64,000 nt of DNA from Cheilinus undulatus (Eukaryota; Chordata; Actinopteri; Labriformes; Labridae), in assembly GCF_018320785.1 (NCBI RefSeq), contig NC_054877.1, forward strand, positions 38,152,151-38,216,150. The letters run 5' to 3'. Position 1 is the stretch's first letter. Each line of letters opens with the position of its first letter. Below the pieces are notes generated by a model. That model was not told the DNA's origin. It saw nothing but the letters and a program-made list of their open reading frames with translations, and did not search any database. Made by a program: the position numbers and the translations under genes. Of this stretch, positions 1-64,000 are shown piece by piece.

Positions 1-2435
1 ACTTTTCACACATGTTGGCGATGTTGTCCTGATGGCACTTGGCAGACTCTATGTCTGCTTTTGAATGGGCTGACTGTATCATCGTTGTGCAGCCTTGTTT
101 CCAGCCCATGATATATAGCTGAGCAGCCTTATAACAGAAGAAAGCCCAAAACAACGGTGCTGCAGTGTCACATCACGTCACATGACGTCTCAAACAGAGC
201 TGCTACTCAGCAGCCGAGATATAGAAAGCAGCTGTTATTTCAGGAAAACTTTCCACCACTGAGAACAGATCAGTGGCAACAAGTGCCAAGGCAACATGCT
301 GACACAAAGCTGTACTGCTACAGTAGCTAAAGATCCCTGAAACCTCAGTGTATCTCTAGATAAGAGCATGATGCTGACACCAACCAAGCAGGCACAATTC
401 CACATTTCCACAAAAGCAGAAATGAGTAAGCTCAGTCTCGCCTTTTACTTTTAAAGAGCATACAAGCAAGACCTAGTGTATGTTCTCCTCATTAGGATAA
501 GGATTTTTACTGGTGTGAGAATATGCAAAGTTTAACATTATATCATTTTTAAGTTACAGTGCAACTCAGGTGATGTTGTACAGTAATGGAAAAGTAATTT
601 TACTTGTAGTGTGGTTGTTTACTTCCAACAGGGAGTTATTGAGTAATGTAATAGGTAACTTTTTAGAGAAGCAGTTATGTGTAATGTATTCTGCTTTTGA
701 GGAACTTCTTTCACACTGGTGATCAAAAAGTTTGCAGCAAACTGAAACATAAATCTGAACCATATGGAAAAATAGCAGTGTAACTCAGGGTGTCATCAGC
801 ATAAAGATGTATATTTGCAAATAACTGATAGAGAATTAATCTTAAATATATGACCAATTTTTAATTATTTTTCAGTGTAAAGCCTGTTTAATGCTTGAAA
901 CATCTGCAGTCAAGAGTGTCTGCACAGCCAATGTGACTGAAAATCTTCAGACACGCCCCTTTGCGGGGTTCTGTCTGGTGAATTTTTGCCTGGCCACCTA
1001 CTCTCCAAAATTTTGACAGATACACACACGCCAGATGTCAACGTGATTTTTGAATACACTGCCCCCTAGTTTTTGGGAGAATATCAGTTAGAGGCGGGGA
1101 GGAAGCTGGTGCGAGGTATAAACATACCAGGCCTCATGCTTCTGTGTCAGTTTGTGTCCATGCACACAGCATAACCGAGCCTTGATACAATTATGATTTA
1201 ACTTGTACCTAAAGGACCTCTTCTGACATCTTTGAATGGAGACAGTACATAACAGGTGTTGGGGGTAAGGCGTTACAAAGTAATTCATTAGAATACTCAG
1301 ATTACTTTTTTGTTGTAACGAGTAGTGTAATGCGTTTTACAATTCAAGTAATCCTGTTCCTGGTTACATTTTCATAAAAGTAATTCGTTACTGAAAAAAA
1401 ATCTCAAATTTCCTCTCTCTTCCATGGTTTTAAAAGAGAGAGAGAGAGAATAAAAGGAAGCTCCTTGAGGCATCTGCTCTGTTTGTCCTTCTTTCTTCCT
1501 GTAGTCACGTTGGCACAGTGCCGTGCCAGAGGAAAGCAAACATTCTGTGCCATTGAGTACGCATTGTTAGCTGGTTGAACCAGCGAGATGACAGAGAGGA
1601 CATCATTGCATTGCTCCAACTCACTCTAACTTAATGAGCTAAAATAAAAACACCTGCATTTTTCTATGTGGAAGTGTGGGACCTCTATCAAGAATGTGCA
1701 GTCTTCTTGTTTTTTTTTTTCTGTATCTTGTTTACAAAAGTCTTCCTCTATAAAGGTTTTTGGTGCTATGCCTATCATGTCTTAAGCAATCAGCTTATCA
1801 GAACACTTCCTCAGGGAACAGCTGGTCTGAGAAAAATCTCAAACCTCATGTGAAATCCTTCACAGGCAGGTCTGGCCTGGAGAGAGAGCAGCTAAAGCTC
1901 CTCCAGCTGCTGCTCTCTGGCCTGGAAATCGCTGTGAGATTATGACCCCGAGTGTTGAAGTGTGGAGAATAAAGAGCTTAACATTGTAAATCAATTTAGG
2001 GAAAATTGTCCCGTCTTAAAGTTTCATGTTCCCACAGATACCGTTACACAGAAACTTCAAAGACATGAGGGCATTTTGGTGAGAGGTGACAGCTGCAGGG
2101 AATTTCATATTAAAGCCAAAACTAAGAGTTGATACCGCTAAATGCTTTACTTGTGATCCCAAAAACAGCTCTTAAAGGTGCATACAGTCAAACGTGGTTT
2201 GTTTAAAAATGCATGTACTCATGCATGGTTATACTTCAAGTAATTTTTTGGGAAAAAAAGAGTTGAATCTTTTCTTAAAATTGTTCCAAAGGTCCTTAAA
2301 AAGCCAGCTTAGAGCACCCATCTTCAATTTTCTTTTTCATTAAAGTGATCCATTACTGAAAAAACTGCCATATTTCTCTTCCCTTGTATTGCCATAAAAG
2401 AAAAAAAGGAGTTCAAGCATCTTGGGGTTTTTCAA
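1..2435. other. Left-edge non-coding sequence, no exon supported
   Basis: Holds scattered repeats and a short (AG)n run near 1435-1449. The only hint of coding is a minus-strand open frame touching the edge (about 1-108, ending NIANMCEK). No collagen-like exon is seen. Confidence 0.5.
1257..1430. repeat. GTAACG-type repeat, DNA-transposon-like
   Basis: The string GGGGGTAAGGCGTTACAAAGTAAT and the later AAGTAATTCGTTACTG belong to a repeat type common in fish genomes. A related piece (GTGATCCATTACTG and a CT-rich tail) recurs at 2345-2385, so the two may be parts of one old insertion. Confidence 0.4.
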
Positions 2436-2439
2436 GAGT

Positions 2440-2935
2440 GAGGGTAGAATGGACCATGAGGATGACAGGCAGGTTGGTGCAGATCGGTGTTCGAGACGTT
2501 GTACCCGACTATTGTGGTAAAGAAAGAGGTGAGGCGGAGGGCAAAGTTCTCAAATTACCTGTCGATCTAAGTTCCAACCATCACCTACGGTCATGAACTC
2601 TGGGTAATGACTAAATGAATGAGATTGCAGATTGAAATTAGATTCCTTCGGAGGGTGTCTGGGCTCAGCTTTATAAAGTGAGGAGCTCCGACTAGTGTCG
2701 CTGCCCCTTCACATTGTAAAGAGCCAGCTCAGGTGGTTCAGGCATCTGATCAGGGTACCTCCTGATCGCCTCCCTGTGGAGGTCTTCCAGGCATGTCCAA
2801 CTTGTTGGAGACCCTGGGGCAGACCCAGAACTGGCTGGCCTGGGGGCGCCTCAGAATCCCTCAGGAGGAACTTGAAAATGTTGCCTGGGAGAGGGATGAC
2901 TGGGGTTGGCAGGAGAAGATGGACGGATGTCCAGC
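2440..2935 (+). mobile_element. Non-LTR retrotransposon (LINE) 3' fragment
   Basis: The plus frame at 2695-2940 reads QLRWFRHLIRVPPDRLPVEV and then GRPRTGW, the typical C-terminal end of fish LINE reverse-transcriptase polyproteins (usual form: LRWFGHLIRMPPGRLP...GRPRT). Upstream bases continue the homology, but with stops and frame breaks. It is a decayed fragment, downstream of the last col6a1 exon seen. Confidence 0.75.
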
Positions 2936-5900
2936 TCTTATTAAACTGCTGCTTCAGCTGCATGCACGCTGACTGCTACCCCTGTCACCATTGTTTACAG
3001 TCCTGCAATATATCTTAACACTGCCCTTAGTTACTATTTCATTTTCTCCAAATGACACTTGATAGGCCCATTCATTCTCTGATGATAAGCTGACACAAAG
3101 CTGACACAAAAAGTACTAAAGTATTTGAGCTCAACGTACCAGCAACAGATGAGATAAAGGAAAAAGGTTGGCTTTAAAACCTTGAAAAGTCAGAGTTCTT
3201 TGTCTCTTTGATCGGAGTTGGGTACATCTGAGAATGTACAGTGGACAGATATGAGAGAAAAGGTAATGCCAACCATCTGGCCTTTAACACTAACATGCGC
3301 GTGCACGTACAAAAACTCCCACATGCATATTTGCTGTCAGCCTTGAATAAGAATACACTCACACGTTTCCAATTACTGCATTCTCAACTTCAAACGCTCT
3401 GATGTGAAGAGAAAGAGCCATATCATCACACTGCCTAAAGTCCTGACCCTGATCTCATGGCGTCATTCCTGACGATGCACAGCCAGATGTGAGTCTCTGT
3501 CGTACCTTGTCGAAAATGCATTTCATCATAAGCACAGTATGTTAACTAAAAAGTTAAATAGGTGTAAAAGTCAAAGGTCTCATCCGTCTCCACCTTTATC
3601 TTCTCTGACACACCCTGTTGATGCCCTCCTGTCCCCTCTGGCCAGAGAAATGCAGGCAACTAACTACATGTCTGTGCAGTGTAGAGGTATTTAAACAATT
3701 TAAATACAAATATAGTCCACAAAAATCACAACAAAGACATGGGTGTTAGATTCTTTGAATCTTTAATGAAACTGGTGACTTTTCTGCTGCTGCAGCGCCA
3801 AAAACAAAGGCATCCGGATGTAAAACTCATGGGAACAAATGAGTGACTGTTCACAAAAGAGAGAAAAAATGAATGACTGCCTCTGGGGAAAAGTTAATAC
3901 ATTCATTTTTTCCACTGAGATGGAAAAAATATGGCATCTTTTAATGTGTTTCAGTTTGGACTGACTAATGGAAAAGCTGCAGAGGAAAGATAGCGGATTG
4001 TTCATTTAAGGCTGAAGGTAATACTAAAAGTTTTGGATAAAAAAAAGGCTGACAAACTTTGTCATCAGTACCAAATACTACTGGCACTATGAGCAGCAGG
4101 TTAGCTTAACTTACTGTAGCACAGGGTCTAGAAAGAAGGGGGGGACATGGAATCTGTCTCTGTTCAAAGGTAACACAATCTGCCTGCCAGAACCTCAAAC
4201 TGAAAGGTAGAGACGAGGACCTGCTGTTTTATGGGGGTTACTTCAGGGGCTCTAAGGAGGTGCTGGTCTGTAGAAGAAAAAGTCGGGCAGAGAAAAATCA
4301 TGAAGTCTTGTCCATAATTATTAAACACAACAGAGGCCTTTTTTGCTCACAGACTCCTGAACAATTCTCCAGAACTTCAGGCAGACTGCCTCTAAAACTT
4401 CCTGACTTGGTTGTTCACATATTCACCTCAGGGCAAGGCCACCTATTGGGGGGGGGGGGGGGGCTTTGTATCACGGAGGGACCAGTGAGGTTAGCAAAGA
4501 CAAGATCTGTCCTTAATTGAAGCAATGATAATCTATTATTGTAAACTTAAACACCCACCATTATTTGTTACAGTCAAAAAAATCATTTATTGTTGCCTGT
4601 CTCTCTTCTATAACGGTTATACTTGCAGTATTAATGCTGGGTGAGAACTTACATGCTAGGACAGTAATGTCAGCATGTGCAGCGATGCTGTGATGCCCAC
4701 CATTTGCTTTTTTTCAGTCAGGAAGATCAAAGCCAGGCCCAGGAGGTGAATGTTAGCCAGGCTAATGCTGACACTATTCATCCAATTACATTGATACTAT
4801 ATGCCATCTAGGGGTGGGCTCATTTGGTCTCTCAGGGGCCCGGTGATTTCAAAGGGTTTTGGCTGCAGTGTGCAGATCTCTAAGCCTAGGGTTGTCCCAG
4901 ATATCAAAATAAAGAATGGGGCATTGGGACCGAGGGTGCGGGTGGTTGGGGCTGCATACACTGTTATCAGATTGATATCATTAATAGTAACAGAATTTTC
5001 ACTAATCCCCGACAGCCTGGCACCTACTCCTCCTGCTGGTTGCACACTACATCCCAGCATTTTTGGGGCTGTTGCAGCTATGTATGGTTTTTCCACTAAG
5101 GCTCCTTCTTGTTAAATGAGTAAATTGTTAAACTGCCAGTGTGTCTTATTTCTTCACACTTCAATCATCCAATCCACCAAACAAGAGTCAATGGTAGAAG
5201 ACGCTGTTTGGCATTGGCAGAGGAGATCTGGAAAATTTTTCATGAGTCAAACTGACATACTCAGCTCTGCTGCTCATCCCACAAATGCATGTTCCTTACA
5301 GTGGTGGCACCATTTAAGAGGGAAATAACAGACCTTCCAACAGTACAAGATGAATCGCTAAGAAGCAACACAGTAATCTACCAAACACACATTTCCTTAC
5401 TTTTGTACTAAGTTTAGTAGCAAACAATGGCAATGGAATTAACTTCAATTGATCTTTGTATTTTTGCACTGGTACTCTGACAATCCAATGGTGTTTATAT
5501 ACTATACTTTTTTAGGGGAATTATTCATTGATACTTAATGTCCTATGTCAATGTTGTTGAGTGTTGTCTGTGGTTGCAGCATGGGTAAAGAGCCCAAAAC
5601 TAATTTCTTACTCTGTGAGACAATAAAGTTTATCTTATATGCTTTCTTAAGTCGGTGAGGAGGCTAAAGACTCAACTGATGAAGCCTTAATACTACCAGA
5701 GAATAACCAGCCAGGGTCTAAAGCCAGTTCTCTGCAGAGTGAGAAATTAATCTACTTGTGTATCCTCATTCCTCATGGGCTTTTATGCACTTTCTTGAAC
5801 GCTGCCTAACTTCATCCATGGCTCTTATACTGGTTATGTAACATGCCTAAAAACAAACTAAATAATTCAAGATGTTAATGATTGAAAGAACAGTATTGTA

Positions 5901-7044
5901 AGCTTTGTTTTTATATGTTAAATTTAAAGATTCCTAACTCAATACGTCTCTTACTCACCATGAATAGATGGGAAAATGTTGGACCCAGAAGTTCTTATTC
6001 TGGCCACTGCATCAGACTTACTTATTGCTACGCCCACTTCACGTGATTTCAGTTTGATCCCATTTATTTTACTTGTGACCAATTTTTTCCACAGAAAACC
6101 GCCGTTTTGTATCCTGATGGATGCATGGCTTTGATTGTTTAGATTTCAGTTAGAAATCCTGCCCAGAAAAATCCAATGGAGAAAAAAATCCTTACAAGTT
6201 TGTTCCAAAACGGTTTCCTCCTAACTGACTCATTTAGTGTACATCATTAGAGTGGGTGGTTTGGGAACTTTAAGATCATTTACAGAGGTTATGGGATGTT
6301 TCCTGATGATTTTAATCAAAGTCATGCTGCCCTTACTTCTATTACTTCTGCCTCTAAACCTACACTTTGCGACAGTAGATAGACTTTGGATGAATTGATC
6401 CGACACTGTAAATCCAGACTCAGAAAGTGTGACTGCTCTTAAAAGGAAAGGTCAGTTTGCACCAATGCATAGATGAGAAAAGTACAAACAGCCTTTAAAG
6501 TGCTGTAATTTCAACATAAACACGATCAAGTTGATCCAGGGTTAAAATGTCAACTGAAACATGCTAAATGGGCACGGCAGATCCCACACTTATGGCCTTC
6601 GCACACATGCAAACGCACTCGCTCACACACCAAAAGAGTAATCCAGCCCCTCCATCGTTTCTGCTCATTTCCTGGTATCCTTGACGACGACATATACACA
6701 GCTGCATCAGCTCAAAACCCTCTTCCCCAATGACACACACACTCAAGAAAGCATTTCCAGCTGCAGAACAGAAGGCGAGTGTGAAAAATAAGATGGATGG
6801 GCTGAGACGAGTAACAGAGAAGAATGTGAGAGTCTGATACCAAAAAATAAATGAAAGACAAATTAAAGAGAAGAAACATATTATTAAATACTGCTAAGTA
6901 TGTAAAGAGAGCAATAAAAAAAGAAATATGTAAATGTGCCCATAAACCATGAAAAATGTGACTCACATCCTGTTACTGCGCTCTGCCAGAAACAAAACGA
7001 GGGGAAGATAAAATGAGATCAAGAGAGAAGACAAACAGACTCAC
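2936..7044. other. Non-coding stretch downstream of col6a1 exon 25
   Basis: About 4 kb without a supported exon. It contains a run of 16 G at 4448-4463 and a pair of long overlapping open frames on opposite strands at 4797-5115 that I cannot name. It should be intron if the C-terminal exons lie outside the window. Confidence 0.5.
4448..4463 (+). repeat. Poly-G run (16 G)
   Basis: A run of 16 uninterrupted G residues. Such runs are length-variable and can form quadruplex structures. Confidence 0.9.
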
Positions 7045-7107
7045 ATCAGGGCCGGGATCTCCAGGATCTCCGTCGTCTCCTTTAGGTCCAGGGGTTCCTT
7101 TTCCACC
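7045..7107 (-). CDS. col6a1: col6a1 exon 25 (triple helix, last exon seen)
   Basis: 63 bases beginning [19 protein letters not shown] and ending in PD, matching human KGDEGEAGDPGDD. Donor GTGAGT. The following human segment (NNDIAPRGVKG) has no counterpart in positions 1-7044. Confidence 0.93.
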
Positions 7108-10100
7108 CTGAAGTTACAATGAAAAATGAGACAGACTATTCATTATAACCTGCTGTCATGCACTCAAACATGCTGATGTCAGTTTAAAAGAGTGTTTGGG
7201 AATGTCAGTTTCTAGCTTTAATTCACTGTTTTTATAAAAAAACAGATCATCCTGTCTACATTAGTATTCTACCTCTCTAAGAATCCTACAGATAACTTAC
7301 CGGCTCACCAGGGTCTCCCCGGGGCCCAGGATAACCCTGAAAAAAACATAAATGTCAGAGTTTACATTTTACACAGACCATGACTTGCATGACCTTCTGT
7401 TAACCCTTTAAATACCGACTTGATGGTGTCTGCAGGAGTTCATTCTTTGACTCAGCCTTTCAGATGATTCATTTTAAAAACTGCGTTGAATTATCGCTGA
7501 TTTAATAGCTATCATAATTTATCACATTTCTTTGCACATTTAAATTATTTTTCAGTTCAAAAGAAATTAATAAGTCATCGAGAATTTGAAGAAACTTCTA
7601 TGAGAATCTTGATTTGTGATTCAAATGCATGAAAAAACAAGTATTTTGTTAAGGACTGTCAAAAGATTACAATCTTTAATTGCAAGGATTTGCAAAAGAT
7701 TTCTGTAGTAAATTGCGATTGATCGTACCCTATTTATAGCATTTAGAAATTCAACTATCTTGCATTTAAAATTGGTTTGTGTCATTTTGTTTTATTCTAG
7801 TCTTAAACTAGGGGTAAGAGACTTCCCGTTTGTATACAGAACTGCTTTTATAATGAAACGATTTTAACTAAGAAAAAAGAACTTGTTATGGATTGAAAAG
7901 GAAATAAGCATACAGTAAAAAGGTAAATGTTTGATGGTTCAACTGACATTCAGGATCAATCCTGAGTGTCAGCTCTCCTCTCCTCTCCTGATCAGTAGAA
8001 CTACATAAATGATGCCAAAACCATTTCCTGAGAGGGGCGGAGTCAGACAGCTCAGTAACATTTAAAGCCACAGAAAGCTTGTTCTGGGCAGGGCTGAAAA
8101 AGAATGTTTTTTTTTTTTTTTTAAGACATGCACAAAAATCAGATACTGGAGTGTTTTTTTTTTTTTAGTATTTAATTTCACAGGCAGTTTTTGGGGACCT
8201 CTGAGACCAACTTTTCTTAAAGGAGTAAATATGTGACCTTTAATTGATTTACCTGGTGTGGGGGCAATCAATATTACTCAGTCCTGCAAACCTCCTAGCA
8301 TCTACCCTCATCTAGTCAGATGAAGGGGAACCAGAGTCAGGGGGAGTCTTATACTGAGTTAATAGGTTAGCTGAGCCCTTTTAACATAAAAAAACATCAT
8401 TATTTTGTCACAAGCTTGCTTTTAATTGAAATTTTGATGTATTATCAACCAAGTAAACCTTGTGGTACAAGGCACCAAGTGATGAATGAAAACTGTTGCC
8501 AAATAAGGAGTCATTTGGGAGCCAAACAAGTAGCTTGACTGAGCTGAGCCAAATGATCTGGATCTCTTAAAAGAGACAAATTTCCCACAACAACATGCTG
8601 AGTAGACATCAGCTGAAGAAACACAGGTAAGATCAGAGTTTAATGAGATAAATCATGGCAAAACTGTACTGAACCAAATCGGATTACTTTGTGGAAACTG
8701 AACCTACATGAGCGCTGTGTGACAACACGTCCAGGGTTAGAGACTTTTTAGGTTCCTGCCTGCTGCTGTTTCTCCAGGAATTTTTCAAATTTTTTTCTTT
8801 TCCAGAATCTTACTTTCAGGACACAAAAGTAGCTTAAAAATTAACAATGTTTTTATTTTATCACTTAGAATGCTTGGCATAGTCTGTCATAGGAATGGGG
8901 TTATAATCTGCAAAGAAACTTTTGTTACTGTATTAAGCTAAGGGAACTTTATAATCTGTTGGATAAAAACCATATTTAAAAGCAAGGTTTCCTCAAAACA
9001 AAGACGGTGCACAAATGAATTATCTGTTTTAAGCAAAATGTAGTGGAAACCATTTTCAGTTTTTCTAGTTTATGTCATGATTTCAAACTTTCATTTCATA
9101 CTTAATGCTAATAAAGGTATTTGAATTGTTTTTAAAGAGCATCTTGAATTGTTTTTTTCTTGTCTTTTCTATCAAAAACTATGATTCACTGACTTACCAA
9201 TTTGATCTTAATTGTAAACACTGGAGGCCAATGAAATGCTTGAAAATAATGTAGGAGCTGACAGACTGTTACTTTTGCAGAGTTGTTGTGTGAACAGTCA
9301 TACCTGGAAACCGTTACATCCTACAGTGCCGTTTCCTGGTACACCATCCTCTCCCTGAAATAAACAAAGAAATACACTCACAGATTCATCCCTCCACATG
9401 CATATTTACACACACACTTATGGCAGTGAATATGATGGATGGCAGGCATCTGTCTCCCCCTCGCTCTGCCTTCTCTCACCCTCTCCCCTAATGGGCCTCT
9501 GTCTCCTGGAGCTCCTTTGATTCCTTTCGGTCCTTTGGCTCCCTGAGAGATGAAAGAAACAATGCGATTAAAAACATGTGAAATGTGACTTGACATGTTT
9601 GCCGAAACATTTGGATTCTATCAAGGATTTTTTGTGTGTTTTATATGTGTGTGGGAAACAATTCTCATGTTTCACAGTGAATTTTAGGTTACGTAACAGT
9701 CACTTACTGCAGTCTGTTACATGTTACTGCAGGCTGATTGTGTGAAAACATGTATCAGTAAACAAAAAGATTATATGGTAATGGTTGCAATACACATGAC
9801 TGATGATATGAATTATCCTGACACGCCTGATAGACTGTTCATATATCCATTTAACTGGATATATTTCAGATTCATCTGAGAAACCTCCCATACAAAGCAT
9901 TTAGGAAGGTGACTGGACAAATTCTCATCCATTATGAGCCAATCTAATGACAAGACAAAATGAGGTAGTCAAGAGACTCAGAGAAGTGAAAAAAAATATT
10001 CATAACCAGGAAATGCTTTCAGTGTGGTTCTTTGCTCCTCTTTCAATAAATAAATGCTGTCCAGATCTGATAAAATCTACTGTTGTGGCAACAACCGAGT

Positions 10101-13100
10101 TAATCGCTCCATCAACAGCCATTATGTATGCCAGCTCACATTTCCACTAAACCCTGCCTGTAACTATCACAAACTCATGCCAAAACAGTCCGGAGAAGAG
10201 AGAAAATGTCTTTTCTGTCATGAAAAAGCTTTCAGTGCACTTCGTTGCTCTTCTTTTTACAAAGAAATGTGGCCCAGTTCTGTAAAGACTTCCGCTATAC
10301 TGTAGCTATGTCTATGCTAAACGCTACATGGGCATCAGCCATTGTTAACCGCTGTCAGTGCAACTAAACCCTACCCGTAGCTACCGCTTCCTTTTCCTAA
10401 AACGATGCTGATTGGTGATGTCCAATTTCAGACCGGGCACTAACATTTCAGATTCAAGCTTTGCAGGATTGATGTGCCTGATGACAGACAACCATCTGGC
10501 CAATCAATCTGCTCTGCAAGGTTATTGAAATTAGCACTAAAAAACAAAACAAAAACATTTGGTTGCACAAATTAGTTTTTGGGATGTTATTATCCACGAC
10601 AATAAAAGATAAAAAGTATTCAAAAAGTCAAATTAAGATAGCTGAGAAACTTTTTCTAGAGTTGACAGGAGTTTGGCTGCAGAACATACATGTGAGATGC
10701 TGTCTCTTTAAGACCTGACATACATGCTAAAACTTTCAGAATAAAATGGAATTAAACTTCCGTCTAGGTTTAGCATAAGGATTAAGGTAAGGGTTAGGAT
10801 ACTTAAAGTTAAACGCTAAACCTGACCTGCAAAACCTGATAATAAAATGTTTAATAATGCAGAGTGAACGTCAACTTACAGGAAAGTATCTTACATAGCC
10901 CTGTTAGCTGCGTTAACTACATGGATATAGAGATAGGTAGCTAACTTAGCTATATAGCTAATACAGCTAAAGCTAATCTCACAAAGCAGCTAAGTAGCTG
11001 TTAGCTTTAGCTACATTGCTCAAGCTAACTGAGCTTAATTAGCATATGTAGTAACATTAATTACATAGCGAGCATAGCTAGGTTGGTTTTAGTTAAAGCT
11101 AACGAAGCTAAAGCAAGCCACCGTTCATGTATCTATTTCTTAAGTGGGTCTTTGACCTTCTTTTTCTTTTATTTATGAAATGTTGCTTAGTCTGTAATGT
11201 TTTCAATGTGGTTATTTCATGAATGTAACTACCAAACTTTGTTTGTGAATAAAATAAAACTTAAAAAAAGGAAATATGGAAATTTGTTGTACTGGCAAAT
11301 TACGGCACTTCTGTTCTGACAGAGACGGCGTCTCAGATGTATGGTCTGCAGCCAGACTGACTTGTTAGAGATTAGGATCGAGTAACTCAGTGGTTATCCA
11401 ACGCTGATCAAAGCAGTGTTCTGAAAAAGTTCTCAGGACTGAAGGAGCCTTTTAAAGAAGAGGCGAAACATCTTCAAGAATTTGTTGCCAGTCCAGCTGC
11501 CCTTTGATCAGTGTTGGATAACCATGACCTGGATGACTGAGAACCTACACAGATTACTCAGTGGTTGTCGTTCTTATTTAAACATTGATCAGTTCTGATT
11601 GGTTCGAAGTTCATGACGTCACCGTATTCTAATTGAGCCTCGTCCACTTCAAACAAAATCAATCACTTCAGTTGAAAAAATCACCAATGCAATAATTGAT
11701 CTTGTAAAACAACAAGTGTTGTGACTTTTGCTGAAAATGCAAAGGGGTTGTTTTAGTAATTTGCAGGTCCCTGAGAAAGACCAATATTAGCCCCTCCTCC
11801 ATTTAGCTTAAAGCAATCATAGCGAACAAACTAAATATTTTGATGCATCTCTTTTTGGGTAACAAAGTCAGAAAACTACAGAACAATCTGAAATCTGAGA
11901 TGTAAATAACCAAATAGCCAATGTTCTTCATCAGCTCCTAGAAGAACACAATAACTCAGACTCATGACATGGAAATATTTCAACATGTCTGTAGGCCAGG
12001 CCAAATTAATGACAATAAACGAAGAAATGCTCAAGAGAGCTGATCTTCTGCCACAAATTTCATTTGTATCCCTTTCATGCCATCTAATTACTCAGTAAAA
12101 CACCAATCCATAGTTTAAACATGCCGACATAAATACTTAACATAATTGCTCAATATGAAGATATTTTTGGCCTATTTTTAGGGGGCTTGGATCTTGCGGT
12201 TGGCAGCAGGGGTCCTCCTCAAGGACTTTTTTTTTTTTCAGATCAAAATGCTGTTTTATTCACTCTTGGCCCCCTGAATACAACAAAAGACATGTTTTCA
12301 ACACTGACGATCACTGTAGGCGTAAACACCATATTTAATGGCTACCTATAATGACTGTATCCTGGAGCAGGAGGCCTAAGCCAAAAGCCTTTGCTAATGG
12401 TGAAACACATTATGGGGGCCATTGCTTAAAGCTCAATGCAGGTAATGTAAGCAGGTTTGTTTTGGCTTTGAACATTTTACCACTCACCTCAGGTCCAAGT
12501 GGGCCCTCATCTCCTCTGTAGCCAGGAGACCCGGGCTTGCCAGGCTCGCCCTGAAAAACAACAACACCTTTAATGAGACACAGTTAAAACACATTAAAAA
12601 AAACAAAAACTCACTCTACTGGAGAAAAAAAAATCTGGCAAAGGACAGTTTCAAACAAACAGTTACATAAAAAATTTCCACCTCCCTTTAAATAGTTTAT
12701 GAGACTTCGGTTAATTCCGTTAGGCTCTGTTTTAGCCTCTATTCACTGCATTACTAACTCACATATTTTGGGGTTCAATGATCACCAGCCTGGCAAATTA
12801 TCAGGGTTGATGTTCAGAATTTGGCCAATAATCTGTGTTAGAATTTTATTTAACCTTTAATCAATAAAATTATTTCATTTAAAAGTATGCTAATTTAATT
12901 CCATAAAATCACTGCATTAACGTAAAATTTAAACTGACACTTACTAAAGGTTCATTTTTACTGTAAATGCATGTCAGTTTCCAATTTCAGTTGCTGGTCT
13001 TACAACTTACTGATGTCCAGTGTTGGCCCTATAAACGTTTATTATCAGTTGACCCCTTATTTTAAACACTGTGTTTTTGAAAATAACAAATGCTCCATAT

Positions 13101-16100
13101 ATGGCACATTTGATAATCTGTTCACAATTAAGCTTTGGTGTTTTTAAATAGATTTTTAACATAGACTTTATGTGGAAAAAAAAAAAAAAAAAAAAAATCT
13201 GCAACCTTTAACTTCAATTAACCTCATTTGCTTAGCAACAGTATGTAACTTCATTTATTCTAGAGCAGTGGTTGTCAACTGGTGGGTCAGGACCCATAAG
13301 AAGGTCATGGAGGAGTTTTTGCTGGGTCGTGAATGTGTGTCTGGAAAAAATGGTGGCAAAAGTCTATGAAGAACATGCAACCATCCCGTTTATTCAACTC
13401 TGTTTTATTGTGATAATGGGTAAATTCAAAATTCAATTCATTGTTTTTAGCAACATTGACCAGATGCTAGCCAATGAGCAGTTAAAACAACACATTGTGC
13501 AGTACTTCATACATTACAGGACTGTTGCTAAAAACTACAGGCAACCGTAGGGTAGTTCTGTGTCTTTCATTTCTAAAAATGCACTGAGAAACAGCAACAT
13601 GTTCTGTAAAGGTCAAAATCACAGCTTTGACTACACTTAATGCTCTGTGCCGCCATGTTGTGTCATCGAGGTCAGGGATGAGTTCCCGAGTTATAAATAC
13701 GACATCGGGAGTTGTTCCATTTGCCACTTCTGGGTATGAAGTTGGAAAAACAAGTTGGAATACGAGTTTCAACAACAAAAGAACCGCAGCATTAGCTGCA
13801 TCAAGCTTGATGATACAACTCTATTTCTCCCAGCAGCTGATTGATTCAGATAAGGAACTACAAACCGTCATTTATAATAAGCTTGTTCTTAATTCGTCCA
13901 AAATAAAGAGTATTGTCTTTGGATCTAATTTTAAACTAAAAAGATGAGCCACAGTTAAAGCTATCCATTAAAGTCGAATCATTAAAGAAGTCAGAGAAGT
14001 GAATTTTAAGAGGGGTCTGGCTGAAGACCGTCCATCTCAAACGCCCCTCCACTAGACCGCTTATGTGAGACACTGCATATCTGAGACGGAAGCTAAGTAC
14101 TGGTAATAGAAGAAGAAGAAGGAAGCGAATGCCAACTGCATATATACACCAATGAAGAAAGAGAGGAAGTGGCGTCGTTAGTCATAGACTTCACATGTAA
14201 TGGTTCTACAAAACAGCACACCTCAAATGCAAAACAAAGGTTTTGACTGTCTAAATCATTATAAACAGATGTATGAGGTGCGCTGCAAAGCTGGCACTGA
14301 ACTGTGATAGAGCTAACATCGACAAAATGTGCATAAAATTAGGTTGGCCATTGGTGAAAAAGAAGATTATTATTTCCCTGCTTTTTCAGGTATATTTTAT
14401 TATCTAAAATAGTCATAATGGTCATGACTTCAATACAAGGCATGCTTCCAATGGGTTTTACATTTCCACTCACAGATGCCAACTCAGGACAGCGTAGTCA
14501 TGTTTAGAGGAAAGGCATCACAAGGTCATTGAGTAAACCTGTTTTATAAGAGGTTAAATCAATATCTAACTTCTCAGACTCTCTTAGTAGGTTTAATTTA
14601 ATTCTAAATATATGATTACAATTTGATCATTTTTAGTATCTTTTGTGTAGTGCTGTCATTGTTTAGCTTCTGTACTCAGTGTTGTAAGAGGAAACATTAC
14701 ATTCAAACTGTACTCTGACCATTTTGATATAAGCCAATGAGAGATGAGCTTTTTGACTGACTGTAGTTTAATCTAAGTCTTGTTGGTGTTTATTGTAACT
14801 GTGACCCCAGGAAGAGTTGTTGCTACTTTGGTAGTGACTAATAGGGATCCAAATGAATAGATTAATAAATGTTAACGTCTGTTAATTAATTACAGGATCC
14901 AAAGAGTTTTAGAGATGTACTTTTTCAATGTCATGTGAAGAAAACTTTGCAGAGAACCACTCCTAATGTGGTGTAATAAATGAAATACAGAATACCACTG
15001 GTATTTAATGATGTGCTGCACATGACTGCATGTGTGGCGCCGTTTTTCTCTTGACTGTGTGAGGTAAACCCCGACATGTCAATGCTTCCATGTTTTCAGT
15101 TCAGTTAGGTTAATATTCATCAAACTCTGATGAAGAAGAAGGAGGTGCATCTGAAAGCACAATAGAGCCATTCAAAGCTCTGACATCACGGCGGTTACCA
15201 CAAATAAGGCTTGTAACGTATTATTATTATTAGTGTGCCTGGTGCCTTGTTAAGAAAAGCGAACTGAGGCTTTGGCTGGAGCGACCAGAGAGAAGAACTG
15301 AGTCAGAGGGGAAAGAGTGAGTGTGGACGCTCCCAGGAGGAGGAGGAGAGGCTGGGAACAGGAGGAGAGGGGAGCTGGAGCGAGGTGGAGTGGGCAGCAC
15401 TTTGGGGCCGCAGCCAGCTTCGCCTCTGTTTAAGCCTCCCTTCAATGTGAAATATGGACCAGAAACACTGCACATAAACTTTGTCACAGGTTCTCCTCCC
15501 CAAGTGGAAAAAAAGGACGCTGCCAGAGAGAAAAGTGGGTGGTTCCCCTCCTGAAGCTCTCAAACTAACAGTGGTACAGTAGCACATATGTGTGCATGTA
15601 AATGTGATAAGATTTGAGTAAGTCTTACAGGGTCTCCGTTGGGGCCGGCTGAGCCCTCCCTCCCCTGATCTCCTCGGTTTCCTGGCTCCCCCTGACAGAG
15701 AAAAGAACAAAATGATCAAAACTTTTTCAAGAGATGAAAAGCAGAAAGTTTGAAACAGACCAGCAGGAGAACAAGAGGAACAACTTTATGAAAACAGTCT
15801 GAAATCCATTAAAGTCACTGTGGATGGATTAGATCAGCCAAACTGCATTTCCGTGAATTTCACAGGAGGAAAGGAAATTCACCAGAACCAGAAAGACGGG
15901 GGTGCTCCTTTCCTTTTACCACTCACCAAAGATTAGAGAAGTGCATATACAGCAAAAATTTGACAGTAGCCTAGGCTATTATTTAATCCAATCTAATAAA
16001 TAAGCCAGCCTTTATTTGAGACCTTTAGTCATTTAGAAAAAATTCACAGCAAAGATGAGAAGGATTGTAAAACTGTAAATTCACTCCAGAAAGGGTAATT

Positions 16101-18610
16101 AACCACTAATCCATTCTAATGGAGAACTTCCTTTATTTTTCAAAATTTGACAACACATTTACAAGGGAGCTTTCTCTAGGAGCTTTACGGTACTTTTTTA
16201 TTTTTTACATGACATTAATATATATTTGTGTCTGAATCTATTATTTAATTTAGAAAAAAAACAAATCAGTTCATGGAAAATATGAATTTGTTCTATGAAA
16301 CCTTCAGTATATTTTAATGATATAATTAACTTCATATTTTGGCATCTCAAACTCTAAAAATGTCAGGTGGTGCAACTGTCCAAGTAAATGAACAGATTAT
16401 TGATGCTATCAGAAATTCTGTTTTAATTGTGAGAAATTCATATGAGACTACTCTGGCGTGATTTACAGGCGAAGTCTTTGAAATACAAAAACATCATTCA
16501 GATGTGTCAATATAAAGTTAGTAAGATCAGTGAAAAAGTTTCGTCCTGGAATGTGCAAATTCTTCAAAGTCAGGGTGGCGCAACTGTAATCATGGGACTT
16601 GTAGTTTGAAATGTATTGTTAAAAACTGATTGTAACATAATATAACTTTTTTAACACCAGCTGACACTCATGGCAAAGTGAAATGGTATATAGATACTTT
16701 TCCAGAAAACTTAAAAAACATTTATTATCAGTGACAGGTGGGAAGGTATCTATAAAAGAGTGTAAAGAACACTGTAGTGCCTAATAACATCTGTGTTGAC
16801 GTGCAGTGTGGAGTTTGTAGTCTGTTACAGGTTGGGCTGCTGTTAATTCTCACGGTAAAAATAAATCCTGAACATTTAAATTCATTATTTGCAAAAATAT
16901 TACTAAATGCAGCAGGAAATTTAACGCCACACAGAAAGACTTCTCTCAGCTCCAACGAACCAATGACTGATGACTAAACCTATTGTCTGATAATAATATG
17001 TTTTATCTGATTAAGCAACCACAGCACAGCGCTGTATTTTCATTTTTTCCAGTCTCTGAATTGCACATATCTAACAAGCAAACTTAACACAAAGTCAGAG
17101 ACCTCTGAGTGCAGGTAAGAACAGGACTTTTTCCTCTGGTTCTTGAAGTCAACAGATTTAAAAATCATCCCAGAGGATCACAGACTGAAATGCTTGAGAG
17201 CACCAATTATGACAGCATGGGTGGTTGTTTACTTGTAGAGTATGAGTTGGTCACATGTCACTAAAGCCTGGTAGAGACATCAGAATAGTTTATTTTGTTG
17301 GTGTTGTAAAGCATCTATTATTGGTTTCTGCTCTTTCTTTGTTAGAATGGTGGTTTGTAAGCCTCTTTGAGCTGGGTATATCGCTAATGAAAAACTGAAT
17401 AAAAAATTAAATCAACTCAAAATCAGTCTTTTATTATTTAACTTGATTTTGTTTTTTATGCCTTTATCAGGGAGACAGGACAGTGGATAGTGCAGGAAAA
17501 GAGTTGAGGTTGGATATGAACCCAAGCCGCCTACATGGAGGGCTGCGATCTCTGTACATAGATAACATAAACTAATCACAAGCCTGCTGCACCAGCTATG
17601 TGTAAAACATCACGTCAAGTCAGGCCAATGGTGCTCCAGATAAAAATATCAATCTTAAGTCTTGAATCTTTGAGGCAAATTAGGTTTGAAATTTATGAGT
17701 CTTCTTGTTTGGCCTCAACAATTTCAAGACGTGAACAGGTGGAATAATTCTCTGTCAAGGCCGATTTCTTGGTTTTAAAACCAATTAATAATATAAAAAA
17801 AACATAAATTGATAAAATAATGCAAAAGATACACTTAGAACAAAAAAGAGAAAGAAAAAGGTGGAAATACTCTCTTGGGCATCAGATTTATCATTGATGA
17901 TCTTGCATTTGAATTTCAGTTCCAAGTAAACTAGAGCAGACACACTGACTTTCTAAGTGGATTTTACTGTGTAAAGCTGTATTTCAGCCACTCTTAACCA
18001 ACGCTCACAAGGAGAAATGATTGCAGTGGAGCTTAGAAATTTATGAAGACTAATTTTCAGTTTTAATCACTGATAAATGCTGTGCTACACTGGATGGTGC
18101 AGACGGACAGAGTTCTGGATGGTTGGTGGATGACCACCATGTCCCAACAAGGCTGCAATGTCAGCAAGGAGGAGGTGGAGTCATGTTCTGGGCTGGAATC
18201 ATAGGAAGTGGGTTGGTAGGCCTCTTTAAGGTGCCTGAAGGTGTCAAAATGACCTCAGCAAAATATGTGGAGTCCCTGACTGCCCATTTCCGGCCATGGT
18301 ATAAAAAGAACAGTGCCTTTCAGAGTAAAATCATTTTCATGCAACACAATGCACCATGCCATGCTGCAAAAACTAGTGCTGAGGCCTTGATGTGGCCACT
18401 ATCATCCCCTGACTTCAATTCTATTGAGAACCTGTGGAGTATCCTTAAAAGGAAGCTCTGTGAGGTTGGATGGCAGTTTACCTAAAAAACAGCAGCTCTG
18501 GGAGGCAAATCTGGTACCCTCAAAGGAAATCCAGGCAGGAACTATACACAATTTTAGAAACAACTGAGTGTTTTGAAACTTGGTTTTGGATAATAATAAA
18601 GTCGTTTTGT

Positions 18611-18699
<89 letters not shown>

Positions 18700-21600
18700 T
18701 ATATAGATAGATAGATAGATAGATATATATAAACAAATTTGACAAATAAAATCCAGATTTCAACATTATTGTTGAGGAATTAAAAATCCTATTGACTGAT
18801 AATTATATAGACTATTGAGGATAAAATGAATAAAAACAGTAAATGCATATTAATTTGGAACACAGTGTATTCTTTCAAATAACATTTAAGAGGAAATGCC
18901 TAAATAGTAGTACAGTAGTTTAAATAAAAAAAAAAAATAGTTTTAATTTCTTAAAGTTGAGGTTGCACTGAAAGAATTGATACCAAACATTAGCATGGTT
19001 AACATTTTCTGATTGGTTTATATTGTAAAAGAAAAGTATTAATAAAATGGCAATAATATAGCTTGTGGACTTCAAGGGGTAAAGGACTTCCACAGATGTG
19101 CACATTGGTGCAAAGCTAATGTTTATTATATAAAGGAATCACTTTATGCTTTTATACAGTGAGTTCATCATTTTTACTTTAATACAGAAGTTAAATAAGA
19201 GGTTACACTTTTACTGTTTTCAACACAAGTGTTGAAGCTTCTACTTAAGTGAAGAAGAAGTTTAATTCTTCCTTCTCCGCCACTCACCGGCTCTCCTCTT
19301 GGCCCTCTGTTTCCACGGGATCCCTGCTCGCCCTTCTCTCCGATTTGTCCCTTTAAGGAATTTCAAATGTTATGTTAGCATAAATGTTGGCTGCTTTTAT
19401 ACAAAACATTTAAAAGTCAATCTTAATCTGACTTACTCTCTCCCCGGGAAGTCCTGGAGTGGGCTGTGTACCCTAAAACACACAGACACAGCAGGATATC
19501 AGACAAGCTATTAAAGCAAACAAAAGTTAATGTTTTTGGCGTTAAAAAGGAGCTTCACCACTTACATCATCACCGCGCTCTCCTTTGTCCCCATCAAGAC
19601 CACGAGGGCCTCGATCTCCCTGCAACAACACAGATATTTCACACGTTTCAGATTTCCTTTTCAGTCTTTGTACAGGTCTGTCTTTTGTTTCTATTTCGAA
19701 GGATTCACCTGAGGTCCCATGGCGCCGTAGTTTCCGGGCCGTCCTGGTTCTCCATCTCTTCCAGGATCTCCCTTAAAAAAGAACACAATATCTTATTAAA
19801 GCCCACCCAAAGTGCACATGTATTTTCTTTTTTTTTTTTTTCCATCTTACTTTTGCTCCTTTCAGTCCATATGAACCAGGGTCTCCCTTTGGTCCGGGCT
19901 CTCCCTGCAGACCCTGAAAGCGAGAAACACAGATTGTATGGGTGAATGATCATAAGCAGCTGAAGCCACAACAGTGTCTGAGGCTGCATGCATGTACACT
20001 CATGTTTAAGTTTATGTTTGTTTACAGTGGGACTATATGGCTCCATTTAAACAATCTGACAGTGGAGAATGTAAACGAGGCGTGATTAAGAGCCCACGGC
20101 CTCAGTCCACCCCTCTTTTAGGGCCCAGACCCAGAGTGAGGGGGGGTGATGCTGATCAGATGTCTCTACACAGGCAGCTGTCGCTAACAGCTAATCAGTA
20201 AACAACGTGGCTGGGCTCAAAGAGAATTTAAGGCTACAAATAGAAATATACACAGTGAGTTGTGGGTCCTTTCACTCAAACATCTGACTGGTTGTGAGCT
20301 CCCAGTCTTCAAACCTAAAGTCATTGTCAGACTGTGTTAGTGTCGTCTGATTTGTTGCCATCTGGTTGTGATTCAAACTCTCTGCGATGCATGACATAAG
20401 TCTGAGTGGAGCTCCGGTTAAGGTCAAAATTCAAGGCTGTTACGGAGAGATTAATCTGAGATTGAGATGCAAAACTTACATCAGCTCCAGGTGATCCTTT
20501 ACAGCCGGGGAGACCAGGGAAACCAGGTTCACCCTAATGAGGATGACCAGAGAGAAACATTTAAAATAACAAAGAATGAACAATAGCTGAGATATTGGAT
20601 GTTTTAGGTCAGTTTCCCACCTTTCGTCCATCGATTCCGTCGTTTCCTCTGTAACCTTTGTCTCCCTGAGGAAGGATGAAGACAAAACAGTTTAATAAAT
20701 TGGTTCCATAAAGATTAAGGATGCCAGACCATCTCTCTGAAGATCCCTGGGTGTTGGTGAAGCACTTACCTTATAGCCTTTGTGACCTCTTTCTCCCTGC
20801 AGAGAAAACACAAAAAACATGAGTCAGCCATGGTTGTGAACCAAACAGCACAGCAAAGAAGAAACTATTTGTATATGAAGACATTTTATACTTGGGTACT
20901 ATGATAGTACCTTTTCTCCTCTGGTTCCACGGTCTCCCTAAAAACAGAAAAACACAAGGATTAAAATGGATTGACAGGTTTGAGTCAAGAAGTTTTGCTT
21001 CCTTATGTTCATTACAAATTTGTTTTTTAAAGTTTCTACAAATGTGTCGCTGTAAAGATGAATATATGGTAACTGGAGGTTGTGGTGGACCTCATGTAGT
21101 CAAAATTACTTATTCAGTTAAAATGAGGTCTAGTTCATGACACTAAGCACACAGGAACGAATCAACACTTCACATGCTAAAATTAAACTCTTAGTATCAT
21201 TAGGTATCGTATGGAGCTCAGGAGTAATTGGACACTTTCTCATTAACTCTGTCATTAAATGTACCCATTCAGATCCTCCTTCAGTGTTTCAGAGCATCAT
21301 GTCTTACTACTATAATTGGCGGCATGTCTGTCCATCTGTCTGTCTTGATTTGCATGCCACACCATTGCTCCAATCGTCCTTGAGTCCTCTCAGAAGACTT
21401 CTTGGGTGTACTGGTTCATAACTGGAGCCATAACAGAACCATAAATATATACTGATTTTCTATAAATCCAAATCCTTTGCATCTTTTGCTTCAGTTTGAC
21501 CCCCTCATCATCCCCATCCCCCATTATGTCACATCCCCTGTATAACACATATGCTCACTCCAAGCCACAATGCCAGAGAGGAGATGCCTGCTCCCCAATC

Positions 21601-24600
21601 CCTGGTTAAAATAAGCTCTCTTTAAAGCATTTCTCCATACTCATTTCAAACAAGATAACACAGGAGATGTGTCATATGATGGGTTAGAAATAAAAGTTTA
21701 TTTACTGTTATTTGTCAGTTGTAAACATGTTAGAATATATATCCATCTCCGTGCAGCCAAAGGTTGTGATGCTTTAATAACATTAGGACTTTGCAAATAA
21801 GTCAAAAGGCACAGCTTTAACACTCCCCTTAATGTTGCTGGCCAATCACTGCAAATACACACAGGCGCGTAGAGACGCTGAGCCATTACAGTTATCTGGG
21901 GGAAAAACACCCCTTTTCATGCTAATTGGCCTTCTTGCATTAAGCCTCTAATGATGAGGATGCTCACAGCATAGCATAAAAGACTAAAGACTAGTCTACT
22001 GTCTGTGAGAGCTGATGAAAGTGCACTGTAGTTTTTATGAAGCATGAACTGTTTAGAGATCAGGACACAATTCTGCTGCATAAACATGCTTGATTACGTG
22101 TTCATCTCTGTGCAGACAAACAGTGTGATGCTTTGCTAAATCTTCACAAAAAAGTGCACACACTAAAACTTTGTGAATAAGACAAAAAGGACAGCTTTAA
22201 GGCTCCCCTTATTGTATTGTGAGCCAATAACTGCAAATGTGCACCAGCATGCAGAGAAGCTGAGCCATTACACAGTTAACTGGGGAAAAGCACTAAGCAT
22301 CTAATGACAAGGTTAATGGGAGATTTGCATCATGGATGTGCAGCTGACTAATCTGTCTCAACTGCGTGGTGGTATTGTGTCAATATGGACCAAAGTCTCT
22401 GACGAATGTTTTAAATACCTTGTTGAAACTATGCCACCAAGACTTACGGCAGTTCTGAAGGCAAAATGGAGCCCAACCTGGTGCTAGCAAAGTGTACCTA
22501 AAAAAGTGGCCGTTGACTGTATGTGTTTGTGGTTACATTTTTAACTGCAAACTTGTTGTGTAATTTCAGTATGACTCCACCCAAGTCAAGTCAATTATTT
22601 CACTTCATGATTTTCATAAATCAGCCATTAGTGAGGGTTTTTATTGCATCAGTGCTGCTTCAGCTAAATATCTTTGGCATCTTCAATGAAGAAAAAAAAA
22701 CAACTTTACCTTCATTCCACTGTAACCAATAGGACCGGGATCTCCAACATTGCCCTGAAACATGGAAACAGACATATCTCAGCTTTACCATCATCCGGCA
22801 TCCGTTACATTTATGAAGAGACATGGCAACTGTTGCATTTTGAAAGTATAATGAAATGCTCATGATGTTTATGTCTTTAATGGAGGAGAAACAAATTACT
22901 CACCAAGTTACCAACATCTCCTTTCTCTCCAGGCATCCCTGGTCTGCCTCTTTCTCCCTGAGTATTGGTGAAAGAGAGGATTTCTTTACATCGGTGCATT
23001 TTTTTATGCAATATACTTAGTAGTTTTTAACACAGGTTACATGCTTGACTTTATATTATCATCAAACCTTGGAGCCAGGATCTCCTGGTGGTCCTACAGG
23101 CCCTCCTTTAGCCTGCAGATGAAACATTTAAGACAAATTGTGAAACAAATGCTAATGAAACACTGACGAAGATGACTTTAAGTCGGTAATAGATCAGAAA
23201 TGAGGCACTTACATTGCAGTCAAAGGAGCAACACTGGAAGAAAAAAGAGAAGAAGAATAAGAACGTATGTTTAGATATATAATCGGGTTATTTATTGTAA
23301 CTCAGCTCTTTAAAGCTGTGTCTTTTAATCATTTGGCAGTTTGGCTGGGAATATTGTCAAAAATGTAAGCGAAAACAGAGAGGATTTTGTAGGAGATGCA
23401 AAAGTAGGACAGTCTGAGAAAGTACGGTTATCTCAGTTTACTTTAGGAGCTAATTTCAGCTTCCTGTAGCCAACCCTTCCCTGATTCCTGAGCATGAGAG
23501 AGTCCAAGAGAAACTCACACAGCAACAAGAGAGAGGTAATGAAAAGATCAGACTCTGTAAACAACCTGACTGCAACTCTTCACAATTTACTTCATTAAAC
23601 AAACAAATCCAGCCACTTAAAACTGGAGAAATGAGGTTTATTAACATTCTAATGTCATGACTTTAGAGTGGTATATATTATAATTATATTCATGTTGCAT
23701 CAGCATAAACATTTTTTAACATATTTTAGTTGTGAAAGGAGAAAATTATCATTACTCCCCAGAAAATAATTCCAAAGACCAAAACTGCCAAATGTTTTGA
23801 TCAGCATCAAAGTAATGTATGCACGAGTACAATCAAAAAATAATAAAGTATTTTGCTTGTGCACTAAGGACTTACCGTATCTTTTGTTTCATTGGTCTGA
23901 AAATGAGAGAAAAACAGATTAGGCAAACATCTACACATAATTATTTTCATAAAGAAAAGAAAAAAGGGGGGAGGAAGAAACAAAGGAGAAAAGAGAGGAG
24001 ATGAGAACATCAGAGGAGACATACGATGATATCAATGATAGTTCGGATGGTTCCCATATGTGTGGATCTGGAGTCGTCTGCAGCGGTGAAGTTCTGTCTG
24101 TAGGTTTGATCAGTGGCGATAAGAGACAGCCTGGTGTCCTGCACACAAACACAATACAAACACAGTCATCACGCAGTAATGCAAACTCAACAATAGGAAA
24201 TAATTCTGGTGGACTGATTGATGCCTCTAAGCATGCTGCCTCTGGTCCTCCATGTTTTGGACAGTTGTCAGAGACATTTTCATACAAAGACATGTTAACT
24301 TATTCTCATTCTTTATGTCTGAGTCCAACTCACATGAGTTACTGAGCATGTCTGAATATCTCTGTGTCCACTTAAGTTCTGGCTTCACTTTGATGGCTTT
24401 ATTTTATAATACTGCCTTTCAGTTCACATCACTTTTATTTAATCTGCTTAACTTAAATTTAAGCATCTTTACTTTTGATTAAATAACTTTATTATGACTT
24501 ACTATATTTAAAGTGTATAAAGTATAAAGTGTGTTAAGCATCATATGTTTTATACTTTAAGTAGCTTTACTTTACTGTAACATATTGTTTACTGTAAACC

Positions 24601-27600
24601 TCTGTATTTCATTTTACTTAAATTTACTGAACTGTAGGCATCGTTACTTTTACTTTATACTTTTTAACTTAATACTTTACTTAAAGCATCTTTACTTGCA
24701 ATCATATCACGGAAGTAGCTTTACTTTAAGTTACTTCAGTTAAAGAAACTTTATTTTACTTAAATCTACCATATTTTACTTTACTTTATGCAACTTTATA
24801 GAAAGGACTTTAACCTCATTTAAATATCTCTAAGTTACTTTACTTTAAGCTACTTAATTTAACTTTAGGTAATTTTATTTTATTTTTTTAAATTTGACTT
24901 TATTTTTCTTTAGGCATCTCCACTTTTGATTACTTGTCATCACTAGAAGTAACTTTATTTAAAGCATCTTTTCGTGAAATTATAATACTTTAAGTAGCTT
25001 TACTATATTTTAAAATTGACTTTAAAGTAAAAGCTCTATTACTCCAACAACTCCAATATGCTCTGGCGGACAAGCTGTGACCTGCACATTCACCAAGCTA
25101 TGCAATAATAACGTGTAATTATGTAACATTACGAAACATGAAGCAAATACTCTGAACTATTTCTTGAGTAAACCACTGGGCGGAGTGACACAGTGCAGCA
25201 GCCATGTCTGGAGTGTAGTTCTGGCTTTGCATTTAACTTTAAAACATCTCTGTCTCGTGACGTTCCATGATTATTTCATAGTGTGGTGAATGTACAGCAC
25301 AACTTGTCCACGAGAGCATTTTGGAGTTGTTGGATTGTGTATTTGATGTGTTTGATGAGGTAAAGCAAAAAATACCATCTACTTAGATAGCGTTAGCTGT
25401 GCAGCTGGTATATCAGTCCCCCCAGATCTAGACACAGCTTGCACTGACAACTAAAGTAAACAAACCTATTACTAAGACTATAGGAATTATGGCAATGGGT
25501 GAATTTGCCAAAATGTTGAAGTAACCCTTTAAAGTTATAGTTATAATTACTTATAACAAAAATATAAATTAGCACTTTCAGAACAGTTATGAGCCACTTA
25601 ATTTTCTCTTAGTTACTTTACTCTTAGTTACTTTACTCTAAATTACTTTACTCAGTTACTTTACTCTTTGTTACTTTACTCTCAGTTGCTTTACTCTTAG
25701 TTACTTTACTCTGTTACTGTAACTTAATGACTTTATACTAAGTTATTTTGTTCTAAGTTATTTTACCTGGTTTTACTTTAAACTGATGAAATATCACTTA
25801 ACTTCATTCTTTTACCATTCTTGATTTATTCTTTGCATAATGTCATTGTTGTTCACTAAGCCTAATACACTGAGGGATGCCTCAGACCATTACCTTAAGT
25901 TATTTCCATCAAAACTCTAAACGCTTTTCTGATCTCTGATTACTGACTCTCCTTCCTAGTGTTGTCACAACATCAAAATTTTTACTTCAATACCGATGCC
26001 CAGTCGCGGTATCACGATACTCGATACTAAAACATTTGAAATTTTAGACGATATAAGTTTGATACTCGATACCTAGGGATCAGAAACAGGATTGTGTATT
26101 TCAGGACTTCCCTGAACAATGCTCATATTATTCTATAAATAAAACAGACTCTATTATTAGCAGGCCTTTCATACTAAAACATTACTCCAGTGACCTCATT
26201 ACATTATTTTCTTATTTATCCAGAGCTTTTTGTTAACCCTTGGCACTAACATGTTCTTAGGGGAAGTGTGACTTTTACCTTGTTAATTGTTAAAAATAGT
26301 TTAATCTCACACTATAGAGCCACCGTGGTTATATGTAACATACAGTATATTAGTAGCCCTACTGTAAGCTATTTAGCTATTCAGTCATTTAAAGGGACCT
26401 AAAGACACCTCATAACTTTAGCATCATAAACTTGTCGTTTCAGAGCTCACGTTTCCTGTGAGTTTGTCAGGTCTGCTACAGGGTGGTTGTGATAGCTCGT
26501 GCTATGGATTTGCTAACGCTAGGCTTATCATCACCGTACTAGTGGGCTAGCCAGCTCGCTTCTATGCTAACTAGTTGAGTTTTGTAGACACTTCTGTGTT
26601 TGAGGTTCTTGGTGATCTTTTGTTAGCTGTAAAAACTGTTTCGTAGCATTTTTAGCATGCAAGTTGAATAAGTCCGCTGTTCAGCGTCAGCTGTGTGGAT
26701 AAGGTAGCCCGTTCTTTTCACCAATGGAACCAGCTGACAGCCATCTACTTCGCTGCTGACGCAGTCTGCCTATCTTGCTCACACTGCCATCTGGTGGAAG
26801 ATCCGTGTCAAACTTTTTAATTCTACCAGAGCCATATGTGAATGAGTGGCACCGAGGAAATTCTGGTACCATAACGTTTATAATAAAAAGTACAGAAAAA
26901 TACAGAAAAAATTCAGTGTACCGTGCAACACTACACCTTACATTTATTTCATTTTTGTCCCTATTCTTTAATTCACTTAAAGATACGTTGCTGTCCTGAT
27001 CCTCTTCTGTTATTAGTCATATCCTCTTGAAAAATCTGTTTAAGCATTAAATTTGATTCTGTTGTTGTTAATTCAAGTAATCAGAAGTCTGAGTCAAATT
27101 AGGTGGGTTTTTAGCCTGGTGTGTTTCTGAACTTGGTACCTCCTGGTCAGGTGAGATGGCGACAGCGAACACTTTGACTCCATGTTGTTTGGCCTCATTT
27201 GCGGCCTCCTGCACACCACCACACGGCTCCTTGTACCCGGTGATGGGATGACCGTCAGTCACCACCACGATGTATTTGTTCTCATGGTAGTGAGAGCCTC
27301 TGCATGCACAAACAGACACAAACTTAGTAATGACAGCACTCTTCTTATCACTGAATATACCTCAGGACACGTTTATTTACCCGACAAGCAGCTCAGCCAG
27401 ACCCCTCTTGATGGCACAGTCGGTGTATGTTCCCTTGCCAATGAACTGGATGTCGAGGATGGCCTTCTTCAGGGCCTCACGTTCGGTGTTCATGTCCCTC
27501 AGCTCACGCACCAGTTGGACGTCGTCACTGTAGTGCAGAGCGCCTGAGTTCCATGTCAGGACGCGGTCACAGCGGTGACGCCTGGATCGATGAAGATGTA

Positions 27601-30600
27601 AGGTAGAAAATCAGTTAACTCATAAACCTTACAAATATGATTTTACAAGTACTTTGTCAATAAAAAGTACAGTTCTGTAAATATTGATGATGTCTCCTGG
27701 ATGGGTTGGGGTTACTTGATGTCTCCAGGTTACATTAAATAAATTCAATCATGTAGCATGTTATTTGGCCATACCACTGTGATCATACAAATCATGTGTG
27801 TTATGTGTTGCTCTCATTTATTGTCAGTAGAGGAAGTTTTGCCAAGCCAAAAAACTTTTAACACAAAAAACAGAAAGCTTCAGGTACGTTGCAGTTAGAC
27901 GTAATGAATGTATAAAAATCGGATAAATTGATGCAGCTTCAAAATAACCAACAGTGAATAAAGTAGTCGAATGTTTAATAATGAAGATGACCAAGTTGAA
28001 GACACAGTAGGAAAAATTTCTCTATTTAGTACCCTTTTTAATCTTAACCGTTTGGTAGCAGTTACTTTGCACTTCTGTGTATAGGGAGCAAATTAAAGCT
28101 GTTCTGATGCCTCCCGTGATGATGAGCGTTATTTTATGATTGCTGACTGTTGTAAGACTTGTGCTGTTTACAAGTTGCATCCTCCAAGCATAAGGGACAA
28201 AAGGGCACAAGAGAGAAAAAAAATCTGTTTCTTGAGTGTCCACTTGATGCTGGCTATAAAGGCACCAGGAGAAAAATAAGATGTTTGTAGGGGAATATTT
28301 CAAATCCAGTTAAACACAAATAATAGTTGGGTTTAGCCAACTTGTCTTGCAGAATTTGGCTAAAGTTAGCAGTGCTAGCTCTACCTGCTTTCCATTCTCT
28401 TTGCAGATTAACATCCACATTCCTGTGCTTAATACATCAATCATTGCCTCTGTGATATGAGTATAACCTAACACAGCCCATGTTAGACTTTATCTCCATT
28501 TCTAGATCAAACATAGCTAAACCACACTGTTGGTATGAGATGCTGTTGGTGCTTTCACTTCTAGTGTGTGCAGTTAGAAAACAAGCCGGTTCAAAGAGCT
28601 GGCTCTTTTATGAGAACTGCCAGAGTGAACACTGTTTGCACCACTAGCCCTAACCCTAACAGCATCATTTGAGAAGAACGAGGCGGTACCTGTGGGCAGG
28701 GTTTAGTTGTACTCAAAACTGTTTGCAATGGCTGCCTCCAGTGCAGTGAATACCTCGGATGTAGCTGTAGTATAGCGTCAGTTTTACTCGACCTGGACCA
28801 TGTTTCTGCATTTTATGAATAAAAACAACACCAAGAGATTTTCATGATGAGAAAGATGTTTTCGCTCTTCTGCTGACCTGCTTCAGTATGAGTTTTTGAG
28901 AGAAAGGGTTAGTGGTTGTATACAATGGCTGCTAGTGGACTGATTAGCTTGATCTTAGCCAAGGCAGCAGTTATGTCAGAACTGGACAACATTTCTTTAT
29001 TAAATGAAGGGCAGAGAGCAACACTGAAAGCTTCTCATGGCGGAAAAGATGTTTTCTGATGGGTGGGTTTGCCGGTATATCTAATGGCTGCTGCCGTGGT
29101 ATCTACCAGCTCAGTTGTAGCTGTAGGACAGCAGTTTCGGAACCGGATAACATTTCCTATTGAAACAAGAGCATAAAGCCACACAGAAAGCTTCAAGCTA
29201 AGGCAGCGGTATCCTGTTAGCTCAAAAGTAACGCATGTGTACAATGTCATTTTGTGTTGTCGCTCTTACTGGCCTGTAATGAATGTGACAGGGAGAACGA
29301 TCCTCCAATCACCTTCCGAGAATGTTTTGAAAATTCCTGCCCTTCCCAAACGCTTTATTTTGGAGCTTTCCTAGATGAATGTGAAATACATCCATGCGAT
29401 GGGTATATGAAACAGTCTATCTGGTGTTTCAGGTTGGGGAAGGGAAGGAATTTTCAAAAAAACCTCAGAGGGTGATCGGATGACTTTCTGTCCATTACTT
29501 TCATGACAGGCCAATCAGTGCGACAAGACAAACTAGAAAAGCAGACTTCCACCATTAGCCCTTTCTCCCAATAGTACAGAATCCATTTAAAAATTCCTGA
29601 ATCCAGATGGTGATCCAGATCACCCCCAAAATCTTATCAGTTCTTCCTTATGCCATTTCTGACATTTCCTGAAAATTTAATCAAAAGCCAAAACAAACAA
29701 ACTAACTAACAAATTAACAAACCTTGCCGATCACATAACCTCCTTGGCGGAGGTAATGAGGTAGTGCCTACACAGCTTCAGTACTGACCTGAGCTGTACA
29801 GGCCTGCGCTGCTGTAGTGTATGAATGGTGGAACATATGGGGGGCTAAAAATTAATGCCGACGCCTATCGGGAGATGAGCAAAAACATCCCCTATGCCAA
29901 GATGAACTTTTGGTGTGGCTCTTTGGTCTTGTTTTGGTAAAGAAATCTGGTAGAGGTCTGAATTCACTGCTGCTTTTTCACAGCTACATCTGAGCTAATT
30001 GCTACACCAGTGGCAGCCGTTGCTATTGGGGTCTAGTACAACTTAACCCTGCCTGGTCAAAACCGTTCTCGGGCCTGGCACATTTATTTCAGACTGGAGC
30101 TTTACAAGAGGGACTTGCCTGATGACAGATATGGAGTGTGGCCAGTCCCTCTGCTTTGCAAAGTTAGTGTGTCACAGTTTAGACAGAGAATTTGGGTGGA
30201 ACTGAACTGGTTAGAAATATTAAGAATTAGGTTCACCAACTAGTAATTCTTGCGCCAACTACGGAGAGTGTTTAATTATTTAGCTGACTAATTGTGTGCA
30301 TCCCTAATGAAAAACCCTTCCATATTACAATGCAAGTTTTAAAATAGAATAACTGTGTATTTAAAGCTGGTCAAAATAGTTTGTCATTACTTCATGAGGA
30401 GGATGTTTTTTGTTTTTATTAATCATCTCTTTTAGTTTTAAAAAGGATAAGTGCTACATAACTAGGAGTGTGCTGATATAACTAAATGCTGGTGTTGTAG
30501 CTGTTTGAGAGGAGGCTTAAGACCCGCCTTTCTGGGCCAGTGGTTTTCAAACTTTTTTGCCCAAGACAACCTTAGGTCAAGGTAAAATCTGAAGGCATAC

Positions 30601-32204
30601 TGTATGCAATACCATGCAAAATAGCCTTTTGACATGTGCTACAGTACCTTTAGCTATTGTACAGTTGTAGTAATAATGTATGGTTGTATAAACTCTGACA
30701 GTACACCTAGACTCACCTCAAGCCACACCAGTTCACCTCTCCACACTGGTTGGGGACCAATGGTCTATGGATGGAGGCTGCTTAAAAGGCCCCTTCAGTA
30801 ACCAATGACCCTCAGGGTTCATCCACTATTTTCTAAAGTCTATGGCTGTACTGCACGTGACCACACCCACCTGTGATGTCACAGTATCTTAGAGTTTACC
30901 TACACAGCTCTGCAGCAATAATAAAACAAAATTGGGCAAATCCTTCAAATTAATGAAAAATTCATAAAATGAAGCAAGTTATCAGGTCTCAATTATATTT
31001 GGTAGCCCCTTACTCAGGTGGTGTGTATTTTTTATGATTAAGTTTGGTTCTGTGTACATATTTGAATTTTTAAAACCTACAATTAACTGACTTTGGACTT
31101 TGAATAAAAAGAAATAAAACTAAGAGTAAAATGCCATTAAGATGCAGAATTCAAACCAATGCGACTGGAGATTCCTCTTTAAGATTTAAATGTATGACGT
31201 GTACTTCATACTGTTGCAGCTCTTAAAAGCAGAGGATCTGGATGCATCACAGACCTGCAGGAGGGAAAAAGTGTGGGTTTGCATGTGTCTTACATGTCCC
31301 GGAGTTCATCAATAAACCGATTGGTGAATGATTTGATCTGCCCAATGTAGAACTCTGGAGGTTTCTGTCTGAGGGCGACACTCTCCGATGTATCCAGAAC
31401 AAAGAAGAGGTCAACGGGACAATCTGTTCACAACACAAACAAAACATACAAACAAACAAACAAAGATGGCTGTCAGCAAGTAGAACCCAATAAACAGAGT
31501 GAACTCTATGAGATCATGAACCATGAATCATCCTGTGAAATCAGTATGCTCATATCTACTGCATCATCAAACATCAGGCCTACATGAAGCTGCATGGATC
31601 ATCCTGCACCACACTGGGCAGCATAAAGCTGATGCATGCACCTCCATACAGGTGCAGGCCGGTGATGACTGTCTGATCCATGATATGCATTTACACTTTA
31701 ATCATAACTATTGCATAGCACATAAACAGGGAAGCAGACCTGAGGTGTCATCACCTGCTCTAGTTCTTCATCACGCAGTTTGCAGACCTGCGTGCCAAAG
31801 TGTCACATAGCTGCCCCAAAAGGACAGCTATGCGACAAGACAAGGGCCTGCTCAGAGTGAGCTGAGCTACTGACAACGTCTAATCTCACTTTTGGTTGTT
31901 TTTGTGTCAGTGCTGTTGATCTGAAAAGCTCTTCGATCTTTGGAAAGTATGCAACCCAAAGACAACGAACATCTGGACTCAGTCTTGAAGCCAACAGCAG
32001 CTCAGTAAAGACATGATACATTCATACACAGAAAAGCCACTTCACATGCACTAAACTTTCAAAAATACAATGAATTGAGCAGTATGGGATTTTTTAAAAA
32101 ACATTTTATGCACACTTACCCGCAAACCTGGCTCTTAGGCTCTGCGTTTGCGCTCCAGCCACCAAAACGCACAGCAGCGCGAGGAGACCTCTGAGAGTCT
32201 CCAT
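7045..32204 (-). CDS. col6a1: col6a1 gene, collagen VI alpha-1 chain, 5' portion (25 coding exons)
   Basis: Collagen VI alpha-1 is a secreted extracellular-matrix chain that assembles with alpha-2 and an alpha-3-type chain into microfibrils. Joining 25 minus-strand exons gives 549 residues without a stop: signal peptide (about 1-20), von Willebrand A domain (about 32-225) with DTSES at 39-43, the Thr of GKGTYTDC and the Asp of VVTDG, then CCSFDC (238-243) and a Gly-X-Y helix from about residue 247. The peptide [12 protein letters not shown] and the later GYKEPCGG and GLPGCKG match human COL6A1 closely and align exon for exon, which separates it from COL6A2. RGD triplets lie at 400, 442, 469 and 522. 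The helix exons are multiples of 9 bases except the 51-base exon 23, which carries a conserved interruption. The last helix segment and the C1/C2 domains are not seen, so the gene is partial here. The start is the ATG at 32204, which opens a classic signal peptide. Confidence 0.95.
7301..7336 (-). CDS. col6a1: col6a1 exon 24 (triple helix, RGD)
   Basis: 36 bases, [12 protein letters not shown], against human GYPGNRGAPGIN. RGD at 522-524. Confidence 0.92.
7337..9303. other. col6a1 intron 23, no other feature
   Basis: AT-rich intron with two poly-T runs (about 8107-8122 and 8154-8166). Human protein alignment shows no missing exon between exons 23 and 24. Confidence 0.6.
9304..9354 (-). CDS. 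col6a1: col6a1 exon 23 (helix interruption, extra Cys)
   Basis: 51 bases, [17 protein letters not shown]. The NGT interruption matches human GEDGPAGNGTEGFPGF. Cys 512 has no partner in the human helix, and the NGT is a potential N-glycosylation site. Confidence 0.93.
9480..9542 (-). CDS. col6a1: col6a1 exon 22 (triple helix)
   Basis: 63 bases beginning [16 protein letters not shown] and ending GPLGER, against human GLMGER. Acceptor TCTCAG, donor GTGAGA. Confidence 0.92.
9985..10525. repeat. Dispersed fish repeat in col6a1 intron 21
   Basis: The unit with CTTTCAGTG..TTTGCTC, CCATTGTTAACCGCTGTCAG, AACCCTACCCGTAGCTACC and GCCTGATGACAGAC looks like a dispersed element. Two partly similar units follow each other (about 10000-10180 and 10200-10520), and a related block occurs at 29880-30180. 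Confidence 0.5.
10900..11110. repeat. TAGCTAA-rich low-complexity block
   Basis: About 200 bases made largely of AGCTAA, TTAGCT and GCTAAC words, which are near-palindromic, so both strands look alike. It may be a decayed tandem repeat. Confidence 0.6.
11395..11560. repeat. Dispersed fish repeat (LINE-tail-like)
   Basis: Contains GAGGCGAAACATCTTCAAGAA, then CCAGTCCAGCTGCCCTTTGATC and ATAACCATGACCTGGATGACTGAGAACCT, wording that recurs widely in fish genomes. ATCCAACGCTGATCAAAGCAG near its start is mirrored by TTTGATCAGTGTTGGATAAC near its end, an inverted match. Confidence 0.55.
12488..12550 (-). CDS. col6a1: col6a1 exon 21 (triple helix, RGD)
   Basis: 63 bases containing [12 protein letters not shown], against human [15 protein letters not shown] at 469-471. 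Donor GTGAGT. Confidence 0.94.
12551..15628. other. col6a1 intron 20
   Basis: Contains a run of 22 A (13176-13197), a hAT-type repeat end at 13266, and an unusual GC- and purine-rich block at about 15240-15545. No exon is expected here from the human alignment. Confidence 0.6.
13266..13345. repeat. hAT-type repeat end
   Basis: CAGTGGTTGTCAACTGGTGGGTCAGGACCC is the usual outer end of a common fish hAT-like miniature element. I do not find the matching right end nearby. Confidence 0.45.
15629..15691 (-). CDS. col6a1: col6a1 exon 20 (triple helix, RGD)
   Basis: 63 bases beginning [16 protein letters not shown]. The GDQGREG core is identical to human COL6A1. RGD at 442-444. Confidence 0.93.
18060..18869 (+). 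mobile_element. Tc1-like transposon fragment (C-terminal transposase)
   Basis: The plus frame at 18123-18485 contains [25 protein letters not shown] and [19 protein letters not shown]. These are the DDE-domain landmarks of Tc1/mariner transposases (HNAPCH, then SPDxNxIENLW). The N-terminal half is missing. The 3' end, ATTTGGAACACAGTGTA (to 18869), matches a known Tc1-type terminal repeat. It is interrupted by a microsatellite and is inactive. Confidence 0.8.
18614..18732 (+). repeat. (AT)n / (GATA)n microsatellite
   Basis: About 45 bases of AT followed by two blocks of GATA units separated by short AT runs, inside the Tc1 remnant. Confidence 0.95.
19288..19350 (-). CDS. col6a1: col6a1 exon 19 (triple helix)
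   Basis: 63 bases, seven triplets beginning [16 protein letters not shown]. Acceptor TTAAAG, donor GTGAGT. Confidence 0.92.
19437..19472 (-). CDS. col6a1: col6a1 exon 18 (helix, Gly replaced by Pro)
   Basis: 36 bases, [12 protein letters not shown]. The human exon of the same length and place reads GNPGPDGAPGER, so a required Gly is Pro here (residue 407). A second in-frame AG nine bases into the exon could give PTPGLPGER, which still lacks the Gly. Donor GTAAGT is good. Confidence 0.85.
19566..19619 (-). CDS. col6a1: col6a1 exon 17 (triple helix, RGD)
   Basis: 54 bases, [18 protein letters not shown], with RGD at residues 400-402. Donor GTAAGT. Confidence 0.92.
19709..19771 (-). CDS. col6a1: col6a1 exon 16 (triple helix)
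   Basis: 63 bases, seven triplets beginning [16 protein letters not shown]. Acceptor TTTTAAG, donor GTGAAT. Confidence 0.92.
19851..19913 (-). CDS. col6a1: col6a1 exon 15 (triple helix)
   Basis: 63 bases with [15 protein letters not shown], like human GPKGDPGAFGLKGEK. Acceptor TTTCAG, donor GTAAGA. Confidence 0.93.
20480..20533 (-). CDS. col6a1: col6a1 exon 14 (triple helix, conserved Cys)
   Basis: 54 bases, [18 protein letters not shown]. Cys 336 in [10 protein letters not shown] is conserved with human COL6A1, where the helix cysteine takes part in dimer and tetramer assembly. Confidence 0.94.
20621..20665 (-). CDS. col6a1: col6a1 exon 13 (triple helix)
   Basis: 45 bases, [15 protein letters not shown], corresponding to human GEKGKRGIDGVDGVK. 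Confidence 0.92.
20770..20796 (-). CDS. col6a1: col6a1 exon 12 (triple helix)
   Basis: 27 bases, GERGHKGYK, acceptor TCTGCAG, donor GTAAGT. Confidence 0.9.
20911..20937 (-). CDS. col6a1: col6a1 exon 11 (triple helix)
   Basis: 27 bases, GDRGTRGEK, acceptor TTTTTAG, donor GTACTA. Confidence 0.88.
20938..22709. other. col6a1 intron 10
   Basis: Two stretches, about 21690-21960 and 22080-22310, look alike: each has GTGATGCTTT, ACAGCTTTAA..CTCCCCTTA and GAGCCATTACA. This suggests an old local duplication or two copies of a repeat. No coding sequence. Confidence 0.5.
22710..22754 (-). CDS. col6a1: col6a1 exon 10 (triple helix)
   Basis: 45 bases, [15 protein letters not shown], matching human GDLGPVGYQGMK. 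Confidence 0.92.
22904..22957 (-). CDS. col6a1: col6a1 exon 9 (triple helix)
   Basis: 54 bases, [18 protein letters not shown]. Human has GERGKPGLPGEKGEAGDP at this point. Confidence 0.92.
23068..23112 (-). CDS. col6a1: col6a1 exon 8 (start of triple helix)
   Basis: Reads [15 protein letters not shown]; Gly-X-Y begins here. The donor is AAG|GTTTGA, weaker than its neighbours. Confidence 0.9.
23213..23233 (-). CDS. col6a1: col6a1 exon 7 (CCSFDCN cysteine segment)
   Basis: Seven codons, CCSFDCN, matching human CCSFECQ, between the vWA domain and the helix. Acceptor CTTCCAG, donor GTAAGT. Confidence 0.92.
23876..23896 (-). CDS. col6a1: col6a1 exon 6 (7-codon microexon)
   Basis: Reads TNETKDT between TTTTCAG and GTAAGT. 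It takes the place of KNNVEQV in the human protein, just before the cysteine segment. Confidence 0.8.
24025..24138 (-). CDS. col6a1: col6a1 exon 5 (end of vWA N1 domain)
   Basis: 38 codons, starting [20 protein letters not shown], which matches the human LSIIATDHTYRRNFTAAD region. Acceptor GTGCAG, donor GTATGT, phase 0 at both ends. Confidence 0.93.
24480..25030. repeat. Degenerate TTTACTTTAAG repeat
   Basis: About 550 bases with recurring words TACTTTAAGTAGCTTTACTTTA. Units are irregular, so it is an old tandem array or low-complexity expansion. Confidence 0.6.
25600..25790 (+). repeat. AGTTACTTTACTCTT tandem repeat
   Basis: About ten imperfect copies of a roughly 15-17-base unit (AGTTACTTTACTCTT). 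It is related in wording to the block at 24480-25030. Confidence 0.75.
25957..26933. mobile_element. Non-autonomous DNA transposon with imperfect inverted ends
   Basis: Left end TAGTGTTGTCACAACA and right end, read in reverse, TAGTGTTGCACGGTAC. The inside has the ATACCGATGCCC / CACGATACTCGATACT wording of a fish repeat family. Flanks show no clear target duplication. It contains a CTCF-like motif at 26784-26798. Confidence 0.6.
27140..27299 (-). CDS. col6a1: col6a1 exon 4 (vWA N1 domain)
   Basis: Encodes [20 protein letters not shown] and then [13 protein letters not shown], with the third metal-site motif (TDG). This is the segment that most clearly identifies COL6A1. Donor GTACCA, ends in phase 0. 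Confidence 0.96.
27381..27581 (-). CDS. col6a1: col6a1 exon 3 (vWA N1 domain)
   Basis: Begins [20 protein letters not shown] and ends [20 protein letters not shown], with the metal-site Thr. Acceptor ATCCAG, donor GTAAAT. The split Gly codon joins exon 4 to give [13 protein letters not shown]. Confidence 0.95.
28590..30180. repeat. Composite of dispersed fish repeats
   Basis: Several partly similar units containing CAGCTGTAG/CAGTTGTAG, GAAAGCTT, and TTAACCCTGCCTGG..GCCTGATGACAGAT, related to the block at 9985-10525. A separate LINE-tail-like piece lies inside (29580-29757). Confidence 0.5.
29580..29757 (+). repeat. LINE (RTE-like) 3' tail
   Basis: Ends with ACAAACAAACTAACTAACA and then CATAACCTCCTTGGCGGAGGTAAT, a common 3' tail of fish RTE-type retroelements. 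Confidence 0.6.
30538..30780. repeat. hAT-like repeat
   Basis: Begins CCAGTGGTTTTCAAACTTTTTTGCCCAAG, the usual end of a fish hAT-type element, and runs to about GGTTGGGGACCAATGG. Boundaries are approximate. Confidence 0.4.
31294..31423 (-). CDS. col6a1: col6a1 exon 2 (start of vWA N1 domain)
   Basis: Reads [19 protein letters not shown], nearly the human COL6A1 sequence, and holds the DxSxS metal-site motif. Acceptor is AACAG, donor GTAAGA. The phase (1 in, 2 out) fits exons 1 and 3. Confidence 0.95.
32120..32204 (-). CDS. col6a1: col6a1 exon 1 (start codon, signal peptide)
   Basis: Residues 1-28 plus one base. The peptide begins [19 protein letters not shown], a short basic start, a Leu/Val core and a small-residue cleavage region. 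The donor is G|GTAAGT. Seven bases upstream of the ATG there is a TTTTTCTGCAG acceptor-like string, and a GTACCG donor-like site lies near 32299, so a short 5'-UTR intron is possible. Confidence 0.9.
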
Positions 32205-32239
32205 GTTCAAACTGCAGAAAAACCTACAAACTTAAAAAA

Positions 32240-32580
32240 TACAACACCCCACTCCCCTGATAAACTAACACCGAACCACTCCGGCCCCAAACCCGGTACC
32301 TCTAAACAGGTTTGACGATCCTTTTTTTGGTGATCCAGCGCTCCGCCGCAGTTTGTCCGAGGAGAAACCCAGAGCGCGCAGAGGAGGACCACAGCGCACG
32401 GCGAGGGAGGAGGAGGAGGAAGAGAAGGAGGAGGAGTTCACGCGCTTTCTCCGAGAGGACGATGTGCAGGAATCGACGGGAGCGCGCACGGGCCAAAAGT
32501 TTACACAAAATCAGAGATATGTCTGCTTCCTTAAAAGGTTCCACAGGAACAGAGACGCAGGAATAGCTTAACAATAACCC
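32240..32580 (-). promoter_or_regulatory. col6a1 upstream region, GC-rich and pyrimidine-rich
   Basis: This stretch just upstream of the col6a1 start codon has many CpG pairs and, on the coding strand, CTCCTCCTCC-type runs near 32400-32450, in contrast to the AT-rich surroundings. Such TATA-poor, pyrimidine-rich promoters are known for collagen VI genes. No TATA box is clear. The 5'-UTR should lie here. Confidence 0.5.
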
Positions 32581-32970
32581 TGATGATTGACGTGGAGGCT
32601 CGAATGAGGGCTGATTTTCTTATTCGTGGGGACACCCGGCGATTATTTCATAATGTGCATGATGAGATATTACTTAAAATCAAAGATGTGTGGGGGGACA
32701 AGTAACAAAAGTAATGAGGAAATGTAAGAAAAGCAGTCGTGAATAGATGCGCACTGGAGTAAGTTACCAAACTTAATGAAAAGCAGCTGACGCACATCTT
32801 GGAAGCATTTTCTATTCTTTTTCTGTAAAAGTCTTCCAGTTGGAGATGGGGGTAGGTGGAGTTTTAATACATCTGGTTCACTTCGGCGTCCAGACCTGAC
32901 CCTGAACATAAAAGAGAGAGGAGAAGGAGGGGGCTCTTTCTCATTTTTCTTCCTCTGCGTAAAGGGACAC

Positions 32971-32985
32971 AGTGCCATCTTGCGG
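32971..32985 (-). promoter_or_regulatory. CTCF-like motif
   Basis: Reads CGCAAGATGGCACT on the minus strand, close to the vertebrate CTCF core. Judged by eye only. Confidence 0.3.
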
Positions 32986-34481
32986 TAATGGTGCGTAAAT
33001 CCTGGAAGCGAGTTTGGAAAAATTTGGGGTACATTTCCACGAAGAGGTGTGGGCGTGGAGTGCTAATTTGGCAAGGTGTTGATGGGGGTGGATGTTGCAC
33101 GGTTGCCGTGGACACATCCTACGTGAGCGTCTGTATTTGCGCTTAAACCATGGGACAGCACCTGGACTCACAGTTTCCACTGAGATCACTGTTTCAGGGG
33201 GTGAAAGTTGTGCAGGAAGGGAGGGAAGGAAAGGAAAGAAGGGAGAAAAGGAGGAGTGAGAAGATGGAGGGGGCATCTGTTAGTGATCAGTGTTTATTAG
33301 TGAGCTCTCATAGTAAATCTGTTGGGTTCCTGGCAGCTGTTATGGGGCGTCTGTATGGTAATGCTTGCATTATGAGATGCCTCAATACCTTGCATCAGGA
33401 TTGCATTACTCTATTAAATACATTAGCAAAGAGTTTGGAGTGTTTCAGTTTTCATGGTTTTGAGGGCGGCTGGGTTCAAAAGCAAGCCCCCTTCTGGATC
33501 TTTTTTACAGCCCCAAAACTGGCAAGCGGGACTGAGATCCCCAAGAAGCCATAATCTTCTCCCCACAAGGAAGCAAGAACAGGCTTTGTCCTTAAAAGAC
33601 CAACAAATGCTGCAATCCATGAAGACAACATGCAGAAATAAACATGCAGCCTACAGCAGAGAGGATCTGTTTAATGTCCCGTGTACAAAATGTTGGCAGA
33701 GAGGATGCAGAAAAGTTTCCACAGGATCCTGATGCTCAGTGGAGAGGATTAGCAGTATTTCTGAGTCAGAGAGAAAGAAGGGACAGAGCTGAGTACAGCC
33801 AGTGTCTCCTGCATGACAGGATTTTTACAGTTTGTGGTTTTTAACATCTTGCAACATTTAACACACCACCACATTTCATCTCATGGGTTGAACTCAAAGC
33901 AAATGGTGATTTTGGGTTCATTTGAGGGATATGAATCAGATGGCACTCTGAAACATTTACCACAGTTGAGATGAAACATGGAAAAAAAGAGGAGAGAACA
34001 GCTCTTCTTTCCCAGCTAAAGCTTAAAAGTCGGGGCAGTTGATCACAATATGCCGTAATAGTATGATGTAAAAATTCATGTGTATGGAGTACAAGTTAGA
34101 AACATGCAAATGGGAACAATGACGGTGGCACAAGACAAATTTTTATGAGCTCAATAGATGCCAAATAGAATAAACAGTGCTGTATTTTTCCATCTTGTGT
34201 TAAACCACTTTAGATACCACGAGGCGCCAGTCAAAACATCAGGAAATTACGGCCCAATCAAGATTCTCAACCACACCAAATAGAGTTAATGACAGGAAAT
34301 GAGGCACAATATCTTCCGCTGCATCAGTGCCTCATCAATCTCTGCCTCTTCAGGCATCTTTAAATCTGGTCTCAAATTTGCAGAGAAGGAAAAAAATTGT
34401 TTGATCCTTCTGTACATCTAGAATTAGTGTTCAAAAGCACAAACCCTCTGGATCAAAGGGGGAAACGCGCAATGAACTCCT

Positions 34482-34498
34482 GCTGCCATCTAGTGAAA
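34482..34498 (-). promoter_or_regulatory. CTCF-like motif
   Basis: Reads TTTCACTAGATGGCAGC on the minus strand, a near-consensus CTCF core (CACTAGATGGCAG). It lies between col6a1 and the zinc-finger cluster. Confidence 0.45.
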
Positions 34499-35149
34499 CC
34501 ACTAACTCTGGAGTTTAACTGTTGATTTGAGAAAAAAAAAAAAAAAATCTGTACATGGTATAGCCAAGGTCTTTTAATTTGAGATTCACAAATTTTGCAA
34601 ACCATTTTGGTGCATATAAAAGGCCTACAAGGAATAGTTATGCCATGTTGAAATAAACAGTACCATCACTCTGACCTTGCACTCTCACATTATTGTCTTT
34701 CTGCATATTTACAGTCAAACTCTTTCATTTCTTCAATGTTTCCGGCCTTTCCAAAAATATATGTTTACCAAAATGGCACATTCTGAACATACAGAATCTC
34801 ATCAAAATATGATTCACAACATCATTCACACATTTCATGCACAAGTGGCTACAAAGAGAGAAAAAAAGGCTTAGGGAAAAGGCCTGGTAGGTAAACAGGG
34901 AAAAACTTGCTGTTAGGTTGTGCTGTGAAAGGAACAGTTCGGCACTTTTTGAAAATGTTTTTCCTGAACATTTGAGATTGTTACCATTATATCTATCAAT
35001 TATGAAAATAAAACCCATGACTGATTTGCTCATCTTAGAATCAAAAGTTGAAATACAAGTAAGAAACTGATTTGCTGTTCAACATGTCAATAACTTCAAC
35101 TGCTGCCGGGCAGTTTTGCGCCTCTGCAAGGTACACAACAGCCTGACAG

Positions 35150-35560
35150 AGAATGTACAGTGGTGGGTCAAGAGAAGGGGCTGGGGTCATTTTGACCTTG
35201 CACCTCTAAAGGGGATTCAATTCATCCTTGAGACAGAGTGGAAATTTGTGTAAAGTTGGAAACAAATCCCTCGAAGTTGTTTTTTTTTTTGTTTGTTTGT
35301 TTAAGATATGGCATTCACAAGGAACAGATGAATATGAGGCTTAATGACCTCAACCTTTGACCTACAATCTACAAGAGTAACTTAATCTTGGAGTAAGAGT
35401 GTATATTTGTGCAAAGTTATAAAAAAAAAAATCCCTTACTGTGTTTCTGAAATACTGGGGTCATATGAATGTCTCAGACAGATGGACAGACTATCCGAGA
35501 GCAGAATGCCTCTGGCTCATGGCTCTCGCTGGCATGGACACATTAAAATCAATTACAAGC
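35150..35560 (+). repeat. LINE-tail-like repeats
   Basis: Two similar units with AAATTTGTGTAAAGTTGGAAACAAATCCCT and TATATTTGTGCAAAGTTATAA..ATCCCTTACT, and TGACCTCAACCTTTGACCTAC between them, the typical wording of fish RTE-type tails. Confidence 0.45.
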
Positions 35561-36543
35561 ACCTTTACAGCTCAGTAACTGATTTTATATGACCTTAAAA
35601 CAGCTGGTTTTATATCAGCCACACTGTTTAATTTCTGGTTTGATTGTAAAGACAGTAAAACTTTTTCCTCCTGCCTCTGTCTTTGTGCTAAGCTAGGCTA
35701 ACTGTCCTGAGGTTTCGGCTTTTAAAGAGAAATTTCTGTTTTATGAGAACTTCCATCACTGTCTATGGCCAATGTAGTCAATTAGGCAATACACTTTTTT
35801 CAGAGTGTGCTGTTTTTAACAAGAAGGCTGAGTTTTTCTATCCAAGCCTAATGTGACCGATTGTACCAGGATACACCGTGCACCTTCAGGTGCAGACATT
35901 TCTCCGGCTGTGCAGTATACTCTGGCACAACTAATACACTGCATTATAAAGGATTCAGTCAAAGCACGCATAAATGTATGCTCATGACATATGCTGCACC
36001 TATTCTAAGATTATTTTTTGACAGTTTGCAGTGTAATTTGTGTCTAGTTTTCAGTACAAGTGAAGGTGATAAGTACAAATCAAAGCAGAAAAAGCCTAAA
36101 GTGCTTTAGAGCTGCTGACTTCGTCACGCATAACGTAAGTGGTAGCTGCCAGTTGTTGCAGCTGCACGAATCTGTGCCTACCAGACAGAACAGCTGCAAC
36201 AACTGGAGAAATTTTTCACATTTTATCCTTAAATCACCTTAAACAGAATGGTTTCATTCTTCCCATCAAATTGTCATCAACATTATGTGCATTCTCCAAA
36301 AATGACAAACCATTCCTTTAAATGTTAACGAAGTCCTTCACTTTTGGTTTGTGATTACTTTTAAGTAAGGAAAAAAAAACATTTTCAGTTCAATGCCAAA
36401 AGCGACTGTACAATGTTGTCTGAAAAGCCTTCATGTATTGCTTAGATTGGTTGGTCTACTGTAGCTTTAGAGGCCTATCTAATGCAGTGTCTGAGTTAAA
36501 TGTTCAGTCCAAGGTTGTGCTCTGCTCTGTTTTGAGGTCTGAT

Positions 36544-38420
36544 TCAGTTCATGTTGGAGTGGCTCTTCAGGTGTCTCCTCAGGTGGTTCAGGCAGGTGTA
36601 GGTCTTGGGGCAGATCTGGCAGTGGTACGGTCTGACACCTGAGTGGTTCAGCATGTGCTGCTTCAGCACACTTCCATCTGAGAAGGCTTTCCCACACTGT
36701 GAGCACACATAAGGCTTCTCTCCTGTGTGCACGCGCATGTGAACTGTCACCTTATGTGCCATGGTGAATCCTTTCCCACACACTGTGCACTTAAATGGCC
36801 TCTCACCTGTGTGGGTGAGCCTGTGGGTGCGCATGGCACCCATCTGAGAGAAAGCTTTCCCACAGTCAGGACAAACATGCGGCTTCTCTCCGGTGTGGAC
36901 CCGGGTGTGGCTCCTCAGGCCCCCTGCTGTTGAGAAACACTGTGAGCAGTGTGTGCACTGGTATGGCCGCTCTCCTGTGTGGGTGCGCATGTGCTGCTTC
37001 AGGTCGTAGCGGTTTCTGAAGCCACGGCCACACACCACACAGCTCTCGGGACGGTCATCATTGTGGCGTAGCTCGTGGTTGTTGAGGCATTTTTCAGACA
37101 GGAAACACTTTCCACACTCCTGACACTGATACGGTTTCTCATGATCGACTCTCTGATGATACTTGAGCTCACTGATGCCAGGGAACGTCTCATCACAGTA
37201 TCGGCACCTGAAGCGATGGTTGGGGCTGTATGGAAGTTGGTGGTCGCTCAGCTGATGGTTCCTCAGTAGGTGAGCCATCTTAAACGTCTTCCCACAATGA
37301 GAACACTCGTATTTCGTCAATAGCTGGACGCACTGGTGTCTGACTCGCTCATGCAGGGATCTGAACTGACAGCCACACTTGGTGCAGATGTGGGCAGCGT
37401 TTTTACACTTCCTCTTCCTGTGTCCCGACAGGTGAGCTTCTGTTCTGAAAGCTTTCCCACACTGAGAACATTTATAAGGCTTCACTGCTGTGTGGAACCT
37501 CTGGTGTTCCAGGAATTCAAAGCGGTACTTGAAGCTCCTTCCACACAGCGGACAGTTGTGTGTGACTCGTCCTCGGGGGTAGATGGCTTTCATGGATGTT
37601 TTCCTGGAGGACAAAGAGGATGAGGAAGTCCGATGAACTGAGCTACTCTTCCTATGTTTACCTCCACTCATTAATTTGGGAGTCTCCAGGTCACCAAGTT
37701 CTTCATGCCTCTGCTGGTGTTTAGACAGACACTTTGAGGTGATAAAGCTCTTCCCACACTGCTTACACTGATACGGTTTATCATGATCCACCTGCTGATG
37801 ATACTTCAGATCACCTATTCCCGAAAAGCCGACCCCACAGTGACTGCACTTGAAAAGCCGGCTCTGAATGTGAGTTAGCAGATGTTCCTTTAAGCTGCTT
37901 GACTTTTGAAAACTCTTCCCGCAGTGACCACAGTCGTAGTTACGGCCTCTCTTTGGACAGTGGTGTCTGAATTTGTCTAGGGAAGTTGGAAAACTGTTTC
38001 CACATTTGATGCACAGATATGCAGCATTTTTGCATTTTCGCAGCCTGTGACCAGCCAGCAGAGTTGCCGTCCTGAATGCCCTCCCACACTCAGAGCAGTT
38101 GTATGGCTGCAGCCCGCTGTGGACTCTCTGGTGCTCGATGAGGACTGAGTGATGCTTGAAGCATTTGTCACACTCAGGGCATTTATGCAGCCCTGATGTC
38201 TGTCTCCTGCGAGGAGAGGATGGCATGTCGCTCCTTTTCGGTGATTCAGGAAAGTCGGCTGATGTGGAAGGATTGGTAGATAGCTCCTCATCGAACATGA
38301 CAATCTGAGGAACGTCGTTGTTTTCATCATCACAAGCACTCGGGTGGGAAGCAATGGCCACTTCCAGAGATGGAGGGAGACACAGAGAGGGGATGAGCAG
38401 ATCATCTGATGGAAAGGGAG
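36544..38420 (-). CDS. Gene A exon 7 (18 zinc fingers)
   Basis: 625 codons plus 2 bases with the stop at 36544-36546. Acceptor CCCTGCAG. Fingers 1-6 and 7-12 are a duplicated block separated by a Ser/Lys-rich spacer. Fingers 13-18 have the canonical TGE(R/K)P(Y/F) linkers. Fingers 2, 3, 8 and 9 end in Cys rather than His. Confidence 0.95.
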
Positions 38421-41400
38421 CTGCAGGGAAAATATGAGAAGAAAACAACATCAAAATGTGAAATGTGAAAATTCTACATCTTCAACCAATATGAAGCTGA
38501 CAAGAGGAGTAAGGATAAAATAATATGCCCATCATAGTGAAAATATTACACACAAACATATGTGGTAAATATATAAAGCTGTGTACGAACCAACGCTACT
38601 CTTGGCCAGCTTCCCATGACACTGTTTGCTCTGGAGGAGAAATTTAAGGTCCTCTCCATTTGACACACACTGCATGTACTCCTCAAGAACTGCTGGGGCA
38701 GCGCTGATCCACGATGCAGTCTACATCAGAGAGACATAAAAAAATATGTTTTTGAAATTTCAAGAGATCCTGTGCTAAATGTCTTAACGTATCTTCAGAA
38801 ATTGCCTTTGCACCTGTTTGAAATCTGGAATTGGCAGCAGCTCCTCCAATCTGGTAAAGAATTCACTAACCAGAGTCTCCAGAGCTGTGTCAAAGTCAGG
38901 GCCGTACTCCACTGGAAAAACATTCTGTTGGAGAGAACAGAGAACTCAGCACATGGTGTCATCAGCAGTTCAGATATACTCGAGAGTTCACATTTGGTCA
39001 GGTAAATCTGTGTTCTGCTGATTAGAAAATTCATAGCTCAATACTGCACAATGACAACAAGTTCAATCTTAATCTAATTTTTACCTTAAGGAAATGTTCT
39101 CTGCCATCAGTGTCTTCAATAAGACCTTGCACTAGCTTCATAAAATTCGCCTCTGGTGCCTCAATCACAGGATCATTGGTCTGGTAAGAAAGCAGAGCAC
39201 CACAGTCATATTCATTTTTAAATATTCAAACTCTTCCTAAAATTTTTTACCAGACTATTAGGGTTAAAAGTCACTTAACCCTTTACCTACTGAGCCATCG
39301 CCGGCGCTGTGTTTTATATGTCTGGAGTATTATTACTGTAACTTTGTCAAAGTTTGTCCAATCAGAAAAATTCCATTGGCGTTGGAAAGCTGAGAATTGT
39401 GGGCATGTGTACATATATGGTTCATTACAGTAGTTGCAACCATATGACATGGGCATTCATAGCAAAACACCAGAAGTGTTGCGAGACCGCTACACGGATT
39501 CTCAACACTGTAACTCCTCGAAAGTTTGCTCAATCTAAAAATTCCAACACTGACAGAGAGCTGAGAATCTGTGCTTTCTGGAAATATATGATGTGTGGTA
39601 TATTTATTACGGTAATGTCGAACAGCACCGCGAAAATGGCAGCTTTGGCAGAAGACAAGTGAGAAAGGAGAGTGACGGAAGAGAGTAAAAATAGAGTGAG
39701 CGAGAGTGGTGTTTTGTTTTCAAAAAATAGCGTTAGATAGTGGCATTTGTGCATGTCTGTCATGTGCAATAACAATATGTTACTTGAGAATGTTGAGAAT
39801 GCACCCAGAGTCCCAGACTCAAAAAATGACTGGTGATTGTTCTAAACATGTATAGGTTCACATTTCAAATGTCAAATCAAAACTTCATGAGCAATAACAA
39901 AATTTCTTCTCATAAAAGCCATGAAAAACAAATTCTTTTTTGTGTTTTTCTTCTTTTAAACTGCTGACAATTCCATATAATGTGCAATAATCATTAACCA
40001 GATGTTGAAAAGTCAAGTTCAAGTACTCCTGGGAAAAGGGACCAAAGCTCTCAGACTTAGGGCATTTCCTGACCATTTTACAGCCATAATAACAAAATAT
40101 GTCCAAATTGCCATTTTTAGACTCAGTAGGTAAAGGGTTAAAAAGCAAAGAAAAAACAGGAAAAACATTTCCACAATCCCAGGCATTTATAACTTGTCAA
40201 CTGAATATTATATGATTGGGATAAAAGCCACACATTTGGACATTTCTGAACAAGAAACTGTTTTCAAATTAACTAAACAGTCATGTGAGTTACACAAGGG
40301 ATAATAAAAAATCCCTCACCTCCTCAATGCAAGACGTCCGGATTCTGTTCAGGTGGGTCTCAACAGCCTTCAGATCCTCAGGGTGCTCTGAGCGCAGCAG
40401 TTCAAGAGTTGTCTAGAGGGGAAATTAATTCAGCATTTCAATTGCTCCATCCCTGGTTTAAAAATGCAATACTATCAAAAAGTGCATCTTCATCTTGATC
40501 TGTCATATATACATTTACCTCATTTTTACATAATTTTGAACTCTGACTGGATAGCAATAATAAAATGATAGATGTTTCCATATAACAGCAAATAAAACAC
40601 AAGAGTTCTTTACAACTTAAAATTCTGTAATTCTTGTTAACAAATATCAGAAATTAAGAAATCTCAATTTGTACAAAAAAGCTCCAAATGTATTTGGTCA
40701 GTTTGCAAATTGTACAAGTACTTGTTTGCAGTTAAGCCTTTCTATTGTTCATTTAAAAAATTGAGTTTGTATTTTTTTTAAAACTTCATGTTTTGGAAAT
40801 GTGATGTAAATATCATGTACAATTATTGCAAATATCAATCATCTTCAGATTCACAATGTATTAATTTACTGTTTTATTATATCTAGCTTATCATATTTCA
40901 ATCATTTTAATTGAATTTATTTGTTTAGATCACTATTAGTTGTACCCTAGATTAGTGGTTCTCAACTGGTGGATCACAGCCTAATAATGGGTTGTGATTT
41001 GGGCCAAGAAAAATACATGTAAGATATACAGAAGCTCAAAAGAGGATGTATATCCATGAAGTTTTTGCACTCAATTTTTGCTGAGTACATTCCTCTAGAT
41101 CTTGATTAATTTATCTCTGTATGTTTGTATAACAAAGGCAGTTATCCCACAACAATGAGTTAATTCCTGAGATCTCTAGGAATAGCCAAAATGTCGCCAC
41201 TGGAAATGAAGTAAAATAAAATGTACACATGTCCTCTCAGGGCTCCTGTAATCAGGTCAGGTATGGGAGCATATTCCAGTTTGGCACTTTGCCACATCAA
41301 TCTTGGTCCTATACTTCTCTGACCTCCTCATGGCCATTGTCTAGGCCTGTGCCTGGCCCGTGCCCCATAATTCCAGGTATTTTCCTAACTGAGCCCTCTA

Positions 41401-43601
41401 CAATGCACACGGTTGCCCCTGCCATCTTGTCCAGCCCGCCAGGCCCTGGGTATCCAGTTCGTGAGCTGGATCAGGCCCAGGAAAGCGAACCAGGTACCCG
41501 TAGAGAATCCAATATTCAGAAACTGACCCTTCCCATCCCTGCTCTCCTGAGCATTTGACACACAGTCTTGCCAACAATACTCAAAAATGCACCGGAGAGA
41601 AGTTGTCACAAAGGAGTCCAGGCAGTGTCTCTGGCCATCAGTCAGTCCAGGCCTCACAAGAGTATAGTAGAAGCAGGGGGACCAAGGACCAAAAGACTCT
41701 GACTTTTATCATCATGCTAAGGCACCACAACACCTTGCCCAGCAAACTCATCACCTCATGTACTGTACAAGACCAAGTCTGAGGTTTATCTCAGCTTCGC
41801 AGTGAGTGGATTGATGGGTTATGCTGCCAAGGTAGGTCAACTGCTCTACAGCTTCCACGCTCTCACAATTCAACAGACACAGATTTGATGGAAACATCCT
41901 AGGCCTGGATCTTTGTTTTGGCCCAGCAGACGTGCATTCCTAATGTTTCAGCCTCCTCAGCAAGCTAAGAGGTCTCCACAAGCATCACAGCATCATCACC
42001 AAAGTACAGATCAGTGATCTGGACATCAACAAATGACACTCCACAGTTTGCTGCCTGTTACCTTCCCCAGTACCCAATCCATAAAGGTACCGAAGAGTGC
42101 AGGAGTTAAGAAACACCTCTGCCTCACTGGAGAATCAACAGGGAAGAAGTCAAAGATGGAGCCACTGGAATGATACATTTGATGGTACAGCTCCTGTAAT
42201 GACGTGCTTTGTATATTTGTTATGTCCTGTCTCTTTGTTTAGTTGCATGTTTTGTTTCATCTAAGGTTCAAATAGAAACATTTTTTTTAAATGAACTAGA
42301 GAAGCAGAATTTTACAAGGAAATTTCTAATCAGTGAGGAGGGTTGTGGGTTCTAAGGCTGGACCAGTTGATAGCCACTGCCCTAGATCACAGATAGCCTT
42401 CCTGAAATCGTACCACTTTAAAAAGCATACTTACAAGCATATGAAATGCACATATAAACACATAGTTTGGCACCAAAAAAATTATGTGTCAATCTATTTA
42501 GTAGTGGTGGAGAGTGATGGACTAAAACATTTTAAAATACATACCCTTGCTCTCAGGCCCAGTGAGAGCAGTCTCCCCTCTCTTTTGCTCATCAATTCAG
42601 GAACTGCATCTGTTACCATGGACACAAATTCCTCCAGTTTCCCATAGTGCTTTATGTTCCTCTGACGGACCACCTCCCACATCACTGCTGACATGAGGCG
42701 CAGCGGAGGGACCAGGAGGGCCAGGGAAGACAGGGGGACACTGAACTCTTCACAGAGAAAGACAAATGATGATCAGAACCATATTTACTTTCAATGCTGG
42801 GACATGCACACCACTTATGATGAGGAATAAGTGGATGTTTGGCTCCTGTTATATGCAAACAGTCAACGATGCCAGGAAGGCTTATTTTAGAATTTTTATG
42901 TAAATACTATTGTATAGCAGAAACATAGAAATTTAATTTCCCATCGGTGCAGCATCCCACTTCATTCACTTCCTGTATGGTCCCTACATTCTGGACGGTC
43001 GTCCCTATGATCAATCGCTCAGTGGGGTATTATATAATACACAAGACTTGTGTGCATACTCCAACCACTAAATGCTAAATCGTGGTCACTGGTAAACTTG
43101 TTGAACGGTTGAGTTAACATTCAGTTTTGCTGAACGATGTTTGATGATACCTTATGAGGAGGAACATCTGAGAGCTAAAAATTAACTGAGGAACGTTGAC
43201 AGTTAACGTTCACCAACGGCTAACTGTTAGCATAATACACGGCGCTTTATTTTTGATATGAACGGCTATTCATAACTGTCAGCGAAAACCAAACAGTTGC
43301 TTTGCATTCAATGCGTGTTTATAATAAGTCTTCGACGGCGGTTAATTAAGTTAATGAAAAGAAAGTAATCTCCGTTGGTTAATATTGCAAAGCGTGAACT
43401 AGCTAGTCACAGGGCTGTTGATGTTGCAAGGTTTTACCGGCTTATTTTAGGGGAAAAAACAATTCTTGTTCCAGGGATTAGTCAAGGCCTGTTCAACTAC
43501 GGCTAATCCTTCGTTATAGCTTTTTCACGAGCTGTATAAGTGGCCAAAAATGTAAAGCGTTTGCCGACCTCCGCAAGCTTATACATACCCATGTCGTTCA
43601 T
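36544..43601 (-). CDS. Gene A: TIN2-N-domain / 18-finger C2H2 zinc-finger protein
   Basis: Seven coding exons (43589-43601, 42545-42747, 40320-40412, 39085-39180, 38814-38924, 38591-38720, 36544-38420) join in frame to 840 residues. Residues about 5-185 resemble the N-terminal, TRFH-like domain of TIN2/TINF2: MSAVMWEVVRQRNIKHYGKL against human [20 protein letters not shown], and VEYGPDFDTALETL against QEYGEPFLAAMEKL. In TIN2 this domain binds TPP1 and TRF2. After an acidic, Ser/Pro-rich linker come 18 zinc fingers (about 293-837) in three blocks of six; blocks 1 and 2 are duplicates. It is probably a nuclear DNA-binding protein; target and partners are unknown. An in-frame TGA lies upstream of the ATG at 43601, which fixes the start. 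Introns 1 and 2 contain transposons. The family could be annotated elsewhere simply as gastrula/OZF-type zinc-finger protein. Confidence 0.88.
38591..38720 (-). CDS. Gene A exon 6 (end of TIN2-N-like region)
   Basis: 43 codons plus one base, TASWISAAPAVLEEYMQCVS onward. Donor GTTCGT is weaker than in B and C, but the position and phase agree. Confidence 0.82.
38814..38924 (-). CDS. Gene A exon 5 (TIN2-N domain)
   Basis: 37 codons, NVFPVEYGPDFDTALETL through LPIPDFKQ. This is the most conserved exon of the domain across A, B and C. Confidence 0.9.
39085..39180 (-). CDS. Gene A exon 4 (TIN2-N domain)
   Basis: 32 codons from TNDPVIEAPEANFMKLVQGL to REHFLK; one codon longer than in B and C. Confidence 0.88.
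39279..40137. mobile_element. TTAA-flanked piggyBac-like miniature element, copy 1
   Basis: TTAA at 39275-39278 and 40138-40141 flank exact inverted ends CCCTTTACCTACTGAG / CTCAGTAGGTAAAGGG. TTAA duplication and CCC ends fit the piggyBac superfamily. It is 859 bp with no transposase frame, in an intron of gene A. A close copy lies at 50873-51705. Confidence 0.85.
40320..40412 (-). CDS. Gene A exon 3 (TIN2-N domain)
   Basis: 31 codons from TTLELLRSEHPEDLKAVETH. Acceptor CTCTAG, donor GTGAGG, phase 0 at both ends. Confidence 0.88.
40953..42379. mobile_element. hAT-like element with exact 8-bp target duplication
   Basis: CCCTAGAT at 40945-40952 is repeated at 42380-42387. Inside are inverted ends: AGTGGTTCTCAACTGGT at the left and, read in reverse, AGTGGCTATCAACTGGT at the right. 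An 8-bp duplication and these ends fit the hAT superfamily. It sits in intron 2 of gene A's coding exons (between exons 2 and 3) and carries a nested LINE fragment instead of a transposase. Confidence 0.85.
41560..42200 (-). mobile_element. LINE reverse-transcriptase fragment nested in the hAT-like element
   Basis: On the minus strand, broken frames read like FFPVDSPVRQRCFLTPALF, then MDWVLGKVTGS and TDLYFGDDAVMLVETS, resembling the palm of fish non-LTR reverse transcriptases (usual FADD is FGDD here). Stops and frameshifts show it is dead. GC-rich sequence at 41230-41560 may belong to the same insertion. Confidence 0.7.
42545..42747 (-). CDS. Gene A exon 2 (TIN2-N domain)
   Basis: 203 bases, the same length as in B and C. 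Reads PLRLMSAVMWEVVRQRNIKH and ends LSLGLRAR. Acceptor GTGAAG, donor GTATGT. Confidence 0.88.
43589..43601 (-). CDS. Gene A exon 1 (start, 4 codons plus 1 base)
   Basis: ATG AAC GAC ATG G followed by GTATGT. The upstream in-frame TGA makes this ATG the first. The second ATG corresponds to the 4-base start exons of genes B and C. The split codon gives Glu with exon 2. Confidence 0.75.
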
Positions 43602-44563
43602 TGTGGAATTCTTTACTAACGACAGAGAGAAAGGTCAATACAAAGGACTATCTTTCATAGTTTTGGTTAGCGTGCTAGCTAGCCATGTAGACGGCCTCCG
43701 GCGCCAACTTCTTCCTGAAACACGTTGTTCATTCTAGGGAGCGTCGGCTCACTCAGTTAGCTTGTGATGGAGGGGCTCGATTTGTTTGACGGAGCAGCGC
43801 GGAGAGAATGAGCCCATGTCACTAAATTGTGGAAAGGAGCGCACCGCCTCTCCGCGCGGTCAAATAAAAAATATGCAACGTCAATGCCTCGGACAACTTA
43901 AATTGTGTTTTTTTTTAACTTAAAGTATGCATGTTGATCTCTGAAAACGATGGGAAAAATATTTCAATTGGAATAAAATATTTTTTCGAACATCTACGCT
44001 GTCTTTTATTTTCTAAGCCTTTCAATGTTATTTTTGATGGTATACAAAGTTATTCAAATAAATCTAAATGATTCAATAAATGTATTTATTTATTGTATAA
44101 ACTGATTTTCAAATTATCAATAATTCTGATCATATTTAATATCTATTTTTTGAATATGATAATAAATAAGAGACCAAAAATTATGACACCACTGCAAAAA
44201 ATGTTGCTGATTGAAGTATATTTTTAATCATGTCAAGATTAACTACATATGGTTATTTTTGTGGACAACTTGAACTGTAGTGTATGTTATTTTATTAGTC
44301 CCTTTTCAATATGAGTTAGATCTAATGAGAACAAAAGAAATATACCCAAATTTTAACAAAAAATAAGCAACACTTAGAGTAATTTCAGAAGATACAATCA
44401 AAACAGATAGGACAACACATTTTGAGGAAAAAGTATGAACTTCAGCAAAATAATCCATACAAAATGGAGTGTGAAACATTTTATACAGCTCATAAAGTTA
44501 AAACCATCAGTAGCATATAGTTCAAAAACTGTGAAATGCCATCAGTGTTGATTCAGCCTGCTG
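43602..44563. promoter_or_regulatory. Gap between gene B end and gene A start
   Basis: Just under 1 kb. It must hold the gene A promoter, probably in the GC-richer part at 43660-43870, and the gene B 3'-UTR. An AATAAA signal for gene B lies on the minus strand at 44291-44296, about 270 bases past its stop. Confidence 0.45.
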
Positions 44564-45891
44564 TTAAACAACACTGTGAGTTTTCAAATGTGTCTTTAGG
44601 TGACTGGTGCATGTGTATGTCTTTGCACACAGATGACAAGCGTATGGTCGAACCCCTGTGTGGGTCATGTTGTGATTTTTCAACTCAACACCACTTGAAA
44701 ACCCCTTCCCACATTCTGAGCAGACGTAAGGACGCTCCCCAGTGTGGACGCGCATGTGGAGTGTAAGTTTGCTCGTCTTGATGAATGCCCGCCCACATAC
44801 AGTGCATTTGTACGGCTTTTCCCCCGTATGGGTACGTCTGTGAATCTGCAGCTCACCAGCTGAAATAAAAGTCTTACCACAGTTAGAGCATAGAAATGGC
44901 TTTTCTCCAGTGTGAATCCTTATGTGTATATTCAAGTTCCCAGACATGGAGAAACGTTTCCCACAGTACGTGCACTCAAACGGCCTCTCTCCTGTGTGAC
45001 TGCGCATGTGCACTTTCAGTTCCGGTTTGTTCTTAAAACCCTTGCCACAGCTTGGACACACCTCTGTCCTCTTTTGCTGATGACGTATCTCGTGAGCTGC
45101 CAAAGTGGTAGCTGAGCTGAAGAACTTCCCACACTGCCCGCACTGGTTGGACAGCTGAGGTGGATGGATCTTCTGGTGGTTCCTGAGCTCACTTATGCTG
45201 GAGTAAACCACCCCACACTGTCTGCAAGTATAGGTCTGGCCTTGAGTGTGAGTCAGTTCATGTTTACCCAACAACTGCAAATTCCTATATCTCTTTCCAC
45301 ACTGTGAACAGTCAAGCTTTTGCCCACATCTGTGCTTTGATTTGTCCTGTGCAGTCTGAAAGCTGTCCCCACATTTAATACAGATATAAGCTGCTTCTGT
45401 GCACTTAGTCCTCCTGTGAGCTGACAAATCAGATGCCCTTCTGAAGGCCTTCCCACACTGAGAGCACTTGTAAGGATTTTCTCCTGTGTGTACCCGCTGA
45501 TGCTCCACTAGTTCGCATCGGTAAATGAAGCACTTTCCACACTGAGCACATTTGTGAGCAACTCTCTGACGTGGACGTTGGTTGATAACAGAGCCAGACA
45601 ATGCAGGACTCTGAGAAGATGTAGAAGGAACTTGGAAGGGAGGTAAGGCTTCTTCGTCGTCCTCACTGCATTTCTCTGCAGTTGTCTGATCTGCATTGCT
45701 GCACTCCTCAACCTCAGATGGCCATTCTGTGTCCTGTTCTCCACAGTCTCCTATCTTCACCACCACCACCTCAATGGGACTCTGGTTTTCAAATGTTTGC
45801 GTATTTGACTCCACATCTCTTGTGCCAGTCTCTTTCCTAGAGAGAGGCAGAGATAATGATGACAAAAGCCGCTGCTCGGATTGAGAGGGGG
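44564..45891 (-). CDS. Gene B exon 7 (12 zinc fingers)
   Basis: 442 codons including the stop, plus 2 bases. Acceptor TTTTTCAG. Starts APSQSEQRLLSSLSLPLS. The two six-finger blocks match gene A's block 1 (or 2) and block 3. Confidence 0.95.
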
Positions 45892-48800
45892 CTGAAAAAG
45901 AAGTTTAAAAGGGAAAAATTAGTTAAATCTCATTACCTCCTAAGAGAGTTTTAATGTTATTGCACTAAAACTGCATCTGAAAAAAACAGTTAACTTCTGA
46001 ATTTGACACTTAGTTTTAAACCGGTTTATTGTGCCCCAAACCAAAAGGATCAATAAAAAAAGACATTTTTCTATATAAATATTTCTAGGTAAGTCATTCC
46101 ACAGTATTCTAAAAGCTGGATTTTCAGCTGCTACATATTCCAAATCTGCATAAAATATGATACGAAGATAAAAAGACCAATGTCCTCCTGCTACATACTT
46201 ACCATTGGTATAGATCTCAGGCTTTTTATCACAGCAGGCCTTGCTTTTGAGAAGAAGCCTGAGGTCGTCTTCTCTGGACGGACACTGCATGCACTCCTCC
46301 AGCACAGAGACTTCATCATTGATCCACACAGCAGTCTTTAAAAAACAGAACTATTTTCTTAGAGAAAATACACCAATAGTCTATGGAAACATTAATAAAC
46401 CTGCAGTTTTTGATGGCAGAGGATGTTTTTACCTGCTTAAAGTCTGGTATATGTAGCATTTCTTCCAGTCTGGTGAGGAACTCACAAAGCAGATTCTCCA
46501 GCGCTGAATCAAAGTCAGGCCCGTACTCCACAGGAAACACGTTCTGTTAAAATAGATTTTTTAACACTTAAAGCACATATCCAAAACCAGCTGAATTTGA
46601 CTGTAGTGAAACAATGAGACCAAAGCAGCCACACACCTCAAGGAAATGTCCTCTTTCTTTTGGGTCTTCCACGAGTCTTTCAACAAGCCTCACAAAATTC
46701 TGTTCAAGAGCTTCATCTCTTTGTAGAACCTGCTGGGTTGAATAGAATTACATGTCAACCACAACTGAAACATTAAATATCAACCATAGAGAAAAAATAA
46801 CACACCTGTTTTGAGCTGGATGGCAGCAGGCAGCTCAGGCAAGCTTTAGCAACTGTTTGATCCTCTGTCTGGTCAGAACTTAAGAGCTGTAAAGTCATCT
46901 GAAAAGAAAAATATATTTTAAGTCACTGATTATGGGAACAATTCAGAAATCCCACATTGAAGTTGATCAATACGACCATTTAAAGCAGTGATTCTTAACT
47001 GGTCTAGACTCAGGACCCACCACCTCCTGAATGAGCAATTGCTACCCAAATTCCTGAAAAAATTTTCAACAAATTATATTATTTTAACAAAGAATATTGA
47101 GGTTTGCACCATACATGAAACAAAACATAACTGACGGAAGGGATAGGACAAGTGTGTCATCAAAACCCTTAACTGACATGCATGGACACATTGCATTTTT
47201 TCTGTTTCCTATGGCAAGGCGACATTTTGGATGTGTGCTTGAGAAACAAGCATTTCAAAATAAGGAAACCAGTTTTGTTTTCCCTGGAAAAAAGTTAAAC
47301 AAGATAAAATCTTGAGAAATGTCCAGAAATACTGTATACTCATTGCTACAATAAAACAGAGGGAAATCAAATTTGTTTGTCTGTTTCAAACTTACATCGT
47401 GGACTTCATCCCATAGCTTCTTTCAGGCACCCTCTAAAACAGCTTTGTGACCCACTTTTCTGGCATGTTACAATCTTTCAGGTTTTAAACATTTCAAATA
47501 TGCCTACTCTGAATATAAAATAATACATGGACCTGCCAAACTTCTATTAAGTGAATGTAAGCTGAAAGCACAACCACTAGACAGTGTTAATTTCGTCGAC
47601 TAAAATGTTCAATGTCAACCTTTATTCCATGAGAAAGTATAGACTAAGACTGGCCAAAAATAGATCTTTGATAGATCATTGATGACTAAAACTAAATAAA
47701 AGTAAGTTTATTCTTAGTCAAGATGACAAACTAGACTCAAATGTTTTTTTTTTATTTTTATTTTTGTGGACATTCAAAATCCATGATATTTCTCCACTGT
47801 GGGTATTCTGTCAAAATACAATCTATCTGTAGCTGTTCTGCCTCTCAGCTGTAGAAAGCAGGAACCCAAGGTTTGACAAAGTACATAGAGCACACTAAGA
47901 GGATCTGGTACCAGATTTCGGCAAGACAATAAATGCTTGGACTAAAGGTTAAGACTAAAATGTGAGGACGTTTATGGACTAAAACTACACTAAAATTAAC
48001 AGTACCATCAGGACCACGGCTAGAGGTGACTGTGAGGTGCTGTCCAGACATCATCTTTGGACAGACTGTGCTGTCAGTTAGGGACGGTAACATATGGACC
48101 AATATACCATCAAGATTTTTGGGAAAGCCCTACATCACCACCTTTAAAAGCCATCTCAAAAAACTGGCTTAAAACAAATCAAACCTGCACTCACTGCTTG
48201 GCAGATGTACCAATCCGCCTGGCATTGCATTTCATATTTATCTTTCCATTTTTGTGCAAAACATGCTTACATATACAAATGTGTGCATGCATTGCGCCAG
48301 CCTGTTTTATTTTCTATAACAACTTTATGCATTTGTGACTACTGTTTCATCTGTATGCATGATCTTATTTTTGAATGCATGTGATTTCAATGTTGTATTA
48401 GTTACTTTTTTTACATCTGCTATAATGGCTATACGTGCTTTCTTTTATATAACTGTGATACTTGACCTGTGTCTGTAACACAAATGTGGAAAATAACCAT
48501 AAACTGCAGAAAGAATGTAACCCCTTGCACCTGAAATAGCACTTCATGAAATGCACTTTAAACCATGCACTTTATTCAGCACAGTTTACATTAATCTTGT
48601 TATTGCATGTTTGCACACTGTAAGTATTGTTGTTCTGTCTCTTTATGTGCTACTTGCCATGGGAAGTAAATTTGTTGTTTTGCAAACTCTGGCATGTTTA
48701 CATTTGTCTTTTATGCTTACGTTTGTTATTGCTCTCTCTCCTTAGATTAAATTATAATAGATTAAAAATAGATTAGATTAAAAATTATAATAATAATGAA

Positions 48801-49762
48801 TATCATGGCATTATTACTTTCAGTTTGAATGTGATTTCATCTTTTTAATGTTCTAAAAATAGTCTGCTACCTTTGCTCTTAAGCCCAGAGTTAGCAGCCT
48901 CATCTGTCCGTCTGTCAGGAGGTCAGGGATGACCTCAGATACCATGGATATAAACTCTTCCACTCTCCCATAATGCTTCATGTTTCTCAAACAGACAACT
49001 TTCCACATGACAGCTGACATCACCCTCAGAGGAGGAACCAGGAGTCTCAGAGAGGAGAGAGGCAGGGGACCCTCTGCAGAGAGGAAACAGAGGTATTATT
49101 GTCATGACTAAAAAACTTTGCAATAACTTGTAAAAGTGTTACAAACATCAGCTCATTTCACAGACTTATAACACACCAACAGGCTGGTTGCTTCTCTTTT
49201 TCCACACAATTTATATCCTGTTAGACCAAGCAGTAGTCATAACTATAGCAAAGACAGGTAACAAAGACAGCATGAAGCTCTGTTTTATTCTAACAGATTA
49301 TAACAGAAGCGAGTTCATGTAATTTTAAGTAGGTGTTTTAATGCTGACACCCCAGTGTGTTAAACTAAGGTTTAACAGAGTAATTCTTGCCTGGCTTGAA
49401 AACATAATAATTTAAAAATGAACTAAAAAAAGACCTGCATATAAATCTAAAAGTATTGTTCATGTGCAGTGAACTGTCTGGAACTGCACTGGCTGAATTA
49501 TCATTAGTTAAAATAAACCAGCACAAACTAAAGCCACGCTTGAAATGCAAAATAAAGAAAGTCTCTTAACGAATGGTTAAACTTCAGCCTCCCACTCATT
49601 ATGAATTATAAAATAAAATTCATGCGGCATGAATTTCATTCACTTTCTCTCAGTATGACCATTTGCAACACATGAATGACACGAAGTTATTGTAGGCAAA
49701 CAAGCTAACACGCCGAAAAAATCAAACTGCTGCAATCCCAATAAAACAAAAACGTTACCCAT
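44564..49762 (-). CDS. Gene B: TIN2-N-domain / 12-finger C2H2 zinc-finger protein
   Basis: Seven coding exons (49759-49762, 48871-49073, 46806-46898, 46637-46729, 46433-46543, 46203-46335, 44564-45891) join in frame to 654 residues. Residues 2-180 form the same TIN2-N-like domain as gene A (PLRVMSAVMWKVVCLRNMKH, VEYGPDFDSALENL). An acidic linker (DDEEALPP) precedes 12 zinc fingers. Fingers 7-12 are canonical with TGERP linkers; 2 and 3 end in Cys. It is intact: no stop or frameshift. Likely nuclear and DNA-binding, with the N-terminal domain a candidate partner-binding module. It lies head to tail with A and C, and all three arose by duplication, judging by shared exon lengths and phases. Confidence 0.88.
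46203..46335 (-). CDS. Gene B exon 6
   Basis: 44 codons plus one base, TAVWINDEVSVLEECMQCPS onward. Donor GTAAGT. Confidence 0.88.
46433..46543 (-). CDS. Gene B exon 5 (TIN2-N domain)
   Basis: 37 codons, NVFPVEYGPDFDSALENLLC through LHIPDFKQ. Confidence 0.9.
46637..46729 (-). CDS. Gene B exon 4 (TIN2-N domain)
   Basis: 31 codons from VLQRDEALEQNFVRLVERLV to ERGHFLE. Donor GTGTGT. Confidence 0.87.
46806..46898 (-). CDS. Gene B exon 3 (TIN2-N domain)
   Basis: 31 codons from MTLQLLSSDQTEDQTVAKAC, aligned with gene A exon 3 and gene C exon 3. Confidence 0.87.
46985..47060. repeat. hAT-type repeat end
   Basis: CAGTGATTCTTAACTGGTCTAGACTCAGGACCCACC looks like a worn hAT-type end in the long intron of gene B. 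Right end not found. Confidence 0.35.
47582..48003. repeat. DNA-transposon-like repeat with inverted ends
   Basis: Left end CAGTGTTAATTTCGTCGACTA and right end CTAAAATTAACAGT are roughly inverted, and the inside has many GACTAAAACTAAA words, a common fish repeat type. Confidence 0.55.
48871..49073 (-). CDS. Gene B exon 2 (TIN2-N domain)
   Basis: 203 bases, EGPLPLSSLRLLVPPLRVMS to LTLGLRAK. Acceptor CTCTGCAG, donor GTAGCA. Confidence 0.88.
49759..49762 (-). CDS. Gene B exon 1 (start codon plus one base)
   Basis: ATGG followed by GTAACG. Same layout as gene C. The split codon gives Glu with the next exon. Confidence 0.7.
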
Positions 49763-49933
49763 TTTATTCCCCTGACGAGTAATACGAGTACAATGATACG
49801 GAAGCGTTTCTTGAATGAAAAGGCGTCTTTTTACAAAAGTCACGGGTTATGAAAAATCCGTTTATTCTCATCAAATATCTTGCTGCCCCCTCTTCTTCGT
49901 TGTTTAGGCGGATGATACAAGACAGTAGCGTGC

Positions 49934-49951
49934 TACCGCCCCCTGCTGTTT
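49934..49951 (-). promoter_or_regulatory. CTCF-like motif upstream of gene B, shared with gene C
   Basis: Reads AAACAGCAGGGGGCGGTA on the minus strand, close to the CTCF core, 172 bases before the start codon. The same 18 bases occur at 57772-57789 at nearly the same distance from the gene C start. A second shared word, TCTTCTTCGTTG, lies at 49891-49902 (57725-57736 in C). Confidence 0.5.
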
Positions 49952-50129
49952 GATATTTTCTAATGGTCTTTTTACAGTCTGTGGGTTAACTACTATCATC
50001 TTTGATGCAGTGAACAGCTTCTGTTCAAAAAATATGAACCATAGACTCTTACAAGAATACATGAATATATACTCATATGAATATGAACACTTCACTAGAT
50101 AAGGCCTTCTTCACATATACCTTGAAGAA

Positions 50130-50462
50130 AAATTCATTATGTGGACAAAAAATTTGGCCGCTGGACCATTTCACCAGTAGGGAATGTAAGGGCATTGTGT
50201 TCAAATACATGTGGAGGCACCCCTGTAGAATATCGAGCTGGGATATAATTTGAAGAGCTGTCTTATTGCAAAGGTGGCATCCATTACAGTACACAGTTGA
50301 AGTCATTGAGCTCTTTATAACGCCCCATTTTGTATCATAAAAATGTTTGCAATTGAAGACTGTAGGCTAGATGCTTGATTTCATACATCTGTGGCAACAG
50401 GTCTGATTGAAACACCTGAATTCCCTAAGTAACAGGTGTGGTCAAATACCTTTGTAAATACA
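50130..50462 (-). mobile_element. Tc1-like transposon end fragment
   Basis: Contains TTATTGCAAAGGTGGCATCC, CATTGAGCTCTTTATAACGCCCCATTTTGT and CACCTGAATTCCCTAAGTAACAGGTGTGGTCAAATAC. This matches the 5' part of a well-known fish Tc1 family read from the non-coding strand. The fragment at 56945-57302 is the other end of the same family in opposite orientation. Confidence 0.75.
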
Positions 50463-50872
50463 AGGTACATATACAAAATTAAAATTATCAGCCCCCTATG
50501 AAAATTTCATTGATTTAAATGTATTTCTCAAGTGCTGTTAAACAAAGCAAAGCATTTTTAACACAGCTTTTTCAAACATCCAAGTTTTATTTTGGATGCT
50601 GAAATCATTTTACTTTCCACACTGAAATTAACATATTCCACAAAAAAACAAAAACTACCAAGGTCAGAATTATTACATCAATGACATCAATGAATGATAA
50701 TTAATCAATCTTGTTTTTTAATCACTTTAATGTGTGATGATTATAGACAACAAACAGTTTGAGAATAAAAAGAAAATAATAACATATTCTGAATAGACTG
50801 ACAAATCAAGGGGAGGAAACAGCTGCAAAAAAAGTTCTATAACTTCTTTATGTTCCTTACAAAACAGATTAA

Positions 50873-51705
50873 CCCTTTACCTACTGAGCCGGTGCTGTGT
50901 TTTATATATCTGGAGGATTATTACCGTAACTCTGTCAAAGTTTGACTGACCAGAAAAATTCCAATGGCATAGCAAAACACAAGAAGTATCACGAGGCAGC
51001 TACACAGATTCTCAACACTATAACTCATCGAAAGTTTGCTCAATCTAAAAAATTCCAACACTGACAGAGAGCTGAGAATCTGTGCTTTCTGGCAATATAT
51101 TATGTGTGGTATATGTATTACGGTAATGTCGAACAGCACCACAAAAACGGCAGCTTTGGCAGAACAAAGGAGAGTGAAGAAAGAGAGTAAAAGAAGAGCC
51201 AGCAAAAGTGGTGTTTTGTTTTCAAAAAATAGCGTTAGATAGTGGCATTTGTGCGTGTCTGTCATGTGCAATAACAAAATGTTATTTGAGAATGTTGACT
51301 AAGCATTTTCCACCTTTATTTGCACTAATTGTCGCCTATGTATATAGTTATCTTTTGCCCTGTGACTTGAGAATGTTGAGTCCTAGACTCAAAAAATGAC
51401 TGGTGATTGTTCTAAACATGTATAGGTTCACATTTCAAATGTCAAATCAAAACTTCATGAGGAATAACAAAATTTCTTCTCATAAAAGCCACAAAAAAAA
51501 TCAGTTTTCTTGTTTTTCTTCTTTTAAATTGCTGACAATTCCATATAATGTGCAATAATCATTAACCAGATGTTGAAAAGTCATGTTCAAGTACTCCTGG
51601 GAAAAGGGACCGAAGCTCTCAGACTTAGGGCATTTCCTGACTATTTTACAACCATAATAACAAAATATGTCCAAATCACCATTTTTAGACTCAGTAGGTA
51701 AAGGG
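50873..51705. mobile_element. TTAA-flanked piggyBac-like miniature element, copy 2
   Basis: TTAA at 50869-50872 and 51706-51709, with the same 16-bp inverted ends as copy 1. 833 bp, the same orientation, and similar inside except for small gaps and a roughly 60-base extra stretch near 51300. It lies about 100 bp past the gene C stop, so it may form part of the gene C 3'-UTR. Confidence 0.85.
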
Positions 51706-51810
51706 TTAAGAGGGAAACATTTTATAAAGTGCAAAAGTCTATCCATCACTTGTGCAACAACCAAAATAGAGAACTACAATAATGGATCAAAAAAATCAGA
51801 TTAACTGGTT

Positions 51811-53174
51811 TTAGACAGCACTGTGAGTTTTTAAGTGTCTGTTCAGGTGATTGGTGCGTGTATATGTCTTCCCACACAGCTGACACACATATGGTCGAAC
51901 ACCTGTGTGCTTCAGGTTATGCCTTTTCAACTCTGTCCCTGTTTTAAACCTCTTCCCACATTCTGAACAACCATAAGGACGCTCACCAGTGTGACCACGC
52001 ATATGAACCTTTAAATGGCCCGCCATCGTGAACCCTTTCCCACATGCAGTGCACTCGTATGGCCTCTCTCCTGTATGCAGACGTCTGTGAACCTGCAGCT
52101 CACCAGCTGAAACAAACGCCTTGCCACAGTCAGAGCAGAGAAACGGCTTGTCTCCGGTGTGGGTCCTTACGTGAATAGTGAGGTTTCCAGGTATAGAGAA
52201 ACGTTTCCCACAATGCGCGCACTCATACGGCTTCTCGCCTGTGTGACTGCGCATGTGCTGTTTCAGTTGATTTTTCGTCTCAAAAACTTTGCCGCAGCTC
52301 TCACACACACAGTTTGGACATACCCCTGTCCTCTTTCGCTGGTGGCGCATCTCATGGATTTTCAAAGTAGCTGCTGAGCTGAGGAACTTCCCACATTGCC
52401 TGCACTGGTTGGACAGCTGAGGAGGATGAGTCTTCTGATGGTTTTTCAGCTTACCTATGCTGGGGTATACCAGCCCGCACTGTCTGCATGTGTAGGTCTG
52501 AGTCTGGGTGTGGGTCAGCTCATGTTTCTCCAGCAGGGACTTTGTCTTAAAGCTCTTTCTACACTTTGAACAGTCAAGCTTTTGTTCACTCAGACCACAT
52601 CTGTGCTTGAACTTGTCCTGTGCAGTCTGGAAGCTGTCCCCACATTTGATGCAGAGATAAGCTGCGTCTGTGCACTGAGTCTTCCTGTGGGCTGACATGT
52701 CAGATGACGTCCTAAATGCCTTCCTACACTGAGAGCATTTGTAAGGATAGTCTCTGGTGTGAACGCGCTGATGCTCCCGGAGCTGATAGCGATAAATGAA
52801 GCACTTTCCACACTGAGCACATTTGTGTGCAACTCTCTGACGTGGACGTCGGCCAATCACAGAGCCAGACAGAACAGGACTCTGAGAAGACGTAGAGGGA
52901 GGCTGACAAGTGGGTAAGGCTCCTCTGTTGCTCTCCCTGCATTCCTCTGCTGGTGTTTGCTCTGAAGTGCTGATCTGTACAATGTATGTTTCCTCATTAG
53001 ATGCCAACCACACATTCTGTATCCCACTGGATTTTGTCTTCTGAAAATAATCATGCTCAGATTGTCTTTGGTTTTGTGTCTGGAGGTTAGACGTCACATC
53101 TTTGGCATTGGTCTTTTGCAGAGAAGGAGGAATAGATAGTGATGAGAGAAGTCGCTCCTCTGAGTCAGAAGAAA
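51811..53174 (-). CDS. Gene C exon 7 (12 zinc fingers)
   Basis: 454 codons including the stop, plus 2 bases. Acceptor TTTAAACAG. Begins VSSDSEERLLSSLSIPPS, matching the start of the gene B finger exon. Confidence 0.95.
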
Positions 53175-56100
53175 CTGTTTAAAAAGAGAAGGCAAAAACG
53201 TTACCAAAGGGCTTTCAAAAACTGATTGCACTTATGATTACGAAAGTTTGTCATTTCACAATTTCATTTGTTGATTTTCTTGCTTTAAATTGAAGTATTT
53301 GGTTAAAATATGACAGAAAACAGTCTAAATCACTAGATCTACATCATTCACTAGGAAAGAAATGTTCATATTATCTTTTTTGACTCACAATCTTTATTTC
53401 ATTTTAAAATTTTTAATAATCAAACAAAGCGTTGACTGACTTTTAAAGAAAATATCTCATTACCCTCTCCAATCTCAACCAATACAAATTTCTATGAATT
53501 ACTTTAAACAATTTGATCGATTTTGATACACAACAAATTCCCCTGGAATTGAAAACCCCCTAGGGTGCATTTCCCTGTTGACAGAGCTGGTTTAGGACTC
53601 CCCAGATCTATCAATTACTATTCATTTAGCTTGTGACTTAACACACAGTGGTCCCCTCTGTCAGAAAGGGGTTCTCCATGGCTAAGTACAGAAAGCAGCA
53701 TATGTCTACCTCTTACTTTACTGAAAAGATTCATTTATAGAACGGTGTTGCTCACAGGGATTATCAAAGCTTTGATTTAATATGAAATACATTTTAAAAA
53801 TCATATCTAATCTAACACCACCTGATCCACGCTGCAGAGCACATTTACACTGAGTGGGAAACTTGCTGTAGGAGCCAATGAGCACTACTTTATAAATAGG
53901 AACCAATCTTTGTCCGGGCAGGTGTTGCGCCTGGTAGTAAAACAGTTTTTGACGGCTGAAGAAACCGGTATGGTGAAATGTTTGTTCGTGTTGGATGAAT
54001 GTTGGATTACGATTGCTTATATTGCACAAAGAAGTTTTGGAGCAATAAATGCACAGATTATTGCAACACAAGCTATTGTCTAGGACTCTCTTCATCCGAT
54101 GTGGTAAAGTGATGTGGTCAGCGCGTCAATTAGATAAATCCTGGTGAAGCACCTCAGGGGCTTCAAGCATTGGCTTACCCTCTACACTTACATACAAAAG
54201 CTCAGACCTGGCATGGGATCTGAGCGTATCGTACCCTCATGTCTAGATTGATTAATGCCGATCTGCGCATGGAAATAATAATACACCCAAATTTCTTGCG
54301 TACCCACGTTTGATAAATTTTGTCTTGTTATCTACCCGCTTCCTTGTTCTCCTATCTCAATGACAGCAACACGGAGATAAATAAGAGCTTGGCTCAACAA
54401 AAAAGAATTTGTAAATTTCAGTACTACTGATATCTGATATCCGATATTGTGCATGCCTAAAATTAACCATTTATTTTAAGAGCCCTTATCTTTACTAATT
54501 AAATATAATACTGCTTTAAAAGTAGGGGGAGAACACTTCATTATCATTCATTCATATGAATGTGTGGTTCATTCATTTAGCTCCTGGCTGATAGCTCAGA
54601 CAGATTTTACCTCTTGAATCCTTGTTGGTCATCCTCCCTCCACAGGCCTTGCTCCTGAGCAGAACTCTGAGGTCGTCCTCTTTGGGCACACACTCCACCA
54701 GCACAGAGGTCGAATCACTGATCCACACTGCAGTCTTTAAATGACAAACAAAACTTGACCATATAAGCTTGAACCAGAAAAATAATCCCATGTTGCAGTT
54801 TTAACAGTATAAGAAGATTTCACCTGCTTGAAGTCTGGTATATGCAGCATCTCTTCCAGTCTACTGAAGAACTCACAAAGCAGATTCTCTAAAGCTGAAT
54901 CAAAGTCAGGCCCAAACTCCACAGGAAACACGCTCTGTTAAAACAGAAAACTTTAACTCAAAGCATGGTCATAAAGTTTACTCCAGCTAACAAACACTGA
55001 GGTAGAAGCAGAGACGCACCTTGAGGAAATGTTCTCTTTCTTTTGGGTCCTCCAGGAGGTTTTGAACAAGCCTCACAAAGTTCTCTTCAAGAGCTTCATC
55101 TCCTGGACAAACCTGCTCAGTAAAATATGATAACTTGTCAAATACATCTAATGCTGCTTCAACCTACAGGACTTAATATAATTGGGAAAAAAATTCCTCC
55201 ACCTGGTTTGAGCTAGATAGCAGCAGGGTGTTTAAGTGGGTTTTCACAGCTGTGAGATCCTCTGGTTGTTTAGAACTTAACAGCTGTAGCATCATCTGGA
55301 AAAGCCAAGGGAAAAGTCAGAGCTGGGGTTTGTATCAAAATATGACAAGATTTAAACAAAAGAAAATGTTGTTTTAGGCACGTTTTCATCAACTGCTGTT
55401 AAACAAGTTTGAGAGGACAAAAGGTATAGCAGTCGGTGGCCCTGCTTACAAAAAAAAAAAAAAACACTGCAGAAGATGCTCAGTACCATGTTATGATCAG
55501 TATCTTGGACAACAAAGGAGGATTTTATATTTAGAAATTAGGATTTTTAAACAGATTTTTTCTAAACCTTTTTTGCTCTTTGAAGAGTTACTTGGAAAGC
55601 CAAAGGTGCATGCTTAAGCATGTTAATCAAGGGAGTTCATGGTTTATTTGCTAACTGTGTTTTCACTGCAAAAAGATACATTTTCCTTTTAACAACTTTT
55701 TTTCTTGCACCTCCTCCAAGGGTATACACTTTTTCTACTTTTTAAAAAAAGTTTCAAAGTTTTTTTTGTTTTGTTTTGGTTTTTTTTTTCAAATTTGGAG
55801 CATTTCGGGTCCATTTTTTTTTGTTTGGCACAAATTGAAAAAGTGCCTAAAACCAGAGGTAGAGAGGCCAAGAATTACACTGTGGAGCTACAGCAGTTAC
55901 ACTTCAGTTTGTTTCCTTTTATATGAAATTATGCTTTCTTTCTGAAATAAAAAGACTGAACATTGCAGGAGGAACTAAACCATTTAATGAATATTGTGCC
56001 ACAACTCTGTTTTCCTGGGAGATGTGAAGTCTACAAATGTGATGCTAAACACTGCAATATATTTGTTTTAAAGTTAAAATAAATGTAAAAAAGTGAAAGG

Positions 56101-57596
56101 GATAGCCTTCCCATGAGGCTGTATGATGTACTTATGAATAGAAAGTGTATTATCAACAGGAAATGCCAGTCCTTTAGGAAGGGACCAGCCTTAGTGCAGC
56201 CAAGGAGCCTAAGCTATACAACATTGAAGACAAACTTAAAGAAAGCACAGAACAGGGTTTAATGAGTTATAAAATAATGTTGGGATAAAAGTATGCTACA
56301 TTGAAGAAATTCTCAGCACTTTATTTATCTGCTCGTAAGCGGCTTAATTTTAGCACTACCTCTTTAGTGCACTCTTGCCTAACTATTCATGACCTAAGTT
56401 CTATTTGACCCTACACCAGAGAAAACTTTTTAAAAATCTATTTCTAAATCAAGGAATTAATGGATGTCCATTTAATCAGAGAGACATAGGTTTTTCACAG
56501 AGGACAGCAAAAATATTTAATGATTCAAAACAGATATTTCCTGCAAAACATAATACACAATAAAAATTAAATAAAAATAATGCAAATGTGACAAATTTAT
56601 TAAGATAAAAAAATCAAACTGGATCTGTTACCCTTGCTCTTAAGCCCAGAGTTAGCAGCCTCATCTGTCTGTCTGTCAGGAGGTCAGGGATGGCCTCAGA
56701 TACCATGGATACAAACTCCTCCACTTTCCCATAATGCTTCATGTTTCTCAGACAAACAACCTTCCACATGGCAGCTGACATCACTCTCAGAGGAGGAACC
56801 AGGAGCCTCAGAGAGGAGAGAGGCAGGGGACCCTCTGCAGAGAGGAGGGGACAGAAGTATTATTAATACCAAACCATATTAATACTATTATTCACATGCA
56901 GTTCAGGCCTCAAGCTTAAGTCCTTAAAACACACATTTTGTTTGTTCTGTGGAGTGACAAATCATGCTTCTGTTGGGATGCCAGATGGACGAGTCTGGGT
57001 TTGGCAGACCACTGACCTCAACCCCACTAAGCACCTTTGGGATGGACCGGAATGGAAATTGCAAGCCAGGCCTTCTGGTCCAACAGCAGGTCCTGATCTC
57101 ATAAATGCTCTACAGAACAAATGGGTACAAATTCCCACAGAAACACTAAAAATCTTGTAGACAGCCTTCCAAAAAAGAGTGGAAGTGTGTTATAGCCGCA
57201 AAAGGGGGACCAGCTCAATATCAAAGTACATGTATTTGAATGTCATTACAGTTCCTATTGGTGTAATGGTCAGACGGCTGAATACTTTTGTCCATATAGT
57301 GTATCTGTGCATTTCAGAGAGTACTGTTTTTTCAGTATGAAGAGAGAAAGTTTAGTTTAGTTAACTTGGCTAAACTGATAGAAACATGGGAAGGACGGTT
57401 TCTCCATAATGTTTGATATGTCTCTCCATGACTTAAGTGTATATAATTGATAGAAAATGGGGAAAAACATGAAGAACTTTCACCAACAGGTCACTTTAAC
57501 ACCACCAGTACAGAAAGGAAGTTAGTGTTAGCACAGACGCTAACAACATCAAAACAAACTGTTATGACCCAACTAGAAATAAAAACACTTACCCAT
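51811..57596 (-). CDS. Gene C: TIN2-N-domain / 12-finger C2H2 zinc-finger protein
   Basis: Seven coding exons (57593-57596, 56632-56834, 55203-55295, 55020-55112, 54824-54934, 54611-54734, 51811-53174) join in frame to 663 residues. The N-terminal TIN2-like domain (2-180) is very close to gene B. After the linker come 12 zinc fingers; finger 7 follows a small extra Cys pair (VCPNCVCESC), probably a local duplication. No stop or frameshift. Base-contact positions in fingers 7 and 10-12 differ strongly from gene B, so the DNA target is probably different. Gene D is its closest relative: linker and first fingers are nearly the same. Confidence 0.88.
53175..54610. other. Gene C last intron
   Basis: About 1.4 kb, AT-rich, no coding signal. 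Its first bases resemble the sequence upstream of the gene D finger exon, showing the duplication extended into the intron. Confidence 0.6.
54611..54734 (-). CDS. Gene C exon 6
   Basis: 41 codons plus one base, TAVWISDSTSVLVECVPKED onward. Donor GTAAAA. Confidence 0.87.
54824..54934 (-). CDS. Gene C exon 5 (TIN2-N domain)
   Basis: 37 codons, SVFPVEFGPDFDSALENLLC through LHIPDFKQ. Confidence 0.9.
55020..55112 (-). CDS. Gene C exon 4 (TIN2-N domain)
   Basis: 31 codons from VCPGDEALEENFVRLVQNLL to EREHFLK. Donor GTGCGT. Confidence 0.87.
55203..55295 (-). CDS. Gene C exon 3 (TIN2-N domain)
   Basis: 31 codons from MMLQLLSSKQPEDLTAVKTH. Acceptor TTCCAG, donor GTGGAG. Confidence 0.87.
55296..56631. 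other. Gene C intron 2
   Basis: AT-rich, with poly-A and poly-T runs. Nothing else seen. Confidence 0.6.
56632..56834 (-). CDS. Gene C exon 2 (TIN2-N domain)
   Basis: 203 bases, EGPLPLSSLRLLVPPLRVMS to LTLGLRAR. Acceptor CTCTGCAG, donor GTAACA. Confidence 0.88.
56945..57302 (+). mobile_element. Tc1-like transposon end fragment
   Basis: Contains CTGACCTCAACCCCACTAAGCACCTTTGGGATGGACC and ends AATACTTTTGTCCATATAGTGTA, the 3' end of a well-known fish Tc1 family. It lies in intron 1 of gene C, antisense to the gene. Confidence 0.8.
57593..57596 (-). CDS. Gene C exon 1 (start codon plus one base)
   Basis: ATGG followed by GTAAGT, a full-consensus donor. Phase fits exon 2 exactly. Confidence 0.75.
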
Positions 57597-57771
57597 TTTG
57601 TTCACCCGAAAAGCTTGGACAGCAGAAATACCACAGGAACGTTTCCAGAGTGAAAATTTCCTTCATGAACAAGAACGAACTGAAAATTATTGGGAAGTTT
57701 CTAATCAGTAAGCCAGCTGTTAGTTCTTCTTCGTTGGTATCATTAGCGGACAACAGGAGAATGTGACGTAT

Positions 57772-57789
57772 TACCGCCCCCTGCTGTTT
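57772..57789 (-). promoter_or_regulatory. CTCF-like motif upstream of gene C, shared with gene B
   Basis: The same 18 bases as at 49934-49951, 176 bases before the gene C start codon. Flanking sequence has diverged more, which suggests selection or a recent shared promoter. Confidence 0.5.
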
Positions 57790-57949
57790 TGAGCAGTCAC
57801 AGTTCAGGAGAGGCTCTGCAGATTGCTGAGCAGCGACAACTGGCTCTTTACGGGTCAAAACTGTGACTGATTTGTTTGATTTCCTTGAAACAGATGTTGT
57901 CTGGATGGGGATATGTGTTGCTTTAAACTTTTTTTTTATATACTTTTCA

Positions 57950-58880
57950 GTATTGATAATACCTTTATGTATAAGCTGCCGATGCCATAGGCGTCAATGC
58001 ACCTTCATACCATCAGAGATGCAGGCTTTTGGACTGTGCTCTGAAAACAAGCTGCATGTTCCCTCCCCTCTTTAGTTTGCAGGACACTGTGTCCTTAGCT
58101 TTCAAAAGCAGTTTTACATTTTGATTCATCTAACAACAGAACTTTTTTCAATTTTGCCTCTGTACATGTTAAATGAGCTTCGGCCAAGAGAAGATGTGGC
58201 GTTTCTACATGTTCACACGTGGCTTCTTCTTTGCATGATACATCTTTTACTTGCATTTGTGGATGGCACAGCAAACTGTGTTGACAAAGAAGTGTTCCTG
58301 CACCCATGCAGTCATTTCCAGTACAGAAATATGCCTGTTTTTTTATGCAGTAGCCTACCGTCTGAGGACCAGAAGATAACAAACATCCAATATTGACCCT
58401 CGGCCTTGACCCTTGAGCACAGAGATTTCTCCAGTTTCTTTGAATATTTTGATATTATGTACTGTAGATGGTGTGATATTCAAAGTCCCTGCATTTTAAC
58501 AGAGAAACATTTTTCTGAAATTGTTCCACAATTTTTGGATGTTGCTTTTCACAGACTGCTAATCGTAACTTCTGAAATGCACATTTTATATCCTGTCATG
58601 TTCCTAATCTGTTGCCAATTAACCTAAGTAGTTGCAAAGTACTCCTCCAGCTGTTTTTCCACTCATACCACCTTACATTTCCAGCCTTTCGTCGTCCCAT
58701 CCCTACTTTTTGAGATCTGTTGTTGCCATTAAATTCAAAATTAACTCGTGCTTTTCATGAAATGGTAAAATGTCTAAGATTTTTTTGTTTTATTGTAAAA
58801 AAAAATATGGGTTTATAAGTTTTGAAGATCACTGTTTTTATTTACATTTAACAGAGCCCCAATTTTTTAATTGGGGTTGT
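57950..58880 (-). mobile_element. Decayed fish DNA transposon
   Basis: Contains GAGAAGATGTGGCGTTTCTACATGTTCACACGTGGCTTC, TTGACCCTTGAGCACAGAGATTTCTCCAG and the end CCCCAATTTTTTAATTGGGGTTGTAG. This wording belongs to an abundant fish DNA-transposon family whose transposase would read on the minus strand. Class not assigned. Confidence 0.65.
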
Positions 58881-59269
58881 AGTCTGTGTTGCCCATGTTT
58901 CTTACTTAAAATAAATGTGTGATCAAAATAATAAATATTATAAGTTTTACATATTTTATGTGCACTCACAAACACAGGGTCAAAACATTGTGATTATTAA
59001 CTCTGTGGAATTGTGAAGCTTGAGTATCAAGCCCTCTTTACTCCCGGGGCTAGGCTTTTTGAGGTGTTTGGTGGTGCTGTCATATTTTTCTGATTTGTTG
59101 AGTTTCTTTTCTCTATTGGTCCTTCTGTCTTCTTGCTCCTTTGCACATGCTCCCACTTGTGTTTATTATTCAGCAATATCACAATATGTAATGCTCCTTT
59201 ATGCTGACAAAATTCAGTAATACTCAGTCACTGCCAACAAATTGAGTGCTGTAAAATCCCTTATTCATT

Positions 59270-60351
59270 CAGGACTCTTCCAAGCCAAACTGAACAACTA
59301 TGGGAGAAGAGCCTTAGTCAGACGGACCCGATGGTCCCTCTGACTGAGCTCCAGAGTTCTTGTGTGGAGCTGGGACAAAGTTTCAGAGGGATAACAGTCA
59401 CTGCATCCTCCACCAATCTGAGCTTTTATGGCAGAGGGGCTAAATGGAAGCCTCATTCTTTGTTGCAAAAACATACCTGAGGGGATGTGAGAAACAAGAT
59501 TCTTTGGTCCGATGAAACCAAGATTGAACTGTTTGGCCTTACTTCTAGACATTAGGTCTGGAGGAAACCAGGCAACGCTCATCACCTGCCCACATCCATC
59601 CCAACAGTGAAGCATGGTGGTGGCAGCATCATGCTGTGGGGGTGTTTTTCAGCAGCGGAGAATGAGCGACTGGTCGTTGTTGAGGGAAAGATGAATGAAG
59701 CAAAGTGCAGAGATGTACGCAATGAAAACCTGTGTCACAGCTCACAGGACCTAGACTGGGCTGAAAGTTCACCTGCAACATGACAATGAACCTAAGCACA
59801 CAGCCAAGACAACACAGGAGTGGCTCAGGGAAAAATGAACATTGTAGAGGGACCCAGCCAGAGACCTGACGTGAACCCTACCGACCATCTCTGGAGAGAC
59901 TTAAAAATGGCCCTCCACCGATCGTCCCCATCCAGCCTGACTGAGCTTGAGAGGATTTGCAAAAAAGAATGGCAGAAATCCCCCACTCCAGGCGTGCAAA
60001 GTTTGTTGCAACATATTCAAGGTAGGTTATAATTGATGCCAAAAGGGCTTCAACTAATTACGGAGTAAAGAGTCTTTATGCTTTATCAATATATTTCAGT
60101 TTTTATATTTGACTATATATTTGCAAAAAATTCTGTTAACACTTTGTCATGATGGGTTACTAGATTAATGAGAGACAGAATTAATTTGTACTGTTTTAGC
60201 ATCAAGCTGCAACATTAGACAATAGAGAAAGGTGAAAGGGGTCTGAATACTGTGTATTGATTTGTACATTGTTACAAGTTACATTGACGGTGGAAAATAA
60301 CACAAAAATGTGTTATTTTAACAGAGGTGTGTAGACTTAGTATCCACTGTA
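59270..60351 (+). mobile_element. Tc1-like transposon, decayed
   Basis: Plus-strand frames with stops read [48 protein letters not shown] and VNPTDHLWRDLKMALHRS, the landmarks of a Tc1 transposase. The tail GGGGTCTGAATACTGTG ends one element near 60260. GTGTGTAGACTTAGTATCCACTGTA (to 60351) is the terminal repeat of a different Tc1 type, so two elements may be joined here. Confidence 0.8.
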
Positions 60352-60461
60352 AAGAACAAAAATGTCATATCCATCACTTGTATAACAACCATAAAAATAT
60401 GATCTTTCATAACAGATCATAGGAATCAAACTATCTTGATTTGGATGATACTGTGAGTTTT

Positions 60462-61962
60462 TCAGTGATTCTTCAGGTAAGTGTTGCGTTTGAATGTCTT
60501 AGCACACAGCTGACAAGCATATGGTCGCACTCCTGTATGTGTCCTCTTATGGTTTTTCAACACAGCCCCTGAAGAAAACCTCTTTCCACATTCTGAGCAG
60601 ATGTAAGGACGCTCGCCGATATGGGTGCGTGTATGGAGTGTAAGTCTGTGCGCCATCATGAACCCTTTCCCACATGTAGTGCACTTGTATGGCCTCTCTC
60701 CTGTGTGGGTGCGTCTGTGAATCTGCAGGTCACCAGCTGAAACAAACGCCTTTCCACAGTCAAAGCACAGAAACGGCTTTTCTCCAGTGTGGATCCTTTT
60801 GTGTACAGTCAAGTTTCCAGACCTAGAGAAACATTTCTCACAATACGTGCACTTAAATGGCCTCTCACCAGTGTGAGTGCGCATGTGAGTCTTAAGTAAA
60901 CTTGCTGATATGAACTCTTTCTTACACGAGGCGCACTTGTATGGCCTCTCTCCTGTATGGAGGCGTCTGTGAACCTTCAGCGAACCAGCTGTAGTAAAAG
61001 CCTTGCCACAGTCAGAGCATAGAAACGGTTTTTCTCCGGTGTGGGTCCTTATGTGAATAGTTAGTGATGAAGGCATAAAGAATCCTTTCCCACAGTATGT
61101 GCACTTCAGTGTCTTCTCACCTGTGTGACTGCGCAGGAGCTGTGTCAGTGCACTTTTGTTCTGGCAAACTTTGCCACAGCTCTCACAGACCACTGTCCTC
61201 TTTGGTTGGTGACACATCTCCTGGACAGTTGAAGCAGCTGCTGAGCCAAGAAGCCGCATGCACTGGTTGGCCATCTGAGGCAGATGACTTTTCCAAATGT
61301 GGGTCAGCTCACGCCTCCCCAGGAGGGACATTGTATCAAAGCTCTGTCCACAATCTGAACAGTCAAGCTTTTGTGCAGTTTGAACACACCTGTGCCCTTT
61401 CTTGTCCTGTGCAGTCTGAAAGCTGTTTCCACATTTCATGCAGAGATAAGCTGCGTTTGTGCACTTATGCTTCCTGTGAACTGCCAATTTAGATGCCGTC
61501 CTGAGCGCCTTTCCACACTGAGAGCATTTGTAAGGATAGTCTCTGGTGTGAACGCACTGATGCTCCAGGAGCTGATGGGGTACATGAAGCACTTTCCACA
61601 CTGAGCACATTTGCGTGCAGCTTTCTGATATGGACGTTGACCAATCACAGAGCCAGACAGAACAGGACTCTGAGAAGACATAGAGGGAGGCTGACAAGTG
61701 GGTAAGGCTCCTCTGTTGCTCTCCCTGCATTCCTCTGCTGGTGTTTGTTCTGAAGTGCTGATCTGTACAATGTATGTTTCCTCATTAGATGCCAACAACA
61801 AATTCTGTATCCCACTGGATTTTGTCTTCTGACAATAATCATGCTCAGATTGTATTTAGTTTTGTATCTGGAGGTTAGACGTCACATCTTTGGCATTGGT
61901 CATTTGCAGAGAAGGAGGAATAGATAGTGATGAGAGGAGTCGCTCCTCTGAGTCAGAGAAAA
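60462..61962 (-). pseudogene. Gene D: damaged zinc-finger exon, relative of gene C
   Basis: Aligns over its whole length with the finger exon of gene C, including acceptor TTTAAACAG and VFSDSEERLLSSLSIPPS-like start. Lesions seen: a CAA-to-TAA stop at 61856-61858 early in the linker; a one-base loss at about 61577-61582 inside finger 1; loss of finger 5 and part of finger 6 near 61215-61290; a zinc ligand lost in fingers 4 (His to Arg) and 7 (His to Leu); and a stop at 60462-60464 that removes the last residues. The later fingers are canonical and remain open, and a three-finger block is duplicated relative to C. No TIN2-like exons are seen to the right within the window. A short finger-only protein from an internal start cannot be excluded. 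Confidence 0.82.
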
Positions 61963-62327
61963 CTGTTTAAAAAGAGAGTAAAAAAGTTAGAAAAGTGCAA
62001 ATTTGAGCTCTCAAAAATGGACTGCATCTATGACAGAAAACAAATTCATCAATTTACCAATCTTTAATTGATTTGTTTGTTTTTATTAAGAGTGCTTGGT
62101 AAGTCTCCATCACTTTATTTACAATGTTTATTTAACTTGAACTGTTCACATAATAAATCTAAGGGACACAATTAAAGAATGAATAAAAATTATTTAATTC
62201 TCTCAGTCTTTTAGAATTTTTGCTTGTTAAAAGTATTCTCAGCCTTTACAGCCCTACTACATATTACCTGATGCTGAAAGTATAAACTCTTATCTGATAC
62301 TTTGAATAAGTCTTTTTTGAATGTTAA

Positions 62328-63493
62328 CCTCCTAAGAACCTGCATGCATATATGAGGACAATACATTTTGGCTATCCTACAACTTAGTAATAATTTCCAC
62401 TACTATATTTTTTGACATAACTGTCTGGTATGTCCACTGAAGTTTAAGTAATTTGCTGGAAATGTGAGAATTTGCTGTCTGGATGTTTTGGGAAATTAGC
62501 TTACAAATGATCAAACATGGGAACATGCTTGCATATTTAAAATTATCATCGGAAGATTTGGGGAAATTGCTTTGATTATTTTGGCATTTTCATGAGAATT
62601 TGGGGAATTGGATTGGGAGCTTGGAAGTAGTCATCCTTCATAGAAATTAAGGGAATTTTTTTGTTTCCTTCATTTTTGTGGAATTTTGAAGAATATAAAT
62701 CTTTGAGATTTTGCTGAAAAAATTTAAGGGAAATTTGCTTTAAAGATTTGAGAACTATTTAAAGACATTTTGGGCCACTTTAGCTGGAAAACTTCAAAAA
62801 TATGTTTAAGAATTTTCACAGGTATTTTCGGGAACATCTTTGAAAATTTAGGGAATTCATTTGGATTGTGAAAGGGAAAATTTACAAGAAATCCGGTTCA
62901 AAGACAAGACTGATGTTTTAACTTCCGTTTTGGATGTTTGGAGAATTTTTGGGGGATTTTTTGGGTCCATGAAAAAAATGAAATTTGTGAAATGTATTTA
63001 GAATGTTTTTTGGGGGGAGGATCTTTAAATTTTTTAAGAATTTTCATGGAAATTTTAGAGAATTTGTCTGGATGTTTGGGTGTATCTGTCATTTTTACAG
63101 AATTTTGGGGAATGTATTGTTATTATTAGAGAATTTGAAGAAATATAGAAAGGAAGAAAGAGATGTAAGGGGGAATTTGCTCTGAAATTTCAAGAATTTG
63201 CATGGATTTTTTTTGGGGGGGGTTATTTAGACTATGAGAAAGTTTCGTTGAAACTGGGAAATGTGAGGAAATTTTGGGGTACTTTTGATGGGATAAAACA
63301 TGTTGAAGAATTTTCACCAAAATTCTATTTAATTTCTTTAAACTTAAAGGGAATTTGTGAATTTGGAAAGGAAAATCTCTAAGAAATGACCGTTCATGAC
63401 AAGGCTGTTTTATTATATCAGGTCCTACTTATCCAAAATATGTGGGAGAAACTAAAAAAACGCATTCCAAACAAAAGCTCAGGTTTCAGGAGG
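62328..63493. mobile_element. TTAA-flanked element filled with GGAATTTTGG-type repeats
   Basis: TTAA at 62324-62327 and 63494-63497 flank inverted ends CCTCCTAAGAACCTG / CAGGTTTCAGGAGG. The inside is a degenerate tandem of short units around GGAATTTTGGGGAATTTG, with G mostly on the plus strand. No transposase. TTAA and inverted ends suggest a piggyBac-like non-autonomous element. Confidence 0.7.
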
Positions 63494-63497
63494 TTAA

Positions 63498-64000
63498 ATA
63501 ACATTTAATTTTTTTCAGCCCTGTCACTTGCTAACTACAAACTACTTGAAATAAGAGCATATACATGAGAGATTCCAACCAGTCGTTCTCATATATTAAG
63601 GCACAAAATAAAATATCACATGTATTCCAGTTACTGAGTTTTATGTCCCTGATGTTCCTAGATGTCACAAAGCTAAAAGAAAGAATATAAATCAGGTAAA
63701 AAAAAATATGGACAAATGTTTAGCTGACAGTTTTGAGTTACTGTTATCCCAATATTTGTCAGAAAGATTCTCAACTGGGTTTAAATAAAAGCTAAGAAAT
63801 TATAATAAATATAATATTGCAAATCACTGAAAAATGTCCCGACTGTGAGCCTAAATTAGGATATGCACTGGTGCTTAAAATGCAATTCATAGTATGGGGG
63901 GATTCCCTTCATGGGCTGGTTACTGTGACTCAGCTGCCAGTCAGGAAAGGCGATCTTATAGTCAAACATATCATCTAGAAAAATTTACTTTTTCAAAAAT
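63498..64000. other. Right-edge non-coding sequence
   Basis: AT-rich; nothing recognised. No TIN2-like exon for gene D. Confidence 0.6.

Follow-up and report, generated by a model that had tools for sequence, protein, structure and literature searches.

A stretch of the Cheilinus undulatus genome raises the question of why a domain of the telomere protein TIN2 should be encoded in front of arrays of C2H2 zinc fingers. The whole stretch of DNA that was analysed, 64 kb long (C13:38.15-38.22 Mb of the assembly), is called the window below. An earlier note on this DNA had read its tandem genes as TIN2-type exons spliced to finger exons, and had suggested that their products use a shelterin-type protein-binding module. 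We ask whether the two parts form single genes, whether the domain is that of TIN2, and what it might do beside DNA-binding fingers.

Structure of the tandem genes

The window contains, on its minus strand, a tandem series of three genes (A, B and C) and the final exon of one more, D (Table 1). Models built from splice-site and phase constraints give each of A-C five small exons and then one large C2H2 exon. They confirm the arrangement that the earlier note had described, five TIN2-type exons followed in frame by a finger exon, with the join made by phase and co-linearity. In-frame splicing of the domain exons to the finger exon is thereby supported, at the level of gene models, for all three genes. 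The claimed agreement in phase also holds: two nucleotides of a codon enter exon 1, exons 2-4 are in phase 0, and exon 5 leaves one nucleotide of a codon, for which exon 6 supplies the remaining two.

The claimed exon lengths stand for exons 1, 2 and 4 (203, 93 and 111 nt). Exon 3, given earlier as 93 or 96 nt, is 96 nt in all three genes; a length of 93 nt, with the acceptor shifted 3 nt onward, ranks second among the models for B and C. Exon 5 measures 121, 133 and 124 nt in A, B and C, and the value for A lies slightly below the claimed range of 124-133 nt. Both differences from the earlier note are a matter of a few bases. Gene A, the only gene scanned together with its fingers, matches Pfam zf-C2H2 at 9.4e-63. 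Within its exon 6, a block of five fingers is apparently repeated. Rfam and tRNA scans of the window gave no match.

Table 1. Exons and candidate first coding exons of genes A-D (positions within the window; finger counts by a strict pattern)
Feature	Position	Strand	Description
Gene A exon 1	42545..42747	-	203 nt; start of TINF2_N domain
Gene A exon 2	40320..40412	-	93 nt
Gene A exon 3	39085..39180	-	96 nt
Gene A exon 4	38814..38924	-	111 nt; NVFPVEYGPDF...PDFKQ
Gene A exon 5	38600..38720	-	121 nt; donor weak; alternative 130 nt
Gene A exon 6	36544..38420	-	1877 nt; motif LLIPSLCLPP, linker, 16 C2H2 fingers
Gene B exon 1	48871..49073	-	203 nt; TINF2_N match
Gene B exon 2	46806..46898	-	93 nt
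Gene B exon 3	46637..46732	-	96 nt
Gene B exon 4	46433..46543	-	111 nt
Gene B exon 5	46203..46335	-	133 nt
Gene B exon 6	44564..45891	-	1328 nt; shared motif, linker, 11 C2H2 fingers
Gene C exon 1	56632..56834	-	203 nt; TINF2_N match
Gene C exon 2	55203..55295	-	93 nt
Gene C exon 3	55020..55115	-	96 nt
Gene C exon 4	54824..54934	-	111 nt
Gene C exon 5	54611..54734	-	124 nt
Gene C exon 6	51811..53174	-	1364 nt; shared motif, linker, 11 C2H2 fingers
Gene D exon 6	60441..61962	-	nine fingers; in-frame stop in linker
Gene A candidate first coding exon end	43589..43592	-	ATGG, donor gtatgt; 845 nt upstream of exon 1; pattern only
Gene B candidate first coding exon end	49759..49762	-	ATGG, donor gtaacg; pattern only
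Gene C candidate first coding exon end	57593..57596	-	ATGG, donor gtaagt; pattern only

Coordinate 61962, at which the span described by the earlier note ended, is the acceptor of exon 6 of gene D, whose remaining exons lie to the right of the window edge (locus L009). Gene D is broken. We judge it so because the reading frame of exon 6 is interrupted by a stop after 34 codons, and because a search in the expected frame gave no exon-5-like segment.

Homology of the domain to TIN2

The joined N-terminal exons, which it had been proposed to compare with the Pfam profile TINF2_N (PF14973), match this profile over its full length (positions 1-149 of 149), with E-values from 1e-39 to 1e-46. Against a curated cut-off of 29.4 bits, the scores are 156.3 bits for gene A (E = 9.5e-46, scanned with its fingers), 135.6 bits for gene B (E = 2.3e-39) and 149.2 bits for gene C (E = 1.4e-43), the last two for the joined domain exons only. 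Because the Pfam model could itself include finger genes of this kind, we also searched the sequences of solved structures. The domain of gene A gave a single hit, the TRFH domain of human TIN2 (5XYF, chain 5XYF_A; 7.7e-13), and a family profile of 18 rows again found 5XYF as its sole hit (1.1e-21). These two lines of sequence evidence bear out the proposed homology to the TRFH-like N-terminal domain of TIN2, and they rule out a chance resemblance. The Pfam scan listed neither KRAB nor SCAN in A-C (A with fingers; B and C domain only). On the strength of these matches, genes A-C belong to the TINF2_N domain family, yet are not TIN2.

A family of domain-finger loci in the genome

A profile search with TINF2_N over the 1.17-Gb assembly (46 contigs), whose counts are lower bounds, gave at least 40 exon hits in at least 21 loci, distributed over contigs C13 (8), C20 (2), C22 (1), C23 (9) and C24 (1). 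The exon layout recurs among them. Exon 1 has an AG acceptor and a phase-0 GT donor in all 21 loci, with a length of 203 nt in 16 and of 200 nt in the other 5; exon 4 is 111 nt long in 20 of 21; and exon 5, modelled in 15 loci, measures 124 nt in 11 of these. The most divergent locus is L023, where exons 2 and 3 are weakly placed.

At 19 of the 21 loci, a C2H2 array lies downstream of the domain on the same strand, in keeping with the earlier suggestion of a multi-copy family with DNA-binding arrays. Full joins from domain to fingers were built for seven of these 19 (A, B, C, L018, L024, L025 and L026), and the joins at L018 and L024 reach the end of the examined DNA before any stop. At L027 the finger array is split over two frames, and L023 has two separate finger clusters, the first of which is followed by a stop. 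These two copies may therefore be broken, in addition to gene D.

Exon 1 is doubtful as the start of the protein, since two nucleotides of a codon enter it in all 21 models. In each of the four tandem genes, the pattern ATGG followed by a GT donor occurs 689-923 nt upstream of exon 1 (a match by pattern only). The single nucleotide that ATGG leaves after the start codon fits the phase required by exon 1; the first coding exon of A-D may thus consist of just the start codon plus one base. Gene C has a second, poorer ATGG candidate further upstream, at 58307. Among the other 17 loci, an ATGG candidate is present in L016 only and six have ATGA or ATGT forms only; in the remaining ten, no candidate of these three forms was found within the upstream stretch scanned.

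Two loci without fingers

The two remaining loci differ in what follows the domain. At the first (L019, C22:15.32 Mb), there is no finger cluster within about 14 kb downstream. Its exon 1 has no Met ahead of the domain, and exon 6 runs on in a frame that is long, charged and free of fingers. Beyond it lies a further piece, YYKTKHGTYVPTLREY, which we take to resemble the C-terminal part of human TIN2L. In a comparison with the whole genome, this segment has a strong match only at its own locus (1.1e-19; the next is 0.68) and thus none in A-C; Pfam gave no name to either piece. Given the lack of fingers and the TIN2-like tail piece, this locus is the probable true tinf2 of the genome.

The second locus (L013, C23:19.36 Mb) has no finger cluster within about 30 kb downstream. 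It is followed on the same strand by Myb/SANT-like exons, in seven frame pieces that each match PF13837 above the cut-off (best 3.3e-19; one piece is partial). Phases read from the sequence allow a splice path from an exon-6 donor through a 29-nt exon to the acceptor of the first Myb exon, which is as far as the path was traced. A second kind of DNA-binding array may thus have been fused to the TINF2_N domain here. A donor pattern search found none for the first two Myb exons. Moreover, stand-alone Myb/SANT-like exons also occur at C23:19.73 Mb, which lowers confidence in this join relative to the joins with fingers.

Origin of the finger genes

Exon 6 of the probable tinf2 starts with GDSILESLSLPP (also given as GDSILESLSLPPSGR), which resembles the openings of exon 6 in the finger genes: DDLLIPSLCLPPSLE in A, EQRLLSSLSLPLSRK in B and EERLLSSLSIPPSLQ in C. 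Using a pattern that was composed after viewing these same sequences, we located the motif near a phase-1 acceptor in 15 of the 21 loci scanned; the pattern was not found in L010, L012, L014, L015, L017 and L023. Because the motif is common to many finger genes and the probable tinf2, the fingers appear to have replaced the rest of tinf2 exon 6 in a copied gene. The finger family thus looks like a set of tinf2 copies whose tail was swapped for a DNA-binding array.

We also considered a single origin of the finger genes. In a domain tree of 22 rows, 5 of the 19 inner branches are well supported; the branch leading to human TIN2 is very long, and the probable tinf2 falls inside the family without firm support. 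This tree settles neither the number of fusions, nor the order of events, nor tinf2 as the source.

Selection on the domain and the fingers

We compared copies pairwise by the Nei-Gojobori method; the pairs overlap and are not independent. For domain exons 1-4, dN/dS is 0.16-0.42 in all 11 pairs, of which 4 have a saturated dS (over 1). Among the fingers, dN at the four DNA-contact positions is 1.5-3.2 times that at other finger positions in 7/7 pairs. It is important to consider that dN/dS at the contact residues is nevertheless below 1 (0.29-0.69) in each of the six pairs, out of seven, for which it is computable, and that dS at these positions is also above that of other finger positions in most pairs. 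The contact positions therefore show faster change, not positive selection. When the fingers of B and C are compared in order, all 11 pairs differ in at least one contact residue; those of gene A have no one-to-one alignment to the fingers of B and C. Gene conversion among the tandem copies may distort these values. The N-terminal domain and the finger scaffold are conserved, and the DNA-contact residues are changing faster.

Possible contacts with shelterin partners

In human TIN2, the mutations F152A or E153A are reported to abolish binding of TPP1 and TRF2 (PMC8262337). Human residue numbers were assigned by counting, and the letters at A15, F152, E153 and K160 agree with those given in that source. 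In the alignment with human TIN2, the equivalents of F152 and E153 are S-E in gene A and C-E in B, C and D. The probable tinf2 (L019) has W-E and is one of five loci, out of 21, that retain an aromatic-plus-acid pair, the others being L010, L013, L014 and L017; the four copies at C13:22 Mb have K-K or R-K. Since A-C retain only E153 of this pair, a telomere function is not indicated, and they probably do not use the TPP1 contact in the way TIN2 does. On the other hand, a changed partner surface in TPP1 may suit A-C, E153 being kept. Of the proposed shelterin-type binding module, then, the homology to TIN2 stands, whereas the TPP1-contact pair is reduced to its acid in A-C.

A second contact was examined in the segment after the domain. 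The TRF1-docking consensus is given as F-x-L-x-P-x-(K/R)3 (PMC12635197). The candidate segments LCLPPSLE (A), LSLPLSRK (B) and LSIPPSLQ (C) do not fit it exactly, having neither the Phe nor the basic run, and LSLPPSGR of the probable tinf2 likewise fails the F-x-L-x-P consensus. The TRF family profile PF08558 had no hit in the genome; the controls likewise had none.

Possible functions of the proposed fusion proteins

We consider it fairly probable that A-C are sequence-specific DNA-binding proteins that arose from a duplicated tinf2, in which the TRFH-like domain docks a partner to DNA chosen by the fingers. Under this explanation, tinf2 would have been duplicated, the copies would have retained the N-terminal TRFH-like domain of TIN2, and a C2H2 array would have taken the place of the remaining protein within exon 6. 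As a helical peptide-docking module, the domain could then bring a partner protein to the DNA picked by the fingers, a role comparable to that of KRAB, SCAN or ZAD in other poly-finger families. We infer the domain-finger splicing, the descent from tinf2 and the peptide docking, and likewise that the partner would not simply be TPP1 and that the targets would form a regulatory or transposon-controlling set. A broader version is that a telomere-protein domain became a general recruiting module, joined to both C2H2 and Myb/SANT arrays and acting like KRAB on fast-changing targets such as transposons; we put this forward only tentatively and regard it as rather doubtful, as we do the further idea that the partners of such a module are either those of TIN2 or a new one.

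These readings have to be weighed against others. The N-terminal exons and the finger exon might be two adjacent genes that are never joined in mRNA. Exon 5 is indeed separated from the fingers by kilobases in some copies, and the exon-5 donor of gene A is weak; but exon order, strand and phase agree in A-C and in four further modelled copies, the finger-bearing exon 6 of the modelled copies begins with a motif placed identically in the probable tinf2, and domain and fingers are paired at 19 of 21 loci. Two separate genes are thus very improbable. Alternatively, the main role of the domain could now be dimerisation, like that of SCAN or ZAD, and not the docking of foreign peptides. This seems unlikely to us, in that the TRFH domain of TIN2 presumably acts as a monomer in 5XYF. 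Other poly-finger families do, however, have dimerising N-terminal domains, and the invariant columns of the domain, which are mostly Leu, Phe or Pro, suit a kept fold while being silent on the partner. The TRFH domain of TRF1 is also described as dimerising (PMC12635197).

The proteins might also be variants of shelterin, with a domain that binds TPP1 and TRF2 and fingers that bind telomeric or subtelomeric DNA. The clear homology to TIN2 fits such a role, as do the aromatic-plus-acid pair in four paralogues besides the probable tinf2, the acid kept in A-D, and the presence of a TPP1 gene in the genome. In some copies, the domain is followed by an LxLPP or LxIPP sequence with a slight resemblance to the TRF1-docking motif, and other zinc-finger proteins are reported to bind TTAGGG repeats (PMC5309834). 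Nonetheless, each of the four tandem genes retains just one half of the TPP1-contact pair, and the F-x-L-x-P sequence with a basic tail (PMC12635197) has no exact match. In addition, an array that reads a six-base repeat might have identical quartets of contact residues in every second finger; a crude test found no such identity in A-C between fingers two positions apart. We therefore hold a role as telomere factors to be distinctly unlikely, and return to the docking of a partner at finger-chosen DNA as our preferred explanation.

Comparison with known systems

Large finger families usually carry KRAB, SCAN, BTB, ZAD or FiNZ as their accessory sequence. A shelterin-derived domain would be an unusual addition to these. 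Its structural template and partner peptides are known, which makes its partner directly testable. Among the matches listed in the open-licence literature (titles and starts of abstracts), we found no description of a protein in which TINF2_N is combined with zinc fingers; such an architecture may be present in automatically generated database entries. The family would also be a case of a telomere-protein domain that has left the telomere, which accords with the non-telomeric role that has been argued for zebrafish TRF2 (PMC8887477). It is important to be cautious in annotation, in that the majority of TINF2_N hits in this genome are not TIN2.

The nearest known protein by sequence is TIN2 itself, whose N-terminal domain is matched over its whole length by A-C, both in Pfam TINF2_N and in the sequence of 5XYF. 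The finger genes share their exon layout and exon-6 opening motif with the probable tinf2 of the same genome. They differ from TIN2 in having C2H2 fingers in place of the C-terminal part, in the loss of the F152 aromatic in A-D, in having no exact FxLxP docking motif, and in number, 19 finger loci being present alongside one probable tinf2.

The KRAB-ZNF and SCAN-ZNF genes of tetrapods or mammals form tandem clusters in which the DNA-contact residues change fast. Like A-C, they combine a conserved N-terminal effector with poly-fingers; the effector of A-C, however, is a TIN2 homologue. Ray-finned fish are reported to have KRAB-like ZNF genes as well (PMC11603059). In cyprinid fish, the FiNZ-ZNF genes resemble A-C: they occur in clusters, encode many fingers and have an accessory sequence at the N-terminus (Wells et al. 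2023, PMC10547256). FiNZ, however, is described there as 28 residues long and without known relatives, whereas the domain of A-C has about 150-200 residues, spans five exons and is homologous to TIN2. By analogy, then, the closest functional counterparts of the family are the KRAB-, SCAN- and FiNZ-finger genes, and A-C probably represent a KRAB/SCAN-like family with a docking domain derived from TIN2.

The window around the finger genes

To the left of the finger cluster, the window holds what looks like a collagen VI-type gene, judged from von Willebrand A and Gly-X-Y-like pieces on the minus strand. Two of these are exon pieces that match the von Willebrand A domain (PF00092) with scores of 30.9 and 24.3 bits, where the cut-off is 23.8 bits. 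The Gly-X-Y-like pieces were recognised by eye, and a Pfam scan of one of them gave no match. The window also contains a tandem repeat and a possible remnant of a Tc1-like transposase.

Within the cluster, the first ten strict fingers (C2H2 matches by a strict pattern) of gene A resemble, by eye, a doubled five-finger block, and its array may therefore have been enlarged by internal duplication.

Other TINF2_N loci in the genome

At L017, a single open frame of 286 codons holds domain exons 1 and 4 together with introns, so that a form retaining the introns could be translated; the frame is probably due to chance. At L013 + L028, no C2H2 cluster was found with the TINF2_N copy. Downstream on the same strand lie seven Myb/SANT-like (PF13837) pieces, the first of which can be reached from the copy by a phase-compatible path. 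More Myb/SANT-like exons, flanked by two TINF2_N finger genes, occur at L042 with L015 and may belong to a separate gene.

The locus L019 + L031 is probably the true tinf2. No finger cluster was found there; exons 1-5 and the start of exon 6 correspond to those of the TINF2_N finger genes, and a TIN2-like tail segment is present.

Locations of the features discussed
Feature	Location	Strand	Basis or detail
von Willebrand A and Gly-X-Y-like pieces	window 9381-9617, 19545-19772, 27071-27361, 27380-27610	minus	Pfam and eye
Candidate Tc1-like transposase remnant	window 18054-18482	plus	PF13358, 9.8e-06, 25.9 bits (under the 28.6-bit cut-off)
Tandem repeat	window 25598-25766		unit TTACTTTACTCTTAG, ~11.6 copies
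Gene A fingers	window 36544-38420		
L017 open frame	C23:22.2633-22.2640 Mb		
TINF2_N copy with Myb/SANT-like pieces, L013 + L028	C23:19.344-19.363 Mb	minus	
Myb/SANT-like exons, L042 with L015	C23:19.725-19.732 Mb		
Probable true tinf2, L019 + L031	C22:15.3125-15.3295 Mb	minus	exon layout and tail segment
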